Shown here: one piece after another, positions 1-64,000 of the stretch
Numbering within the stretch: the stretch's first letter is position 1
Layout: every line of letters starts with the position of its first letter
Source of the DNA: an uncultured Roseobacter sp.
Lineage (GTDB): Bacteria; Pseudomonadota; Alphaproteobacteria; Rhodobacterales; Rhodobacteraceae
Assembly (NCBI RefSeq): GCF_947499265.1
Contig: NZ_CANMNK010000006.1
Span: forward strand, 248,001 to 312,000
DNA: 64,000 nucleotides
Direction of reading: 5' to 3'
Notes under the pieces: model-generated
What the model was told of the DNA's origin: nothing
The model's database searches: none
What the model saw: the letters and a program-made list of their open reading frames with translations, nothing else
Position numbers and translations under genes: made by a program

Positions 1-318
1 GAGGATTGGGAGAGCATCGGCGACTACTCAGGGGAGACCAAATCCCGTGAAGAACTGATGGGTCAGATGGGAGGCTTTGCACAGCTCATCCCCGATCTGA
101 ACTGGGCGGTCGAGGAAATGATCCAGTCTGGCAACCAAGTGGTGGTCAGAGGCCGCGCAACAGGCACGCCAAATGGCCCCTTGTTTGGGGTTGATGGTAA
201 GGGCAAGGGCTTTGAAATCATGAGCATCGACATCCACACAGTTGAGGGCGGCTCAATTGTCAGAACCTACCATGTGGAAGACTGGTCAGGTGCGTTGCGC
301 CAAGTCGGGGCTGACTAA
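1..318 (+). CDS. SnoaL-like ester cyclase-type protein, 5' end missing
   Basis: The reading frame is open from the first base and ends in TAA at 316-318, so about 105 C-terminal residues are visible. The segment with LIPDLNWAVEEMI, VVVRGRATGT and IDIHTVEGGSIVRTYHVEDW matches the half-barrel of the SnoaL/ester-cyclase superfamily, in which a small alpha+beta barrel binds a hydrophobic ligand. No catalytic assignment is possible from this family alone, because many members are of unknown substrate. The gene is followed by the decayed cupin gene at 376, which may once have been co-transcribed with it. Confidence 0.75.
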   Translation, partial: EDWESIGDYSGETKSREELMGQMGGFAQLIPDLNWAVEEMIQSGNQVVVRGRATGTPNGPLFGVDGKGKGFEIMSIDIHTVEGGSIVRTYHVEDWSGALRQVGAD

Positions 319-375
319 AGTCAATGTGTCAGACGGTTATAAGCATGGCCGTCTGACCAATTTGTCGGAGGAGAG

Positions 376-710
376 ATGACCATGGTGAAGCGCTACACCT
401 TCGTTCCACCCACGGAGGGCAAGAACTGCGCCCGGCACCTGTCCTCATGTTTCGCCCGGGGTCCCAAATGTCCCTACCTCGCTGAGGGAAGAGAAAACGA
501 CATATGCTGATGATCTATCAGCCCTCCGGATTCGATCAGTATCTCGTGCAACTAAACACGATGACCGGCGCGGATGTCAGCGATCAAACCAAGATAGATG
601 CCCTGGATGAGAAATACGCTATCATCAAATTGGGCGGCGTTCCCGACAGCACTTCAAACCGCTTGCCGATATCGCTGGCAACTTCAGTCAGCTTGATGAT
701 ATTTTGGTAG
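376..710 (+). pseudogene. decayed cupin-domain protein gene (internal deletion and frameshift)
   Basis: A GGAGG site at 367-371 precedes ATG 376 (or ATG 382). The first frame (376-510) reads KRYTFVPPTEGKN and FARGPKCP, which resembles the N-terminal strands of small cupins that continue into the HxH metal motif. The frame stops at once. A second frame from 504 to 710 resumes with LMIYQPSGFDQYLVQLN, which resembles the C-terminal part of the same family. The central double-stranded beta-helix with the histidines, roughly 60 residues, is absent. I infer an internal deletion that also shifted the frame. The family match is from memory of motif style, not from a search. Confidence 0.55.
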
Positions 711-781
711 TCGGATTGAACGGTTTTGCCGCTATCAAAAGTGTTCAGGATCGCAGAGTGTCGCGTTACGAATTACCCTAA
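662..781 (+). other. frame-shifted coding-like remnant, unidentified
   Basis: In the frame opposite to the end of the cupin remnant, 662-781 reads as about 39 codons ending in TAA (LADIAGNFSQLDDILVVG at its start). It has no start codon of its own. It could be the true C-terminus of the decayed cupin gene after a frameshift near 650-660, or a scrap of another gene. The rest of 782-974 shows no coding feature. It must hold the promoter of the TPR gene at 975, but no convincing -35/-10 pair stands out. Confidence 0.25.
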
Positions 782-974
782 ATCGTTAGTCGCCCGTTGA
801 CGACCAGCCAAACCTTAGGCTTTCTGTAGCTCATATTTTATTCTAGTCTGAAACGAGATCGACGCTTCAAATAAAACAGACGTACCCCTTCGCCTGTTGA
901 ATTCGGAAACATTTAAAGCCGGATTCGAGAAGGGAGTTTGAATTTTAAAATTGAATTGAAAAGGGTTGCCAATT

Positions 975-2951
975 ATGGGCTCTGGTGCTGATTTTCTCAT
1001 CCTTTCCCGCATCCGTGGAAAACTTACTGGCCTGCTGTTGGCCGCGCTCTTTCTGCCCTCGGCGACGCTGGGCGCAACGCTGGATGACGTCACTGATCCC
1101 GAAACGGTGTTTGGGAGTGGCGGTTTCACAGGCGGTGATACGCTTTCCATAGGACCAGGCGTATCTGGTGGGTGGGGCGGTTTGCGCACGCCGCTTGATT
1201 TGGAAACGCAACTGCTGCGTCGGATTGAAGCGACACCTTCAGATACCGATTTGCTCAAAAACCTCGCGTTGCTCTACGTTCGCACCGGTCGGTTGGAGGC
1301 GGCGCGGACAACGCTCGAGAAAGTGCACGCACTGGAACCCGGTGATACCGCCGTCGCAATCGACATTGCCAGATTGGCGCGTATGACCGACGGTACCGCT
1401 GCCGCCCGGGCGGTGCTGGAAGGCTTCAAAAAGGACGCCGATGATAGGTTCCCATACAGGCTTGCGCTCATCCAATTGGACTATGATACAGGAGCGCTGG
1501 CCTCGGCTCGGCGCGGGCTTGAAGGGATGCTTGCAGAGGATCTGCCGCAAGCGCGGGCACATAGCCTAAGGTTGCTTTTTGCGCGTTACCTGCTGGCGGA
1601 GAATGAAACCGAAGCGGCGCGGGCACAGATCGAAACCGTACTCGAGACCACACCGCAGAACCCGGATGCGCTGGCCTTCCGTGCATTTTTCAGGCTCAAA
1701 AATCTCGATCTCGACGGCGCTCAGTCTGATATCGCAACCGGGCTTGCCGCAGAGCCTGCCAATACCTCGCTTCTGCGCCTCGCGGCGCGTGCTGATTGGC
1801 GTGCGGGTCAGCACGCACTAGCGGTAGAGCATTTGCTCGCAGCGGTGAGCGCTTCGGACTACCAGACGGATATCGTCCTGGATGCCGTCGATGTGCTGGA
1901 GGAAACGGCACAGCGCGACGAGGCGCTTCGGCAGATCGGGATCGCGGTAAAGCGCCATCCGGCGGCGGCGCAACTGGTTGCTCGGCTCGGTACGCTGCAG
2001 CTCGCCGCTGAGGACTGGGACGGCGCGGAACGTGCCGCCGCATCGCTCCGACAATTCGGAACGCCGCAGGCTGTGGGAGATTCCGAAAAGATCCGTCTCG
2101 CGGTGCTGCGCGGACGAGGCCAGGCAGAAGCGGCGCAGTCTTTGCTGAGCCAGCTCGCGGCGAGCGGGTCGGATCTCGGAGCGATTGCAGAGGTGGTCAA
2201 CACACATCTTGCCCGGGAGGAGCGCGGGGCAGCAATGGACTACGTCGCTGGTCTCCTGGAAAAGGCCCCTGAAAATCCAGCTCTACTGCTCATGAATGCC
2301 TCTCTGAATGAGATGGCCGGGAATACTGATTTCGCCGAGGCAGGCTATCGCGCGGTGGTCCAAAAGATACCCGCAAGCCCAATCGCACACATCGCCCTTG
2401 CCCAGCACCTGATGCGCGAGGGCCGACCAACCGAGGCCGAAGCGGCAATTCGCGCGGGGTTGGCGCAGCGGCCCGAAGACCCGTCACTCAAGATGCCACT
2501 GGTCGAGATATTGCTGCGGCGTCAAGAGATCGAGCCTGCATTACAGAATATGGAGGAGTTGGTGCGTGCTTATCCCGACAATGCCCTTGTGGCTAACAAC
2601 TACGTGGCGCTGGTCACTGATTACGCAGTCGAGGATGCCGCGCGGCTGGAGCTAGCGAGCTCGGTTGCCGGACAGCTGAAATCGTCGCCGATCCCTCAGC
2701 TGCGCGATACCTATGGCTGGCTGTTGCACAAGCGTGGCGACCACCAGGGCGCCAAAACGGTGTTGACAGCCGTGCTTGAGGAGATCCCTGAAGATGCCTG
2801 GGCTAACTATCACCTCGGCATGGTACAGGTCTCTCTGGGCGAAGATGACGATGCGATTGTCCATCTGCGGCGCGCCCTGGCGACGACGGATGCTTCCTTT
2901 GATAAGACCGATGTCGTGGTCGCCACACTTGGCTCGCTCGAAGGACAATAG
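975..2951 (+). CDS. secreted tetratricopeptide-repeat protein
   Basis: The protein has 658 residues. ATG 975 is chosen over the in-frame TTG 966 because AAAAGG lies about 10 bases upstream. A signal peptide (about residues 1-35) has a basic start (RIRGK), a leucine-rich core and an Ala-x-Ala-like end. The rest is built of roughly 34-residue TPR units, for example LLKNLALLYVRTGRLEAAR and WANYHLGMVQVSLGEDDDA. TPR arrays bind partner proteins. The next gene encodes a VPLPA-CTERM protein, so this may be a periplasmic scaffold akin to the PrsT-type TPR proteins of exosortase systems. That link is by analogy only, and no exosortase gene is in the window. Confidence 0.8.
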   Translation: MGSGADFLILSRIRGKLTGLLLAALFLPSATLGATLDDVTDPETVFGSGGFTGGDTLSIGPGVSGGWGGLRTPLDLETQLLRRIEATPSDTDLLKNLALLYVRTGRLEAARTTLEKVHALEPGDTAVAIDIARLARMTDGTAAARAVLEGFKKDADDRFPYRLALIQLDYDTGALASARRGLEGMLAEDLPQARAHSLRLLFARYLLAENETEAARAQIETVLETTPQNPDALAFRAFFRLKNLDLDGAQSDIATGLAAEPANTSLLRLAARADWRAGQHALAVEHLLAAVSASDYQTDIVLDAVDVLEETAQRDEALRQIGIAVKRHPAAAQLVARLGTLQLAAEDWDGAERAAASLRQFGTPQAVGDSEKIRLAVLRGRGQAEAAQSLLSQLAASGSDLGAIAEVVNTHLAREERGAAMDYVAGLLEKAPENPALLLMNASLNEMAGNTDFAEAGYRAVVQKIPASPIAHIALAQHLMREGRPTEAEAAIRAGLAQRPEDPSLKMPLVEILLRRQEIEPALQNMEELVRAYPDNALVANNYVALVTDYAVEDAARLELASSVAGQLKSSPIPQLRDTYGWLLHKRGDHQGAKTVLTAVLEEIPEDAWANYHLGMVQVSLGEDDDAIVHLRRALATTDASFDKTDVVVATLGSLEGQ

Positions 2952-3148
2952 CTGGGCAACGGCGAAATAGTTTCCGGGAATGGTTAATGATTTCTTGACC
3001 TGATTTTCTACGGAAGGCATTCTGTTGACGTTGCGGAAGGATAAATTTTAGTTCCGGAAGCCGACAAAAGTCATTGAGAGCGATTGGTTTTTCAGAATTT
3101 TTTGTGTGGGAGAGAAGTTACTCGCTCTCCATTTTAAAGGATGAATTT

Positions 3149-4549
3149 ATGTCTACACGATCTCGCAGTTTGGCGAGTCTGGCCTGCGCATCTTTAGCAC
3201 TGTTGCTGTCTTCGGCAGCCGCGCATGCTTCATTTATCGCCAACTTTCACGACAATCTAGTCGCTGGGAACAATACGCTGTTTATCTTTGGTGACGAAGG
3301 AACGGACGGCTCTGTAACCGGAAATGATGGGTTTAGTCAGAATTTCACGATTGATAATACGGGTGTATTCGAGTTGGGCTTAGGCCTTCGCGGTCGGGAA
3401 ATGACCGGCAATGGCAATACGCCGAATAACCTCTCGCTGCTTGTCGAATCGATGGACCCGATCAGCGGGTTGGCCCTTAATCGCGGCAGAGCATCGACCG
3501 ATATGACGACGCTGCTCGACACCGATGGATTAAGTTCTGAATATCTCGTGCTCACAATTGGCGGTGGCAATGATGGTGGCTCGCAGATGTCTGTCACGGC
3601 GACTGAAGACAATACTACCGTGACCATCACCGCGCCGGTCTTGATCGGCGGAAATGTGGCCAATACGCCTTTTCAGGTCGTCCTGGACGCAGGCGAATCG
3701 GTTTTTTACGAAACAGCAGTTGGCGATGATCTGAGCGGATCTATTGTATCTGCAAATAACGATGTCGCAGTATTTGCCGGTGCAAGATGTGCCGACGTAC
3801 CCTCCACCGTCACTTTCTGCGACCACCTGATTCAACAGCAGTTTGGTACAGAAAACTTCGACACCGAATTTTTGCTCGTGGAGACGCCCTTTGCAGGGTC
3901 AAATCAAGATCTGGTGCGTGTGATTGCCGCCGAAGACAGCACGGAAGTGTTTTTGGATGGCGTCTCTCAGGGCACGATTGATAGCGGTGAAGTGCTTCAG
4001 ATCGACAGCGTCGGAAATGCCAAGGTTACCTCTGACAAACCTGTGAGCGTGGGCCAGTTCATGCGCGGCCAGAGTGGTTCCCGGACTGTTGGCGATCCCG
4101 CTTTTGCGCTGATCCCCAGTATCGATCAACTGCTGGACGCCTACTCGTTCACCACTCCTGTCGGAAGCGATTCTTTTACTCAAAACCAGCTCAACATTGC
4201 CATTGCCGCATCCGATGCCGCTTCGCTTGAACTGGACGGAGCCATGGTCGACACCAGTGGGTTCACTTTGCTGGATGGCATTCTCTACGGCAGCATTGAC
4301 GTTTCTGTCGGGTCGGGCATCATTTCCGCCGAGAACCCGTTTTTGGCGACGCTGTCTGGCTTCGATAGTTTCGACAGCTACCTGACGCCGATCGCCTCTG
4401 CGTTCTCGCCCGGCGTCTCGCCTCCACCGCCGCCACCGCCAAACCCGACAGAAGTCGTGCCGCTGCCGGCATCAGCGCTGTTGCTGCTTGGTGGCTTCGG
4501 TGTCATGGGCGCGTTGCGTCGCCGTAAGTCGCGCCGCGCCGTCACCTGA
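3149..4549 (+). CDS. IgGFc-binding-like exoprotein with VPLPA-CTERM sorting tail
   Basis: The protein has 466 residues. ATG 3149 has AAGG eight bases upstream and opens a clear signal peptide (MSTRSRSLASLA, then LALLLSSAAAHA). The in-frame start at 3074 would bury that signal. The body shows the pattern of the IgGFc-binding N-terminal domain family: LVLTIGGGNDGG, SVTATEDNTTVTITAP, a later second TEV/GTI strand pair, and SVGQFMRGQ. A proline run (PPPPPPP) leads to VVPLPASALLLLGGFG and an arginine-rich end (RRRKSRR). This is the VPLPA-CTERM signal recognised by exosortase-type enzymes, so I expect surface anchoring or release. It probably shares a job with the TPR gene upstream, 197 bases away. 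Confidence 0.85.
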   Translation: MSTRSRSLASLACASLALLLSSAAAHASFIANFHDNLVAGNNTLFIFGDEGTDGSVTGNDGFSQNFTIDNTGVFELGLGLRGREMTGNGNTPNNLSLLVESMDPISGLALNRGRASTDMTTLLDTDGLSSEYLVLTIGGGNDGGSQMSVTATEDNTTVTITAPVLIGGNVANTPFQVVLDAGESVFYETAVGDDLSGSIVSANNDVAVFAGARCADVPSTVTFCDHLIQQQFGTENFDTEFLLVETPFAGSNQDLVRVIAAEDSTEVFLDGVSQGTIDSGEVLQIDSVGNAKVTSDKPVSVGQFMRGQSGSRTVGDPAFALIPSIDQLLDAYSFTTPVGSDSFTQNQLNIAIAASDAASLELDGAMVDTSGFTLLDGILYGSIDVSVGSGIISAENPFLATLSGFDSFDSYLTPIASAFSPGVSPPPPPPPNPTEVVPLPASALLLLGGFGVMGALRRRKSRRAVT

Positions 4550-4572
4550 TCGGTCGCGCGCTGCATCAAGCC

Positions 4573-4605
4573 CCCCAGCCGCAGGATTGGCTGGGGAGTG
4601 TTTTC
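4573..4605 (+). terminator. Rho-independent-type terminator after the VPLPA-CTERM gene
   Basis: CCCCAGCC (4573-4580) pairs perfectly with GGCTGGGG (4589-4596) across an eight-base loop and is followed by AGTGTTTT. It lies 24 bases after the stop codon of the upstream gene and also sits beyond the end of the convergent CAP-domain gene, so it could serve both. Confidence 0.7.
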
Positions 4606-4682
4606 ATCTCGGGAACAGACCGCGCGATAGAAAAAGGCTCTCACATTTTGACCATCGCAGTGCCAAAACCTGTTTTGCTGCC

Positions 4683-5963
4683 TCAGGCAATCAGGTCGTA
4701 GGTGCCCAGATCCGCGGTCAAAACGCCAATCGTCTCCGGGATATGCGTGGTCTCAGCATCGCTGGAGGTCTCCTCGTCAACCCAAATCCGGGAACGCGCA
4801 CCCATGGCATCGTAGCGTATATTCGCCGCATCACCGCCATTGCTGGTCTGCATCTGGGCGAACAATGCCTGGTCTGACTCGTGCTTGATGACCTTGGCTT
4901 GATCCGTCACCCCATTGACTTTTCTGGACCAGATGTCGCCAGATCTCCCACCTTCGATTGCGATCCAGTCGAATTTTTCGACCACATGCTGACCCTTCGC
5001 CTCTTCTTCCTGCACGCGGAATTTGAAGCTGTCCGAATCCACCAGATCGACCCGGCTGGCGACCGTATCGCTGCCGCGATTTGACGTCACCTGTGTGAAG
5101 ACCAGAGGCTGGCTGTCGAAATCGTCCCCCAGATTAATCTGCTTCTCTTTGTGATCAGCCGAGCCGGACCCGGCAACAATCATGCGACCACCAGACAGCT
5201 GATGTGTGCCTTCGCTGACGGCCATCCAACTGATCGTTTCGGTGGTGTGACGCCCGTCGAGATATTCCCATTCCTCCATGCGGAACTCGAACCCGCTATC
5301 GGTCACCTTCTGGACGCGGATGGTGACGGGATCGCTGCCTTCGCTGCTGACAGACCCCATTACGACAACGGCGTCCTCGATTTTCTGGTCGAACTTAACC
5401 TTGTGCCAGATCTGAGGAGACGACTGCGAGACCGTCTCAGAGCCGATCTCAAGCGTGCCGCTGGACGGATTTGGCGGTGTCGGTCCCGGTGGTGTTGATC
5501 CGCGGCTGTCGAGCTCCAGCGGGGCGGCGGTGCGGGCAAAGTTCTGCGTGACAAAAAGCCCGTCCCACCCCTGATAGTCGCCGCGTTCAATGCCAATGCC
5601 GATCACATCCAGGTTCGGGTTCAAAATATTGGCGCGGTGGCCGGGGCTGTTCATCAGGGACTCGTGTAAATTCACCACGTCATCCGATAGCCCCGGTTGT
5701 CCGCGCACGCTCTGCCACGCGATGTTCTCTGCTGAGCGCCAACTGCCGGCAAATTCAAAATCCGCATCGCGCATCCGCTCGGTGGGGGACGATCCGCCCG
5801 CCCCGGTGTGACTGAAGCGATCCGTTTCTATCATCCAGTCGCTGTGATCTTCGGCGGCGTCGTTGAGACGCAGTTCCAGCCGCAGCAGATCCAGATCAAG
5901 TAAACTGCGTTCGGCGTTGATCAGATCCAGCATCTGCCATTCGAGGGGGCTTGCTTTTGACAT
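4683..5963 (-). CDS. CAP (SCP/PR-1-like) domain protein with two C-terminal beta repeats
   Basis: The protein has 426 residues. Residues about 8-150 form a CAP domain: LINAERSLLDLDLL, HSDWMIETDRFSHTG, SAENIAW and the NSPGHRANILNP motif that carries the second conserved histidine. After a Pro/Gly/Ser linker (STPPGPTPPNPSSG) come two related segments of about 110 residues, each with a GSD..(T/S)R(V/I) strand, a GFxFR or SFKFR strand and a W(M/I)A(V/I) element. No classic signal peptide is visible, so type I or another leaderless route is possible. Bacterial CAP proteins are usually extracellular and of unknown function. The gene is divergent from the acyltransferase gene at 6275. Confidence 0.8.
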   Translation of the reverse strand: MSKASPLEWQMLDLINAERSLLDLDLLRLELRLNDAAEDHSDWMIETDRFSHTGAGGSSPTERMRDADFEFAGSWRSAENIAWQSVRGQPGLSDDVVNLHESLMNSPGHRANILNPNLDVIGIGIERGDYQGWDGLFVTQNFARTAAPLELDSRGSTPPGPTPPNPSSGTLEIGSETVSQSSPQIWHKVKFDQKIEDAVVVMGSVSSEGSDPVTIRVQKVTDSGFEFRMEEWEYLDGRHTTETISWMAVSEGTHQLSGGRMIVAGSGSADHKEKQINLGDDFDSQPLVFTQVTSNRGSDTVASRVDLVDSDSFKFRVQEEEAKGQHVVEKFDWIAIEGGRSGDIWSRKVNGVTDQAKVIKHESDQALFAQMQTSNGGDAANIRYDAMGARSRIWVDEETSSDAETTHIPETIGVLTADLGTYDLIA

Positions 5964-6274
5964 GGTGTTTCAGACTTTTCTGTTATTTGCGATGAGAGAG
6001 GCGACAGCGTCGCGTAGCACGACGGGAATGGTCGCGCATATACAGCGGGCACAGAGGCGCAGAATGTCGCGCAAAGCCGGGGAAAATCGCGCATGAAGGG
6101 GAAAGTTGCCGAGAAAACGGCAAACCTCTGCCGAGAGCAAGCGCATTTACATCAGGCCGTCCAGCAGCGATGACCTGCCATCTGCCGCACCTTCAAAACT
6201 TGGCTTTGACGCGCGTGTTGCGTGACGTTTAGCGAAAGCAAACCGGATCAACCGGCCCGGAAACTGTCATCTCA
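5964..6274. promoter_or_regulatory. divergent intergenic region between CAP-domain and acyltransferase genes
   Basis: These 311 bases carry no supported gene and must hold the promoters of both flanking genes. A small perfect stem TTGCCG/CGGCAA (6106-6111 and 6118-6123) is present. No clear -10/-35 pair or operator could be fixed. Confidence 0.4.
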
Positions 6275-7183
6275 GTGTCGCGTCCCTGTGCAAACACATC
6301 GGGTATGAAAGAGCGTCTCGAGCCGTTGATTGCCGAACGTGCACCGTGGCTGGTGGCACCCAAGCTCCTGCCAAGGTCTGCGCGATATGCGCTCGACAAG
6401 ATTTTAAGCTATGACGCCGCAGTGTCCCTGGCCGATGATTTGGCCAGCGAGGCTGCAGGGGATGTCATGGACATAGTCGCCGCGCGCTTGGCAAAGAACA
6501 TCCAGATCACAGGGTTGGAACACGTTCCGTCAAAGGGAGCTGCCCTGATCGTCGCCAATCACCCGACCGGCATCAGCGACGGGATCATGCTGTGGCATGT
6601 ATTGTCGCGCATTCGCTCTGACATATTCTTCTACGCAAACTCTGATATCCTGCGCGTCCTGCCTCAGATGCACGACCTGATCGCGCCAGTGGAATGGCGT
6701 CATGACAAGCGGACCCACACGAAAACCCGGGAGACGATGCTGTACACCCGGTCAGCCTTCGATGCGGGCAAGCTGGGTGTCATATTCCCATCAGGTCGGC
6801 TTGCAAAGCGTCGCGGATTGACGCTCCATGAGAGGCCGTGGATGACCTCTGCCGCGACATTGGCCCGGAAATTCGAATTGCCGGTGGTGCCGATCAACAT
6901 TCAGGCGCGAAACTCCGGTATTTTCTATCTGTTCGACCTGATCCACCCGACGTTGCGCGATATCACTCTGTTCCATGAAACGCTCAACAAGGCGCATCAG
7001 CCTTTCCGCATCGCCATCGGACGGCCGATTTTTCCTGCGTCTCTGCCTGCGGATGCGGATAAGGCCACCGAAGCAATCAGGTATGCCACGTTGGATGCGG
7101 GAAATCCCCGCGTGACCGGGCGACCCGTTTCAAAAACGGCAACGCTCCATTGGATCAGAACGCTATCGCAACGGCTGATTTGA
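6275..7183 (+). CDS. lysophospholipid acyltransferase (PlsC/LPLAT superfamily)
   Basis: The protein has 302 residues from GTG 6275, or 292 from ATG 6305; neither has a strong ribosome site. The LPLAT core is clear. NHPTGISDG gives the catalytic His and Asp with five residues between them, the spacing seen in the hemolysin-like/OlsF branch rather than HX4D. IFPSGRLAKRRG is the acceptor-binding block, and PVVPINIQARNS the following strand. Such enzymes transfer an acyl chain from acyl-ACP or acyl-CoA to a lyso-lipid at the inner membrane. The exact acceptor (glycerophospholipid or aminolipid) cannot be told. The gene stands alone. Confidence 0.8.
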   Translation: MSRPCANTSGMKERLEPLIAERAPWLVAPKLLPRSARYALDKILSYDAAVSLADDLASEAAGDVMDIVAARLAKNIQITGLEHVPSKGAALIVANHPTGISDGIMLWHVLSRIRSDIFFYANSDILRVLPQMHDLIAPVEWRHDKRTHTKTRETMLYTRSAFDAGKLGVIFPSGRLAKRRGLTLHERPWMTSAATLARKFELPVVPINIQARNSGIFYLFDLIHPTLRDITLFHETLNKAHQPFRIAIGRPIFPASLPADADKATEAIRYATLDAGNPRVTGRPVSKTATLHWIRTLSQRLI

Positions 7184-7289
7184 ACGTTCATCGTAAGTCG
7201 CTCAAAATCGGCCATGAGTGTATTTCGATGACACCGCGTCGCGTCTCGCGAAATGTAAGGCCCGGGGTCGCGGTGCTGAAACCATAGCG

Positions 7290-8468
7290 CTAATCCTTGG
7301 CTGCAGTGACTTGTGCAAAAATGCATTCATGATCCGAAAGGGGACTTTTGTTCGGTGCAAGGGCTGGCAAAATCACCCCAACCTCGCCATGCATCCCGCG
7401 ATGGCAAAACCAATCCAGCTTCCTTTCCCGTATCGGTTGGGGGGTGATGCTGCTTGGCCGCGTTGTTGTTCCATCCGGCGTCAGCGACCATCCAAACCCG
7501 CGATGGCGTGCGAGGTCGAACAGGGTTTCATCCTGCCAGTTGTAATCTGGGGGCATGTGATTGCCGGTGTTCAGATCGCCGCCAATCAGGATCGGCATGT
7601 CGCCGCAAAACGCCTCGAGCTCGGTCAACAGCCGGTCGAATTCAAGGTGACGGTGGGCGGCGTCTGCATTGCTTTCCAGATGCGTGGACACGAAACACAT
7701 CGACCCGCTGATGCTGGGAATGATGCCCGCCACGGCCATGCGCCCGCCAATGCGGGGTTGTTTCGGATCACCCGCGCCTGTTTCGGCGAACCAGTGGCCG
7801 GTTCGATCCAATCGGATCAGTGCCAAGGCTTCAAATCGCGCGGAAGATAGAATTGCGTTACCATGCCAGCCGTGCGCGTTGAAGTCGTCGCGGCAAAACA
7901 CGCGTTCCGCGGCACCGCCCAAGTCCATTTCATAAAACTCGACGCCGTATGCATAGTGCATGCCCAAGGCTTCCGCCACGTCGGCGGTGGTGTCGCGCTG
8001 GGCGGTACGGGCCATGCCACTGTCCATCTCGCTGAGCAGAACCACATGTGGCCGATGTGGCCGCAGCATTTCGGCGCTTTCCTTGGGGAAGAGGCATCTT
8101 TCAACGTTCCAGGCGGCCACATTGACTACATGCGGCAACTGTGGCGTGCTGCCGGTGCCCCCTACCTGCAAGGACGTCATCGCCGGGATCTCCCGCAACA
8201 ACGCGGCATGCGCCTCCAAAGTCTTTGGAGCCGTCAGAATCCTGGCCCTTTGAGCGTCAGTCACGTCTGGCAACTTTGCAACCAGGTTTGTCACAGCCGT
8301 TTCCCTTCGTTTTTTATCAGAGAAATTGACTTCAAGGGCGTCGCCAATGCCTAGCTTGCCTCGACGAACTTGGAAAGCGTCAACACTGTTCTGGTTGCCA
8401 ACCCGTACGGCCGGAGCGGTGGAGGCGATGGACGGTGTCTCACCTTCATCGTTTGAACACAGGCGCAC
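7290..8468 (-). CDS. endonuclease/exonuclease/phosphatase (EEP) family hydrolase
   Basis: The protein has up to 392 residues; the first ~20 may not be translated. Motifs of the EEP fold occur in order: NVAAWNVERC (metal Asn), VLLSEMDSGM (metal Glu), VSTHLES, IGGDLNTG (catalytic Asp/Asn), LDWFCHRG and the final SDHECIFAQV with the catalytic His. These metal-dependent enzymes cleave phosphodiesters in DNA, lipids or inositides. No signal peptide is visible, so a cytoplasmic role is likely. It converges on the acyltransferase gene and is divergent from the cytochrome gene at 8759. Confidence 0.8.
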   Translation of the reverse strand: MRLCSNDEGETPSIASTAPAVRVGNQNSVDAFQVRRGKLGIGDALEVNFSDKKRRETAVTNLVAKLPDVTDAQRARILTAPKTLEAHAALLREIPAMTSLQVGGTGSTPQLPHVVNVAAWNVERCLFPKESAEMLRPHRPHVVLLSEMDSGMARTAQRDTTADVAEALGMHYAYGVEFYEMDLGGAAERVFCRDDFNAHGWHGNAILSSARFEALALIRLDRTGHWFAETGAGDPKQPRIGGRMAVAGIIPSISGSMCFVSTHLESNADAAHRHLEFDRLLTELEAFCGDMPILIGGDLNTGNHMPPDYNWQDETLFDLARHRGFGWSLTPDGTTTRPSSITPQPIRERKLDWFCHRGMHGEVGVILPALAPNKSPLSDHECIFAQVTAAKD

Positions 8469-8758
8469 TGCGGTTTAAGCACGGCGCCGGGTCTTGTCGC
8501 TTCGGGAAAGGTCTCAGCAGCGCTCACGAGGCCATTTTGTGCACATGTCCCAAGATGTCCAAGACATCGGGAGGTCAATCTTCGCGCAACGTGAACAGGA
8601 TCACTGACCGCAGGGCAAGAACGGTCCAATCATTCGAAGACCCTGCAATACGGCAGAGATCTGTTTTCGACCGGAACACCGCACGCTGGGCCACAACGCG
8701 GCGCGCTTTGATCACGCTTTCCAGACCGATTTTTAATGTTTTACACAGAGAGTTTTTA

Positions 8759-10399
8759 ATGCGTGTTTTGATATTTGCCACGGCCTTGATCGCCGTTTTA
8801 ATTGCCGCAGCCTTTGCGAGGTCGCCCGCCGGGCCGATCATCTATCTCGAACAGGGATGGACCAAGACTTTACGCGAGAATTTTTACTTCACGCCGCAGG
8901 GCTCTCACATGATGCCCGCGGATTGGTTTGAAGCGTTGGAACAGCCCGAAGGTCAGGGGCGGTTCGGCGACCCGGCCTACCTGCAACGCTTTGGGTTCAT
9001 CGTTCCCGAAACCCCGTTTGAGACCAACGGCAACGGGTACCCCATCGGGTTTGCGGTGGAGGAGACGACGGGTCAGATCGGGCTAACCTGTGCTGCGTGC
9101 CATACTGCCAATGTAGAGGTGGAAGGACAGACCATCCGTGTGGATGGGGCACCGGCACACCTTGATTTCGACGGTTTTTATCAAAACCTGGCGCGTGCTG
9201 TGTCACGGACGCTTCTGGATCCCGAAAAGTTCACGCGGTTCGGCGCGGCGCTTGGCCTTGCGACTGACGAAGATGTGGCAGCGCTTCGGTCTGAACTGGC
9301 CGCGTTTGACCTGAGGCTTACCGGGGATGCGGCGCTACGTCGGCCTGTGCTTGCATCGGGCTTTGGCCGTGTCGACGCGTTGACGCAGATCGTCAATGCG
9401 CTGGCTGTGCGGGATCAGGAAAAGCCTGCAAACTTGTTCCCGGTCGCGGCGCCCACCAGCTATCCGGCACTTTGGCTCACGCCTGAGCTGGAATTTGTGC
9501 AATGGAATCCAATCGCGGCGAGCCCGATTGCTCGCAACGGTGGTCAGGTTCTGGGCGTCTTCGGACGGACCAACCTGGCGCATGATGCAGGTGAGGACGC
9601 TTTTCGCTCCTCAATGCTGTTGCCGCAGCTCAAGGATCTGGAAGAATGGCTGCAACTGCTGGAACCGCCGCGCTGGGATGAAGCACTTATGGGGGCTATC
9701 GATGCGGACCTTGCCGCCGAGGGCGCGGAGCTTTTCCGCGATAACTGCAAGGCCTGTCACAACATGGCGCCTTATGCGCGGACCGATCCCATTGAAAATC
9801 ATTTCGGCGAGACGTTCATCAAGATTGGGCGCGTGGATTTCCGCAAGGTTGGCACCGACAGCGCCTATTCGACCAGCCTATTGACCCGCCGGATTGAAAC
9901 CAACGAAACAACCGCGCCGCTCTTTGAGGGCGAAGAGATCGTGCCCGCGTTCTCATTCTTCGGAGGTCTGGTCGGCGCGGCGGTCCGGCGTGCGATCGAA
10001 GACGCAGGTTTTACGCCTGAGGAGAGCGTGGCGCTGAGCGGCTTCAAGTTCAGAACCGGCGACGACGGGCAGCCGGTCCCGTACCAGCCACCAAGCTTCA
10101 CCGACCTCAAGGCAAGCCCGCTTGCGGGTGTTTGGGCGACAGGCCCCTATCTGCACAATGGATCGGTGCCCACGATCTACGAACTTCTGTCACCTGTAGA
10201 GGAGCGTCGCAGGGTCTTTTGGACCGGTGGTCGGGCGCTTGACCTGCGTAATCTCGGATATGAAAGTGATGAAGCGCTGGGGCGTTTTCGCTTTGACACG
10301 AGCCTGCAGGGCAACCGAAATATCGGTCATCTCTATCCGCCCAGAGGGTTTACGCCTGCGGAACGCATGGCGGTCATTGAGTATTTGAAAACCCAGTGA
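8759..10399 (+). CDS. exported di-haem cytochrome c (peroxidase/RoxA-like)
   Basis: The protein has 546 residues from ATG 8759, which opens a hydrophobic signal/anchor (MRVLIFATALIAVLIAAAFA). Two haem c attachment sites are present: C111-A-A-C114-H115 and C330-K-A-C333-H334. The layout (LTCAACHTANVEVEG in the N-terminal half, ELFRDNCKACH in the second, and GVWATGPYLHNGSVPTIYELL near the end) is that of the large di-haem cytochromes grouped with cytochrome c peroxidases and the rubber oxygenase RoxA. It should act in the periplasm. The frame stays open upstream to 8435, but that part overlaps the opposite gene and lacks signal-like sequence. Confidence 0.8.
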   Translation: MRVLIFATALIAVLIAAAFARSPAGPIIYLEQGWTKTLRENFYFTPQGSHMMPADWFEALEQPEGQGRFGDPAYLQRFGFIVPETPFETNGNGYPIGFAVEETTGQIGLTCAACHTANVEVEGQTIRVDGAPAHLDFDGFYQNLARAVSRTLLDPEKFTRFGAALGLATDEDVAALRSELAAFDLRLTGDAALRRPVLASGFGRVDALTQIVNALAVRDQEKPANLFPVAAPTSYPALWLTPELEFVQWNPIAASPIARNGGQVLGVFGRTNLAHDAGEDAFRSSMLLPQLKDLEEWLQLLEPPRWDEALMGAIDADLAAEGAELFRDNCKACHNMAPYARTDPIENHFGETFIKIGRVDFRKVGTDSAYSTSLLTRRIETNETTAPLFEGEEIVPAFSFFGGLVGAAVRRAIEDAGFTPEESVALSGFKFRTGDDGQPVPYQPPSFTDLKASPLAGVWATGPYLHNGSVPTIYELLSPVEERRRVFWTGGRALDLRNLGYESDEALGRFRFDTSLQGNRNIGHLYPPRGFTPAERMAVIEYLKTQ

Positions 10400-10782
10400 C
10401 CCTGGCCGAGAAATGCAGCGTACATGACAGGTGTTCGGTCTGATGTTTGCCGCGCTTCGTGGCATCGGCCGCGCATCTATCGGGCGGATCGGATTGGACG
10501 CTAACACCCGCTTTTAGTCTCTGGCGATGAACCAGCCGCGCAAAAACAACGGTAGCACGGCGCAATTACAACGCTGCTGACAACGCTCTCTACAACGGTC
10601 ACCTGCGACACTATGTGAACGCGCAGCATATCCCTGGCTGTAGCGAGCCTGCTCAATGTCTGCATGACGCTGGGCAGGCTCGTGGCTGCCGGGCTGCGTA
10701 TTGAGTTTGCCTGTTCCACCGTTTGCCTGATTTGCTCAGGTGAAAGGTGCTATATCGTTAAATATTTCAAAAGGTTAACTAA
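10400..10782. other. intergenic region with a 9-bp inverted repeat
   Basis: These 383 bases have no convincing gene; a 72-codon minus-strand frame is low-complexity and unsupported. CGAGCCTGC (10644-10652) and GCAGGCTCG (10674-10682) are perfect inverted copies 21 bases apart. They could form a transcript hairpin after the cytochrome gene or a regulator site for the RTX gene. An AT-rich stretch just before 10783 (TTAAATATTTCAAAAGG) includes the likely ribosome site AAAAGG. Confidence 0.45.
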
Positions 10783-12471
10783 ATGACTTCCACACCAGAG
10801 ATCTCGACCGGAGCCTTCGTCAGCAATACCACCAGCGGTGCGACGAACCCCAAAACCGTTACGCTCTCGGACGGCAGGCTGCTCGTCACCTATGCGACAT
10901 TTGTGGGAGGCGGACCGGGCTTTGACGTCCGTGGTCAACTTTTCACCAAGGACGGCGAAAAGATCGGGGATGAGCTTCTGTTCGGCTTTTCACGGTTCAT
11001 CGATGAACGCGCATTCGACATTACGGCGATTGAGGGCAACCGGGTCGCGATTATTGTCGAAACCCAAAAAGGCAGCGACGACATCGAGATTGACTCGCGT
11101 CTCTTTAGAATCAACGAAACCAGCGTCACCTTGGTAGATACGGGAACTGCGAGTTCGGTTCAGGGGATCGCGCGCAATTCGATCTTCAGCCCAACGATCA
11201 CTGGAGGGATCGGCAATGAGGATGATTACAGAATCTTCTTTGGACAGCAGCGCGCAGGTATCGAATCTATCCAGGTCGGCGGTCTCAAAAACGGCGTGGA
11301 TACCTCCAACGAGCGGCTCACATTTTTCAAGGGTAACGTCGACGCGGAACTTGTCTCGGCCACTGCGCGGGACGGCAGAACCATCCTCGTCATGGATCGG
11401 GATGGCAACGATGGCAGGGACGATGACGGTCTGCTCTTCGTGTCTTTCAACGGCACCCGCGGGAGGAACATTGGCAATAGCGACGCGGTGGTGGTCGACC
11501 CGACGGTCGCATCACTCAAGAGCGGGAGTTTTGTCGTCGCCTGGACCGAACGGGACCGGGCGGCCGATATCAAGTTTCAGATTTTCAGCACCGACGGCAG
11601 AATCGCGTCAAACGAATTTACGACCGGGTTGCAGACCAGCGGCGACAACAACAGCGAGCCAGCAATTGCGCCGCTGGAGGATGGTGGTTTCATCATCTTT
11701 TACGACAGGATCGGCAGCATCAAGGATCGCGAAAAACCGCAGGTGCGCGGCCAGCGTTTTGATAGCGAAGGCAATGAGGTTGGTGAGGATTTCCTAGTCG
11801 CCAGAGACAAGGCACTCGAGATCGAAGCGACCCTGATCGACGGTGGGCGGGTGGCCGTCGCCTACGACATCGCTGGCGGCACGACAAAGACCGTCATTAT
11901 TGACAGTCAACCCGAGGTGGATTTTGGCACCATCGGCAACGACGTGATAAACGGCACCAATGCGGCGGATGTGATTTTTGGCCTTCTTGGGGATGATCGG
12001 CTTTCAGGCGGGAGCGGCAATGATACCATCTTGGGCGGTCAAGGCGACGACACCCTGTTCGGGCGCAATGGCAAAGACACCCTTAGCGGGGGCGACGGTG
12101 ACGACACCATCTTTGGCAATGCCGGTGACGACATTCTCCGGGGCGACGATGGTGACGATGAAATCTTTGGCGCCGATGGCGATGACATCATCGAAGGTGG
12201 ATCTGGCAGGGACAAACTCACCGGGGGCGGCGGTGCCGACACGTTTGTCATCAGCAATGACGAGGAGGAGATTGATATTCTTGATTTCAGGGTCAATGAC
12301 CGGATCCATTTCAGGGATCTCCAACCCGATGTCAGTTTTGCACAGCTATTGGTAAACAATGTGACGCAGGTGGGCAGGGACGTGGTGATTAATGATGTCG
12401 GGGATACGAACGTCATCATCAGGAACGTCGATATCGAAGATCTGAGCGAAGAAGACTTCTTGTTTGGGTGA
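10783..12471 (+). CDS. RTX calcium-binding exoprotein
   Basis: The protein has 562 residues and no Sec signal. Residues about 1-390 contain repeated blade-like units (SDGRLLVTYATF, KSGSFVVAWTERD, EDGGFIIFYDR, DGGRVAVAYD) suggestive of a beta-propeller. Residues about 392-490 are GGxGxDxLx nonapeptides (GGSGNDTIL, GGQGDDTLF, GGDGDDTIF) that bind calcium in a beta-roll. The C-terminus is acidic with a hydrophobic end (EEDFLFG), as type I secretion substrates have. I infer secretion by a type I system encoded elsewhere. The ligand or role of the propeller part is unknown. Confidence 0.85.
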   Translation: MTSTPEISTGAFVSNTTSGATNPKTVTLSDGRLLVTYATFVGGGPGFDVRGQLFTKDGEKIGDELLFGFSRFIDERAFDITAIEGNRVAIIVETQKGSDDIEIDSRLFRINETSVTLVDTGTASSVQGIARNSIFSPTITGGIGNEDDYRIFFGQQRAGIESIQVGGLKNGVDTSNERLTFFKGNVDAELVSATARDGRTILVMDRDGNDGRDDDGLLFVSFNGTRGRNIGNSDAVVVDPTVASLKSGSFVVAWTERDRAADIKFQIFSTDGRIASNEFTTGLQTSGDNNSEPAIAPLEDGGFIIFYDRIGSIKDREKPQVRGQRFDSEGNEVGEDFLVARDKALEIEATLIDGGRVAVAYDIAGGTTKTVIIDSQPEVDFGTIGNDVINGTNAADVIFGLLGDDRLSGGSGNDTILGGQGDDTLFGRNGKDTLSGGDGDDTIFGNAGDDILRGDDGDDEIFGADGDDIIEGGSGRDKLTGGGGADTFVISNDEEEIDILDFRVNDRIHFRDLQPDVSFAQLLVNNVTQVGRDVVINDVGDTNVIIRNVDIEDLSEEDFLFG

Positions 12472-12553
12472 CCCATGCCGACACCTGAGCAGCAACGCAG
12501 AGTTGCGCCCAGAAGTTCTTTCACTGCACTATCTTTGTCGAGGCCATTTGAAA

Positions 12554-13435
12554 ATGATGAAACAAACCCCCGAAAAACCGACGCCGGTTTGGCGCCTGCG
12601 TCCGCCTGTGACCGACCGTATTGCAGCGCTCGATCCCGAGGTGAATTACGAGGAAATCGCGCGTCTGCTTTATGCCTATGAGTTTTCCTGGGACATCGAG
12701 CGCGCGCTCGAATTTGCCCTGTTCCGGACCTATGCAGTGCCGTCTATTTCGGGGCTCCTGGCGAAGACCCGCGAATTCGAATTGCGCACCCGTAAGCGGT
12801 ACGACGATACCGAACTCATCCTCGCGGAGACCATCGAGCATGGGCAGGACAGCCGCCGCGGGAAGCGGGCAATCGCCCGGATGAACGCCATGCACGGGCG
12901 TTTCAAGATCGACAACGCAGACATGCTTTATGTCCTGTCGACTTTTGTTTGCGAGCCGATCCGCTGGCTTGACCGTTTTGGCAGCCGTTGTATGACCGCA
13001 AAAGAAAAACGCGCCTGGTTTCTGTACTATCGTGCGTTGGGCGCGCGCATGGGGATCAAGGATGTACCCGAAAACCTGGATGAAATCATGGGGTTCAACG
13101 AAACCTATGAGGCCGCGCATTTCCGTTTTGCCGACACGAACCGGCGGATCGCAGAGAAGACGCGCGACCTGCTGCTTGGCTTCTACCTGCCGCGCTGGTT
13201 GATCTGGGCCGGGCGGCCCGCGGTCTATGCATTTCTTGATCGGCCCTTGCGCGAGAGTATGGGGTTTCCGGCAGCCCCCGGCTGGCTCCGACGCCTGCTG
13301 ATGGCGGCACTTTCGCTGCGTGCCCGCGTCTTGCGGCTGCTCCCGGCACGCCGGAAACCGCGCCGGTTGACGCGGGTGCCGCGCCCCACCTACCCGGATG
13401 GCTACCGGATTGAGGAGCTCGGAACCTTTCGCTAG
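12554..13435 (+). CDS. MpaB-like oxygenase family protein (DUF2236 type)
   Basis: The protein has 293 residues. ATG 12554 is used; the frame extends upstream to 12464 but overlaps the RTX gene. Recognisable blocks are LFRTYAVPSISGLLA, TRKRYDDTELILAE, AIARMNAMHGRFKIDN, DMLYVLSTFVCEPIRW and YRALGARMGIKDVPE. They match the MpaB/rubber-oxygenase-like DUF2236 family, whose characterised members are haem b oxygenases. The conserved MH in MNAMHG is a candidate metal-linked histidine. The arginine-rich C-terminus (RARVLRLLPARRKPRR) is unusual and may be membrane-associated. Whether it works with the nearby di-haem cytochrome is conjecture. Confidence 0.7.
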   Translation: MMKQTPEKPTPVWRLRPPVTDRIAALDPEVNYEEIARLLYAYEFSWDIERALEFALFRTYAVPSISGLLAKTREFELRTRKRYDDTELILAETIEHGQDSRRGKRAIARMNAMHGRFKIDNADMLYVLSTFVCEPIRWLDRFGSRCMTAKEKRAWFLYYRALGARMGIKDVPENLDEIMGFNETYEAAHFRFADTNRRIAEKTRDLLLGFYLPRWLIWAGRPAVYAFLDRPLRESMGFPAAPGWLRRLLMAALSLRARVLRLLPARRKPRRLTRVPRPTYPDGYRIEELGTFR

Positions 13436-13556
13436 GGCAAGCCAGAGACGCGGGCGCTTTTCCTGAAGTCGGGACCGGGGTTTCAGCGCCGTTGCGCAAC
13501 ATGCGCACCGATCTGCAAACTGGCTCTTTCTTTGTCTTTGACGGCTGGTTGAGAGA

Positions 13557-14549
13557 CTATGCCGTCATGGCGTTGTGGCCAAAATACATGAACTCCCCCT
13601 CCATTTCCGTGACATCGCCCGCATTCAAAGAGAGGCTGGCACTGTCCAGCATCTTGTAGCTCTTTTGCGCTTTCACCCATTCCTCCGCGTCCTGAAGCGT
13701 GGTCAGCGTGTAGCTGGTTGTCTCGTTCAGGTAGTGGGTCGGAATGATCACTTTCGGTTTGAGACGGGACACGATGTCGTCGCCTTGCCCATAGCTGAGA
13801 ATGTGCTGCGAGCCATCCACCGGCAGGGTGAGAACGTCGATCTCGCCGATGGCATCCCAAAACTCTTGCGGCGGATTGTGGCGATTGTCGCCCCATATCA
13901 GGGTACGAATGCCACCGGTCTCGATCACATAAACGACCATGTCCATATGGCTGACATTATTTGGCGGACAGGCTTCCACACCGAATTCGGCCAGGGCATT
14001 TGTCCAGTCATACCACCCCGGTGCGACACAGGCGTGCTTGTCCGCAAAACCGGTGATCTTGATGTCGGCGAATTCAAAGTTGCCGACCATCCGGTCGAGC
14101 ACCATCGTGGAAACCGGGCGATGGATTGCGTCGTGGTCGAAATGCGTGTGCGTGGACATGCAAATGTCGACCGGCGTTTCGGGGAATTCGTTTTTGAACC
14201 ACAACCCCCAGGCGCCGGACGGATCATCGCGCCATGGGTCAAACAGAACCGTTGCGCCCGAGGGCGAGGTGAACTTGAGCGCGCAGTGACCGTAGAAATC
14301 GATCCCCATATCGCCCTCAACCGCGTTTCCGGTGGTCTTTTGCAGCTCGATCACACCGTTGTTGTTGCCCGGCTGCGTCCAATCGGTCGATTGTGCCCGC
14401 GCGGAGGTGCTGCTGAGCATGGCGGCGGCACTGCTCACACCTGTGGCACCGGCCGCCATGAAAAAGGATCTGCGCGAAAGCCCGGGCGCCAGATCGTCTT
14501 TTTCGCCGTTTTTGAAGGTGGGTGTTAGGTTGAGATCTTCTTTGTCCAT
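13557..14549 (-). CDS. Tat-exported metallo-beta-lactamase-fold hydrolase
   Basis: The protein has 330 residues. A twin-arginine signal (LSRRSFFMAAGATG, with an alanine-rich region to SARAQ) spans about residues 24-53, so export occurs in the folded state. The metal site HTHFDHDAIH corresponds to the HxHxDH motif of the metallo-beta-lactamase fold, and downstream IWGDNRHNPP and VIIPTHYLNE supply further ligands. The overall type resembles UlaG-like lactonases. The substrate is unknown. It is divergent to nothing close and sits alone between two oppositely oriented genes. Confidence 0.8.
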   Translation of the reverse strand: MDKEDLNLTPTFKNGEKDDLAPGLSRRSFFMAAGATGVSSAAAMLSSTSARAQSTDWTQPGNNNGVIELQKTTGNAVEGDMGIDFYGHCALKFTSPSGATVLFDPWRDDPSGAWGLWFKNEFPETPVDICMSTHTHFDHDAIHRPVSTMVLDRMVGNFEFADIKITGFADKHACVAPGWYDWTNALAEFGVEACPPNNVSHMDMVVYVIETGGIRTLIWGDNRHNPPQEFWDAIGEIDVLTLPVDGSQHILSYGQGDDIVSRLKPKVIIPTHYLNETTSYTLTTLQDAEEWVKAQKSYKMLDSASLSLNAGDVTEMEGEFMYFGHNAMTA

Positions 14550-14669
14550 GATGTTTTTCCCTGTCCTGTTACCTTTCCGAGCGTCGCCCGGTGCCAGAAC
14601 GCTACCAATCTGGTGTCGTGCATCGCCTATTGAAAAAGCATGGGGAAACTATGGGGATGACCCCCATGG

Positions 14670-15629
14670 TTATTGAATGGACCGCAAGGCGCTGCGCAGG
14701 TTTCGACCGCTTTTGCGCAGGCCAAGCTTTTTGCGGATGTTGTTGCGGTGGTACTCAATCGTGCTTGGTTCGCGGGACAGGGTGCGGGCAATATCTTTGG
14801 TGGTCTGTCCTCGGATGATCATCTGGGCGATGTCCTGTTCCGACGGCGTCAGACCTTCGAGTACGGAGGTCAACTGGCCCGACATGGAGGAGGTGATCGA
14901 CTTCAGATTATCCTCAATCATTTCGAGATACGCGCGCGCGGCCGCATCCGCTTCCACCCGGCCACGCAGCTTCGCCACATTCGGAATGACCAGACCTTTG
15001 ATCTGACGTAAAATCTGCGCGCCGTAGTCTTCTCGGGACTGCTCGATATTCGACAGCAGAACGCGCAGGGCGGTATTGGCCTCCTCCAGCTCGGAGGTGC
15101 GCGCACTCACACGGGCCTCGAGCTGATCCAACGTTGCTTGCAACTCGGCTTCCAGTTGGGTGCGCTGTTCGATTTCGGTCAGCAGTTTCAGGTCCGCCTC
15201 TATGACGCGGGAAAATTCCCGGAGCCCTTCATAAAACTGCAGCGCAGCGGTATTTCGGCGCGTGTCCAGCACGCAGATTGTCCCAAAAACGGCGCCGTCT
15301 GGCCAATGCAGCGGAAAGCCCGCGTAAAAACGCATCCCGTGTTCCATATCGTCATTGTCCGACCAGTCGGGATCACAGGTCGCATCCTCGACCAGCAACT
15401 CGCCCTCGTTCAGCACGCCGTAGCAATAAAGCTTTTCGTTCAGCGTAAAGCGCAGGCCGACCTGATAGGGGTGGTCCTGACCGTGATTGCTGACAAACAC
15501 GGAATGATGCGGCGCATCCGTGCGCATCACGAGGCTGGCCGGTACGTCGGCCAGCTTGGCAATGAGGTTAACGATCCTCTGCCAGTTCGCGATTGTCTGG
15601 TCCGGAATGACGGGCTTTTGATGTGTCAT
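14670..15629 (-). CDS. GAF-domain LuxR-type transcriptional regulator
   Basis: The protein has 319 residues from ATG 15629; a GTG at 15683 would add 18. Residues about 10-165 form a GAF sensor (WQRIVNLIAKLADVPASLVM, then FYAGFPLHWPDGAVFGTICVLD). A coiled coil follows (LEAELQATLDQLEARVSARTS), a linker, and a C-terminal LuxR helix-turn-helix: LTPSEQDIAQMIIRGQTTKDIARTL then IEYHRNNIRKKLGL. GAF domains bind small molecules or chromophores, but the ligand here is unknown. The gene is divergent from the GDPD gene at 15790, a possible target. Confidence 0.8.
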   Translation of the reverse strand: MTHQKPVIPDQTIANWQRIVNLIAKLADVPASLVMRTDAPHHSVFVSNHGQDHPYQVGLRFTLNEKLYCYGVLNEGELLVEDATCDPDWSDNDDMEHGMRFYAGFPLHWPDGAVFGTICVLDTRRNTAALQFYEGLREFSRVIEADLKLLTEIEQRTQLEAELQATLDQLEARVSARTSELEEANTALRVLLSNIEQSREDYGAQILRQIKGLVIPNVAKLRGRVEADAAARAYLEMIEDNLKSITSSMSGQLTSVLEGLTPSEQDIAQMIIRGQTTKDIARTLSREPSTIEYHRNNIRKKLGLRKSGRNLRSALRSIQ

Positions 15630-15789
15630 CTTGCGGCAAGCATAGGTGTCCAACTGGCCGAAAGATAGCGGGTCGATGACCACGGCCAGAAGGCTTCATG
15701 AAGACGTCATCTTATTGCGACCGGACCGACATCTACCCTGTCTACGGTCGGGCGGAATTGACCACTGTTTCCGATGGAATGAGGACACC

Positions 15790-16860
15790 ATGACAAGACA
15801 CAACTACCTATCCGCCGCCGTTTTGTGCATTGCCAGCCTGATGGCGATACCGGCCCAGGCCGCGACGCTCAACTCGCCCTATAATACGCTGACGGGTGAC
15901 GCACCGCTGGTGATCGGCCATCGCGGCGCACCGGCCTACCTGCCGGAAAACAGCATTGGTGGCAATGAGCTCGCGGCGGAAATGGGCTCCGATTTCATCG
16001 AGACCGATGTGATGATGACCAAAGACAACGTGCTCATCGCCATGCACGACACCACGCTGGAGCGGACAACCGATGTCGCGGCGTTTTATGCACCGCGCAA
16101 CGGCGGGTATGCCGTGAGCGACTTCACCTATGACGAGTTGAAGCTGCTGGCCGTCAAACCAACCGGGACAGGGGACGAAACCTATTCTGGATTTACCCCA
16201 TCCGGCGATGATCCCTACCGGATACCGACATTTGCCGACATGCTGGATGCGCTCACCGCCTATAACGACGCGAATGGCACAAGTGTTGGCATGCTGACCG
16301 AAGGCAAATACAGCGACAACATCGAGACCAGCCGCGCGGTGATCCGGACGCTGATCGAAAAGGGATACGACACCCCGGAAAAGTCTGTTGTGCAGTCGTT
16401 CGATTTTGACAATGTCAGCGACTATGCGGACCTGCTTGCGGCCGCGGGTGTCGAGATGGGGGTGGCACAGCTTGGCATTGGCTGGCCGCTGGATGATGGC
16501 ACCCTGGGCGTTTTGAGTTTCGGGGGTGCTTTTGGCACCTTGTCAGAGCTGTCGTCCTATACGGATACTGTTGCACTTGGGTTTGGTACGATCACGGAAG
16601 AGCTGATCGCGGCGGCCCATGGCGAAGGGCTCAGCGTCTACGGTTGGACCTTCCGACCTGAAGATCTGGAGGATGCATTCGATCTGGCCAAGCCGTTTCT
16701 GGATTGGGGGCTGGATGGTTTCATCACTGACAATCCCGATTATCTGCGTCTTGCGATCGATGGCTACGGAAGCGACTTGGCACTGGTTCCCCTACCGGCA
16801 GGGCTGCCGCTTTTGCTTGTGGGATTGCTTGGATTGGCGGGTTTGAAACGTCGGACCTGA
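15790..16860 (+). CDS. glycerophosphodiester phosphodiesterase with VPLPA-CTERM tail
   Basis: The protein has 356 residues. ATG 15790 opens a signal peptide (LSAAVLCIASLMAIPAQA). The GDPD TIM barrel shows IGHRGAPAYLPENS (catalytic His-Arg and Glu), FIETDVMMTKDN (metal Glu/Asp), MHDTTLERTT (second His) and VYGWTFR near the end. These enzymes split glycerophosphodiesters to glycerol 3-phosphate and an alcohol. The C-terminus is VPLPAGLPLLLVGLLG followed by KRR, a VPLPA-CTERM sorting signal, which predicts a surface-anchored enzyme. It could help scavenge phosphate from lipid head groups. Confidence 0.88.
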   Translation: MTRHNYLSAAVLCIASLMAIPAQAATLNSPYNTLTGDAPLVIGHRGAPAYLPENSIGGNELAAEMGSDFIETDVMMTKDNVLIAMHDTTLERTTDVAAFYAPRNGGYAVSDFTYDELKLLAVKPTGTGDETYSGFTPSGDDPYRIPTFADMLDALTAYNDANGTSVGMLTEGKYSDNIETSRAVIRTLIEKGYDTPEKSVVQSFDFDNVSDYADLLAAAGVEMGVAQLGIGWPLDDGTLGVLSFGGAFGTLSELSSYTDTVALGFGTITEELIAAAHGEGLSVYGWTFRPEDLEDAFDLAKPFLDWGLDGFITDNPDYLRLAIDGYGSDLALVPLPAGLPLLLVGLLGLAGLKRRT

Positions 16861-16938
16861 CTTATTGCAAAAAGGTCCGAACGGAAACGCATAAGGGTTT
16901 CATGCGATGCGGCGGTGCCATTCATTGTAGGTTATGCG

Positions 16939-16971
16939 CTCAACGGGCGTGGAAATTGCACGCCCGTTGAG
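16939..16971. terminator. strong perfect hairpin between GDPD and cysK genes
   Basis: CTCAACGGGCGTG (16939-16951) and CACGCCCGTTGAG (16959-16971) are perfect 13-base complements around a seven-base loop (GAAATTG). The hairpin lies between the convergent GDPD and cysteine synthase genes, 78 and 113 bases from their stops. No T-run follows on either strand, so it may be a bidirectional terminator aided by Rho or an mRNA-stabilising structure. Confidence 0.6.
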
Positions 16972-17084
16972 GTCAAATCCAGACCATTGTCACTTGGTGA
17001 TGACAACCTTCGCATATTCACCACGATCTCTTGAGCCGCCCTGTCACCCCGCAGCGCCTCAGGCTCAGCTGCCTTGCACTTCCC

Positions 17085-18167
17085 TTAGCCCATCTGATAG
17101 CCGGGCGTTGATTTGGATATCGCCGTTTCGTCGTCGTCCATGTCTTCCGCAATGCCTTCAAACATGGGTGTCGACAGATAGCGTTCGCCAGTGTCGGGCA
17201 GCATACATAAGATCACGGCACCATCCGACGCGGTTTTTGCGATTTCCTGCGAGACCGCAAAGGTCGACCCGCCGGAGATGCCGGTCAGAATACCTTCCTG
17301 ACTGGCCAGTTTCTGCGCCCATGCAATGCCGTCGGGACCGGCAACCGGCAGCAGCTGATCATAGCAGTCTTTGTCCAGACCTTCCTGCAGCACCGCGGGA
17401 ATGAAATCCGGTGTCCAGCCTTGTATCGGATGGGGTTCAAACGCGGAGTGGCTGACCGCAGGCGCGCCATTCTCGCCACGCTCTTGCACAATGCCGCTGC
17501 CGACAAGCTGCGCATTGGCCGGTTCGGTCAGGATGATCTTGGTCTTGGGACGCTCCTTGCGCAGCACCCGCGCCAGCCCGGTGACCGTGCCGCCGGTACC
17601 ATAACCGGTCACGATGTAGTCGAGCCGTTTTCCCTCGAAATCGCCTAGGATTTCCTGGGCGGTGGTCGCCTCATGCATGTCCGCATTCGCCGATGTCTCA
17701 AACTGGCAGGCCAGAAACCAGCCATTGGCCTCGGCCAGTTCGACGGCCTTGCGGTACATGCCAAACCCCTTTTCCGCGCGTGGTGTTAGCACGACTTTTG
17801 CGCCCAGCATGCGCATCAGCTTGCGCCGCTCAACCGAAAAGCTGTCGGCCATTGTCACAACCAAAGGGTAGCCTTTCTGGGCGCAGACCATCGCGAGACC
17901 GATACCGGTGTTGCCGGAGGTCGCCTCAACCACGGTTTGTCCAGGCTTGAGGGTGCCGGCCCGTTCGGCCGCTTCGATGATGTTCAGCGCCAGCCGGTCC
18001 TTAACAGAAGCCGCAGGATTGAAAAACTCGGCCTTGACGTAAAGCTCAACGCCCGCTGAGGCGAGGTTGTTGATCCGGATCGTGGGCGTGTTGCCGACGG
18101 TATCGAGCACCGAAGAGTATAACTTGCCCTGACCTGTTGTACGGCGGATGGAGGAAGGGGTTGTCAT
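17085..18167 (-). CDS. cysK: cysteine synthase (O-acetylserine sulfhydrylase)
   Basis: The protein has 360 residues. It is a fold-type II PLP enzyme: K56 in NPAASVKDRL is the cofactor lysine, TSGNTGIGLA binds the substrate carboxylate, and GYGTGGTVTG holds the PLP phosphate. It joins sulfide to O-acetylserine to give cysteine in the cytoplasm. The C-terminal tail (EDMDDDETAISKSTPGYQMG) is longer than in Escherichia coli CysK. Sequence around QFETSANADMHEATT differs somewhat from the classic CysK block, so a specialised OASS-type enzyme cannot be excluded. It is monocistronic. Confidence 0.85.
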   Translation of the reverse strand: MTTPSSIRRTTGQGKLYSSVLDTVGNTPTIRINNLASAGVELYVKAEFFNPAASVKDRLALNIIEAAERAGTLKPGQTVVEATSGNTGIGLAMVCAQKGYPLVVTMADSFSVERRKLMRMLGAKVVLTPRAEKGFGMYRKAVELAEANGWFLACQFETSANADMHEATTAQEILGDFEGKRLDYIVTGYGTGGTVTGLARVLRKERPKTKIILTEPANAQLVGSGIVQERGENGAPAVSHSAFEPHPIQGWTPDFIPAVLQEGLDKDCYDQLLPVAGPDGIAWAQKLASQEGILTGISGGSTFAVSQEIAKTASDGAVILCMLPDTGERYLSTPMFEGIAEDMDDDETAISKSTPGYQMG

Positions 18168-18370
18168 AGATCTTTCCTTTCAAGTTTGGTGCGGTGCGTC
18201 CGGCGCAAGCGCCACATGTCGGTCCGGTTCACGTATCTGTTCAGCCGCCCATACGACCCATCTGAGGGGGCAGTAAGAATAGATTTTTCCGACAAAGCAA
18301 CGCAATTGTCCCCCAACGGTCAATAAATACGCCCCTGAATCGCTGAAAACTGCCACCGAGGCGGTGCCGC

Positions 18371-19603
18371 TTAGGTGTTGCAGATCGGTTTGGCCGTGTT
18401 TTCAACTGACGCGCCGTGCCGGAATTGCGAAGGTGTCATGCCAACCTCTTGTTTGAAAGCACGATAGAAAACCGACCGGGAGTTGAAGCCGACATCATAG
18501 GTGATCGCGAGTATGGAACTTTCGGTCGAAAGGAGCTGTCTTTTGGCGTCGTCAATCCGGAGCGCATTCACATAGTCGAAAAAGCTATGGCCAATCTTGT
18601 CGTTCAAAGCCCGAGAAACGTAATGTCGCTTTGCCCCGATTTTTTCGGACAGATCCCATAACGAAAGATCGGGGTTTTGGTAGAGCTTGTCCCTTACCAT
18701 GGTTTGTTCGATCTTGGCCGCGATCCGCAAAAGCCGCGCGTGATCCAGTCCGGAGCGGCCGTATTTTCTGAAATCCCGAACGGGTTCGGTGTCCTCTGTA
18801 GCGGGCCCGCGTGGCGGCGACATGCCCGGTTTTTGACGTATGCCCCAGACCGCGATGATCCACAAAAGCGCAATCTGGGCGAAAGCGCCGATATAAAACG
18901 AGCCCGCCGCCGTGGTGGTCCAGTCAAATTCGCCGGAGGCTTCGGCCAGAATGCTGGCAAGGTTGAAGGCCCAGAAAAATGCAACCGCCGCGGTCAGACA
19001 CCAGATCCACCGCAATTCGCGACCCTCAGTGCTGGCGTAGAGGTCTTTCAGTCGGGTTTTGTAAGCTAGCAGAAGCCGGACCGTCAGCACCGCGTAAATT
19101 GGAACAAGCGCGTAGAAAACCAGTGTCACGCACCAGAGGAGTGCAACAGTTGTTCCCTGCAATGCGAGCGCGTAGGCGCCGAGAGATGGTACGCCAAGGG
19201 CTGCCTGTTGTGTCAGCACGAAGAAGTAAACGAAAACTGCAAAGATGATGGGGGGCAGGTGCCACCCGCGTTTGACCGGATCATGGGGCCTTGTGGGGTC
19301 TTCGGTAAGGCGCCGCACGTAGAGCCAGAGCAGGAAGGGTTGAACGGTGCTCAGCGGAACTTCAGCCAGATCGAAAGTAATGTGGAGCAAAGACGCCGGG
19401 GTGCTGAGCGTGAGGTGCTCCACCGGCAGCGCGAGCAGACGCAAGGCATTGGACAGAAAGAACAATCCAAGCGGTAACCGGGCGCGCCGGTGGGGGCCGG
19501 GCAGCAGTAGCAGATGCGCGCAAAAGGCCGACATCATCAGCAAACCGACCGCCAGCGCCAGGCGCCAGTGTTCGATATCGGATGTGCCAGACGTATAATC
19601 CAT
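18371..19603 (-). CDS. membrane-anchored AraC-family regulator
   Basis: The protein has 410 residues from ATG 19603, which has AAAGGG six bases upstream; the frame extends to 19645 without such a site. Residues about 10-250 hold roughly seven hydrophobic segments (for example LALAVGLLMMSAFCAHLLLLPG and IIFAVFVYFFVLTQ). The C-terminal ~100 residues are an AraC helix-turn-helix pair (LSLWDLSEKIGAKRHYVSRAL and ILAITYDVGFNSRSVFYRAF). The design suggests direct signal sensing at the inner membrane coupled to DNA binding. The target is unknown. The next gene downstream on the + side is cysK, transcribed the same way but 200 bases away. Confidence 0.8.
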   Translation of the reverse strand: MDYTSGTSDIEHWRLALAVGLLMMSAFCAHLLLLPGPHRRARLPLGLFFLSNALRLLALPVEHLTLSTPASLLHITFDLAEVPLSTVQPFLLWLYVRRLTEDPTRPHDPVKRGWHLPPIIFAVFVYFFVLTQQAALGVPSLGAYALALQGTTVALLWCVTLVFYALVPIYAVLTVRLLLAYKTRLKDLYASTEGRELRWIWCLTAAVAFFWAFNLASILAEASGEFDWTTTAAGSFYIGAFAQIALLWIIAVWGIRQKPGMSPPRGPATEDTEPVRDFRKYGRSGLDHARLLRIAAKIEQTMVRDKLYQNPDLSLWDLSEKIGAKRHYVSRALNDKIGHSFFDYVNALRIDDAKRQLLSTESSILAITYDVGFNSRSVFYRAFKQEVGMTPSQFRHGASVENTAKPICNT

Positions 19604-19686
19604 GTCAAACCCTTTGCGATCAAACCCCGAGTTTTGGAGGTTCAAAACCCCAAAACCCTATTGTCACCGGCGCCTCAAGGCCTCCA

Positions 19687-21561
19687 TCAGAAGATGAAGG
19701 CGTCTTCTATCAGCTCAATCTGCGACACACCGAACAGATCAATTTCATTCTCGCCATATGAGATCTGGACATGCCCGTGCGAGCGGCTTTCGATCTGGAG
19801 ATCCTCAAAGCTGAGACCTGTTGCCGAAAAATCCAGAAGGTCCTGAGTTGCATTGAAACGATAGATCCGGTCTTGGCCGGAGTCGTTCTGGAATACAAAA
19901 ACATCCGCGCCCTGACCACCCCACATGCGGTCGTTTCCACGCCCACCATCCAGCGTGTCATCGCCGCGTCCTCCGTGCAGAAGGTCCTGATCGGCACCGC
20001 CGGTCAAAACATCATCATCATCTCCACCGGAAAGATAATCGCGCCCCGCGCCGCCGTGTAGGGTGTCCTCCCCATATCCGCCGCGCAGCACATCATTGTC
20101 CGTGCCGCCGTTCAGCGTGTCATCGCCCGATCTGCCAAAGAGGTGATCGCGGCCAGCCCCGCCATCGATCTTATCGTCGCCGAAGCCACCGCGCAGGTGA
20201 TCATTGCCGTCAAGTCCGAGGAGCTGGTTGTCCGCATCTGCGGCGTCCCCGGCATGGCGCAGCACATCAAAATGATCTCTGCCACCTGCGCCGATCCAAA
20301 GCGTCGAGCCGTCCTGAAAGCTGAACATGTTGGTGTCCAGATCCGCAAGCACACCTTCGAAGGTCAGGCTTGCGCCATCCAGAGTGAGGACCGTCTCCGC
20401 CTGACCGGTGACATCCAGCCCTTCGCTCAAGACCACGTCCGCGGCTGCCCCTGTAATCTCGAAACTGCTGTCATCGGGATCAAAGCTGGCCCAATGCGTG
20501 TCGTTGAAGATCGCGGCGAAGGCGGAGACAAAGAGATCAACCGGTTCCGCGCCGGAATGCGATGCCGCCACCGACACGATCGTGCCGCTGTCGACATGCA
20601 CGAATGTCGCCGTGTTGGTGCCCAAGGTGCCGCCCTGAAAACCGATCAGCTGTTGCCCAAAGACGATACCGGATGACAGGCCGAGGCTTTCCCCGTTCGG
20701 ACCTGGCGTGCCATCGGGCGCGCGAAAATCCAGCATCTCTGCCAATTGCTCGGGGGGCAACAGGGTCTTGGACAGCAGCAGCGCATCCATGAAGCGGATC
20801 ATGTCGCTGGTGGTCGAGACCACACCGCCCGCTGCGCCGTAGGCCAGCGGGGCGTCGGTGACCTCGATGGTCTGCCCCTGTCCCAGATCCGCGTAAGAAT
20901 GCAGCATGCTGTCAGATCCGCTATGCGGCCCGAAACTGCTGTGATTCATGCCGGAGGGGTCGAAGATTTGGTCGTGCAGCAGCGTGCCGAAATCCTGCTC
21001 GGTGACCTGTCCCACAAGTTTCTGAAGCAGCAAAAAATTCGTGTTGGAGTATTCGTAGCTTTCACCTGGGGCAAAGGAGGCCGGTTGATCCGCGGCAATT
21101 GCCAGCAAGGCGTCGGGTCCCATCGGTTCCGTCGGATTGGCCGCAAGCTGTTCGATGAAAGCCGGTAGTCCGCCCTCTCCGGGAACGGTATCAAAATCCG
21201 GAATGCCGGAGCGATTGGCCAGCAGTTCGCGCACCGTCACGGTTTCGATATTGGCGATGCCCTCCAGATCGGAGATATCCATCTGAGCGCTCAGAGGTGC
21301 ATCAAAGTCAATTTTACCCTCCGCAACAAGGTTCAGAACGACAACGCTTGTCATCATCTTGGTTTGCGAGCCCACCTGGAACTGATTGTCGATGGTGGCG
21401 GGTTCGCCTGTCGCGGCATCGGCGGTACCGCGCGCCTGCGCGACAGACAGCCCATCGCGGGAGATCTCCATCAGAACCGCCGGAGCAGGGCCGTCATCAT
21501 AGAAGGTGTCAATCACTGCACGCGGGGCGTTCTGCAGGGCGGAAGGGTCGAAGATAGACAT
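19687..21561 (-). CDS. serine beta-lactamase-fold hydrolase fused to RTX repeats
   Basis: The protein has 624 residues. ATG 21561 has AAGGA seven bases upstream; the frame runs open to 21663 without such a site. Residues about 10-350 are a beta-lactamase/class C-like esterase domain with S65-Q-T-K68 as the nucleophile motif and YSN (in YEYSNTNF) as the second motif. From about residue 470 come RTX nonapeptides (GGFGDDKID, GGAGRDHLF, GGRGDDTLD), ending in an aliphatic/acidic tail (ELIEDAFIF). There is no Sec signal, so type I secretion of an active serine hydrolase into calcium-containing sea water is likely. The substrate may be a D-amino-acid peptide or an ester. Confidence 0.87.
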   Translation of the reverse strand: MSIFDPSALQNAPRAVIDTFYDDGPAPAVLMEISRDGLSVAQARGTADAATGEPATIDNQFQVGSQTKMMTSVVVLNLVAEGKIDFDAPLSAQMDISDLEGIANIETVTVRELLANRSGIPDFDTVPGEGGLPAFIEQLAANPTEPMGPDALLAIAADQPASFAPGESYEYSNTNFLLLQKLVGQVTEQDFGTLLHDQIFDPSGMNHSSFGPHSGSDSMLHSYADLGQGQTIEVTDAPLAYGAAGGVVSTTSDMIRFMDALLLSKTLLPPEQLAEMLDFRAPDGTPGPNGESLGLSSGIVFGQQLIGFQGGTLGTNTATFVHVDSGTIVSVAASHSGAEPVDLFVSAFAAIFNDTHWASFDPDDSSFEITGAAADVVLSEGLDVTGQAETVLTLDGASLTFEGVLADLDTNMFSFQDGSTLWIGAGGRDHFDVLRHAGDAADADNQLLGLDGNDHLRGGFGDDKIDGGAGRDHLFGRSGDDTLNGGTDNDVLRGGYGEDTLHGGAGRDYLSGGDDDDVLTGGADQDLLHGGRGDDTLDGGRGNDRMWGGQGADVFVFQNDSGQDRIYRFNATQDLLDFSATGLSFEDLQIESRSHGHVQISYGENEIDLFGVSQIELIEDAFIF

Positions 21562-21857
21562 GTCGTGGTCCTTGGGGTTTGGGTGTTGAAACGGTTCCTT
21601 TTCGGTGGGGGGTGTTTGCCCTGACCACGCGCCGCTGGCGTCCGGATCGGTCGGTAAGGACAAATCCGGGGGTTTTACTGCATACGGGACGGAAGCTGCG
21701 GGTGAAGTTTTGGATCAAACGCTGCAGGATTTCAGCCGAATACTCAGCTTTAGAACTGCTCTCGGCTGCAATCGAATTTCTGGTGTGGAGGGATTGATGC
21801 GGGCAGGGGAAACCAGTGTCTCAGCCATAGCTTTGAGACAAAGCAGTCAGCGTCGGC

Positions 21858-22802
21858 CTAGATGTCGCGCGTTGAACGGCTGCGAAAAGGCAATGCATCC
21901 GGAATGCGCAGGCCGTGGTCCAGCTTAAATCGCCAGGCGCGCTCAGCGTTCTGAAGCGTCCGCACCCTTGGGTCATCTTCCCAAAGCAGGTCCACAGTGC
22001 CGGTCAGCATCAAGACATCCCCGGTTTCAAAATCCGGAAAAATGAGCCCGGCTCTGGGGTTCAGGAGGAAATTTCCCAATGTGTTGAAAAAGAAATTACC
22101 AGCGTAATCAGGGATCGTCAGCGTATCGCCGTCAACCCTGATAAATCCCGCCTCGCCGCCGCGATGAGAAACATCAACGCCGCCCGCAATCAGGTCTTCT
22201 GCAGGCTGCGCGCTGCTGGCGACAAAGAACACATCGACGTTTTCAATGGCTGATTGCGCGGCATGATCGAGATGTTCGAAAGATTGGGTCGCTGGGTGCC
22301 CGCCTTTTGCGCCCGGGTCGCGGACATATTCGATCTCGCGGGTTTGGATGTATTTCGGGCAATTGCCAAATGACTGATCAACGCCCAGAGAAAACCCACC
22401 GATACCTGTGCGTGTGACGCGCGCATTCATGCGATTGCGCCGTCGTGTCGACATTTCAATGCCCAAAAGGCCAATGGGCGTGCCGATGCTCAGCGCGTTG
22501 CCCAGCGGGTCATCCGCCAGTGGCATCTCATTGATGTCCAATCGTTTGGGATCGGGCGAAGAGAGAAAACCGGTTTGCCCCGCAATGATCGAGGCCCAAG
22601 GCCAGCCATCCGCGTCGACGCTACCCAGAACGACAAACGGCAGTTGACCAAAGAATTCCCGATGCTGGTCCGGCATGAAAGGTCGAATGACGCGACGACC
22701 GATTTCTCGCATGCGGTCGCGCTTGCCGGCGCGGGTTTGCAGGGCCTGCTCTCCCACGTGAAACGGGTCTTTGGCAGGCGTATCTTGGGGCAGTTCGTTC
22801 AT
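21858..22802 (-). CDS. pyridoxamine 5'-phosphate oxidase-like FMN-binding protein
   Basis: The protein has 314 residues. ATG 22802 is chosen because the open frame above it overlaps the GST gene. The split-barrel flavin fold is suggested by FVVLGSVDADGWPWASIIAG, a second barrel strand set at FFVASSAQPAEDLIAGG and NFFFNTLGNFLLNPRAGLIF. It is of the long type with an N-terminal extension. Such proteins bind FMN or F420-like cofactors, and many are of unknown substrate. It follows the GST gene by 73 bases on the same strand, so the two may form an operon controlled by the divergent LysR regulator. Confidence 0.72.
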   Translation of the reverse strand: MNELPQDTPAKDPFHVGEQALQTRAGKRDRMREIGRRVIRPFMPDQHREFFGQLPFVVLGSVDADGWPWASIIAGQTGFLSSPDPKRLDINEMPLADDPLGNALSIGTPIGLLGIEMSTRRRNRMNARVTRTGIGGFSLGVDQSFGNCPKYIQTREIEYVRDPGAKGGHPATQSFEHLDHAAQSAIENVDVFFVASSAQPAEDLIAGGVDVSHRGGEAGFIRVDGDTLTIPDYAGNFFFNTLGNFLLNPRAGLIFPDFETGDVLMLTGTVDLLWEDDPRVRTLQNAERAWRFKLDHGLRIPDALPFRSRSTRDI

Positions 22803-22875
22803 GATGAATCTCGGGTTTTCGCGGGATGATCCGACCGCATCACCCGATGCGGTCGGGAAAATCGGTTGGGCAACC

Positions 22876-23496
22876 TCAGGCGGAAAGCCCGGCCTTGGTG
22901 ACAGGCATTGGGACAAAACCGTCCAGGGCTTCGATGTTGGCAAGAAGCCGGCGCACATTCGGATAAGGCTCCAGCGAGACATCTCCCTCCGGGGCGTGTG
23001 CCGTGTAGCTGTAAATCGCGACATCTGCGATGGTGGGCTTGTCCCCGACAAGGAAATCCCGCCCGTCAAGATGCGCATCCAGTCTGCCCAGAACCCTGGC
23101 GGCGGTTGCCTGACAGAACTCCATATCAAATGGCGCATTGAACACATTGATCAAACGCGCCGCCGCAGGACCAAAGGCAAGCTCTCCCGCGGCAAGTGTC
23201 AGGAATTTTTGCACCTCCGCTTCGCCAACCGGATCGTTTGGAATGTATGCAGGGGCGTATTTGCGGGCGAGATAGACCAGAATGGCATTTGAATCGCTGA
23301 TCACCGTTTCGCCGTCTTCGATGACCGGCACCTGACCATTGGGGTTGAGGGCCAGAAACTCGGGGGTTTTGTGTGCGCCGTTTGGCAGGTCAACCGTGAT
23401 GACCTCGTGATCGATCCCCGCAAGGCTGGCGAAAAGGACGACGCGGTGAGCGTGGCCGGAAATGGGAAAGCTGTGAATGCGAATGGGGTCTGACAT
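22876..23496 (-). CDS. glutathione S-transferase
   Basis: The protein has 206 residues from ATG 23496, which has AAGGA upstream; the upstream frame to 23553 is not used. The N-terminal thioredoxin-like domain shows PISGHAHRVVLFASLAG, the cis-proline block GQVPVIEDGETVISDSNAI (glutathione binding) and a helical C-terminal domain with FLVGDKPTIADVAIYSY (N-capping Asp). A serine in the PISG segment is the likely catalytic residue. It conjugates glutathione to electrophiles in the cytoplasm. The LysR gene is divergent and 128 bases away. Confidence 0.87.
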   Translation of the reverse strand: MSDPIRIHSFPISGHAHRVVLFASLAGIDHEVITVDLPNGAHKTPEFLALNPNGQVPVIEDGETVISDSNAILVYLARKYAPAYIPNDPVGEAEVQKFLTLAAGELAFGPAAARLINVFNAPFDMEFCQATAARVLGRLDAHLDGRDFLVGDKPTIADVAIYSYTAHAPEGDVSLEPYPNVRRLLANIEALDGFVPMPVTKAGLSA

Positions 23497-23624
23497 GTCG
23501 TGGGTCCTTTTCGGGCGTTGCAGAATGTGACGGTTGCGGAGGATGTAGCGCATCCACTGGCCAGCGATAATATTCTCGTTTATTCAATCACTATGAACAC
23601 GGCGGCGATTATGGGAGGTGTACT

Positions 23625-24503
23625 ATGGACACGATCGAAGGGATGCGAACCTTTGTCGCGGTTGCGGGCGAAAGCTCGTTCACCAACGGCGCCCGCCGTC
23701 AGGGCATCAGCACGAAGCTTGCCAGCAAGTATATTCGCCAGTTGGAAGAGCGTCTGGATGCACAGCTCTTCCATCGGACCACACGCAGCGTGACCCTGAC
23801 CGAAACCGGGCAGGCCTACTATGACCGTTGCCTGCCGATGCTGGACCAGTTTGATGAGCTGGAAGGGTTGGTGCAGGCGCGGCAGTCGGAATTGGCGGGA
23901 CCCATCCGCATCACCGCGCCGACGGGGTATGGCGGCAATCACCTGGTCAGAGCGCTGCACCCGTTTCAGGCGGCGCATCCCAAGGTACAGATCGAATTAC
24001 ATCTCTCGGACCATCAGGTGTCGATCATCGAAGAGGGCTACGATCTGGCGGTGCGGTTTGGTGACCTGAAGGATTCCAGCCTTGTCGCCCGCAAACTGAC
24101 CGACATGCGTATTGTCTGCTGTGCGTCACCTGAATACCTGGCGCGTCACGGCACGCCAACCGATCCGGCGGCGCTGACAAGCCATAATTGTCTGCTGCCA
24201 ACAACCTCTGCCACACCCGATCAATGGGAATTCCGGGTGCAGGGGGAGGTGCGTAAATATGCGGTTTCCGGCAGCTTTCGCGCGAATTCACCGCTTGCGG
24301 TTGCACAGATGACGGCGAACGGCCTGGGGATCGGGCGCATGCCCTTCTACACCGCCGAACCCTTTCTGGAAGCGGATCGCCTGCGCGTATTGTTCCAGGA
24401 TCAGGAATGCAAGGTAATCGGGCTCTATGTCGTTTATCCCCCAAGTCGCCATCTAACGGCCCGCATCCGCGGCTTGATCGATCACCTTTGCGGGGAGAGA
24501 TAG
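23625..24503 (+). CDS. LysR-family transcriptional regulator
   Basis: The protein has 292 residues, the usual LTTR size. GGGAGG precedes ATG 23625. The winged helix-turn-helix is at residues 1-60 (VAVAGESSFTNGARRQGIST, HRTTRSVTLTETG), and the effector domain begins with LAGPIRITAPTGYG. The subtype with TPTGYG resembles regulators of GST/quinone-type genes. It most likely controls the divergent GST gene and the FMN-binding protein. A T-N11-A site was not clearly found in 23497-23624. Confidence 0.88.
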   Translation: MDTIEGMRTFVAVAGESSFTNGARRQGISTKLASKYIRQLEERLDAQLFHRTTRSVTLTETGQAYYDRCLPMLDQFDELEGLVQARQSELAGPIRITAPTGYGGNHLVRALHPFQAAHPKVQIELHLSDHQVSIIEEGYDLAVRFGDLKDSSLVARKLTDMRIVCCASPEYLARHGTPTDPAALTSHNCLLPTTSATPDQWEFRVQGEVRKYAVSGSFRANSPLAVAQMTANGLGIGRMPFYTAEPFLEADRLRVLFQDQECKVIGLYVVYPPSRHLTARIRGLIDHLCGER

Positions 24504-24596
24504 TCGGAGGGTTTGATGCACTCCAGTTCTGCGACAAACGTGCTTTCCCGGAAAGTTTCACTTGGGCGACCTGCAACGCGCACCCTGGACCTGTGA

Positions 24597-25682
24597 TCAA
24601 GGCGTCGTTGCCACCGGCACGCGGCGCATCTCTCCCCGGTTCATGCTCTGGAGGATGTTCTGAATGTCGGGTTCCTGCAGCGGATCGATAGCCGGCACAT
24701 CTGCAATAAACTCATTCTCGATCAGCAGGGCGCGCAGCTTTCCAAAATCAAGCTCGCCGATTGATCGGAAATCAACGCGTTTCGCGCTTTCGTCGACCCA
24801 ACTGGCGCGCAGAGCATCAAAGACGTGCACCTTGGCATCGGCAAAGAGCTCAAGCTGTTTCGCCAACCCTTCCAGCAAAGCCGAATGACGGCGCAGGATC
24901 ATCCCGACACGCGCGCCCGGCTGCAAAGCATAGGCGGTCAAATGCAACGCCGATCCGTCCAGGCAAACCAACTCACGGGCGGCGCGATAGTGGGCGAGTT
25001 GGTCCGGGATGCTATGATCCTGCGGGTGAAAGATGGCATAGCCGTTGGCGCGCATGATCTCTTCGATCACTGGTTCCCCGAAAATGCCGCCGCGATTGTC
25101 CGCAAGCGCGCTGCGGGACACGTAAAGCCGTTCTGGTCCCTCCGGGTTGACCGCCTGTGCGACCTTCGCGCGCGTGTACTGGCGATACCGGGGTGACCCG
25201 GTGATCCGGCTATGGTGGCCGAAACCGGGGTCCGCAACGATCAGATTTTCGACCCGGGTCGGATCGCGCAGGATGCGAAGGGGTTTGCCGCCGCTCAAGA
25301 TGTTCAGAAACGGGGCGTAGCGCTTGCGGGCCTGTCGGACACCGCCGCTGCGAAATTGGGTAAAGATGATCCCGTCAACGCGGTCCGCCAGTTCATCCAA
25401 CGCCCAGAAACGTGTCGTGGATTCCAGCAGGAAGTGGCCAAAATGCGCGCGCAACCACCCGCCATAGAGATAGCACCCTTGCAGAACCGGCGCGGTGCCG
25501 GGGTCCAGCGGTTGCGGCTCCAGAGCGGCCCGCCGGGGGCCCATCACACCGCGAGAGAAGTCACAAAATGCGCCATCGCTGTCCAGCACGCCGCAGGTGT
25601 TGTCTTGCGTGTGGGGGAACACAATCGCGTTTTGCAAGGTAACAAAACTGTCGGAAAGTCCGCCAAAACGATTGTTACTCAT
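24597..25682 (-). CDS. glycosyltransferase family 61 (DUF563) protein
   Basis: The protein has 361 residues. The GT61 signature includes GCYLYGGWLRAHFGHFLLES near the N-terminus, RLYVSRSALADNRGG, then GSALHLTAYALQPGARV near the end. GT61 enzymes transfer sugars to glycans such as xylose on plant xylans or sugars on bacterial surface polymers. No signal peptide or membrane segment is visible. It is the first gene of the glycan island and divergent from the hydrolase-GT fusion at 25838. Confidence 0.78.
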   Translation of the reverse strand: MSNNRFGGLSDSFVTLQNAIVFPHTQDNTCGVLDSDGAFCDFSRGVMGPRRAALEPQPLDPGTAPVLQGCYLYGGWLRAHFGHFLLESTTRFWALDELADRVDGIIFTQFRSGGVRQARKRYAPFLNILSGGKPLRILRDPTRVENLIVADPGFGHHSRITGSPRYRQYTRAKVAQAVNPEGPERLYVSRSALADNRGGIFGEPVIEEIMRANGYAIFHPQDHSIPDQLAHYRAARELVCLDGSALHLTAYALQPGARVGMILRRHSALLEGLAKQLELFADAKVHVFDALRASWVDESAKRVDFRSIGELDFGKLRALLIENEFIADVPAIDPLQEPDIQNILQSMNRGEMRRVPVATTP

Positions 25683-25837
25683 TGCGTTTGCTCGATCGCT
25701 TGTTTTGGGCCTGCCGTATCCAAAAACGCCACAGGTTCCACAATGGTTCTAGGGACCGTTTTGACGAAAGTAAATCGTTGACATGGTTGGGCTGGGCGAC
25801 CAGTTTACGGCACCAACAAACCTTGGTGACGCGTCGG

Positions 25838-27559
25838 ATGACAAAGGTTGGGCTGCCTTCTTCTATGATGGAAACGGAATATCCAAACAGCCTTTCAGAG
25901 GCCGCCAGCCTGGACCGTTTCATTTTCAAAGGGAAACATTGCGATATCACGGCGGTCCTCCGTTCGGATACCTTGTTGGTCACCTTTGACAATCTTGCCT
26001 CGATAGATGAACGTCCCACGGATGGGCCCTGGAAGCCCTGGCTAGCCGATCGTGCCCAAGCGCTTGATTTCAGCATTCTGGGGATGCAGAGCCATCAGAA
26101 AGACTGGTACCGGACGCCGGAGCCCGCAGAGCAGATCAAAACACTGCAAAAACACGGCTTTTTTGACCAATTCCGCAATATCCTTTTTGTTGGTGCTTCC
26201 ATGGGCGGGTTTGCGGCGCTGTGTTTTGCCGGTCTTGTGCCCGGCGCCCGGGTTTTGGCCTTCAGCCCGCAATCCACGCTGAACAGAAAAATTGCGCCGT
26301 TTGAGCGGCGCTACCCCTGGCCCCACCGAAAGTTTGATTGGGAAACGCCAGCCTACCTGGATGCGGCAGACCATGTGGGTGCCATAGATGGGGGGCATAT
26401 TTTCTACGACCCGCGCGTGCGTGAAGACGCACTGCATGCCCAGCGATTACAGGCGCCCGCGCTGCAACAGGTGCGCATCCCTTTTGCCGATCACACGCTG
26501 ATCCGCACGATTGCGAAATGCGGCGCCTTGGAACAGCTGATCAAACAGTTGGCTGAAACCGGAACTCTGGACACGGCATTCTGGAGAGAGATGCGCGCGC
26601 GTCGTGCGGACCCGCTTTGGGCGAAGCTTTTCCTGCGCGCAGCGGCGGCCCGTGGGGATGGACCCCTGGCGCGCCGTGCTTGCGATATGATGTCGGACAC
26701 CTATGGGTATCCCTTTGCCCGTCGCATCCGCAAACGCATGATCGCAGCAGCCCGAGCGGAAGCTGCCGAAAGGCAAGACCGTGGCAATCCTGCGCCCCCA
26801 TGGATCGACGGTTTAAGCGAAACAGAGATCAGGCAGCGAATTCCCGTTTTTGTGAATTCTTACAATCAGTTGACCTATCTGCGGGATACGGTGAATTGGT
26901 TCGCAAAGCATGGGTTTGAAAATCTCTGCGTCCTCGACAATCAATCCACGTTCCCCGATCTGCAGAAATACTTCGACAGTGAGGATTTTAAGTCCAAGGC
27001 GCGGCTGGTCGCCTTGGATGACAATCTTGGCCCGCGTCGGTCTCTTGCCGTCGCCGCCGAAGACCCGACAACTGATGGTGGGTTCATCTTTACAGATCCC
27101 GACCTCGCGTTACCGGACCCGCCTGCGCCGGATATGGTGACACGGATGTTTGAGATGGGCCTGCGCCATGACTATGTCAAAGTGGGTCTGGCGCTGAGCA
27201 TTGATCCGGCGATCATCGACATTGACCGGGTCACCTACAACACCCGCACGGTGCAGCAGGTGGAAAACAAGTATTGGAAGAACGCGGTTGAGGCCGGGGT
27301 TTTTAAGGCGACCACCGATACGACGTTTTTCCTATATGTGCCCCGCGCCAGCGATAACCGCCGGTTCAACGATTATGGCACCAGACAGGCCAGAATTCCG
27401 TCCATCCGCATCGGGCAGGAAGGGTTCATCGCCATTCACCGACCCTGGTTGCACAAAGACCAGATCGACCCGGCAGAGGAGCGGTTTTACTTTGACAACA
27501 CAGACGGGCATTCGACATTCGTTGTTGCGCAAAAGGCGGCTCGGGCCGGTTCAAAGTAA
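25838..27559 (+). CDS. alpha/beta-hydrolase-like and GT-A glycosyltransferase fusion
   Basis: The protein has 573 residues from ATG 25838; a further ATG at 25868 is possible and the frame is open to 25682. Residues about 60-290 look like an alpha/beta hydrolase: ILFVGASMGGFAALCF has the GxSxG elbow, and IPFADHTLIRTI may place the catalytic His. A helical linker follows. From about residue 330 the pattern is GT-A: PVFVNSYNQLTYLRDTVNW, LVALDDNLGPRRSLA and GFIFTDPDLALPDP with a DPD (DxD-like) metal site. I infer a bifunctional enzyme that modifies and transfers a surface sugar. Confidence 0.6.
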   Translation: MTKVGLPSSMMETEYPNSLSEAASLDRFIFKGKHCDITAVLRSDTLLVTFDNLASIDERPTDGPWKPWLADRAQALDFSILGMQSHQKDWYRTPEPAEQIKTLQKHGFFDQFRNILFVGASMGGFAALCFAGLVPGARVLAFSPQSTLNRKIAPFERRYPWPHRKFDWETPAYLDAADHVGAIDGGHIFYDPRVREDALHAQRLQAPALQQVRIPFADHTLIRTIAKCGALEQLIKQLAETGTLDTAFWREMRARRADPLWAKLFLRAAAARGDGPLARRACDMMSDTYGYPFARRIRKRMIAAARAEAAERQDRGNPAPPWIDGLSETEIRQRIPVFVNSYNQLTYLRDTVNWFAKHGFENLCVLDNQSTFPDLQKYFDSEDFKSKARLVALDDNLGPRRSLAVAAEDPTTDGGFIFTDPDLALPDPPAPDMVTRMFEMGLRHDYVKVGLALSIDPAIIDIDRVTYNTRTVQQVENKYWKNAVEAGVFKATTDTTFFLYVPRASDNRRFNDYGTRQARIPSIRIGQEGFIAIHRPWLHKDQIDPAEERFYFDNTDGHSTFVVAQKAARAGSK

Positions 27560-27588
27560 AGCGACAACGTAGCACCACAGGGATCACA

Positions 27589-28383
27589 ATGGATATCGAC
27601 AGCCTGGTCACAATCGACCCCCAGCGACCCCGCAAGCTGCGTGGGCCGCTGAAGACGTTTTTGCTCCAGAGCTTTGCGCAGACCTGCCGCAAACCGATCC
27701 GGCTGGTGCAGGTCGGCGCGAATGACGGCAAGATGGCCGACCCCGTCTACCCATTTATCGCGAAAGGCGGTTGGACCGGGCTTCTGATCGAGCCGCACCC
27801 GATTTACTTTGCGGAGCTACAGGCGTTGCATGCTGGCAATCCCGATCTTGTTCTGCGCAACCTGGCCATTTCCGATGCGCCGGGCTCCCTGGAGCTGTTC
27901 CATCTCAACGAGGCGGCGCGGGACCGGTACCCGCATGGGCTGCGCGGGTGCGCCTCGCTGGAGCGCGGGCGCATGGAGGAGGCCCTGCAGCGGGGCAAGA
28001 AGCGCAAGAATGTGACCGTGCGCGAGGATGACATTGCCAGCACGCAGGTTGAGGTCAGCACGCTGCAAACGGTGCTGAAAGAAGAGGGCCTGCGTCAGGT
28101 CGATATCTTCGTGATTGATGTCGAAGGGCACGAAACCCGCGTGCTGAACAGTTTTAATCTGAAAGCGCTCAAGCCAAAGCTGATGATCATCGAATGCAAC
28201 GGGTCGGATGTCGGGGATGAGAATGCGATTGTCGGCGCGATGAAAGAGGCAGGTCTGCGCGTTTCGCGTTTTGGTGATGATCTGATTGGCATCCGTCCGG
28301 GTGCGATCAAAATCCCGATGGAAGCGATGCTGCACTTTCTGGCGATTGCGCCCCTGCCGCTGGATGACGCCTCGACCGATTGA
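27589..28383 (+). CDS. FkbM-family methyltransferase
   Basis: The protein has 264 residues; ATG 27589 follows a GGGA 9 bases upstream. The SAM fold shows LVQVGANDGKMADPVYP (motif I), WTGLLIEPHPIYFAEL (motif II acidic residue), LAISDAPGSLELF and the family mark DIFVIDVEGHETRVLNSF. FkbM proteins methylate hydroxyls in sugars and polyketides. It lies 29 bases after the fusion gene, so they probably form one operon that O-methylates the same glycan. Confidence 0.85.
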   Translation: MDIDSLVTIDPQRPRKLRGPLKTFLLQSFAQTCRKPIRLVQVGANDGKMADPVYPFIAKGGWTGLLIEPHPIYFAELQALHAGNPDLVLRNLAISDAPGSLELFHLNEAARDRYPHGLRGCASLERGRMEEALQRGKKRKNVTVREDDIASTQVEVSTLQTVLKEEGLRQVDIFVIDVEGHETRVLNSFNLKALKPKLMIIECNGSDVGDENAIVGAMKEAGLRVSRFGDDLIGIRPGAIKIPMEAMLHFLAIAPLPLDDASTD

Positions 28384-28400
28384 GGTGCTTTAGATCCGGT

Positions 28401-28630
28401 TCAGATCGTCTTGGTGATCGGATAGGCATCGGTCACAGCTCCGTGCAGGGTGGAAAATCGCGGGCGCAGGTCCGTGACTTTATTCGTATATGTTTCCGCG
28501 AGGGTCAAACGCACCTTGTCGAGTAATCCCGCTGCAGCATCGCGTTCCAGAATGCTCAATTCCGCGCCACCGATGTCCAGTTTCAGAAATGCGATTTCGC
28601 GACGCCTCTGCGTCAAATCGTCGGTCCGAG
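28401..28630 (-). pseudogene. C-terminal fragment of a second FkbM methyltransferase
   Basis: On the minus strand about 75 codons ending at TGA 28401-28403 read IAFLKLDIGGAELSILERD and then a helix-rich tail (LAETYTNKVTDL). This is the FkbM block D-I/V-x-G-A-E and its sequel, without any of the SAM-binding N-terminus. The open frame continues to 28754 but overlaps the end of the next gene in a different frame. I infer a truncated relic of a methyltransferase gene that stood downstream of the gene at 28645. Confidence 0.6.
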
Positions 28631-28644
28631 AGTCTCGTTTGACT

Positions 28645-30546
28645 TCAAGTTTGCTTATCCTGTCGAAACATGGTGAGGGCGGCGTCGAGCGGGCGTTCTT
28701 CGAGGGGCGCAAACCCCAGAGCCATGAGCCTTTCTGCGCAGGTTGTCTGATCACACAGCCCCCCCAAAGCCCGCGCGCCGATGATAATCCGTTGCGGAAG
28801 GGCGTTCTTTTGGCTGTGCAGTGCCGTGTCGATCATCTCGGCGGTCAATCTGGGGTCGTTGATATAGAGGATCGTGCAATCGGTCTGTGTGATCAGGGTC
28901 GTCAAACCAGATGAAACATGTTGCCCATCGTTGGGATGAAAGAGCGGCGTCTTCAGAAGCTTCCGTTTTGCCGATTGCGCGATATCATTGTCATTCCAGA
29001 TCCGTGCCGCCGTCACGACAAGGGGATAGCGCTCTTCTTGCGCGACAATCGTCATATCGGGGAAGAGGCACGACAGACGGGCGGCCAGGAACCCGATGCC
29101 CGCGCCAACCTCCAGATAGCGATCTTTGGGCTTGATCAGGCCCGGCAAACGCCGCGCATGGTTACGCTCGAATTTGCCATCCATGATGGCTTGCAAAGCC
29201 ACCGCGCCAAATACACGCGGGTCAGCGGGCAATTTGATCTGGTTGTTGACAAAGGTGGCCACCGGCGCGCCATCCGAGAGATCGATGTTGCCGGTGACAT
29301 AAGGGTTCGCCGAGGCTGAAATGGAGGGTTCCGACCGGTACTCCCGTTTCTTCTTCGGGGCTTGGGCGAGCTTTTGCTCAATCGATGACATCTGTGCGGC
29401 GATCTTCTGGGTGTCGCGCTGTTGCGGCGGTTTGGCAATCACCTGCGTAATCGGCACGTTGGACGCCTCCCTGAGGCTGCTTACCAGCTGATCATAGGCG
29501 GCTGTCTTCTTGAAGGCTTCAAGACGGTTTTCGATGTCCGTGACCGCCTTGTGATGCAGCTTTGCCAATACCTCGTCCGTCAGGAGCAGATCCATGATTT
29601 CACGCCGACGGGCGCTGTGACCCATGGCGGCGTCATCCACGGTTTCATTCCGATCCTGCAGCGACCAATAGTCGGCGTTATATTTATCCTTTTTGTTGTT
29701 CACATTGCCACGCAGTTTACGGATGGCATAGCTGTCCATCGACTTGATCGCGTAGTGGTTCATTTGCGCCCAGTCATATCCCACGGTGCGGACAATGGAG
29801 CGCCAGCCCCGGAACTTGAAGTAATCCTCCATCCAGCGCCCGGACCCGTTCAACCAGCGCACAGAATGCGGAAACTCACTTTCCAGATGTTTGTTCTTTA
29901 TCTTGGGGCGATGGATGCCCAGCCGCCAGTATTCCGGGTCGAACTTGAAAAGCGTTTTGACACCCCAGCCCTTGTTCCAAAGCGGGGGCGCAGCGTTCAG
30001 GTACTGCTCCGTCACCGGCGCGCGGGACCAGTGCTGCACCCCGCTCGATCCAAATATGCGCCAGGTAATGACAATCCCGTTCGCGCCCACCTCCTGCGCG
30101 GCACCGATCATGTCATCCAGCGTTCGATTGCCGTATTTGATGCATAGGAATTCGTCCGCATCGAACACCAGAACCCAATCGCTGTTGCGCACGATGGGCT
30201 CTTCCTGTGCGTACTTCAGTGCTGAGGGTTGCGGTTTGACCCCGTCAGGAATGTCATTGCGGCGATGATGTGCGAGCCCGAGTTCCTCAAGACGGATCAG
30301 CATGTCGTCGGTGCCATCCGAACAATCGTTGGTGTAAACGACAAGATCGGTAAATCCGAGGCTAAGGTGATGCGCGACCCACTCCAATAGATAAGGTCCC
30401 TCATCCTTCATCATGGAAACAGCTGTCAGCCGACCATGAGGGCTGACATGACGCTTGAGGGGGAAATCGACAGTGCCAAAGATATCAGAGACATCTCTTC
30501 CCTGGCCGCTGTGGTCTTTCTGCTTCGGTTTGCTCATACCAGCCAT
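28645..30546 (-). CDS. glycosyltransferase (family 2/92-like) with C-terminal methyltransferase-like domain
   Basis: The protein has 633 residues from ATG 30546; ATG 30537 and TTG 30585 are alternatives, none with a clear ribosome site. The N-terminal ~300 residues have VSMMKDEGPYLLEWVAHHL, LVVYTNDCSDGTDDML and WVLVFDADEFLCI with a DAD metal site, a pattern of the Glyco_tranf_2_4 family. A charged linker (KKKREY) follows. Residues about 470-600 hold KDRYLEVGAGIGFLAARLS and a later acidic loop, a SAM methyltransferase fold. The fused arrangement suggests coupled sugar transfer and methylation. Confidence 0.65.
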   Translation of the reverse strand: MAGMSKPKQKDHSGQGRDVSDIFGTVDFPLKRHVSPHGRLTAVSMMKDEGPYLLEWVAHHLSLGFTDLVVYTNDCSDGTDDMLIRLEELGLAHHRRNDIPDGVKPQPSALKYAQEEPIVRNSDWVLVFDADEFLCIKYGNRTLDDMIGAAQEVGANGIVITWRIFGSSGVQHWSRAPVTEQYLNAAPPLWNKGWGVKTLFKFDPEYWRLGIHRPKIKNKHLESEFPHSVRWLNGSGRWMEDYFKFRGWRSIVRTVGYDWAQMNHYAIKSMDSYAIRKLRGNVNNKKDKYNADYWSLQDRNETVDDAAMGHSARRREIMDLLLTDEVLAKLHHKAVTDIENRLEAFKKTAAYDQLVSSLREASNVPITQVIAKPPQQRDTQKIAAQMSSIEQKLAQAPKKKREYRSEPSISASANPYVTGNIDLSDGAPVATFVNNQIKLPADPRVFGAVALQAIMDGKFERNHARRLPGLIKPKDRYLEVGAGIGFLAARLSCLFPDMTIVAQEERYPLVVTAARIWNDNDIAQSAKRKLLKTPLFHPNDGQHVSSGLTTLITQTDCTILYINDPRLTAEMIDTALHSQKNALPQRIIIGARALGGLCDQTTCAERLMALGFAPLEERPLDAALTMFRQDKQT

Positions 30547-30773
30547 CAGAATTTGCTGACCGTTTTTTGGTATTTGCTGCAACAACGGCCGTTTTTCGTT
30601 GATTTTACAATGTCAGACACCCGTGCCCATGAACAGTGGCAAATCCGTCAATGCGCCGGGTTGTGGACGCCTGGCCCCGGAAAGCGCTGGACATGCCGGA
30701 CCCAACTGCGCCATCTTTGCACGCAACCAAATAACAACTGTCGGGCAGCGACAAACCTAGGTGGGAAAATTTG

Positions 30774-31583
30774 ATGGCAGCGCTCAATCGTCGACCGGTC
30801 GCGTCTTTGTGGATTGGTGATAAGCTTCATTATATCAACCAACTCTGCCTTAAATCACACATTCTTGCAGGCCATCCGACGACGCTCTACTGCACCGATG
30901 AGGTGACGAATGCGCCCGAGGGGGTCGAAATCCGCCCGGCCTCTGAGATCATGGATATCGACATGGGTATTGTCGAGCAGACGAGCGCGTCTTTTCTGTC
31001 CAATGTCTTTCGCTACCAGATGATCCGCAAGACGGATGCGATCTGGATCGATTGCGACGCGTTTTGCCATAAGCCGTTCCCCGATGAGATGACGCATATC
31101 TATGCCGGGCATGGATTTCTGGGCGCGTTGAACTGCGGCGTGGTGTACATCCCGCCACAGGGCGAGCTGATTGATCTGCTGATGGACTACTATGAAAATC
31201 TGCCCGACGCACCGCCATGGTTCAATAAGAACCAGCGCCGGAAGCTGGACCGCATGACAGATGCATCGCACGCCGTGCGCATCTACAAGGCCGAACGGAC
31301 GGCTTTTGGGCCGCAGGCCTTTACCTATTTCGCCAAGCAGACCGGCGATTATGAAAAAGCGCTCGACAACAGTTACCTCTATCCCGTGCCGTTCCAGTTG
31401 AACGATGTGTTCTTTGATCCTTACGGGCGGGTCGAGGGCCACTTTACGGAGAATACGCTTTCGGTTCACCTCTACACGAACGGCACAAAACCCTGGTGGC
31501 GCAAGAACCCGCCGCTTGAAGGATCCTATGTCTGGCGCATGTGCGAAAAGATCGGGATCGAGCCTGAAAAAGCGTTGAAGTAG
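30774..31583 (+). CDS. GT-A-like sugar transferase with DxD motif
   Basis: The protein has 269 residues from ATG 30774. ASLWIGDKLHYINQLCLKSH, HPTTLYCTDEV and SNVFRYQMIRKTDAIWIDCDAFC form the start of a GT32/capsule-type sugar-binding region, with D-C-D in the DxD position. The C-terminal part (NDVFFDPYGRV, HLYTNGTKPWW) fits the acceptor half. No membrane segment is visible, so it works on the cytoplasmic face. It is the first of two adjoining transferases, three bases before the next start. Confidence 0.6.
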   Translation: MAALNRRPVASLWIGDKLHYINQLCLKSHILAGHPTTLYCTDEVTNAPEGVEIRPASEIMDIDMGIVEQTSASFLSNVFRYQMIRKTDAIWIDCDAFCHKPFPDEMTHIYAGHGFLGALNCGVVYIPPQGELIDLLMDYYENLPDAPPWFNKNQRRKLDRMTDASHAVRIYKAERTAFGPQAFTYFAKQTGDYEKALDNSYLYPVPFQLNDVFFDPYGRVEGHFTENTLSVHLYTNGTKPWWRKNPPLEGSYVWRMCEKIGIEPEKALK

Positions 31584-31585
31584 AA

Positions 31586-32476
31586 ATGGATACGAAGGTG
31601 GCTGCCGCGGACGGCAAGGATGCGTCGCTGACAATATTCTACATCGTTGAGCCACCTGAATACGAGATCATGGCCAGCTACCTCTTGGCCTCGATCCGCA
31701 CGCGATTTCCTGCAAACGTCAAGGCCATCGGGTATTGCCCCAAGCACCGGTACCACGAGCTGCATCCGGCCGTGCATGTGGCGCATGAAAAAATGGGCGC
31801 GGAGATCAGAACCTTCGATACGGATGGACGGTTTGAGCCTGCCTATCCGCATGGCAACAAAATTCTGGCCTGCCTGGAACCCCGTGAGACCGAATGGTCG
31901 ATGTTTGCGGATTCGGATGTGCTTTTCATTCGTGACAATACGCCGGGGAATATTCTGCGCGCGGGGCATGTGTCTTGCTCGATGGCAGCGTCGATGCTCT
32001 GGGCGGAACAATCGATCTGGGAGGACATCTACGGCGCGCTGGAGATGGACATCCCCCCTGAACGGTATCGATTGATGCGGCGCAGCAAAGGTCCGGTCAT
32101 TCCCTATTTCAGCTCCGGGCTGGTGGCTTTCCCCGAGACCGACACCACCGGCAAAGGTCGGTTTCCGGATGTCTGGTACGAGACGGCGCAGATCGTCGAT
32201 CAGGTCGAAACCCTGGATCGCCGCCGCCCCTATCTGGATCAGATGACCTTGCCCGCAGCAATTCGCAGGGCCGGTCTGGACTGGAATATTCTGCCCGAAG
32301 AGCAGCATTTCATCCTTGGCGGCAAGCTGAGGAACCAGCCCTTTCCCGAGGATCGGGAAATTTTCACCATCCATTACCGTAACATGGACAACCTGCGCAG
32401 ATCCGGAAAACTTGGCGAAGCGCGGGACAATCACAACAGGCTGACGGGGACGAAGTTTGTCCGACGGCTTGTCTAG
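31586..32476 (+). CDS. GT-A-like glycosyltransferase
   Basis: The protein has 296 residues and starts three bases after the previous stop. TIFYIVEPPEYEIMASYLLA is an N-terminal beta-alpha unit, and EWSMFADSDVLFIRDN carries a D-x-D-x-x metal site. PYFSSGLVAFPETD and RRPYLDQMTLPAAIRRAG fit the acceptor region. It has the size of single-domain GT-A proteins. The family number cannot be fixed. Its tight coupling with the previous gene suggests the two act in succession on the same chain. Confidence 0.55.
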   Translation: MDTKVAAADGKDASLTIFYIVEPPEYEIMASYLLASIRTRFPANVKAIGYCPKHRYHELHPAVHVAHEKMGAEIRTFDTDGRFEPAYPHGNKILACLEPRETEWSMFADSDVLFIRDNTPGNILRAGHVSCSMAASMLWAEQSIWEDIYGALEMDIPPERYRLMRRSKGPVIPYFSSGLVAFPETDTTGKGRFPDVWYETAQIVDQVETLDRRRPYLDQMTLPAAIRRAGLDWNILPEEQHFILGGKLRNQPFPEDREIFTIHYRNMDNLRRSGKLGEARDNHNRLTGTKFVRRLV

Positions 32477-32525
32477 ATCAATTGCCGGGACGAGCCTCCA
32501 TTGCCTTAGAACAAAGCGTGACGCC

Positions 32526-33488
32526 CTAATCTTGGTTCCGTTTCAGATCGAAGGCGATTTGCAGCATAGCCTTCAGCAACGCAGGTTTGGTATCTGATCT
32601 GGCGGTCGCTTGCAGATCCGGGCTCGTCTGGCGCGGCGCGGGGAATAGTGTTTCCCGGTCGGGAAAAAACCGCTGCCGGAGCGCCGCGTCATCTGTCGCA
32701 AACCGGGCGCAAAACACCTGACGCTCTTCAGAGGTGAACAGGTCGCCTTGGCCGCTGAAACCGTTCAGGTCCAAAGCCTTTGCCGTTCGGAAAATCTTTC
32801 GCAGCTCCGCCGCTTCAAAATGCGGCGCCAACGCCAGCAGAATGTCGATGACATCCCTGCTGGGCGATACGTTATGCTCAACCTGTGCACTATCGAGATC
32901 CGTCGCGCTGAGCCCCAGAATAGCAGCGAAATCAGCGACAATATCCTGATTCACAAAACCGGCCCGATCATAGATGCGTGGTGTTATCTGCGCTTGCGGG
33001 TAGGTTTCAGACCACCCGTTCAGAAGCTTTTGGTAATTTGTGATGCGCTGGCATACACGACTTTCAAGAAACGCGTCGAACGGGATCGTAATGCGGCCAT
33101 TTTTCAAACGCTGTTTGTAAAAGGCCTCGGCATATTGATCCTGCCGTCGTAAATAGACCACAATTTTCATTGGAACAGCGTCAAGCGGTGGCAGGGACCG
33201 GCGGAATTTCGACGGTGGGATGAGAGAAAAAATTTCGCTTGAGAGCAGTATTTTCTCGCCACCCTCCGCCGCCCTGGCAAACTCGGCGGCAAAAGCATCC
33301 TGAAACTTGTGATCCGCGCCGTGCCGGGTAATCGCGTTTGCCAGATCATTATGCGCCGCGCGGTGTCTGCCCGTTTTGATGAATGCGATGTTTTCTTGGG
33401 CCAACACCTCCTCATTGACGCTCATCGCGTGCTGGATCGCCGTGGTTCCGGTTTTGGGCGTGCCAATGTGCAGGATGACTTCCGTCAT
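32526..33488 (-). CDS. PAPS-dependent sulfotransferase-like protein
   Basis: The protein has 320 residues from ATG 33488; the frame runs on upstream but without family features. The 5'-phosphosulfate loop LHIGTPKTGTTAIQ (residues 7-20) is clear, and VVYLRRQDQYAEAFYKQRL gives the 3'-phosphate-binding segment with its Arg. The tail is charged. It should move sulfate from PAPS to a glycan hydroxyl in the cytoplasm. It converges on the neighbouring glycosyltransferase gene and lies 1.1 kb from a sulfatase in the same island. Confidence 0.75.
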   Translation of the reverse strand: MTEVILHIGTPKTGTTAIQHAMSVNEEVLAQENIAFIKTGRHRAAHNDLANAITRHGADHKFQDAFAAEFARAAEGGEKILLSSEIFSLIPPSKFRRSLPPLDAVPMKIVVYLRRQDQYAEAFYKQRLKNGRITIPFDAFLESRVCQRITNYQKLLNGWSETYPQAQITPRIYDRAGFVNQDIVADFAAILGLSATDLDSAQVEHNVSPSRDVIDILLALAPHFEAAELRKIFRTAKALDLNGFSGQGDLFTSEERQVFCARFATDDAALRQRFFPDRETLFPAPRQTSPDLQATARSDTKPALLKAMLQIAFDLKRNQD

Positions 33489-33737
33489 GTTCTGCGGACG
33501 ATCAGTTTTAGGGGTCTCATGCTCTTCCTCTGCAAACGCCCGTCGCGCGTTGACGATCAAGATCAAAGTGCCAGCGGTCATCCCCTCCCGCAAGGGCGTG
33601 GTGCGATTTGGCATCAAAGCCACAACCCCCGGACATTTCTTTGGGGTGTTGGGCAATTGCAGCTAAGTTCAGTTTTCTTGGCTATAAACGAGCCAGACCG
33701 ACCGGTCCCAAAGCTGCCCACACGCGGAGGCGCGACG

Positions 33738-34481
33738 GTGGCAGGGCAAGAGACGCATGAGAGTATAAAAGATATGGGCATCAGCCTCATTCCCGGCAAA
33801 TTTTTAGCGCGTAACGCCAAACATGTAACGGACGCAAAGCGCGGTCTGGTTCTGGGTCGCCAGAAACTGCACCTCAAAGGCCATCGGCTTGTCAAACTTG
33901 CGCGTCAGCTGAAGCAATATGGCATTGAGGTTGCACCGGAAGACCTGGTCCAAGAGGACGGATTTACGGAGAAATTTCTCAGCGCCATTGGATATCCGAA
34001 GCTTGAGGCGATGGATTTCACCGCGTCGGAAGGTGCCGAGCACATCCACGATCTGAACAAGAAGGTGCCCAAGAAGCTCGAAGGCAAATTTGACCTGATC
34101 ATCGACGGCGGCACGACTGAGCATATTTTTCACATCGGTACGGCGCTGGAAAACTGCCATGCGATGTTGAAACCGGGTGGTGTGATGATGAGTTTTGTGG
34201 CTGCTGACGGCTGGTTTGGACATGGGTTTTTTCAGACCGGCCCGGATGTGACATGGCGATACTGGCATCATTGCCTTGGGTATCAGGTGCTTGAGGCCGG
34301 CGCGCAGGAGCGGCGCGGCAAACAGGAATACTTCGATATCCCGGACCCGTCAGGCCAACGGCGGGGCGGTGTGAGGGCGTTCAATGGCCCGACCATGCTG
34401 CTTTATGCGGTGCGCAAGCCGTTGGAGCCGAAGCCTAAAACCTTCCCCGTTCAGGGACATTATGTCGACTACGAGCGGTAG
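33738..34481 (+). CDS. SAM-dependent methyltransferase-like protein
   Basis: The protein has 247 residues from GTG 33738, chosen because GGAGG (33726-33730) stands exactly seven bases upstream; ATG 33774 is internal. The part KKLEGKFDLIIDGGTTEHIF and ENCHAMLKPGGVMMSF is the central and late portion of a class I methyltransferase, with DGG in the acidic loop. The N-terminal SAM motif is not typical. The gene is divergent from the sulfotransferase gene and probably methylates the same polymer. Confidence 0.55.
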   Translation: MAGQETHESIKDMGISLIPGKFLARNAKHVTDAKRGLVLGRQKLHLKGHRLVKLARQLKQYGIEVAPEDLVQEDGFTEKFLSAIGYPKLEAMDFTASEGAEHIHDLNKKVPKKLEGKFDLIIDGGTTEHIFHIGTALENCHAMLKPGGVMMSFVAADGWFGHGFFQTGPDVTWRYWHHCLGYQVLEAGAQERRGKQEYFDIPDPSGQRRGGVRAFNGPTMLLYAVRKPLEPKPKTFPVQGHYVDYER

Positions 34482-34588
34482 GTCTGATTGATCGACCTTG
34501 GGCGTGCCGTATGCCAAGGCCGCAACGCGCGAGAACTGGCCCGCATGTATGGCGTCTGGTCCGCCCAGGCACTTCAAGGAGATCCAGC

Positions 34589-35902
34589 CTAGGGCTGGTC
34601 AGGAATGTCGAGCCCATAGGATTTGCTGCAAGCGGCCAGCGCGGCGTAGGTCTCGGCATAGTCGGGATGCTGGGACCCAAGATTTCGCAACTGCCAGTAG
34701 TCGTCTTTCAGATTGTAGAATTCGGTGGTGCCATCCTGATATCTGATCAGGCGATAGTCGCCTTTACGGATCGACACATCATCATGGTGGAAAGTGGGGA
34801 CAACCCGATCAGGGGCAGCTTCGCCCCCGACTTGAGGGCGCAGGGACCGACCGACGCAATCGGCGAGGCCCGGCATTTCCGCATAATCCAGAACCGTTGG
34901 GCCGACATCGATCAGCGCCACGGGGTCGTGAACCTCTCGTGGTGTCTTCTGCGCCGGATCGTGAATAATGAAAGGCACCGCAGCAACCTGTTCCCACAAT
35001 GTGGATTTCTTGTAGCGGTTCCGGTTCCCGAGGTGAAAACCGTGATCCGACAGGATAATGACAATAGTGTTTTCCGCATGTCTTGACGCCTTCAACGCCT
35101 CCATCACCCGCCCGAAATGGAAATCGCCGTGGCTGAACGCGGAAAAATAATTGCGCACACTCATTTTCCACCAGCGGTCATCGCGAATGGCGATATTCGC
35201 TGAATAGTGTTCTGCCGCGTAGGGGTTTTCATCAAACCCGTCAGACCATGACGCGGGTTTCGTAAAGTTCTTGACGTCATACGTCTCCTTGAAGCGGGCA
35301 GGGGTGTAATGGGGGCCGTGCGGGCTGTAAAAACCGATTTCCCGATAGAACGGCTCACCCCTGTCATAGTCTTCCAGGAACTTGATCGCGGAATCTGCGG
35401 ATTGGTGGTCGTAGAACATGTTGTCATCTTCTTTGGCCGTCGTTCCAAAACCACGCCTGTGTCCGCCAAATTTTTTCTTCTCCACATCGGCTGGCAGGTT
35501 CATGTCGCTTCTGAACCGTTTTTGTTCATCCGAGTAGATCACCCGGTGAAAGCGTCTGCGAAGCGGTCGGTAGAGGTGATGCACCTTGCCGCCGGAGGAG
35601 CAGAAATAGCCATTCTCCTTCAGCCGGTAGGACCAGATTTCCTTGGGCGAAACGCGATCAAAGATATTCTGTTCGTTTTCGAAGATACCCAGTTCATGGG
35701 GCGTTTTTGCCGACATGAAACTGGACCGTGAAGGCCCGCAGATGGGTGACTGACAATATGCTGCGTGGAACACTGTGGATTGTTGGCAGAACCGGTCCAG
35801 ATTCGGGACCTGAAGGGGCTCCTTGAAGACGTCCTTGTATTTGTAAAAGGCAATCGCGTCGTCGAAGCTGACCACGATGATGTTTTTGCGCGATTTGTTC
35901 AT
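34589..35902 (-). CDS. sulfatase (iduronate-2-sulfatase-like)
   Basis: The protein has 437 residues. D14-D15 are calcium ligands, and C55-G-P-S-R59 is the sulfatase signature whose cysteine is turned to formylglycine by a dedicated enzyme not seen here. Later blocks are LSDHGFHLGNRNRYKKSTLWEQ and IDVGPTVLDYAEMPG. It hydrolyses sulfate esters. No signal peptide is visible, so a cytoplasmic enzyme is indicated unless the start is mis-set. With the sulfotransferase nearby this island holds both an adding and a removing activity for sulfate. Confidence 0.85.
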   Translation of the reverse strand: MNKSRKNIIVVSFDDAIAFYKYKDVFKEPLQVPNLDRFCQQSTVFHAAYCQSPICGPSRSSFMSAKTPHELGIFENEQNIFDRVSPKEIWSYRLKENGYFCSSGGKVHHLYRPLRRRFHRVIYSDEQKRFRSDMNLPADVEKKKFGGHRRGFGTTAKEDDNMFYDHQSADSAIKFLEDYDRGEPFYREIGFYSPHGPHYTPARFKETYDVKNFTKPASWSDGFDENPYAAEHYSANIAIRDDRWWKMSVRNYFSAFSHGDFHFGRVMEALKASRHAENTIVIILSDHGFHLGNRNRYKKSTLWEQVAAVPFIIHDPAQKTPREVHDPVALIDVGPTVLDYAEMPGLADCVGRSLRPQVGGEAAPDRVVPTFHHDDVSIRKGDYRLIRYQDGTTEFYNLKDDYWQLRNLGSQHPDYAETYAALAACSKSYGLDIPDQP

Positions 35903-36441
35903 TTCAGGTTGGTCCTGTGAGAAAATTCGTGGGTTTTACTAGGAATTGTGGGTGGTTGTCTGTCGGCCCCGAATGAACGTGCCATGTCGAGTGTTACTAC
36001 AGGATTGGAGAGGGTGCCATCGGGATGAGCCGCTTGGGTGAGCGGCGCTCAGAACCAGGGCTGGGAAGTCTTGTCGCGGTACTTTCGTGTGGCGAATGAG
36101 GGTCCTTAAGCTTTGACCCCGAGGGCGACAATCAAAGTGGTCGCGGTGCAGATACTGGCTGGCTCAGGTTTGCAGAACCGCTCCGGGTAGAGAATGCACG
36201 GTCTGCAGACGCCGGAAGATTTGCGCCCGCAGCACTCTCCAATCCGCAATGATCAGGCATTTTCCAACTGTGAATGTTAACGGCAGGGGCGGCTTCATCA
36301 CTGCGCTGTGCAGATGCCTATTTGGGCGATTTGGGGGGCTGGCAGCCGGGTTTCCATAATTTTCTTGACTCGCAATTACACTCAGATCATTCTGTATGTC
36401 AGTACAAATGTGCTGATATACAGAACAACAGGGAAATCACA
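35903..36441. promoter_or_regulatory. 539-base intergenic region upstream of the amino-acid transporter
   Basis: No gene is supported here; the frame of the downstream gene is open from 36274 but lacks coding character. A hairpin GCCGCT/AGCGGC sits near 36030. TTGACT at 36365-36370 is a candidate -35 box with a weak -10 match around 36388-36393. The operator described in the next entry overlaps the -10 side. Confidence 0.45.
36390..36425. promoter_or_regulatory. 13-bp inverted repeat, likely operator of the transporter operon
   Basis: TTCTGTATGTCAG (36390-36402) and CTGATATACAGAA (36413-36425) are inverted copies that match at 12 of 13 positions, ten bases apart. The site ends 16 bases before the start codon of the binding-protein gene, so a bound repressor would block transcription. 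The right arm continues a motif found in two other promoters of the region (42436-42454 and 46069-46087). Confidence 0.6.
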
Positions 36442-37476
36442 ATGCTCACAAAAGCAACAGTAGTGAGCATGGCCGCAGCCGCGATTGCCATGCTTCCTGG
36501 CGCAGTTCTGGCGGAAAGCCCGACTGTCAAAGAAATTCAGGAACGGGGCACGATGCTATGTTCCGGCCATAACGGAAGCTACTTTGGCTTCGTCGAAGTG
36601 AACGACAAGAACGAATGGAAAGGCCTCGACATCGACATCTGTCGCGCTCTGACCACGGCGATTCTGGGCGATCCGGAAAAGGCGCAGATCGTGCCGTTGA
36701 GCTGGGCGCAGCGTTTCCCGGCTTTGCAATCGGGCGATGTCGACATCATCATCAAGGCCACCGGTTGGACCATGGGGCGCGACACGGAACTGGGCTTGCA
36801 ATTCTCGCTGCCCTACTTCTTTGGCGGCACACAGTTCATGGCGCATGGTGAGCTTGGCATCACCGATGCCACGGGGCTTGAGGGCGGTACGATCTGCGTG
36901 GAAGCCGGTACGACGATTGAGCGTATCTCGGCCAACTACATGTCCACGATAGGCGTCGAACATACAATCGTTTCCTATGAAAGCGCTGCCGAACTGAGGG
37001 CCGCCTATCTGGCGAACCGCTGCGATGCCTTTGCCGGTTGGGGGCCGAACCTCGCGGTGCTGCGGGCAACCGAGATCGACAATCCGGACGCGCATATCAT
37101 CCTCAGCGACAAACTGTCGAGTGAGCCGATTGCGGCCGCCATGCGTCAGGGGGACGAGGACTTCGTCGATGTCGTGAACTGGATGCTGGCCGCGCTGCTG
37201 ATCGCAGAAGAAGAGGGCGTGACAAAAGCGAATGTGGCCGAGATGGCCGCAACACCGCCGAACCCGCGCGTGGCCCGTCTGCTGGGTGTGGAGCCGGGCA
37301 TGGGCGAACGTCTTGGCCTGCGCGAAACATGGGCCCGCGAGATGATCGCGGCCATGGGGAACTTTGGCGAAATCTACGATCGTAACCTCGGCAAAGACAG
37401 TGCCTATAACCTCGATCGGGGCCTGAACAATCTTTGGAGCCATGGTGGCGTGCTCTACGCACCGATCCTGGACTGA
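36442..37476 (+). CDS. aapJ: amino-acid ABC transporter substrate-binding protein (AapJ type)
   Basis: The protein has 344 residues. AGGGA lies nine bases before ATG 36442. A signal peptide (VVSMAAAAIAMLPGAVLA) is followed by the family-3 solute-binding domain: VKEIQERGTMLCSG, WKGLDIDICRALTTAILG and LSWAQRFPALQSGDVDIIIKATGWTM. It is of the long AapJ type, which binds polar L-amino acids in the periplasm. Two permease genes follow at once. The actual ligand may be narrow, given the catabolic genes nearby. Confidence 0.87.
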   Translation: MLTKATVVSMAAAAIAMLPGAVLAESPTVKEIQERGTMLCSGHNGSYFGFVEVNDKNEWKGLDIDICRALTTAILGDPEKAQIVPLSWAQRFPALQSGDVDIIIKATGWTMGRDTELGLQFSLPYFFGGTQFMAHGELGITDATGLEGGTICVEAGTTIERISANYMSTIGVEHTIVSYESAAELRAAYLANRCDAFAGWGPNLAVLRATEIDNPDAHIILSDKLSSEPIAAAMRQGDEDFVDVVNWMLAALLIAEEEGVTKANVAEMAATPPNPRVARLLGVEPGMGERLGLRETWAREMIAAMGNFGEIYDRNLGKDSAYNLDRGLNNLWSHGGVLYAPILD

Positions 37477-37554
37477 TCCGAAGATCCCTGGGGCCGCCTC
37501 TCATCTCGGCGGGGTGGCCTCCACACAGACTTCAGCAAGAAATCGGGGGCAGTG

Positions 37555-38691
37555 ATGGCGACCGCAATGGAACTGCGCACACGTGCGAAACGGCGCAAAC
37601 TGATCATCCAGGGCGCTTTGATCGTCCTGTCGGTCATTGTCGTCCTGGGGGCCATCCAAAGCGCGCGTGTCAATCTCGCCGCACTCGGGATCACCAGCGG
37701 GTTCGGCTTTCTGGAACGCGGGACCGGTTGGGATTACAGCTTCTCCCTGATCCCGAAAAGCATCAATGACCCCTATTCCAAGACGCTTTTCATCGGCTTT
37801 TTGAACATGATGTTCGTTGGCTTTATCTCCATCATTCTATCGACCATCTTCGGGTTTCTCTTTGGCACGGCACGCGACGCGTCAAACATCGCACTCAAAA
37901 CCGCGGCCTCTGTCTATGTGCAGATTTTCCGGAACATTCCGCTCATCCTGCAATTGATATTCCTCTATTCCGTTTTGATCCATTTCCCGGGACCCCGGCA
38001 GGCAATGAGCATCGCGGATGCGGTATTCCTGTCGAACAGGGGTGTCATGATCCCGGGCCTGAATGTCCCGCCATCCGTTGCCCTGGGGCTTCTGATTGCA
38101 TCGCTTTTGTTGGTTGCGGTTCTGATCCTGCTCAAGACACCCTTGATGCGCGGGCTGCTCTATTGGCTTGGCGGCACCGTGTTTGGCTGCATCGCCGCAG
38201 CGCTGATCTTTGCCCCGGCAGGAGAGAGCATCTTTTCGATCCCGGCGCTGGCTGGGTTGCGGTTCCGGGGCGGGATCACCGTGCCGATTGAGCTGGCCGC
38301 GATGATCGTCTCCATCGTGCTTTACGGCAGCGCCTACATTGCAGAGGTTGTGCGTGGTGGCCTGAACCAGGTTCCACGCGGTTTGACCGAAGCGGGTCAA
38401 GCGCTCGGCCTGACGCCACGCTATATCTGGTCACGCATCAAATTGCCCATGGCGCTGCGCAGCATCATTCCGCCGCTGGTCAACCAGTGGATTTTCATCA
38501 TGAAGGCCACGACCATCGGCGTGGCGATTGGGTTCAGTGACCTTTTCATGCTGGTGTCGACCTCGATCACCCAATCGGGCCAGACCCTGGAACTGATCGC
38601 GATCCTGATGCTCGCGTTTTTGCTGGTGAACTTCGCCATTGCGCAATTCGGCAATTGGCTCAACGCACGTATGAAGCTGAAGGCACATTGA
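37555..38691 (+). CDS. aapQ: amino-acid ABC transporter permease (AapQ type)
   Basis: The protein has 378 residues from ATG 37555, with GGGGG just upstream. A hydrophobic first segment (IIQGALIVLSVIVVLGAIQS), several further helices and the EAA loop (EAGQALGLTPRYIWSRIKLPMAL) mark a HisMQ-type inner-membrane permease. The large central insert between helices (about residues 140-250) is normal for AapQ. It pairs with the next gene to form the membrane channel. Confidence 0.87.
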   Translation: MATAMELRTRAKRRKLIIQGALIVLSVIVVLGAIQSARVNLAALGITSGFGFLERGTGWDYSFSLIPKSINDPYSKTLFIGFLNMMFVGFISIILSTIFGFLFGTARDASNIALKTAASVYVQIFRNIPLILQLIFLYSVLIHFPGPRQAMSIADAVFLSNRGVMIPGLNVPPSVALGLLIASLLLVAVLILLKTPLMRGLLYWLGGTVFGCIAAALIFAPAGESIFSIPALAGLRFRGGITVPIELAAMIVSIVLYGSAYIAEVVRGGLNQVPRGLTEAGQALGLTPRYIWSRIKLPMALRSIIPPLVNQWIFIMKATTIGVAIGFSDLFMLVSTSITQSGQTLELIAILMLAFLLVNFAIAQFGNWLNARMKLKAH

Positions 38692-38692
38692 C

Positions 38693-39784
38693 ATGACCGA
38701 TATGATCACAACTCTGACCGCGCGCCCCAGCCGCATGCAGGCCTTTGTCAAATCCATGAAGCGCAACGCCTTTGGCACGCCCTTGGATGCGGCCATCACA
38801 ATCATCGTCTTCAGTGTTCTGGCCTATTGGGCTTGGCTGCTGGTCGATTGGGCGGTGCTGCGCGCGGTCTGGCGCGCCGAGGATGTGGGCGATTGCACTG
38901 AAGAGGCGGGTGCCTGCTGGTCGGTCATTGCCGGGCGGCACCGTCTGATCCTCTTTGGCCTTTACCCTTTCGAGCAGCATTGGCGTTCAACACTGGCCTG
39001 CCTTGCGATCATCCTGACCGTGATCTTCTCCTGTTTCCCGCAAGCGTGGTCGGGAAAGCGACTGACGCTGTTGTGGGGTGTCGGGTTTGCCGCCTATTAC
39101 CTGTTGATGGAAGGCAGCCTTCTGGGCCTGCAACAAGTGACCACTGACCAATGGGGCGGGCTGGCGCTGACGCTGTTCCTGTTTGCTTCGGTCGTGCTTC
39201 TGGGCATGCCAATGGGGTTGGGGCTGGCCCTGATGCGGCGGTCCGACATGCCGGTGGTGCGCGGCTTTGCGACGCTGATCATCGATTTCATCCGCTCCCT
39301 GCCGCTCCTGACGACCCTCTTCACGGCTGCCGTGGTGGTGCCGATCCTGCTGCCCAGCTGGCTCGAAGGCGACAAGATCTGGCGGGTGATCATCGCCTTT
39401 GCGTTGTTCTTTGCCTGCTATCAGGCGGAGGTTTTCCGCGGTGGTTTCCAGGCCATTCCATCGGGTCAGTTCGAAGCGGGCAAAGCGCTTGGGCTAAGCT
39501 ATTGGAGCATCCTGGGGCGTATCGTGCTGCCGCAGGTTTTCCGTCATGCGCTGCCAAGCACGATCAACATGGTGGTTGTGACCTTCAAGGAAACGGCGAT
39601 TGTGATCATCATCGGGTTCTTCGATATCCTGGCCTCGGCCAAAGCCGCTTTTGGCACCGGGGAATGGGCGCCGCATTATCTTGAAGTCTATGTGTTTGTG
39701 GGCGCGATCTATTGGGTGTTCATCTTTTCGCTCGGGCAGTACGGCGAATACCTGAAAGGCCGGATGTCGATCGCGGCACGCTGA
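38693..39784 (+). CDS. aapM: amino-acid ABC transporter permease (AapM type)
   Basis: The protein has 363 residues and starts one base after the previous stop, so translation is probably coupled. It has a long N-terminal part with cytoplasmic and periplasmic sections (WLLVDWAVLRAVWRAED), then HisMQ-type helices and the EAA loop (FEAGKALGLSYWSILGRIVLPQVF). The operon ends here without the ATPase that such transporters need; a fitting ATPase gene lies 14 kb downstream at 53965. Confidence 0.87.
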   Translation: MTDMITTLTARPSRMQAFVKSMKRNAFGTPLDAAITIIVFSVLAYWAWLLVDWAVLRAVWRAEDVGDCTEEAGACWSVIAGRHRLILFGLYPFEQHWRSTLACLAIILTVIFSCFPQAWSGKRLTLLWGVGFAAYYLLMEGSLLGLQQVTTDQWGGLALTLFLFASVVLLGMPMGLGLALMRRSDMPVVRGFATLIIDFIRSLPLLTTLFTAAVVVPILLPSWLEGDKIWRVIIAFALFFACYQAEVFRGGFQAIPSGQFEAGKALGLSYWSILGRIVLPQVFRHALPSTINMVVVTFKETAIVIIIGFFDILASAKAAFGTGEWAPHYLEVYVFVGAIYWVFIFSLGQYGEYLKGRMSIAAR

Positions 39785-39806
39785 TGCGGGATTGCGCCTG
39801 CTTGCG

Positions 39807-40166
39807 TCATTCCAGCGGCGCACGTCGCAGGGCGTCGCGGGTCTGGCGCAACGTGTCCAAAAACCGGCTGGTGGATGCGAGGCGCGCCTCCACCTCGGCG
39901 ATTTTGCTGGCCAGAAAGGCGTCGCCGTCGAAGGCCTCGCTGTCCTCTGGGTTGAGCTGAGAGAGGAAGATCGAGAGATCACCAATGCTCATGCCCGCGG
40001 CTTGCGCGTCGCGGATGACCTGCAAAGTGAGCACCGCGTCCTCCGGATAGGACTTGTAATTATTGTCCCCTTCGCGGGCCGTTGCGGTCAGGAGGCCCTG
40101 TTTTTCATAGAAGCGGATAGCGTCGCGGCTGAAACCGGTTTGCTTTGCAAGTTGTCCGATCCGCAT
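39807..40166 (-). CDS. MerR-family transcriptional regulator
   Basis: The protein has 119 residues from ATG 40166; a further 6 residues upstream are possible. The MerR winged helix is at residues 1-70 (MRIGQLAKQTGFSRDAIRFYEKQGLL), followed by a dimerisation helix (FLASKIAEVEARLASTSRFLDTLRQ). No cysteine is present in the tail, so it is not a classic metal sensor. It is divergent from a small zinc-ribbon gene, whose promoter carries a MerR-like operator. Confidence 0.85.
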   Translation of the reverse strand: MRIGQLAKQTGFSRDAIRFYEKQGLLTATAREGDNNYKSYPEDAVLTLQVIRDAQAAGMSIGDLSIFLSQLNPEDSEAFDGDAFLASKIAEVEARLASTSRFLDTLRQTRDALRRAPLE

Positions 40167-40177
40167 GTTTATAACCA

Positions 40178-40209
40178 TTGACAAAAAACCATGGTTTCTA
40201 GTCTATTGT
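40178..40209 (+). promoter_or_regulatory. MerR-type promoter with over-long spacer and palindrome
   Basis: TTGACA (40178-40183) and TATTGT (40204-40209) are 20 bases apart, longer than the usual 17. A perfect 12-base palindrome AAACCATGGTTT (40186-40197) lies in the spacer. This is the hallmark of promoters that MerR proteins activate by twisting the DNA. It drives the zinc-ribbon gene and overlaps the start of the regulator gene, which suggests autoregulation as well. Confidence 0.75.
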
Positions 40210-40237
40210 TTTTCAGATCAGGATCAAGGAGAAAGAC

Positions 40238-40489
40238 ATGGGCCAACGCTGTCAGAGTTGTGGTATGCCGCTGAACAAGGATCCAAAGGGCGGCGGGTCC
40301 GAGAAAGATGGCAGTCTGAGCACGACATATTGCTCAATCTGCTATGAGGATGGGGCGTTTCGGCATCCGGGTGTTTCCGTCGAAGAGTTTCAGGCCCATT
40401 GCGTCGATGCCCTTGCGGATAAAGGCATGCCGCGCATCATGGCCTGGGCCTTCACCCGCGGCATCCCGAAACTTGATCGCTGGGCCTGA
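40238..40489 (+). CDS. small zinc-ribbon protein
   Basis: The protein has 83 residues. AGGAG precedes ATG 40238. C5-Q-S-C8 and C32-S-I-C35 form a zinc ribbon of the type found in putative zinc-ribbon proteins (MGQRCQSCGMPL, TTYCSICYEDG), followed by a helical C-terminal half (VSVEEFQAHCVDAL). Its function is not known. The MerR promoter suggests that it is induced by the signal the regulator senses. Confidence 0.8.
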   Translation: MGQRCQSCGMPLNKDPKGGGSEKDGSLSTTYCSICYEDGAFRHPGVSVEEFQAHCVDALADKGMPRIMAWAFTRGIPKLDRWA

Positions 40490-40537
40490 GCCAATCGGGA
40501 CCAGCGGTACCGGTCAGGTCCTGAAAAGCCCTTTGAC

Positions 40538-41176
40538 CTAATCCAAGATGACAGATCCCTTTGGCGTATTGAGCGCAAAGGACAGTGCTGCTGGACCCTC
40601 CTGCACATCGGCAAGGTGATCGACGTTGAGGGCTTCAAGCATCTTGGTCAAAGCATCCGGATCAGGATGCGAGAGCTGTATCTGTTCAAGCGTGACCCCA
40701 AGATCCTGTTGCCCTGTGCTGGGGTGCGGACCGGGGGACCATTCGATGAACGCAGGCAGCAGGCCGCCCATGGGCAGGCTGCCGTCCCTGGGCACGGTCA
40801 GGCGCCAGGATCGGTCGCCGCGGGTAAAGAGGACAACCTCTCCCAGATCGACGGGGCTGGCTGCAAGCACACCGTCCAGATCGTCGGTGCCAACCACCCA
40901 GCACAGCGCCCGGGGGCGTTCGGCCAGGCGCTCTTGTGTCGCAGGCTCGTCGAGGGTGAACCAACGGGTGCGCCCCGGATCGGCAGGGGCCTCAAGATCG
41001 ATTGCGATCAGTTCAAAGAAGCTCTCGTTGCCCGCTTGCATGACGCAGTTATGCGTGCTCATCGCTTCATGTTTGCCCCCACGGGGGACCTCGACGCCAA
41101 GCGCTTGCGCCATGGCGATGATGCCCTGGTCCAGGGTGTCCGCACCGATGGCGAAATGGTCGATTTTATTGTGCAT
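40538..41176 (-). CDS. VOC/glyoxalase-like domain protein
   Basis: The protein has 212 residues. The beginning IDHFAIGADTLDQGIIAMAQALG and NESFFELIAIDLEAP are the two strands of a glyoxalase-like (VOC) domain with H7 and E53-like metal ligands. A second half begins with GVTLEQIQLSHPDPDALTKML. The gene lies three bases after the stop of the beta-lyase gene on the same strand and so forms an operon with it. A role in binding a metabolite of the lyase reaction is possible but unproven. Confidence 0.65.
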   Translation of the reverse strand: MHNKIDHFAIGADTLDQGIIAMAQALGVEVPRGGKHEAMSTHNCVMQAGNESFFELIAIDLEAPADPGRTRWFTLDEPATQERLAERPRALCWVVGTDDLDGVLAASPVDLGEVVLFTRGDRSWRLTVPRDGSLPMGGLLPAFIEWSPGPHPSTGQQDLGVTLEQIQLSHPDPDALTKMLEALNVDHLADVQEGPAALSFALNTPKGSVILD

Positions 41177-41179
41177 GGG

Positions 41180-42364
41180 TCACTCCGACGCAGAATTCAG
41201 ATGGGGAAGGGCGGCGGCGAGATCCGCCTTGAGGCTGGCGGGGTCTTCGAGGCCAATATTGAACCGCACCAATTGGCCGTCTTCAGTCCAGGGGGTTGCG
41301 GTGCGAACGGGCTTGACCGGCAGCACGAGGCTTTCGTAGCCGCCCCAGCTGACGCCAATGCCAAAGAGCTGCAGCGCATCGACGAAGGCGCGAATTTGAG
41401 CGTCCGAACAGGGGTGGAAAATCACGCCAAAAAGCCCCGCAGCCCCGGTGAAATCGCGCGACCATACATCATGACCGGGGCAGGCCGGAAAGGCCGGATG
41501 AAGCAGGGTTTTGACCTGCGGTTGCGCGGCCAGCCACGCGGCAATATCGCGTCCGGCGCGGTCGATGGTTTCCATCCGCATTTTCAGCGTGCGCAGGCCA
41601 CGCAGGCATAAAAAGACTTCCTGCGCTCCGGTTTTGTCGCCAATCGCCATGACAGTTTGGCGGATTTGGGCGTGATACGTCGCATTGCTGGCAATCATGC
41701 CCATCATGCAATCGGAATGACCGCTGAGATATTTCGAGCAGGAGGCAACGATCACATCTGCGCCCAGGGTCAGCGGTTGGCAAAAGATCGGTGTCGCCCA
41801 AGTGCTGTCGATGATTGAGGGCACGCCTGCCGCGTGGGCCGTTTTGGAAATGGCACGAATGTCCGGTACCTCAAACGTGCCGGAGCCGGGCGCTTCGAAC
41901 ATCACGGCACAGGTCGTATCGCGCAGCCGCTTTCCCAGATCACCGTCGATCATGGGGTCGAAATACTCAACCTCGACACCCATGCGCCGCAGGACGCTTT
42001 CGCAAAACGCGCGGGTGTTGCCATAGACTTGATCTGCCACCAGCAGATGCGCACCGGGCGCGGCAAAGGCCAGGAGCGTGCAGGATATCGCGGCGACGCC
42101 GGAAGAGGTGAGGGTTACACCATGGGCCTGTTCGAGCTTTGCCAACATCGTCTCAAGCTGGAAGCTTGCCGCGTTGCCATATCGTCCGTAATACAATGTG
42201 TCAGTATCATAGCGCGCCTCGCGTGCTGCCTCGAACGCCGCAAGAGTGTCGAAGACGATGGTGGAGCCTAGTTCAACCGGCATGTTGACATGCCGACCGT
42301 CAACCCGCGAGGGGCGCCCAAGGTGCACCAGATCATCAGAAATCGCGGATTTGTCGGAGGTCAT
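41180..42364 (-). CDS. metC: cystathionine beta-lyase-type PLP enzyme
   Basis: The protein has 394 residues from ATG 42364; the frame is open to 42409. Cys/Met-metabolism PLP-enzyme features: YYGRYGNAASFQLETMLAKLE, TLTSSGVAAISCTLLAF, IDSTWATPIFCQPLTLGADV and SCSK211YLSGHSD with the cofactor lysine. MetC enzymes cleave C-S bonds of cystathionine and other S-substituted cysteines to give thiol, pyruvate and ammonia. It is divergent from the molybdoenzyme gene. Given its neighbours it may act on an S-alkylcysteine rather than serve methionine synthesis. Confidence 0.8.
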   Translation of the reverse strand: MTSDKSAISDDLVHLGRPSRVDGRHVNMPVELGSTIVFDTLAAFEAAREARYDTDTLYYGRYGNAASFQLETMLAKLEQAHGVTLTSSGVAAISCTLLAFAAPGAHLLVADQVYGNTRAFCESVLRRMGVEVEYFDPMIDGDLGKRLRDTTCAVMFEAPGSGTFEVPDIRAISKTAHAAGVPSIIDSTWATPIFCQPLTLGADVIVASCSKYLSGHSDCMMGMIASNATYHAQIRQTVMAIGDKTGAQEVFLCLRGLRTLKMRMETIDRAGRDIAAWLAAQPQVKTLLHPAFPACPGHDVWSRDFTGAAGLFGVIFHPCSDAQIRAFVDALQLFGIGVSWGGYESLVLPVKPVRTATPWTEDGQLVRFNIGLEDPASLKADLAAALPHLNSASE

Positions 42365-42435
42365 TGCGGTCTCGCCCAAAAAAGAGTTTTTGGAGGATGA
42401 CACTCTCACTAAGTTGTGTCAACATTCGGAATATG

Positions 42436-42454
42436 TGTTCTTTATATTGGCACA
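42436..42454. promoter_or_regulatory. copy of the shared 19-base promoter motif (metC/molybdoenzyme)
   Basis: On the minus strand this reads TGTGCCAATATAAAGAACA. It matches the minus-read 46.1 kb copy at 14 of 19 positions and the plus-strand 36.4 kb copy (TGTGCTGATATACAGAACA) at 16 of 19. It sits in the 105-base divergent promoter of metC and the molybdoenzyme gene. A TTGTGTCAA lies at 42414-42422, so TTGGCACAA/TTGTGTCAA form an imperfect inverted pair. Confidence 0.5.
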
Positions 42455-42469
42455 AAAGGCAAGGCTAGG

Positions 42470-44878
42470 ATGAGTACGGATCACAAACTGACGGCGAGCC
42501 ATTGGGGGGTGGGGCTGGCGGTGACCGACGGCAAGACGCTCACTGCGATCCACCCGCACCCCGATGATCCCGACCCCTCACCGATCAATGACAACATCAC
42601 CGGCAGTCTGAATGGTGCGGCACGGATTCTGCGCCCAGCCGTGCGGAAAAGCTGGTTGGAGAGGGGCCCGGGGGCGGGGCCAGTGCCCCGCGGGCGCGAC
42701 GATTTTGTTGAGGTTGCCTGGGACGAGGTGCTTGAGCTCATTGCCGCCGAGATAAAGCGCGTGCGCCGCGACCATGGCAACGAGGCCATCTATGCGGGCT
42801 CATATGGCTGGTCGAGCGCTGGCCGCTTTCACCATGCCCAAAGCCAGCTAAAGCGATTTTTGAACACACAAGGGGGCTTTGTCCGCTCGGAAGGGAATTA
42901 CAGCTATAACGCCGCACTGGGTCTGATGCCGTTCATCGTGGGCCCGTTCCGCGACCAGGTGGCCAAGGCGACACGCTGGAGCGTCATCGCGAAACACAGT
43001 GATCTGGTAGTGATGTTCGGTGGCATGGCGGAGCGTAACACGCAGGTCAGTGATGGGGGTGTGGCCCGGCACCGAATGCGGGGCAACTTGCAGGCTTGCG
43101 CGGAAGCGGGTGTCAAATTTGTCAGCATAAGCCCCCTGCGGACAGACGCAGCGCAGGGGCTAGAAGCGGAGTGGCTGGCCCCAAACCCCGGGTCGGACAC
43201 GGCGCTGATGTTGGGCCTGGCGCATACGCTGCTAAGCGAAGGTCTGCATGATGAGGCCTTTCTTGCGCGCTATTGCGTCGGGTTCGACAGGGTGGCGGCG
43301 TATCTGATGGGCAATGAGGACGCGCAGCCCAAAGATGCACACTGGGCGGCGCAGCACACCGGCGTGTCTGCGGCGCGGATCGTAGGCCTCGCACGGGAAA
43401 TGGCCGCATCGCGCACGATGATTTCCGTCGCAGCGGGGGTGCAGCGCACCGATTTTGGGGAACAGCCGATGTGGATGGCGGTGACCCTGGCCGCCATGCT
43501 GGGGCAGATCGGGCTGCCCGGCGGAGGCTACACCGTCGGGTACGGCGTCAATGCCAACATCGGCAATATCGAGCGCCCCTTTCGCTGGGCGGCCATGGGG
43601 CAGGGGACCAATCCGGTGACGGAATTCATCCCGGTGGCGATGGTCTCGGAAATGCTGCTCAACCCCGGTGGGTCCTACTCATATCTAGGTCAGACACGGC
43701 GCTTTCCGGACGTGAAACTCGTATGGTGGGCAGGCGGCAATCCGTTTCATCATCATCAGGACCTCAATCGCCTCCATGCCGCTTTCCAAAGACCGCAAAC
43801 GGTCATCGTGAACGACATCAACTGGACCGCGACCGCGCGCCATGCGGATATTGTGTTGCCAGTTGCTGCGGCACAGGAGCGGACCGATTTTGGCGCTGGC
43901 AAATCGGACAATGCGCTGGTGCCAATGCAGCAGGTGGTGCCGCCCGCTGGGGAAGCGCGCGTGGAATATGACATCTATGCGGCTCTTGCGGCGCTGCTCG
44001 GCACCGCAGAGGCATTTGCGGCGCTGCTCGGCACCGCAGAGGCATTCACCGAGGGACGCAGCGCGCAGGATTGGGTGCAAAAGCTGTGGGACGACACGCG
44101 TGCTGCCGGAGCAACAGCAGGTGTGGCGCTGCCGGAGTGGGATCGTTTCATCGCGGGTGACGTGGTGGTGGTGCCCGATCCCTCCCCGTCGCAGGTTTTC
44201 CTGGCGGAGTTCCGGGCGGATCCGGGGACCAACCCGTTGCCAACACCCAGTGGCAAAATCGAACTTTTCAGCGATGTGATCGCCGGTTTCGATCTGCCCG
44301 ATTGCAAGGGTCATGCCAGCTGGTTTCCACCGCGCGATCTGGGCGGTGCGCACACGGCGGCGCATCCGCTCTATCTTTTGTCCGGCCAGCCGAAAACCAG
44401 GTTGCACAGTCAGCTGGACAATGGCGCCTATAGCCTCAGTCAAAAGATCGCCGGGCGCGAGCCCGTATTGATCCATCCCGACGACGCTGCGGCGCGCGGG
44501 ATCAAAGACGGCGATGTGGTTGAACTATTTAACGCGCGCGGGCGCTGCCTTGCCGGTGCGCGGGTGACCGAAGACATTGCGCAAGGCTGCGTCTTTTTGT
44601 GGACCGGGGCCTGGTACGATCCGGACTTCGATGCCCCACAGGCGCGCGACCGCCATGGCAATCCGAACGTGCTGACCCATGATCTGCGCACCTCAAGCCT
44701 CACCCAAAGCCCGGCGGCGCATTCGGCGAGGGTTGAACTGGTCCGTTTCACGGGCATTCCACCAGAGGTGCAGTCGCATAAACCACCTCGCTTCCGCTCC
44801 GACCCAAGACCTGATAGGCCTAAAAAAAGCGCACAGGTAACAGATGTCAGACACACCGACGAAAGAGCCAAAAGTTGA
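42470..44878 (+). CDS. molybdopterin-dependent reductase (BisC/TorA-type)
   Basis: The protein has 802 residues, the size of TMAO/biotin-sulfoxide reductases, from ATG 42470. No Tat signal or Cys cluster is seen, so it is a cytoplasmic BisC-like enzyme. Features: HPDDPDPSPINDNI, a large molybdopterin-binding domain with IYAGSYGWSSAGRFHH (Ser as the likely molybdenum ligand), and TARHADIVLPVAAAQERTDFGA. Residues 507-516 (AALLGTAEAF) are tandemly duplicated at 517-526. It is a probable S-oxide or N-oxide reductase. It overlaps the IclR gene by 35 bases. Confidence 0.83.
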   Translation: MSTDHKLTASHWGVGLAVTDGKTLTAIHPHPDDPDPSPINDNITGSLNGAARILRPAVRKSWLERGPGAGPVPRGRDDFVEVAWDEVLELIAAEIKRVRRDHGNEAIYAGSYGWSSAGRFHHAQSQLKRFLNTQGGFVRSEGNYSYNAALGLMPFIVGPFRDQVAKATRWSVIAKHSDLVVMFGGMAERNTQVSDGGVARHRMRGNLQACAEAGVKFVSISPLRTDAAQGLEAEWLAPNPGSDTALMLGLAHTLLSEGLHDEAFLARYCVGFDRVAAYLMGNEDAQPKDAHWAAQHTGVSAARIVGLAREMAASRTMISVAAGVQRTDFGEQPMWMAVTLAAMLGQIGLPGGGYTVGYGVNANIGNIERPFRWAAMGQGTNPVTEFIPVAMVSEMLLNPGGSYSYLGQTRRFPDVKLVWWAGGNPFHHHQDLNRLHAAFQRPQTVIVNDINWTATARHADIVLPVAAAQERTDFGAGKSDNALVPMQQVVPPAGEARVEYDIYAALAALLGTAEAFAALLGTAEAFTEGRSAQDWVQKLWDDTRAAGATAGVALPEWDRFIAGDVVVVPDPSPSQVFLAEFRADPGTNPLPTPSGKIELFSDVIAGFDLPDCKGHASWFPPRDLGGAHTAAHPLYLLSGQPKTRLHSQLDNGAYSLSQKIAGREPVLIHPDDAAARGIKDGDVVELFNARGRCLAGARVTEDIAQGCVFLWTGAWYDPDFDAPQARDRHGNPNVLTHDLRTSSLTQSPAAHSARVELVRFTGIPPEVQSHKPPRFRSDPRPDRPKKSAQVTDVRHTDERAKS
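43988..44047 (+). repeat. 30-base tandem direct repeat inside the molybdoenzyme gene
   Basis: Two copies of a 30-base unit (43988-44017 and 44018-44047) differ only at the last base (TTT against TTC). They encode AALLGTAEAF twice, in frame, so the gene stays open. The near identity suggests a recent slippage duplication. Confidence 0.9.
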
Positions 44879-45614
44879 TTCAACCCTGTCCAAGGGGTTG
44901 TCGATCCTGGAGAATCTCGCAGCATCCCCCAAGGGCAAAGGGGTGACCGAGCTGTCAAAGGAGCTTGGTCTCACCAAATCGAACACCTTTCGATTACTGC
45001 AGACGCTGACCACGCTGGGCTATGTCAAACACCGCGAAGACAAATCCTATTCCGCGACGCTCAAGACATGGCAGGTCGGTCGCGCCTCGCTGGACAATCT
45101 GAATTTGCGCGAACTCGCCGCACCCGAGATGTCCTACCTGTCAAATGAGACGCAGGAAACCATCTACCTCGCGGTGCCGGAAAACCTGTCGGTGATCTAC
45201 ATCGACAAGATCGACAGCCAAAAACCGATCCGATCCTGGAATCGCATCGGCGGCAGCGCGCCAATTCATTGTGTGGCGACCGGCAAGGCGATCCTTGCGG
45301 CCAACTACAACGCCCTGCGGGAGCAACTGGTCGGGAACCTCACCCGGCACACCGAGCTGACCCTGACGTCGATGCCAGCCTTGGACGCGGATATGGCTGA
45401 GACGCTGAAACGCGGCTATGGGTTTGATCGGGGAGAATTCAGGGATCGTATTCTGAGCTTTGGGGCGCCGATCACTTTGCCGGACGGACTGGCCATCGCC
45501 GCTCTGGGCATTTCGCTGCCTGACATCAACCTGCCCTCGGGAGGGGCCGAGCGGTTGGGCGGCCTTGTGGCCCATGCCGCTCAAAGTGTCTCGGCAAAAC
45601 TCTCCCGAGGTTAA
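44844..45614 (+). CDS. IclR-family transcriptional regulator
   Basis: The protein has 256 residues. Helix-turn-helix in residues about 10-75 (LSKGLSILENLAASPKGKGV, LTKSNTFRLLQTLTTLGYVK) and effector-binding domain (SVIYIDKIDSQKPIRSWNRIGG, PIHCVATGKAILAAN) are typical. It starts within the end of the molybdoenzyme gene, so expression is coupled. As the only dedicated pathway-type regulator of the region it is the best candidate for binding the shared motif at 36.4, 42.4 and 46.1 kb. IclR proteins usually respond to a substrate of the pathway. Confidence 0.87.
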   Translation: MSDTPTKEPKVDSTLSKGLSILENLAASPKGKGVTELSKELGLTKSNTFRLLQTLTTLGYVKHREDKSYSATLKTWQVGRASLDNLNLRELAAPEMSYLSNETQETIYLAVPENLSVIYIDKIDSQKPIRSWNRIGGSAPIHCVATGKAILAANYNALREQLVGNLTRHTELTLTSMPALDADMAETLKRGYGFDRGEFRDRILSFGAPITLPDGLAIAALGISLPDINLPSGGAERLGGLVAHAAQSVSAKLSRG

Positions 45615-45630
45615 GGCCCGCCAGCGCGGA

Positions 45631-46038
45631 TCAGTCCCTTTTTTTCGGTTCCGGCATTTCCACGGGCCCGCCCTGATCGGCCCAGGTTGAGAATCCTTTC
45701 TTGAGGTGGGCAGCGTCAAATCCCATTTGCTTCAGGCTCGCAACGGTGAGGGCGGAACGCCATCCTGACGCGCAATGGAAGACGTATTTTTTGTCCTGGC
45801 CGAACACCTCCTTGTAATACGGGCTGTCGGGGTCGATCCAGAATTCTATCATGCCGCGCGGGGCGTGCACGCTTCCGGGGATGAAACCGCTACGCTGTCT
45901 TTCCCGGATATCGCGGATGTCGACGATCACCACATCGGGGTTGTCTATCATCCCGATCAGATCCTTTGTTTCGATTTCTTCAATCTGCGCGCGCGCGGCT
46001 TTGACCATGTCAGCGGCCGCGGTCTTGAGCTTTTTCAT
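45631..46038 (-). CDS. rhodanese-like sulfurtransferase
   Basis: The protein has 135 residues from ATG 46038; the frame extends to 46086. A single rhodanese domain with VVIVDIRDIRERQRSGFIPG and the active-site loop H-C89-A-S-G-W-R-S is present. It passes sulfane sulfur to cyanide, thiols or protein partners in the cytoplasm. It is divergent from the FAD oxidase operon, from which it is separated by 123 bases with the shared promoter motif. Confidence 0.87.
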   Translation of the reverse strand: MKKLKTAAADMVKAARAQIEEIETKDLIGMIDNPDVVIVDIRDIRERQRSGFIPGSVHAPRGMIEFWIDPDSPYYKEVFGQDKKYVFHCASGWRSALTVASLKQMGFDAAHLKKGFSTWADQGGPVEMPEPKKRD

Positions 46039-46068
46039 TCCTAAATCCGTGCTGTTATATAGAATATA

Positions 46069-46087
46069 TATTTCATATATTGACACA
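46069..46087. promoter_or_regulatory. copy of the shared 19-base promoter motif (rhodanese/oxidase operon)
   Basis: On the minus strand this reads TGTGTCAATATATGAAATA and matches the copy at 42436-42454 at 14 of 19 positions; over a wider 28-base window the two loci agree at 21 positions. It lies in the AT-rich divergent promoter between the rhodanese gene and the long operon. Confidence 0.5.
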
Positions 46088-46161
46088 ATGAAATGGATGC
46101 TGCAACCTTGCCCACGTCAATACGGCACCCCGAACCGGTGCTGTCTTGGAGGAGTTTCGAA

Positions 46162-47436
46162 ATGACGGTACGAAGCCCAATTTCGCTTTGGGACGCTTCG
46201 GCGAAAGAACAGGACTATCACAGCCCGCTTGACGGTGACGCAACCGTTGATGTGGCGATTGTCGGGGGCGGGTTCACCGGATTGTCCAGTGCCCTGCATT
46301 GCGCCGAAAAGGGGATGTCGGCGCAGGTGGTCGAGGCCGCCCAAATCGGGTTTGGCGGGTCGGGGCGCAACTGTGGTCTGGTGAACGCCGCACTCTGGCT
46401 GCCGCCTCAGGAAGTGCGTGAGGAATTGGGCCGGGTCTATGGGCCGCGGTTCATCAAGAAATTCGGCAGCGGGCCGGAATATGTGTTCTCGTTGATCGAG
46501 AAACACCAGATCCAATGTGAGGTGACCAGAACCGGCACCATTCACGCCGCCCACGCCGCCAGTGGTTTTCGCGACCTGAAGGGGCGGCATGAGGAATGGG
46601 TGCGTCTGGGCGAACCTGTGGATCTTCTGAACCGCCAGGAAGTCTCCGACATGATCGGAACCGATGCATTCCACGGTGGTCTTCTGGATCACCGCGCGGG
46701 GACGATTAACCCGATGGGGTATTGTCGCGGGCTGGCGCGCGCGGCCCTCGCGGCGGGTGCAAAGATCAGCACCGGCGTCCGGGCGACGAAACTGCGCAAG
46801 GACGGTAACCTTTGGAAGCTGGAGACCAGCAAGGGCACGCTGAGCGCCAAAGCCGTGGTGCTGGGGACCAATGCCTACACCGATGATCTGTGGCCTGATC
46901 TGAAACGCGTCTTCACCACGATCCATTACTTTCAACTGGCGACCAAACCTCTGGGATCGGAGGCCGATCATATCCTGCCCGGCAAACAGGGGCTTTGGGA
47001 TACCGGCCAGATCATGTTCAACATCCGCCGCGACGCGTTCAACAGGCTGCTGGTTGGCAGCATGGGCAAGGTTGTGGGTGGTGTGAATGGCGGTCTGTCC
47101 CATCGCTGGGCCAGAAAGCAGATCGCGCGTATTTTCCCGTCGCTGGGGCCGATGGAATTTGAGGAGGCATGGCATGGCCAGATCGCGATGACCCCCGATC
47201 ACCTGCCGCGCATCTACGAATTGGACAAGAACCTTTTCACGCCCATCGGGTACAATGGGCGGGGCATCACGACCGGCACCATGTTCGGCCAAACCATCGC
47301 CGATCTTCTGACCGGGATGGACCGCGCGGATCTGCCCTTGCCCATGACCGAGCTTAAGACTGTACCGTCGGCCCCGATCATGTCCCGTCTTTATCAGACG
47401 GCTTTCACCGCCAACCAAATTCTCAAGAGCATCTGA
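46162..47436 (+). CDS. FAD-dependent amine/amino-acid oxidoreductase (DAO family)
   Basis: The protein has 424 residues. GGAGG nine bases before ATG 46162 fixes the start; ATG 46093 lacks one. The FAD dinucleotide fold is VAIVGGGFTGLSSALHCAEKG, followed by IGFGGSGRNCGLVN, a mark of the glycine/sarcosine and gamma-glutamylputrescine oxidase branch. LGTNAYTDDLWPDL and YNGRGITTGTMFGQTIADLL complete the second FAD contact. It oxidises an amine C-N bond. It is first in a tight operon of seven to eight genes. Confidence 0.83.
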   Translation: MTVRSPISLWDASAKEQDYHSPLDGDATVDVAIVGGGFTGLSSALHCAEKGMSAQVVEAAQIGFGGSGRNCGLVNAALWLPPQEVREELGRVYGPRFIKKFGSGPEYVFSLIEKHQIQCEVTRTGTIHAAHAASGFRDLKGRHEEWVRLGEPVDLLNRQEVSDMIGTDAFHGGLLDHRAGTINPMGYCRGLARAALAAGAKISTGVRATKLRKDGNLWKLETSKGTLSAKAVVLGTNAYTDDLWPDLKRVFTTIHYFQLATKPLGSEADHILPGKQGLWDTGQIMFNIRRDAFNRLLVGSMGKVVGGVNGGLSHRWARKQIARIFPSLGPMEFEEAWHGQIAMTPDHLPRIYELDKNLFTPIGYNGRGITTGTMFGQTIADLLTGMDRADLPLPMTELKTVPSAPIMSRLYQTAFTANQILKSI

Positions 47437-47440
47437 CCCT

Positions 47441-49528
47441 ATGACCTCTTCCTCGATCCGCGTCGGCGTTGATATTGGCGGCACATTTACGGATGTCGCG
47501 CTCGAACATCCCGGCGGTTTGGCGACATGCAAGGTGTTGACGAACTACAGCCAGCCCGAGCAGGCCATTCTTGATGGGATTGCACAGGCGGCGGCACAGG
47601 CGGGGTGCGACCTGGCAGCGATTGATCAGGTCATTCACGGCACAACCCTGGTGACCAATGCGCTGATCGAACGGCGCGGCGCCAAGCTTGCGTTTATCAC
47701 CACAGAAGGGTTCCGGGACGTTATCGAAATGCGCTCCGAGAACCGGTTTGAGCAATATGACCTGAACCTGACACTGCCCAAACCTTTGGTCGCACGCCGG
47801 GATCGTTTCACGCTGAACGAGCGCATGGGCCCGGCTGGCGAGGTTTTACTGCCCCTGGCCGAAGACGACGTGGCGGCGATGGTCGAACGCATCCTCGCAG
47901 GTGGCTACGAAGCGGTCGCCATTGGCCTGATGCACAGCTATGCAAATGACGCCCACGAACGGCAGATGGCGCAGGCGTTGCAGGCGGCAGCGCCGCAGCT
48001 GTCGATTTCGATCTCCTCCGTCATTTCACCGCAAATGCGGGAATTACCGCGGTTTAACACGGTGATCGCGAATGCCTATGTGCAGCCGCAGGTGGCCGAT
48101 TATCTGGGACGGCTTGTGGAGCGCCTGCGGCAGGCAGGGGTTAGGGCGCCGGTTTTCATGCTGCATTCGGGTGGGGGACTGATCTCGGTGGAAACGGCGG
48201 CCGAGCAACCGGTGCGCTTGCTGGAATCCGGTCCTGCAGGCGGCGCAATTTTCGCGGCGCATCTGGCGCGGGGCCATGGGCTTGATAAGGTGCTCTCCTT
48301 CGATATGGGGGGCACCACGGCCAAGATCTGCCTGATTGAAGACGGCGCGCCCAAGACGGCAAACACCTTTGAGGTGGCGCGAACCTATCGCTTCAAAAAG
48401 GGTTCCGGCATGATCATTTCGACCCCGGTGGTCGAGATGGTCGAGATTGGAGCCGGTGGGGGCTCGATTGCCTCGATTGACAGCATGGGGCGCATTCAGG
48501 TCGGGCCGCGGTCAGCGGCCTCCGAACCCGGACCGGCTTGCTATCAACGCGGGGGTGAGGCGCCGACCGTGACGGATGCGAACCTGTTGCTGGGCCGTCT
48601 GGATCCCGAGAATTTCGCGGGCGGTGCGATCCCCTTGTCCACAGAGGCCGCGCGCCGTGCAGTCGCGGCGGAGTTGACGGTTTCGACCGGGCTCGAAGTG
48701 CCGGATGCCGCCTTTGGCGTGACCGAGATGGTTGATGAGAACATGGCAAATGCCGCGCGCGTTCATACGGTCGAGAACGGGCGTGACATCGAGCATTTCA
48801 CGATGATCGGATTTGGCGGTGGCGCGCCATTACACGCCTGCCGCTTGTGCGAAAAGCTGGGCATTGAAGAACTGATCATCCCGCCCGGCGCGGGTGTCGG
48901 CTCGGCCATTGGTTTTCTCAAGGCGCCCTTCAGTTATGAGGCGACGCGCGGGCTGTTTCAAAAGCTTGATCAGTTCGACGCAACAGCCGTGAACGCCGCA
49001 TTGAACGAGATGGAGCGGGAAGCACGCGCTTTTGTCGACGATGGGGCAAGGGGTGCGGCAACGACAACACGGTTGACCGCATTCATGCGCTATTCCGGGC
49101 AGGGCTGGGAAATCCCCGTATCGCTGCCGCATAAGGTGTTCGAAAATAGCGATCAAAAACTGATCCTCGCAGCGTTTGAAGATGCCTACCGCACGTTATT
49201 TGGCCGCATCATCGACGGGTTGAAGGCCGAGATCACCAATTGGTCTCTGGTGGTGGCAACGGTGCTGCCTGATGTGGTCAAGATCGCACGGCACGACAGC
49301 GGCACGCCGGCAGACGCAAATCGGGAGGTCAGCTTTTTTGATGCTGCGCGGCGCGCGATGGTTGCCGCGCGTGAGGTCGAGCGCACGGCCATGACACCGG
49401 GAAAGATCGTCGATGGGCCTGCCGTGATCGTTGAAAACGAGACCACGACCATCGTGACATCCGCCTATCGCGCAATCGGGCAGGGTGACGGCAGCCTGCT
49501 TTTGCGCCGCAAGGGAGAGGCCGCATGA
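47441..49528 (+). CDS. hyuA: hydantoinase/5-oxoprolinase subunit A
   Basis: The protein has 695 residues. The actin-like ATPase motifs are VGVDIGGTFTDVALEHPGG and LSFDMGGTTAKICLIEDG, with GAGGGSIASIDSMGRIQVGP following. HyuA with HyuB hydrolyses an amide ring (N-methylhydantoin, hydantoin or 5-oxoproline) at the expense of ATP. Start 47441 lies four bases after the oxidase stop, and the end overlaps hyuB by four bases (ATGA). Confidence 0.87.
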   Translation: MTSSSIRVGVDIGGTFTDVALEHPGGLATCKVLTNYSQPEQAILDGIAQAAAQAGCDLAAIDQVIHGTTLVTNALIERRGAKLAFITTEGFRDVIEMRSENRFEQYDLNLTLPKPLVARRDRFTLNERMGPAGEVLLPLAEDDVAAMVERILAGGYEAVAIGLMHSYANDAHERQMAQALQAAAPQLSISISSVISPQMRELPRFNTVIANAYVQPQVADYLGRLVERLRQAGVRAPVFMLHSGGGLISVETAAEQPVRLLESGPAGGAIFAAHLARGHGLDKVLSFDMGGTTAKICLIEDGAPKTANTFEVARTYRFKKGSGMIISTPVVEMVEIGAGGGSIASIDSMGRIQVGPRSAASEPGPACYQRGGEAPTVTDANLLLGRLDPENFAGGAIPLSTEAARRAVAAELTVSTGLEVPDAAFGVTEMVDENMANAARVHTVENGRDIEHFTMIGFGGGAPLHACRLCEKLGIEELIIPPGAGVGSAIGFLKAPFSYEATRGLFQKLDQFDATAVNAALNEMEREARAFVDDGARGAATTTRLTAFMRYSGQGWEIPVSLPHKVFENSDQKLILAAFEDAYRTLFGRIIDGLKAEITNWSLVVATVLPDVVKIARHDSGTPADANREVSFFDAARRAMVAAREVERTAMTPGKIVDGPAVIVENETTTIVTSAYRAIGQGDGSLLLRRKGEAA

Positions 49529-51171
49529 CACCCACCGCCATTGACTATCAGATCATGTGGCACCGGCTGATCGCGGTGGTCGAGGAGCAGGCTACAACCC
49601 TGATCCGCACCGCGTTCTCGACCTCAGTGCGCGAGGCCGGGGATCTGTCGGCAGGTTTGTTCGATAGGCAAGGTCGGATGATGGCGCAGGCCGTGACTGG
49701 CACACCTGGGCACGTGAATGCCATGGCAGAGAGTGTTACGCATTTCCTGCGCGAAGTCGGTGCGCAGAACATCTTTGAGAGCGATGTTTTCATCACCAAT
49801 GATCCCTGGCTTGGCACCGGGCATCTGCACGACATCACCGTCGTGTCCCCGACCTTCCGTAACGGTCATCATATTGGTTTCTTCGCCTGCACTGCGCATG
49901 TCGTTGATATCGGGGGGCGCGGATTTGGGCCGGACGGGAATGAGGTCTACGAAGAAGGCCTGCTGATCCCGATCATGAAATTCGCAGAACGTGGCCGCGT
50001 GTCGGATGACCTGATCCGCATGGTCCGCGCCAACGTTCGGGCGCCTGATATGGTTGTCGGCGATATGTATTCGCTGGCCGCTTGCAACGAGGCGGGCGAC
50101 CGGCGGTTGCAGACCATGATGGGCGAATTTGGCATCGATGATCTGGATGGGCTGTCGGATTTCGTGATCGAGACCAGCCGCAAAGCCACACATGACGCCA
50201 TCGCGAAGGTGCCGGATGGGTCATTCGCCAACACCCTGCAGGTCGATGGCTATGACGCACCTGTGCAAATGGTTGTGCGCCTCGACGTGGCAGGCGACAG
50301 GCTGAAAGCGGACTTCGACGGCACCTCGGGAATGAGCAGGTTTGGCGTCAACGTGCCGGAAGTCTATACGCGCGCCTACGCCTGCTATGGATTGAAATGC
50401 GCCATTGCGCCGGATGTGCCGAACAATACCGGTTCGCTGGACCCCTTCGAGATCACGGCCCCCGAGGGCTGCATCCTCGCGGCCAAGCGGCCAGCGCCTG
50501 TGTCGGTGCGCCATGTTTTGGGACATCTGGTGCCGGATGTCGTGCTGGGTGCCTTGCACAAGGCGATGCCGGAGACGGTGCCCGCCGAGGGGGCGAGCGC
50601 GCTTTGGAACATCCAGATTTCTGCACGGCCAAGTGACGCGCAGAGCGATCTGCCCAATGCCGAGGTGTTGATGTTCAATTCGGGGGGCACCGGCGCGCGG
50701 CCCGGATTTGACGGGCTATCGGCCACCGCCTTTCCCTCCGATGTGTCGACCATGAGCGTTGAGGCCACGGAACATGTGGGCCCGATCACCGTGTGGCGGA
50801 AAGACTTGCGTGAAGGCTCGGGCGGGGCGGGGGCGATGCGCGGCGGGTTGGGCCAAACCATCGAAATCGAGCCGCGCGCAGGTTATGACATTTACTTCAA
50901 CGCGATGTTTGACCGGGTGGAAAACCCAGCCCGCGGGCGCGACGGCGGCGCTGATGGGGCAGCCGGTCGGGTTGAACTGACAGATGGCACGAAGCTGCGC
51001 AGCAAAGGCCGCCAACTGGTCAAAAACGGGCGGCGGTTGAAACTGAGCCTCCCCGGCGGCGGTGGATATGGCGCGCCTGGGGCGCGCGACCGTGCACAGG
51101 TGTCTGCGGATTTGGCGGATGGTTTCATCACCTGGGCGCAAGCCAAAAAAGACTATGGATATGAGGGATAA
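49525..51171 (+). CDS. hyuB: hydantoinase/5-oxoprolinase subunit B
   Basis: The protein has 548 residues. Typical blocks are RTAFSTSVREAGDLSAGLFD, TGTPGHVNAMAES, FITNDPWLGTGHLHDITVV and GGGGYGAPGARD near the C-terminus. It forms the second subunit of the ATP-dependent ring-opening enzyme. Overlap with hyuA indicates translational coupling. Family members include 5-oxoprolinase and acetophenone/acetone carboxylases, so the reaction remains open. Confidence 0.87.
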   Translation: MTPTAIDYQIMWHRLIAVVEEQATTLIRTAFSTSVREAGDLSAGLFDRQGRMMAQAVTGTPGHVNAMAESVTHFLREVGAQNIFESDVFITNDPWLGTGHLHDITVVSPTFRNGHHIGFFACTAHVVDIGGRGFGPDGNEVYEEGLLIPIMKFAERGRVSDDLIRMVRANVRAPDMVVGDMYSLAACNEAGDRRLQTMMGEFGIDDLDGLSDFVIETSRKATHDAIAKVPDGSFANTLQVDGYDAPVQMVVRLDVAGDRLKADFDGTSGMSRFGVNVPEVYTRAYACYGLKCAIAPDVPNNTGSLDPFEITAPEGCILAAKRPAPVSVRHVLGHLVPDVVLGALHKAMPETVPAEGASALWNIQISARPSDAQSDLPNAEVLMFNSGGTGARPGFDGLSATAFPSDVSTMSVEATEHVGPITVWRKDLREGSGGAGAMRGGLGQTIEIEPRAGYDIYFNAMFDRVENPARGRDGGADGAAGRVELTDGTKLRSKGRQLVKNGRRLKLSLPGGGGYGAPGARDRAQVSADLADGFITWAQAKKDYGYEG

Positions 51172-51177
51172 ACGACG

Positions 51178-51930
51178 ATGACCGAGACACCACTTGCTCT
51201 TGTGACCGGGGCCGCTCAGGGGATCGGCTATGCCTGCGCGGAGGCTTTGGCCGAAGACGGTGCGCGGCTTGTGCTGGCCGATATCAACGCGGATGGCGTG
51301 AAGGCGGCGGCTAAAAATTTGGGCAACGGGACTGTTGGGCTGGCCTGCGACATGGGCGATCCTGCCCAGATTGCAACGCTGTTCGATCAGATCGAGGCGG
51401 CGCATGGCGCGGTCGAAATTCTGGTGAACAATGCGGGCGTCGCCATGTCTGGTGATTTCCTTGAGACACCGCTGGAGAATTTCCAGAAGGTCATCGACGT
51501 CAATCTGACAGGAACCTTTCTGGCCATGCAACGCGCGGCCAAATCCATGGTGGCTCATAAAATTGAAGGCGCGATCATCAATATGTCATCGATCAATGCG
51601 GTTGTCGCAATTCCCTCGATTGCCGCATATTGCGCCTCCAAGGGGGGTGTTATGCAACTGACCAAGGCAACCTCCCTGGCCTTGGCCCCCCACAACATTC
51701 GTGTGAATGCGGTCGGCCCCGGCTCCATCGATACCGAGATGATGGCGGGTGTGAACGCAAACCCCGAAGCCATGAAGATGGTCATGTCGCGCACGCCGCT
51801 GAAACGCATTGGCGAAGCCCGCGATATTGGCGATGCCGTGGCCTTCCTGGCCAGCAAACGCGCAAAATACATCACCGGTGAGACCATCTATGTGGACGGC
51901 GGTCGCATTGGCATGAACTACACCTGTTGA
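51178..51930 (+). CDS. short-chain dehydrogenase/reductase
   Basis: The protein has 250 residues. TGAAQGIG (residues 10-17) binds the dinucleotide, NNAG appears in ILVNNAGVAMSG, and the catalytic set is Ser about 138, Y151 and K155 (AYCASKGG). AVGPGSIDTEMM and the C-terminal YVDGGRIG are typical of the classical SDR family. It oxidises or reduces a hydroxy/keto intermediate, with the acid-thiokinase next door as the likely next step. Confidence 0.87.
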   Translation: MTETPLALVTGAAQGIGYACAEALAEDGARLVLADINADGVKAAAKNLGNGTVGLACDMGDPAQIATLFDQIEAAHGAVEILVNNAGVAMSGDFLETPLENFQKVIDVNLTGTFLAMQRAAKSMVAHKIEGAIINMSSINAVVAIPSIAAYCASKGGVMQLTKATSLALAPHNIRVNAVGPGSIDTEMMAGVNANPEAMKMVMSRTPLKRIGEARDIGDAVAFLASKRAKYITGETIYVDGGRIGMNYTC

Positions 51931-51937
51931 GGTTTTG

Positions 51938-53854
51938 ATGAGTTCAAAATACGACGAAACATATACCACCTGGGCCAATGACCCCGTAGGGTTCTGGGGG
52001 GAAGCTGGTAAGGCCATCGACTGGTTCCGCCTGGCTGATCAGGTGTTCGACAAGGACAGTGGCGCCTATGGCCGGTGGTTCGTCGGGGCCACATGCAACA
52101 CCTGCTACAATTGCGTGGACCGTCATGTCGAGGCCGGGAAGGGGGCCAACACCGCCCTGATCTATGACAGCCCCGTGACGGGGCAAACCGCCAGCTACAG
52201 TTTTGCTGAGTTGCAGACCGAAGTCAGCGCCTTGGCCCATGTGCTGCGCGGGCTTGGCGTCGAAAAAGGCGACCGGGTCGTCATCTATATGCCGATGGTG
52301 CCGCAGGCGGTTTTCGCCATGCTGGCCTGTGCGCGGCTGGGCGCCATTCATTCCGTTGTGTTCGGTGGATTTGCCGCGCATGAGCTGGCAACACGGATCG
52401 ACGATGCCGCACCGAAGGCGATCATCTCCGCATCCTGCGGTATCGAGCCGGGCCGGGTCATCGCCTATAAGCCGCTTCTGGATGCAGCCATTGAAATGTC
52501 TGGCGCCAAGCCCGATCATTGCGTGATCCTGCAGCGCGACACGTTGCCCTGTGATCTGGTTGCCGGGCGCGATGTCGACTACGCGGATGCCGTTCAGGCC
52601 GCGAAAAAGGCGGGTCAGGGCACAGAGTGCGTGCCCGTCGCGGCAACGGATCCGCTCTATATCCTCTATACTTCGGGGACGACCGGCCAGCCGAAAGGTG
52701 TGGTGCGCGACAATGGCGGTCATATGGTCGCGCTGAAGTGGACGATGGCGCATCACTACGGTCTCGCACCGGGGGAGGTTTTCTGGGCGGCCTCCGATGT
52801 GGGGTGGGTCGTCGGACACTCGTACATTTGCTATGGGCCGCTGTTGCACGGGTGCGGAACGGTTGTCTACGAGGGCAAACCGGTTGGAACACCGGATGCT
52901 GGCGCGTTCTGGCGGGTGATCCAGGACCACAAGGTGGTGGCGCTCTTCACGGCCCCGACGGCTTTTCGTGCGATCAAGAAGGAAGACCCCAAAGGTGCGC
53001 TGATCGCCGCGTATGACCTGAGCCATTTCCGCACGTTGTTCCTTGCGGGTGAGCGCTCCGACCCGGCCACAATCGAATGGGCGCAAGAGAAGTTGCAACG
53101 CCCGGTGATCGACCACTGGTGGCAGACCGAAACAGGCTGGGCAATGTCCGGCAACCCGGTGGGCCTCGGGGCCTTTCCGGTGAAACTGGGCTCCCCGGGC
53201 AAACCGATGCCCGGCTATGACATCCGGGTGCTGGACGACGATGGCCACGAGGTCGCACCGGGTGTTTTGGGCAATATCGTCTGCAAACTGCCGCTACCGC
53301 CCTCCGGTTTCGCGACGCTGTGGAATGCCGAGGCGCGGTTTCGCAGCGCCTATTTAGACGAATTCCCCGGGTTCTACGCGACCTCGGACGCCGGGATCAT
53401 TGATGAGGACGGCTATGTTTTCATCATGGCGCGCACCGATGACATCATCAATGTCGCAGGCCACCGCCTGTCCACCGGTGCGATGGAGGAAGTGATCGCC
53501 AGCCACCCCGATATTGCCGAATGCGCCGTGGTCGGCGCGGCGGATGCGATGAAGGGGCAGATGCCGCTTGGGTTCTTTGTGCCCAACGATGGGGCAGGCC
53601 GACGTGCGGCAGACCTTGAGCAAGAACTGGTGCAACTGGTGCGCTCTAAAATCGGTGCGGTTGCAGCTTTCAAGACCGCGGTGGAAGTCGCGCGGTTGCC
53701 CAAAACCAGATCCGGAAAAGTGCTGCGCGGCACCATGCAAAAGATCGCAGACGGGGCCGCGTTCAAGATGCCCGCCGCCATTGATGACCCGGCAATCCTG
53801 ACGGAAATCGAAGCCGCGCTGAACGCGCGCAATCTGATCGGACGGAAGGCATGA
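51938..53854 (+). CDS. prpE: propionyl-CoA synthetase (acyl-CoA synthetase family)
   Basis: The protein has 638 residues from ATG 51938. Residues ~245-257 hold YTSGTTGQPKGVVRDNGG (AMP-binding), and WQTETGW, YATSDAGIIDEDGYVFIMAR and KTRSGKVLRG follow in order. The N-terminus (YDETYTTWANDPVGFW) and TCNTCYNCVDRH are of PrpE type. It activates propionate or a similar short acid with ATP and CoA. Being in this operon, it may receive the carbon skeleton of the pathway. Confidence 0.87.
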   Translation: MSSKYDETYTTWANDPVGFWGEAGKAIDWFRLADQVFDKDSGAYGRWFVGATCNTCYNCVDRHVEAGKGANTALIYDSPVTGQTASYSFAELQTEVSALAHVLRGLGVEKGDRVVIYMPMVPQAVFAMLACARLGAIHSVVFGGFAAHELATRIDDAAPKAIISASCGIEPGRVIAYKPLLDAAIEMSGAKPDHCVILQRDTLPCDLVAGRDVDYADAVQAAKKAGQGTECVPVAATDPLYILYTSGTTGQPKGVVRDNGGHMVALKWTMAHHYGLAPGEVFWAASDVGWVVGHSYICYGPLLHGCGTVVYEGKPVGTPDAGAFWRVIQDHKVVALFTAPTAFRAIKKEDPKGALIAAYDLSHFRTLFLAGERSDPATIEWAQEKLQRPVIDHWWQTETGWAMSGNPVGLGAFPVKLGSPGKPMPGYDIRVLDDDGHEVAPGVLGNIVCKLPLPPSGFATLWNAEARFRSAYLDEFPGFYATSDAGIIDEDGYVFIMARTDDIINVAGHRLSTGAMEEVIASHPDIAECAVVGAADAMKGQMPLGFFVPNDGAGRRAADLEQELVQLVRSKIGAVAAFKTAVEVARLPKTRSGKVLRGTMQKIADGAAFKMPAAIDDPAILTEIEAALNARNLIGRKA

Positions 53855-53961
53855 TCCCGCAGCACCCCTCCCGTGCCGTGGATCTTATGGTGATCGACCC
53901 GCGGCATCTCGAAGATCCCGCACCCGCAGCCACCAACCCGCAACTTTCTGAGAAGGACTGA
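53851..53961 (+). CDS. possible 36-residue small protein
   Basis: ATG 53851 overlaps the TGA of prpE (ATGA), and TGA 53959-53961 ends just before the ribosome site of the ABC gene at 53965. The sequence begins MIPQHPSRAVDLMVIDPRH and is rich in Pro and Ala; no motif is recognised. It fills the only sizeable gap in the operon, so it could be a real coupled gene or mere read-through sequence. Confidence 0.3.
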   Translation: MIPQHPSRAVDLMVIDPRHLEDPAPAATNPQLSEKD

Positions 53962-53964
53962 TCC

Positions 53965-54702
53965 ATGACCCCTGCCGTCGAAATGATCAACGTGAACAAA
54001 TACTACGGCACTTTTCACGCCCTCAAGGACATCAACCTGACCGTATCAAAGGGCGAGAAAATCGTTGTGTGCGGACCTTCCGGGTCGGGCAAATCAACGA
54101 TGATCCGGACGATCAACCAACTGGAAGAACACCAGTCGGGCGAGATCAAGATCAACGGTGATATGATCAGCGCGGATGCTCCCAATATCGAGGAAATGCG
54201 CCGCGAAGTGGGCATGTGTTTCCAGCATTTCAACCTGTTCCCGCATCTCACGATCCTTGAGAACTGTACTTTGGCCCCGCTTCTGGCGCGCAAGATTTCC
54301 CAATCCGAGGCGGAGAAAACCGCAATGGGATATCTCAACAAGGTGCAGATCGGCAATCAGGCCGACAAGTATCCGGGGCAGCTATCCGGTGGTCAGCAAC
54401 AGCGGGTCGCGATCGCGCGCGCGCTGTGCATGAAGCCGGAAATCCTGCTCTTTGACGAGCCAACCTCGGCGCTTGATCCGGAGATGATCGGCGAAGTGCT
54501 CGATGTGATGGTGACGTTGGCGCAGGAAGGCATGACCATGGTTTGTGTGACCCATGAGATGGGTTTTGCGCGGAAGGTAGCAGACAGAGTGATTTTCATG
54601 GATGCAGGCGAGATCATCGAGGAGAACGAGCCGGAAAGCTTCTTTACAGCGCCGCAAAATGATCGGACGCGGAATTTTTTGGATCAGGTTCTGACGCACT
54701 GA
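53965..54702 (+). CDS. aapP: amino-acid ABC transporter ATP-binding protein (AapP type)
   Basis: The protein has 245 residues. GAGAAGGA precedes ATG 53965. Walker A is [13 protein letters not shown], the Q-loop lies in [12 protein letters not shown], the signature is [19 protein letters not shown], Walker B is [17 protein letters not shown] and the switch His is in VTHEM. It is a full polar amino-acid transporter ATPase and the likely energy source for AapJQM encoded at 36442-39784. No permease gene lies beside it. Confidence 0.88.
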
Positions 54703-54951
54703 GCTGTCGTTGGCGCGCCCGTGATTTACGCAACGATCATGCGCTGGGGATCAACGGGCGCTCCTTGCGGCCTTCATCATAGGACCTGATCACCCCGCCG
54801 CACCGCTTCATCTGAAGCCTGCCCGCGATTTCGGAATGCCGTATCGCAATGCGCAAACGCCCGTCGCCGGTTCAAACTGTTGCGCGCCAGCGCAAGAGGG
54901 CGGCCAAATAGTTCTGCGACACAGAAAATTCCTTGAACGAAACGGGCGCCA

Positions 54952-56877
54952 TCAGTCCCAGAATTCCGCCTGCCAGTTCGGGTTTGGCAACTCCTCGACC
55001 ACCTCGAATGCGTACTTCTGGGTGAAAAAGCGCCCATGCCGGTCCGTTGTGGAAACCGTTAAAGTGTGAGTGCCAATGGGTAGCTCGGAGGGCAGATCCA
55101 CGCGCCACAGATGCTGGCTGCTATCCGTCAGCATCCAGCGCTGGAAAGGCCCCGCCTTGCCGAACCACTCCGTTCCTTGCCAGGTCGTATAGCCTTGCGT
55201 GTCGGAGCCGCCGTCAACGGATCGCGCCGAGACGGAACTGATGGTCGACTGCTGCCAGATCGCCAGCGGATCCGCATAGTTCACACCCTCCAGCTTCTCT
55301 TCTCCAGCGCCCGCCTGGGTCCGCGTGCCCATCATCTCGTCGCCGTCGTTGATGGCAACCGACACCTGCGAGCTTTTTGATCCGTTCCAGACGTTCACGG
55401 CCACCCAGGTGCCATTTGCGAGATCGTCGAGCGTCAGCATATAGAGATCACCGAGGTCACGGTTGATCACAGGTGGTTCCTGATCAAAGGAGCGCTCATA
55501 AAGATCGCGATACGCGATCAAACGAGCCGCCCACTCGCGAAACCTTGGGGTATTGAAACTGGCGTGCAGTTGTGCGCCGTTCTGACCAAAGACGTGGTAG
55601 GTGTCGACATAGCTGCTGCCGTCAAAGGACAGCTGGTAATATCCCCGCGGGCTGCCAAGGCGCTGTGTGCCACGCGGCACGCCCGCATCATTCAGATCCC
55701 CTGCCCACCAGGAGCCGGACACAGCCCCGATGATGATCTGGTGAAAGGGCGCGCCTGCAACATTGGTATTCTCTTCCCAGCCGTGGAAATGTTCCCCCTC
55801 TTCGATGTTCTCGGTGGTGTGAGTGTGGCCCGCCAGCGCCAGAACCTTGCGGCCGTCCAGCAGGGTGGCAAGCTCATCGAGATTGTCGGTCTGATGCTTG
55901 GCAGCTGTATTGTCGGTGAACGTCTGGAACGGAATATGTGCCGTCAACACGACCAGCTTGTCCTGTAGCACGTTGGGCAGGAAATTCCCCAGCCATTCCA
56001 GCTGACGTTCGCTGATCACCCCATTGTAGGTGTGGGTCTTGTCGGTGGAGCAAAAGGGATGCGGATCGACGCCGTTGCAGGGGTAGCGGACATTGTCGAG
56101 ACCGATGAACATCACATCGCCGATCTCAGCCGCCCAATATTCCGGCCCCCATTCCCGGCGAAATGTATCGAAACTGTCGGCATCCGAGGCGGCATCGAAA
56201 TCCACATCGTGATTGCCGCCGACGAAGTATTGCGGGGTCTGGCCGACGGCGATGATGTCCTTGAACCGGTCATAGAGCGACAGATCATCGCCCATGATGT
56301 CCCCGGCAAAGATCAGACATTCGGTGTCGCCCATGTCGCGCTCAGCCAGCATATTGCCGGCGGTGTCGCGCACATAGCCGATTTCGCGATTGCTGTAGGG
56401 TTGCGGGTCCCCAAAGACGAGACAGTCAAAGGTGGTGTCCTGCGCATCTTCGATCAGCGGGAAATTGATCGCCGCGGGCAGGGGGCCTGTCGGAGCAAGC
56501 CCCCCAAAACGCAAATCAGGTGACCCGGCCTCTTTATGCACATAGGCGAATTGCGGGACCATCTGAGCGTTGACCGGGGTCACATAGCCAGCAGGTTTCG
56601 TTATGAAGAGGTTCATGTCGCCATAGGCTGGCAACTCATAGCTGCCATCCTCGCCGGAGATCACGACCTCGCGGCCGTTGGAGACGATCACGCCGGGCAC
56701 ACCGGGTTCGCCATCGTCCAGCGCGGCGTTGCGGTTGCTGTCGAGAAAGACAGTGCCCCGCGCCACATCTGTGGCCTCCCCGGCGACGGTTTCAACGGCC
56801 CCGATGTACGAGACATCTTTGGCCCCCGCTGCACTGGCGAGGACGATTGCAGTGGTCGGTGCAAGAAAACGCAGCAT
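54952..56877 (-). CDS. secreted calcineurin-like phosphoesterase
   Basis: The protein has 641 residues. ATG 56877 is chosen because GGAG stands six bases upstream; a second ATG 12 bases earlier is the other option. A signal peptide (MLRFLAPTTAIVLASAAGA) comes first. Residues about 35-115 are an SdrD/B-like Ca-binding beta domain (GTVFLDSNRNAALDDGEPG). The metallophosphatase core shows FGDPQP, FAGDIMGDD, GGNHDVDF and ALAGHTHTTENI. A further C-terminal beta domain ends the protein. It is a periplasmic or released phosphate ester hydrolase. Confidence 0.85.
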   Translation of the reverse strand: MLRFLAPTTAIVLASAAGAKDVSYIGAVETVAGEATDVARGTVFLDSNRNAALDDGEPGVPGVIVSNGREVVISGEDGSYELPAYGDMNLFITKPAGYVTPVNAQMVPQFAYVHKEAGSPDLRFGGLAPTGPLPAAINFPLIEDAQDTTFDCLVFGDPQPYSNREIGYVRDTAGNMLAERDMGDTECLIFAGDIMGDDLSLYDRFKDIIAVGQTPQYFVGGNHDVDFDAASDADSFDTFRREWGPEYWAAEIGDVMFIGLDNVRYPCNGVDPHPFCSTDKTHTYNGVISERQLEWLGNFLPNVLQDKLVVLTAHIPFQTFTDNTAAKHQTDNLDELATLLDGRKVLALAGHTHTTENIEEGEHFHGWEENTNVAGAPFHQIIIGAVSGSWWAGDLNDAGVPRGTQRLGSPRGYYQLSFDGSSYVDTYHVFGQNGAQLHASFNTPRFREWAARLIAYRDLYERSFDQEPPVINRDLGDLYMLTLDDLANGTWVAVNVWNGSKSSQVSVAINDGDEMMGTRTQAGAGEEKLEGVNYADPLAIWQQSTISSVSARSVDGGSDTQGYTTWQGTEWFGKAGPFQRWMLTDSSQHLWRVDLPSELPIGTHTLTVSTTDRHGRFFTQKYAFEVVEELPNPNWQAEFWD

Positions 56878-57193
56878 CAAATTCTCCATTAGATGTCAGA
56901 GGGCCAGCATCACGCGATTCCGTGACAGCAGGCTGGTTCAGCTATGAAATTTTGCCGAAGCTTCGATGACTTGCTTATGACAGTCGTTCGAATATGGCGC
57001 GTGGCTGGCAAATCGGCGCCGATCGGGCGAGATGCATTTCCCAAAATCCGCAATCCTGTGACACAATACCGTCTCAATCGGATGATTGATACACGGGAGG
57101 TCGCGCCGGGTTTTGGCCAAGCCCCCCTTGTAACATTGCCGTGAGCTCACCATATCTAATGTATACCATTGAATACAATCGAAAGGCCGGACC
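56878..57193. promoter_or_regulatory. divergent intergenic region before yqiJ with two palindromes
   Basis: No gene is supported in these 316 bases. GTGAGCTCAC (57141-57150) is a perfect 10-base palindrome, and TGTAT/ATACA arms (57160-57164, 57173-57177) lie eight bases apart just before the yqiJ start. TTGTAA at 57128 is a weak -35 candidate. They may be operator sites of the yqiJK operon. Confidence 0.4.
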
Positions 57194-57928
57194 ATGTTCG
57201 ACCTCTATCTAACGGAACCCTTTGTTCCGTTCACAATCGCGCTGTCCCTGCTGTTTGGCTTGCTTGCGCTTGAAGTTATCTTATCTTTCTTCGGTGCGAC
57301 GCTTTTGGGACTGGGGGCGGATGCTGACATCGATCTTGATTTGGATGCGCCCGATGTTGGCGATCTGGATATTGACATCGACGGTTTCGACGCGGGCGAT
57401 TTTGACTTTGCGGATCCTGATCTTGATGCGGGACCCGGCAGCGATGCGGGCGGTGCGGCGACGGCTGGACCTGCGGCTTGGCTCGGGATCGGCAAAATGC
57501 CCGTTCTCATCTGGGTTGCTGCCGTCCTGCTTGCCTTTGGCCTTGCAGGGCTAATCCTGCAAAACATCGCCATTTCGGTAACTGGCGCAGCACTCCCCGC
57601 GCTCGTGATCGCCTTGCCCGCTGGTGTCTTTGGCATGTGGTTTGCCCGCCAGTTCGGCGCATTATTCGCGCGTGTTCTGCCCAAAACCGAGAGTACCGCG
57701 CTGTCCAATCGTCACCTGGGGCGCCGTACTGGCACGGTCACTCAAGGCGTCGCTAAACGCGGCAACCCCGCGGAAGTGCGCATCATCGACCGCTACGGCA
57801 ACATGCACTACCTGCGCGGCGAGCCGCTAAAAGACGATGAAGATATCGCAACCGGTACACGCGTTCTGGTGCTGCGGCACCGGCATGATCACGGCTACCG
57901 TCTGGTGCCGCTGGAACCTGAAACCTAA
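57194..57928 (+). CDS. yqiJ: YqiJ-like inner-membrane protein with OB-fold C-terminus
   Basis: The protein has 244 residues. AAAGG precedes ATG 57194. An N-terminal membrane segment (TIALSLLFGLLALEVILSF) is followed by an acidic Asp-rich stretch (DIDLDLDAPDVGDLDID), two further hydrophobic segments, and a beta-rich C-terminal domain (RTGTVTQGVAKRGNPAEVRI). This order matches YqiJ, which is encoded with the flotillin YqiK in many bacteria. It probably helps place the flotillin in the membrane. Confidence 0.82.
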   Translation: MFDLYLTEPFVPFTIALSLLFGLLALEVILSFFGATLLGLGADADIDLDLDAPDVGDLDIDIDGFDAGDFDFADPDLDAGPGSDAGGAATAGPAAWLGIGKMPVLIWVAAVLLAFGLAGLILQNIAISVTGAALPALVIALPAGVFGMWFARQFGALFARVLPKTESTALSNRHLGRRTGTVTQGVAKRGNPAEVRIIDRYGNMHYLRGEPLKDDEDIATGTRVLVLRHRHDHGYRLVPLEPET

Positions 57929-57965
57929 GACCTAAAACGACCCGTCATTTAACAAGGAGATACTT

Positions 57966-59657
57966 ATGGACCTCGTCACACTCGGCATAACTGTTGCCAG
58001 CATCATCGGCTTTTTGATTTTCGTGGGGCTGGTCCTGGGGCGTCTCTATCGGCGCGCGACACGCGAGGTCAGCCTCGTGAAAACCGGGGCGGGCGGCAAG
58101 AAGGTCATCATGGATGGCGGTACGATTGTGGTGCCCCTGCTGCATGAAATCAGCCCTGTGAACATGAAGACGCTGCGCCTTGAGGTCCAGCGGTCCCATG
58201 AGGGCGCTTTGATCACCAAGGACCGCATGCGTGTCGACGTGGGCGTCGAATTCTACGTCTCGGTCAATGCTACCGAAGAGGGCATCAGCCGCGCGGCGCA
58301 AACGCTTGGGGATCGGACCTTTTTCGTGGATCAGCTGCGGGAAATGATCGAAGGTAAACTCGTCGATGGTCTGCGCGCTGTTGCCGCGCAGATGACGATG
58401 GACGAGCTGCATGAGAACCGCGCTGAATTCGTTCAAGAGGTGCAAAATGCGGTGTCTGAGGACCTGCTGAAAAACGGTCTTGAGCTGGAATCCGTTTCGT
58501 TGACTGCCCTGGACCAGACCCCGTTTGAAGCGCTGGACGAGAACAACGCCTTTAACGCGGTGGGGATGCGCAAACTGGCCGAAGTCATTGCAACGTCAAA
58601 GAAGGAGCGCGCGCAGATTGATGCGGATGCGGACGTATCGGTGCGCCGGGCCGCGATGGAAGCGGAACGCCTGAAGCTGAAGATCAACCAGGACGAACAG
58701 CAGGCTGCGATTGCCCAGCGTCAGGAAATTGCGACGCTTGAAGCGGCACAGGAAGCCGAGATTGCGCGCCGTCAGGAAGACGCTGAGCGGGAGAAGGAAC
58801 AGGCGCGGATCAAGCGGGAAGAAGCCATTCGCGCGGCGGATATCGAGCGGGAACGCGCGATCCGCGAAGCCGAGATTTCTCGGGATCGTGAATTGGAAGT
58901 GGCCGATCAGGAGCGTCAGATCATCATCGCGGTGAAATCGGAAGAGGAAAGCCGCGCACGTGCGTCGGCGGACGAGGCCCGTGCCGAGGCCACAAAAGCT
59001 TCCGAAAGCATTGAGACCGTGCGCTCTGTTGCCACAGCTGAACGGGCGAAACGGATTGCGCTGATCGAAGCGGAACGTGAAGCCGAGAGAGAGGCGACGC
59101 GTATCCGTCTGGCCGCTCAGGCCGATAAGGACGCAGCCCAGGATCGAGCAGAGGCGAAGCGGGAGGAAGCCCGTGCCGAAGCGGATGCACTGACCATTCG
59201 GGCTGACGCGAAGAAAGCCGACCTTTTGGCCGAGGCGGAAGGTCGCCGCGCCATCGTCGAGGCGGAAAATGCCATCGCGGAAGAGATCGTGAATATGAAA
59301 GTTGCGCTCGCACGGTTGGAGAAACTGCCCGAAATCGTGGCGCAGATGGTCAAACCAGCCGAGAAGATCGACTCGATCAAGATCCACCACGTGGGCGGTA
59401 TGAACGGCCTGCCGGGCGCCGAAGGCGGCGCCAATGGCGGTAAGGCTCCGGTCAACCAGGCGCTTGATTCCATCATGGGCATGGCGGTGCAGCTTCCAGC
59501 GCTGAAAAAACTGGGCCAGGAACTGGGTGTGTCGATGGAAAACGGCGTGGCTGGCCTGGCGGATAGCCTGTTGGAAAAAGAGGACGCGCCTGTTCCCGCT
59601 GCCGAATTGTCGGCAGATGTATCGGAGCCCAAGACAGAAGAGCTTCCAGCGAAATGA
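57966..59657 (+). CDS. yqiK: flotillin-like SPFH protein
   Basis: The protein has 563 residues. AAGGAGA stands before ATG 57966. A single N-terminal membrane helix (ASIIGFLIFVGLVLGRLY) is followed by the SPFH/band-7 domain (MRVDVGVEFYVSVNATEEG) and a long coiled coil rich in Glu, Arg and Ala (about residues 210-450). The C-terminal part carries a glycine-rich segment. Flotillins form membrane scaffolds; YqiK and YqiJ form an operon. Spacing to yqiJ is 37 bases. Confidence 0.87.
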   Translation: MDLVTLGITVASIIGFLIFVGLVLGRLYRRATREVSLVKTGAGGKKVIMDGGTIVVPLLHEISPVNMKTLRLEVQRSHEGALITKDRMRVDVGVEFYVSVNATEEGISRAAQTLGDRTFFVDQLREMIEGKLVDGLRAVAAQMTMDELHENRAEFVQEVQNAVSEDLLKNGLELESVSLTALDQTPFEALDENNAFNAVGMRKLAEVIATSKKERAQIDADADVSVRRAAMEAERLKLKINQDEQQAAIAQRQEIATLEAAQEAEIARRQEDAEREKEQARIKREEAIRAADIERERAIREAEISRDRELEVADQERQIIIAVKSEEESRARASADEARAEATKASESIETVRSVATAERAKRIALIEAEREAEREATRIRLAAQADKDAAQDRAEAKREEARAEADALTIRADAKKADLLAEAEGRRAIVEAENAIAEEIVNMKVALARLEKLPEIVAQMVKPAEKIDSIKIHHVGGMNGLPGAEGGANGGKAPVNQALDSIMGMAVQLPALKKLGQELGVSMENGVAGLADSLLEKEDAPVPAAELSADVSEPKTEELPAK

Positions 59658-59666
59658 AGGCACAGT

Positions 59667-59690
59667 CCCCCAGGGTTCTGAGCCCGGGGG
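59667..59690 (+). terminator. GC-rich hairpin after yqiK
   Basis: CCCCC (59667-59671) pairs with GGGGG (59686-59690), with GGG/CCC as an inner pair set. It lies ten bases after the yqiK stop codon. No T-run follows, so termination would need Rho or be weak. Confidence 0.45.
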
Positions 59691-59946
59691 ATGGCGCTTA
59701 GGTGCATCGTTTCTTCGACGCGCAAGGAACGACTTTTTCGACGGGCAAGGTCAGGGCGATTGCGTTGCAGGGATGCGATGAGGTCGCCTTTTCCTGCCCG
59801 GTGCCGCGTCACCCATTTATCGTAGCCCGCAACCCTTGATCGCCGCCACATGTCCCAATCCAATGCGCGGATATGACATTGCTTCCTGCCAAATGTTCAC
59901 CTAATGTTCCATCATGTGATGATGTCCACAAGGGAGGTGTATTGAG

Positions 59947-60345
59947 ATGATCAATGGAAGCTGTTGCTGTGGGGCCGTCAAGTTTACGCTGCTGGCGGAA
60001 CCTTCAATGATGGGGACATGTCACTGTTCCCGATGCCGCAAGGTTGGTGCCAGCGCCATCGTTTTTGTCAAAAGAACGGATTTGAAATGGCTTCAGGGCA
60101 AAAACCACGTCACACGTTTTGCGCCGGTGGCCCCCTATATCTACGGTCGATGCTTTTGCGAAATCTGTGGCACATCTCTGGGTGAGATTTTGTCTGAAGA
60201 CGACAGCTTTCCAATTGCGGCAAATGCCATCGACAGCGCGCTTGAAGTCCGGAACCAGTTTCATGAGTTTGTCCGTGAAAAGCCGTCCTGGTACGAGATT
60301 TGCGACAACGCGAAACAGTTCGAAGGCCTCCCTGAGACGCCGTGA
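59947..60345 (+). CDS. GFA-family (glutathione-dependent formaldehyde-activating/CENP-V) protein
   Basis: The protein has 132 residues. AGGGAGG upstream fits ATG 59947. C6-C-C-G-A and C25-H-C-S-R-C30-R plus a later C73-x-C are the zinc-binding cysteines of the GFA fold. Members bind Zn and in some cases glutathione-linked formaldehyde. The true substrate is seldom known. Its position close to N-methylglutamate genes, whose product releases formaldehyde, may be meaningful but it is not in their operon. Confidence 0.8.
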   Translation: MINGSCCCGAVKFTLLAEPSMMGTCHCSRCRKVGASAIVFVKRTDLKWLQGKNHVTRFAPVAPYIYGRCFCEICGTSLGEILSEDDSFPIAANAIDSALEVRNQFHEFVREKPSWYEICDNAKQFEGLPETP

Positions 60346-60547
60346 TGTCTCAGCCCCAAAGGCCTTTGCCTGCAAAGCTCTAGCAGTGATCCGTCTCGGA
60401 CCGGCGGCCAAAGGTCATGGATAATTCGATTTGGTCGATTGTCTGGATTGCATCAGACATCGGGCCGCCCATGAAAATATTTTTTGAAGAGGCGGTCGAT
60501 GATGGGCTAAGTATCAGGGGTATAGATTCAAAAATTTATCTGATCGA

Positions 60548-61714
60548 ATGGGGCATACCCCGATGTTTGGTGCTCAGCAAAGCAAGGCTCTCGAACTGAT
60601 TTATGACACGGCTGTGCGGCCCGGTGGTTGGCGCCGCGCGCTTGACCAGACGACGTCCATCGTCGGTGCGCGCGGGATCGCCCTGGTCATCCGGGGCCGA
60701 AACGCAGGCGCGCCCAACCTGACAATGATGAGCCAGGTCTACCTTGATTTCTCTCGAAAACCTTCAGGGTGGTATTACGGTGCTTTTCTGGCGCGACTTC
60801 AGGAAACGGATTGGGATGCGCTCCGATCCTTTCCCGTGCACAAGGCCATTCCGGATACGGATGCGGGCCTGAGCGCGGATGAACTTGATGTGCGCGCCGA
60901 CTACAGCTTTCTGCGAAAGCGCACCGGTGTTGCGCGCAGGGTCGGTGTGCGGCTCAATCCGGATGAAGTGTGGTTTGACGCGATGAGCATCGGATTTGAC
61001 CGCTCGCTGAATCAAGCGCCGTCGGGCCTTTCAGAGCAAATCAAACCGCTTCTCCCCCATTTCTCCAAGGCGATTGAGATGGGTCGGATGTTCACGCTGC
61101 TCAAGGCGCGGTACCGGGCCGCTTTGAGCGCGCTTGACCATGTGCAGGCCGGTCTTGTCATTGCGCTTCCCGGGGGTGCAATGATCGTTGAAAATGCCGA
61201 AGCGCAACGTATTTTTGACCTGTCTGACGGCCTGGTAAAAGGTCGGGACGGGTATCTATCCACGCAGGATTCAGATCTGACAAAACGCGTTCGCCTCGCG
61301 ATTGAGGCCGCCGCGAGCACGGCGGATGGCACGGGAAATCAACACGAGGTATTATTCGCGATCCCGAGGCCGTCGGGTGAAACCCCGATCCTGCTGGAGG
61401 TCGCACCGATCTCGGATGCGGGTGGCGAGCTGGAAACCGGGCTGCGTGGTGCGCTCATAACCCTGATTGACCCGAACCGGGCGCCCTATCTAAAGCTTGA
61501 AAGGTTTGCGGCGCTCTACAACCTGACGGCGGCGGAAACCGATGTGTGCCGTTGGGTGGCGGAAGGGGCTGGTATCCCGGAAATCGCGGATCGCAGGGGA
61601 ACCTCCCCGGTAACGACGAAAAACCAGATTGCCGCTGTCTTGTCTAAAACCGGTGTGCACAGCCGCGCAGAACTGATCCGTCTTGTCTTGCGCGTCCTGC
61701 CGCCCGTGGCCTGA
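60548..61714 (+). CDS. LuxR-type transcriptional regulator
   Basis: The protein has 388 residues from ATG 60548, or 383 from the internal ATG 60563. The C-terminal helix-turn-helix is YNLTAAETDVCRWVAEGAGIPEIADRRG followed by TTKNQIAAVLSKTG. The preceding part has a PAS/GAF-like middle (VIALPGGAMIVENAEAQRIF). The signal is unknown. It stands 79 bases before the XRE-cupin gene on the same strand. Confidence 0.78.
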   Translation: MGHTPMFGAQQSKALELIYDTAVRPGGWRRALDQTTSIVGARGIALVIRGRNAGAPNLTMMSQVYLDFSRKPSGWYYGAFLARLQETDWDALRSFPVHKAIPDTDAGLSADELDVRADYSFLRKRTGVARRVGVRLNPDEVWFDAMSIGFDRSLNQAPSGLSEQIKPLLPHFSKAIEMGRMFTLLKARYRAALSALDHVQAGLVIALPGGAMIVENAEAQRIFDLSDGLVKGRDGYLSTQDSDLTKRVRLAIEAAASTADGTGNQHEVLFAIPRPSGETPILLEVAPISDAGGELETGLRGALITLIDPNRAPYLKLERFAALYNLTAAETDVCRWVAEGAGIPEIADRRGTSPVTTKNQIAAVLSKTGVHSRAELIRLVLRVLPPVA

Positions 61715-61793
61715 CGCCTTCGGTGTGGTATCGGAGCAGGTGGAACAAGAACTGCATATTGAGTGATGCGATGTCATATGCGACGCTCCTTTG

Positions 61794-62426
61794 ATGCCCG
61801 AAGAACTTCAGCAAAACCCACATAAGACCGCCGAATTCAGCGAGAATGACCTCTTGGTGGCGATTGGCCGGCAAACGCGGGTGTTTCGCCGTCAGAAAGG
61901 TCTGACAATCTCGCAATTGGCCAGAGAAATGGGCGTCTCAAATGGCATGCTGTCGAAGATCGAAAACGGTCAGACAGCCGCGTCTTTGCACACGCTTCAG
62001 GCCTTGTCGCAAGCCTTGAGTGTCCCGCTGACCTCCCTGTTTGCCGGGTTTGAAGAGACCCGCGAGGCGTCACACGTCAAGTCAGGCACGGGGATCGAAG
62101 CGGACCGCGTGGGGACCCGCGCGGGGCATCAATACAGCCTTCTGGGCAATATCGCTGGATCCTCGGGCGTGACGGTGGAGCCCTATCTGATCCTGCTGAC
62201 CGAAGAATCCGACGTGTTCCCGACTTTCCAACATGAGGGCATCGAATTCCTCTACATGCTCGAAGGCCAGTTGGCATATCGCCATGGGCGCGAAATATAT
62301 CTGCTGGAACCCGGCGATAGCCTGATGTTTGACGCGGATGCGCCACATGGGCCGGAACGCATGCTGAAGCTGCCGGCGCGCTACCTTTCGATCATTTGTT
62401 ACCCCAAGGAAAATCGAGCCGAATAA
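61794..62426 (+). CDS. XRE-family regulator with cupin sensor domain
   Basis: The protein has 210 residues from ATG 61794. The helix-turn-helix is in residues about 20-75 (QKGLTISQLAREMGVSNGMLSKIENGQ), followed by a cupin (FQHEGIEFLYMLEGQLAYRHGREIYLLEPGDSLMFDADAPHGPE) with the metal His/Glu set. This class commonly controls amine catabolism. It lies 97 bases before mgsA, whose promoter has a 13-base palindrome that it could bind. Confidence 0.83.
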   Translation: MPEELQQNPHKTAEFSENDLLVAIGRQTRVFRRQKGLTISQLAREMGVSNGMLSKIENGQTAASLHTLQALSQALSVPLTSLFAGFEETREASHVKSGTGIEADRVGTRAGHQYSLLGNIAGSSGVTVEPYLILLTEESDVFPTFQHEGIEFLYMLEGQLAYRHGREIYLLEPGDSLMFDADAPHGPERMLKLPARYLSIICYPKENRAE

Positions 62427-62448
62427 TATTCACAAAGGGAATAAAAAA

Positions 62449-62461
62449 TTCTCATTGAGAA
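62449..62461. promoter_or_regulatory. palindrome in the mgsA promoter, possible XRE-cupin operator
   Basis: TTCTCATTGAGAA is a perfect 5-base inverted repeat around ATT, 63 bases before ATG 62524. A half-site-like TTTTCTC occurs again about 25 bases downstream. It is well placed to control the N-methylglutamate synthase operon. Confidence 0.5.
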
Positions 62462-62523
62462 ACTTTTGATGTGCAGTATTGGAATTTTCTCTTAGCCTCG
62501 TTGCGATTGGATGAGGTGGTGAA

Positions 62524-63396
62524 ATGTGCGGCATTGTCGGGCTCTTTCTGAAGGATGAAGCGCTGGAAGGCGATCTGGGTCGCATGCTGACCGACATGCT
62601 GATCACCATGACGGACAGAGGCCCGGACAGCGCTGGCATCGCGGTGTATCGCGGGGATGACGCGCAACTGAAATTCACTGTGCAGTCGGCGGATCCGGAC
62701 AGGTGTTTCGCAACGCTGTCTGAGGTTTTGGGCGCAGATGTGACCCGGATCGACAGTCACGCCATTGTCTCCTGTGCACCAGATCAGGCGGAGGCCTTGC
62801 GGGCTAAAATTCGCGCAATCGACGGGCTGCGCATCATGTCGGTGGGCGAGGCCATTGAGATCTACAAGGAAGTTGGTTTGCCGCAATCGGTCGCCGACCG
62901 ATTTGACATTCCGCAGCTGCAGGGCAGCCATGGCATCGGGCACACGCGCATGGCGACGGAAAGCGCCGTGACAACGCTTGGCGCGCATCCGTTTTCGACC
63001 GGTCTTGACCAATGCCTGGTGCATAATGGCTCGCTATCCAACCACAATTCACTGCGGCGCAAGCTCGGCAGGCAGGGGGTGCGGGTCGAGACCGAAAACG
63101 ACACCGAAGTCGCCGCCGCCTACCTCACCTGGAAAATGCAGCAGGGCGCCAACCTCGGTGAGGCGCTGGAGGCGGGATTGCAGGACCTTGACGGGTTTTA
63201 CACATTCGTTGTGGGCACAAAAAACGGCTTTGGCGTGTTGCGTGACCCCATCGCGTGCAAACCTGCCGTGCTGGCCGAAACGGATCAATATGTCGCGTTT
63301 GGGTCGGAATACCGGGCTTTGGTCAACCTGCCGGGCATCGACGCGGCACAGGTTTGGGAGCCTGAGCCCGCGACCGTCTATTTTTGGGAACATTGA
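62524..63396 (+). CDS. mgsA: N-methylglutamate synthase subunit A (class II glutamine amidotransferase-like)
   Basis: The protein has 290 residues. C2 (after Met removal, MCGIVGLFLKD) is the N-terminal nucleophile of class II amidotransferases, with DRGPDSAGIAVYRGD and LVHNGSLSNHN following. GlxB/MgsA proteins of this type replace the amidotransferase of glutamate synthase. With MgsB and MgsC they join methylamine-derived N-methyl groups to glutamate. The gene is linked by three bases to mgsB. A GlxB role is the other option. Confidence 0.75.
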   Translation: MCGIVGLFLKDEALEGDLGRMLTDMLITMTDRGPDSAGIAVYRGDDAQLKFTVQSADPDRCFATLSEVLGADVTRIDSHAIVSCAPDQAEALRAKIRAIDGLRIMSVGEAIEIYKEVGLPQSVADRFDIPQLQGSHGIGHTRMATESAVTTLGAHPFSTGLDQCLVHNGSLSNHNSLRRKLGRQGVRVETENDTEVAAAYLTWKMQQGANLGEALEAGLQDLDGFYTFVVGTKNGFGVLRDPIACKPAVLAETDQYVAFGSEYRALVNLPGIDAAQVWEPEPATVYFWEH

Positions 63397-63399
63397 CGC

Positions 63400-64000
63400 A
63401 TGGAAACACTCGATCTGTCTGCTCTCGATCTGCGCGCGGTCAATGCGACGCTTCAGGCCGTGGGTGAGGGCGCAAACACCGCGTTTGAGATCACCAACCC
63501 GCGCGGCAGCCACGCGATTGCCGTTGGCCTCGATGCACCCATCCAGGTCACTGTGAAAGGCTCGACCGGTTACTATTGTGCAGGCATGAACCAGCAGGCG
63601 ACCGTGCGGGTTACCGGCTCTGTCGGCCCGGGCGTGGCGGAAAACATGATGTCGGGCAAGGTCGTGGTGGAAGGCAACGCCAGCCAATACGCCGGGGCCA
63701 CGGCACATGGGGGGCTGCTGGTGATCAAGGGCGATGCGTCCAGCCGTTGCGGCATTTCGATGAAGGGGGTGGATATTGTCGTGCATGGTAAAATTGGCCA
63801 CATGAGCGCGTTCATGGCGCAGGCGGGCAATCTGGTCGTGCTTGGCGATGCAGGTGATGCGCTAGGGGACAGTCTTTATGAGGCCCGGATATTCGTGCGC
63901 GGCGCGGTGAAATCATTGGGGGCCGATTGCATCGAAAAGGAGATGCGGCCGGAGCATCTGGAGCTCCTCAAACATCTGCTGCGCGACGCCGAAGCGGATG
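63400..64000 (+). CDS. mgsB: N-methylglutamate synthase subunit B, 3' end missing
   Basis: The frame starts at ATG 63400 and stays open to the window edge for 200 codons. YYCAGMNQQATVRVTG, GNASQYAGATAHGGLLVIKGD and KGVDIVVHGKIGHM are the repeats of the GltB C-terminal right-handed beta-helix (GXGXG) domain, as found in MgsB/GlxC. It is a structural subunit between the amidotransferase and the FMN subunit, expected to follow beyond the window. Confidence 0.78.
   Translation, partial: METLDLSALDLRAVNATLQAVGEGANTAFEITNPRGSHAIAVGLDAPIQVTVKGSTGYYCAGMNQQATVRVTGSVGPGVAENMMSGKVVVEGNASQYAGATAHGGLLVIKGDASSRCGISMKGVDIVVHGKIGHMSAFMAQAGNLVVLGDAGDALGDSLYEARIFVRGAVKSLGADCIEKEMRPEHLELLKHLLRDAEAD

Follow-up and report, generated by a model that had tools for sequence, protein, structure and literature searches.

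Several described systems resemble parts of the gene set reported here. ATP-dependent lactamases such as CapAB and OplAB combine HyuA- and HyuB-type subunits; the available text on caprolactamase describes four metal ligands as essential (PMC8453981), and that on OplAB the opening of the six-membered valerolactam (PMC11033972). In Variovorax, a cysteine-dioxygenase-like (CDO-like) enzyme and a class III CoA-transferase belong to a known 3-mercaptopropionate route, and in V. paradoxus TBEA6 (Mdo, Act, AcdA) the thiol derives from thiodipropionate, according to the accessible part of the source (PMC6370202). For cystathionine beta-lyase MetC, the available text of PMC5025676 places Arg58 in contact with the distal carboxylate of cystathionine. 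The remaining comparators are the L-pipecolate oxidase AmaA and the BisC/Dor/Tor molybdenum reductases. No published cluster of such gene make-up was found among the open-access papers searched, and no bacterial route for the catabolism of chondrine or cycloalliin appeared among the matches listed there; absence from that literature proves little in either case.

The window analysed here is a stretch of 64,000 nucleotides from an uncultured Roseobacter sp. (contig NZ_CANMNK010000006.1). Its gene set, the conservation of this set, a common promoter motif and the retained catalytic residues were computed directly. All enzymes listed in the original prediction were verified as open frames with Pfam or NCBIfam matches between 36274 and 54702, to which a VOC gene as well as MerR-like and Cys-rich open frames were added:

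36388..36427, operator-like half-site pair preceding the binding-protein gene: 36410-36427 (+) matches the motif exactly, 36388-36405 (-) with 3 mismatches
36442..37476, + strand, family-3 amino-acid-type solute-binding protein (SBP; Pfam SBP_bac_3; open frame from 36274, probable ATG at 36442)
37552..38691, + strand, amino-acid-type ABC permease 1, above the HEQRo_perm_3TM cut-off
38693..39784, + strand, amino-acid-type ABC permease 2, above the HEQRo_perm_3TM cut-off
39807-40489, MerR-like open frame and small Cys-rich open frame (MerR named from the sequence, no Pfam scan)
40538..41176, - strand, VOC/Glyoxalase_3 protein directly behind metC (PF13468, 117 bits)
41180..42409, - strand, MetC-type PLP C-S beta-lyase (TIGR01324, 386.2 bits; probable start 42364)
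42416..42453, operator-like pair between metC and bisC (motif match)
42416..44878, + strand, BisC-type molybdenum S/N-oxide reductase (TIGR00509, 889 bits; probable start 42470)
44844..45614, + strand, IclR-family regulator (Pfam IclR_C, HTH_IclR)
45631..46086, - strand, single-domain rhodanese (PF00581, 65.8 bits; probable start 46038)
46049..46086, operator-like pair between the rhodanese and oxidase genes (motif match)
46093..47436, + strand, DAO-family FAD amine/amino-acid oxidase (NF050086, 453.1 bits; probable start 46162)
47441..49528, + strand, HyuA-type subunit of an ATP-dependent lactamase (Hydantoinase_A domain)
49525..51171, + strand, HyuB-type subunit of an ATP-dependent lactamase (Hydantoinase_B domain; metal ligands kept)
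51178..51930, + strand, classical SDR dehydrogenase (family-level matches)
51935..53854, + strand, propionyl-CoA-synthetase-like (PrpE-like) acyl-CoA ligase (NF007815, 727.7 bits)
53965..54702, + strand, amino-acid-type ABC transporter ATPase (profile matches)

This looks like a conserved, apparently co-switched set of about 14 genes for an undescribed uptake and breakdown of an oxidised cyclic sulfur amino acid. The best PDB match of the binding protein was 4z9n, the binding protein of an amino acid ABC transporter (E 2.6e-78). Rfam and tRNA scans of the window gave no match, and in a plasmid search no record reached 80% coverage of the query.

Our main reading, to which we assign a probability of about 0.5, is a catabolic regulon for a ring-closed secondary-amine sulfur amino acid taken up in S-oxide form. 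We infer its reactions, their order, the substrate and the pairing of the IclR protein with the motif as follows. The amino-acid-type ABC transporter would import the S-oxide, and the BisC-type enzyme would reduce the sulfoxide to the thioether. The AmaA-like FAD oxidase would then convert the ring N-CH2 to an imine, followed by hydration, and the SDR would turn the hemiaminal into a lactam, which HyuAB would open with ATP to an S-(carboxyalkyl)cysteine. From this, MetC would release pyruvate, ammonia and a mercapto-carboxylic acid, with RidA clearing 2-aminoacrylate in relatives. The PrpE-like ligase would activate the mercapto-acid; in other lineages, a CDO-like enzyme may oxidise the acid and a class III CoA-transferase activate it. 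Rhodanese and Blh would handle released sulfur, and the IclR repressor would bind the common motif. The original prediction is supported in part; this order departs from it, as HyuAB is now placed ahead of MetC and the SDR would form a lactam instead of oxidising a hydroxyacid. The simplest natural substrate would be a 1,4-thiazane-3-carboxylate S-oxide, with chondrine as a tentative example; the oxidase to MetC steps would then yield 5-oxothiomorpholine-3-carboxylate, S-carboxymethylcysteine and thioglycolate, whereas a seven-membered ring would give 3-mercaptopropionate. It is possible, albeit doubtful, that this is the first bacterial route for chondrine-type S-oxides, organised as one IclR regulon across marine alpha-proteobacteria, Afipia and Marinomonas and with a MetC dedicated to releasing a mercapto-acid. 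If true, the main reading would link C-S cleavage to the formation and opening of a lactam derived from a cyclic sulfur amino acid, chemistries that are seldom combined, and ring-shaped sulfur compounds would become accessible to marine bacteria.

Among 43 loci with an oxidase orthologue, hyuA, hyuB and the SDR gene were present in 15. These hyuAB loci contained bisC, VOC and iclR (13 each), metC (12), rhodanese (11), prpE (10), RidA (9) and a Blh-type persulfide dioxygenase (6), the near duplicates L046/L047 and L054/L056 being counted separately. One of the 15 is a rearranged locus with another gene order from the gamma-proteobacterium Marinomonas, most of whose genes were overlooked by the locus gene caller trained on high-GC genes; a stop-to-stop search revealed one more rhodanese (65%) near its bisC, past the locus edge. 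Leisingera aquimarina DSM 24565 (L045) and Primorskyibacter sedentarius DSM 104836 (L040) are among the cultured carriers. The MerR-like and Cys-rich frames had no match at 40% identity across the 43 oxidase loci. Of the 15 hyuAB loci, 12-13 preserve the set as a unit, so that its neighbours do not vary freely in relatives, the outcome that had been named as speaking against a common route. Some relatives do without several of the members, MetC, prpE and rhodanese each being absent from some clusters, and in locus L050 the interval from oxidase to SDR retains just a short piece resembling hyuA, as might be expected of chance neighbours or of a remnant without a joint role. That explanation was already disfavoured and is barely credible, given that the content is kept over several orders and in Marinomonas and that the promoters carry a common motif; the gene set is more than chance.

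In the own 5.23-Mb genome, three motif matches were found at up to one mismatch, all exact and all at cluster promoters, and the reversed-pattern control gave 0. A scan of the window at up to three mismatches returned seven matches against 0.91 expected, and six of the seven are the three pairs listed above. The location of all own-genome matches (3/3) at the gene set is consistent with a one-motif regulon. Across 14 genomes, 23 matches were found at up to one mismatch, 8 of them away from clusters, and half of the genomes (7/14) had no match at their own cluster at this threshold. In genome G334 the exact motif lies upstream of an unlinked SBP-permease-permease set, and in Afipia (L174) the motif precedes an operon of SBP, CDO-like and class III CoA-transferase genes, an indication that other lineages have a thiol-dioxygenase branch. 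The joint regulation assumed earlier is thus supported at the level of promoter sequence, by one motif at three promoters, and the motif predicts which genes would rise together. The IclR protein of the cluster is proposed as candidate repressor binding the motif.

The MetC-type lyase resembles the cystathionine beta-lyase MetC in exceeding the TIGR01324 cut-off (386.2 vs 365.9) and in its catalytic residues: Lys210, Tyr56, Arg58, Tyr111, Asp185, Trp340 and Arg372 are kept in the window enzyme and in 15 full-row relatives, a comparison that excludes the partial metC copy of L119. Arg58 is kept in 16 of 16 relatives. However, Arg59, Asp116 and Tyr238 of E. coli MetC, which we take to be substrate-pocket residues, are replaced in the cluster enzymes, Arg59 by Tyr in 16 of 16 relatives, and Asp116 and Tyr238 occur in none of the 15 relatives spanning those positions. 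A metC orthologue (at least 63% identity) was found in only 6 of 295 same-family genomes, always about 5 kb or less from the oxidase gene, and the next MetC relative in the own genome is just 30% identical. A role in methionine biosynthesis was rejected on these two grounds; this MetC goes with the oxidase and is not a general enzyme of the bacterial family. The VOC gene and metC probably form one operon. The AlphaFold model of the VOC protein (pLDDT 89.7) gave superfamily-level structural matches only, to epimerases, HPPD and a hypothetical protein.

S-alkylcysteine sulfoxides, among the substrates suggested originally, fit BisC and MetC but not HyuAB. The sulfur substrate might be the S-oxide of an acyclic cysteine derivative, for instance S-methylcysteine sulfoxide, that BisC reduces and MetC cleaves; HyuAB, SDR and PrpE would then act on another nitrogen compound under joint regulation. 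Such a division would agree with a second cluster type at both of the two remoter metC loci, where BisC, VOC, FAD oxidase, rhodanese and MetC occur without HyuAB, and with locus L137 (from a separate search, outside the 43), which holds metC, bisC, iclR, oxidase and transporter genes but neither HyuAB nor SDR. It is nevertheless unlikely, since metC is found in none of the 28 hyuAB-less oxidase loci among the 43 (nor are prpE, RidA or Blh) and metC and hyuAB both stand under one motif.

The BisC-type reductase shares the subfamily architecture of the BisC/Dor/Tor molybdenum reductases, and alignment to 7l5i and 1eu1 revealed that the active-site Ser ligand and Tyr are retained, positions that presumably correspond to the DMSO reductase active site. 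It differs from these enzymes in scoring below the TIGR00509 cut-off (889 vs 1017.55 bits). No export signal was seen in its sequence. Among same-family genomes, bisC (at least 59% identity) adjoins the oxidase gene in 6 of 11, and elsewhere occurs with rhodanese or iclR, or alone. The nearest PDB title was TMAO reductase, and relatives of BisC also reduce N-oxides. The rhodanese carries the loop CASGWRS.

The Hydantoinase_A and Hydantoinase_B domains lie on adjacent genes, as in ATP-dependent lactamases, and HyuA is closest in the PDB to the N-methylhydantoinase 7hk5, followed by the caprolactamase 6yra. Alignment to chain B of 6yra, with positions from the available text of PMC8453981, showed that HyuB retains the Asp-His-Asp-His metal site. 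Domain order and metal ligands are those of CapAB/OplAB, but the window pair scores below the CapA and CapB equivalog cut-offs (452.9 and 194.8 bits vs 1000) and is located among sulfur genes. HyuAB is proposed as a putative ring-opening lactamase driven by ATP. Routes for hydantoin, creatinine or 5-oxoproline were rejected, as HyuAB-type steps would suffice for them and BisC and MetC would be purposeless; the hydantoins and 5-oxoproline of the original prediction were given up for this reason. The NCBIfam model nearest to the oxidase, AmaA (NF050086), covers nearly its whole length, but the score of 453.1 bits misses the cut-off of 600, and the window oxidase differs further in being followed by SDR and HyuAB genes. 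The SDR scored 215.9 against the pyridoxal 4-dehydrogenase model (cut-off 325), and its nearest PDB entries, 3ndr (1.5e-50) and 4g81 (1e-49), are nearly tied.

Cluster-type hyuAB is absent from 28 of the 43 oxidase loci, some of which end at contig ends, and 12 of these 28 carry the SDR gene. When 14 genomes without cluster hyuAB were searched, 9 had only a hyuA at 48-56% identity and 5 had none at 1e-150, so that the oxidase-SDR pair functions without cluster HyuAB too. In three Defluviicoccus-type loci, which contain no sulfur genes, oxidase and SDR are accompanied by amidohydrolase and Rieske oxygenase genes; an HsaA-like oxygenase also occurs in loci of this type. These loci, as well as the TMAO reductases among BisC-family relatives, would suit a sulfur-free nitrogen heterocycle or N-oxide, with BisC acting on the N-oxide, oxidase, SDR and HyuAB opening the ring and MetC acting on another beta-substituted alanine. 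We regard this as quite improbable, as it offers no explanation for the rhodanese, Blh and CDO-like genes, which linkage or the motif connects with the set. A marine compound on which oxidase-SDR sets of this kind might act is homarine; no matching operon was found among the literature matches listed.

The PrpE-like ligase scored below both propionate-CoA ligase cut-offs (727.7 vs 955 and 691.4 vs 827.4). In this ligase the window differs from V. paradoxus TBEA6, whose enzyme pair, as far as its available description goes, recurs in L061, L044 and L174 (Afipia) as a CDO-like gene with a class III CoA-transferase gene; the Afipia CoA-transferase and its counterpart following the SDR gene in L061 share 58% identity. 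Here the thiol would be supplied by ring opening and MetC instead of thiodipropionate. The sulfur chemistry assumed from the outset is backed by this pair as well as by Blh (6/15 loci) and RidA (9/15). 5-Oxoprolinase opens 2-oxothiazolidine-4-carboxylate, a compound named originally that persists within a rival in which thiazolidine-4-carboxylate (thioproline) or its S-oxide is the substrate: oxidase and SDR would yield 2-oxothiazolidine-4-carboxylate, HyuAB would release cysteine, MetC would act as cysteine desulfhydrase, and rhodanese and Blh would remove sulfide. A five-membered imino acid fits the AmaA-like oxidase, and rhodanese and Blh are better accounted for than by a mercapto-acid, but no carboxylic thiol arises for the PrpE-like ligase or the CDO-like/CoA-transferase pair, which makes thioproline a rather unlikely substrate.

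Family distances (11 families, 13 clusters) correlate at 0.94 for hyuA-hyuB, 0.90 for metC-bisC and 0.41-0.57 for transporter-metC, values that include no housekeeping comparison and add little. In Afipia, a gene of the OCD/mu-crystallin family, to which cyclic ketimine reductases belong, lies between the SBP and permease genes.

The gene set at window positions 36274-54702 is a real catabolic unit, apparently co-regulated. All genes that the original prediction had combined into a route for a sulfur-containing or cyclised amino acid were present there, and their positions indicate that they likely form five transcription units:

Genes for the binding protein and both permeases, forward strand
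metC and the Glyoxalase_3 (VOC) gene, reverse strand
bisC and iclR, forward strand
Rhodanese alone, reverse strand
Oxidase, hyuA, hyuB, SDR, prpE-like gene and ABC ATPase, forward strand

The genome containing the window comprises 28 contigs and 5,227,754 bases. RidA was absent from the window cluster, a copy of 71% identity being located elsewhere in this genome. A sulfatase-family ORF (34589-35902, reverse strand) lies upstream of the binding-protein gene; three variant loci, L043, L051 and L142, also have sulfatase-like ORFs nearby, as judged by sequence. A MerR-like ORF (reverse strand) and a small Cys-rich ORF (forward strand) occupy 39807-40489, between the transporter and VOC genes.

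The oxidase was used as query and retrieved 80 loci, including loci from Leisingera, Labrenzia, Roseibium, Hwanghaeella, Afipia and Marinomonas. Identity to the oxidase was at least 45% in 43 loci; the other 37 reached at most 42% and had no metC, bisC or VOC match. Cluster-type hyuA, hyuB and SDR occurred together in 15 of the 43 loci, accompanied by bisC, VOC and iclR (13 each), metC and the binding protein (12 each), rhodanese (11), prpE (10), RidA (9) and Blh, of the persulfide dioxygenase type (6). The Marinomonas locus has a different gene order, with the rhodanese just outside the edge of the fetched locus. The remaining 28 loci contained SDR (12), bisC (2) and VOC (3), and no metC, prpE, RidA or Blh. 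Many oxidase loci use an oxidase-SDR pair without HyuAB. Among 14 searched genomes with such HyuAB-less loci (L103 left out), HyuA at 1e-150 was absent from five, and nine had HyuA of 48-56% only. None of the 43 loci contained a match of at least 40% identity to the MerR-like or Cys-rich ORF. A second FAD oxidase of the DAO family (L041, 5331-6698) adjoins transporter, bisC, iclR, oxidase and SDR, with related genes in L043 and L049. A SulP sulfate permease (L046, 18886-20559) adjoins the cluster in three loci, L045 and the near-duplicate pair L046 and L047.

Among 295 genomes of the family, the oxidase (1e-130) was found in 27, bisC (at least 59%) in 11, VOC (at least 65%) in seven and metC (at least 63%) in six; six, five and all six of the latter three, respectively, lay next to the oxidase. 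Away from the oxidase, bisC was accompanied by rhodanese (L129, L132), by iclR (L131, L134) or by neither (L130). VOC at 1e-50 was found in two of 388 genomes of the phylum, the window's own and one of just 44% identity. The only two further metC matches (44% and 48%) belong to a second cluster type (L175, L176) without HyuAB, comprising VOC, BisC (43-45%), LysR (by a Pfam scan covering L175 only), an FAD oxidase different from that of the window (24-27%), a two-domain rhodanese and MetC. Because VOC, BisC, FAD oxidase, rhodanese and MetC are reunited here, these gene kinds were assembled at least twice.

Three regions have the motif GTGYYRNTATANAGAAYA in common, each carrying it as a pair of inverted half-sites: the two intergenic regions metC-bisC and rhodanese-oxidase, and the sequence upstream of the binding-protein gene. 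When at most one mismatch was allowed, the motif matched at three sites in the genome containing the window. Each match was exact and fell at one of these promoters; the reversed pattern matched nowhere. Across 14 genomes 23 matches were obtained (four for the reversed control), 15 of them at pathway genes (three each in G000 and G129, two each in G006, G008, G269 and G727, one in G334) and eight elsewhere; seven genomes (G192, G193, G267, G726, G728, G729, G730) had no motif at their own cluster at this threshold. In G334 the match precedes an unlinked binding-protein/permease set (83%, 69% and 80% identity), and the distance from its bisC and iclR to the rest is about 560 kb. In the Afipia genome, a second match precedes a binding protein, a cysteine-dioxygenase-like protein and a CoA-transferase with 58% identity to that of L061. 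We infer that the cluster's IclR binds this motif.

After uptake, the predicted pathway would proceed to S-oxide reduction, although BisC may alternatively act on an N-oxide. The L-pipecolate oxidase model was nearest to the window oxidase, yet the score was below the model cut-off. Pyridoxal 4-dehydrogenase converts a cyclic hemiacetal to a lactone; being the nearest structure to the window SDR, by a small margin over the next, it serves as a model for a hemiaminal-to-lactam step. The window HyuB kept the four metal ligands of caprolactamase, whose relative OplAB opens delta-valerolactam according to PMC11033972. A lactam route is plausible. The window's genome encodes a second HyuAB pair (57% and 60%; L120, 6471-13928), accompanied by an SDR and by PrpE-like (63%) and LysR-like genes. 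In L141 and L142, related HyuAB sets are found together with an aldolase-like gene and an FAD oxidase.

Every catalytic residue was kept in the window MetC, and Arg59, Asp116 and Tyr238 of the substrate pocket were not. Because the distal-carboxylate arginine is kept and these three are not, the sequence would, given the roles of these residues, fit a substrate that bears a distal carboxylate but lacks the distal amino group. This arginine contacts the distal carboxylate of cystathionine, as stated in PMC5025676. In L061, L044 and Afipia, cysteine-dioxygenase-like genes accompany class III CoA-transferase genes, a pairing that matches the 3-mercaptopropionate route described for Variovorax in PMC6370202 and suggests that the released thiol bears a carboxylate.

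A sulfur reading of the substrate is favoured. Chondrine, a natural product of algae, represents the boldest, still tentative candidate type (1,4-thiazane-3-carboxylate S-oxide), to which we assign roughly three chances in ten. 1,4-Thiomorpholine-3-carboxylate is described as the reduced form of a cyclic ketimine in PMC7545470. The Afipia cluster and four oxidase loci contain a gene of the OCD/mu-crystallin family, whose presence fits a cyclic imino acid as the compound. L062, L066 and L067 combine the oxidase-SDR pair with an amidohydrolase, two oxygenases (one HsaA-like, one of the Rieske type) and a reductase of the OCD family; this set may constitute another ring-amine pathway.
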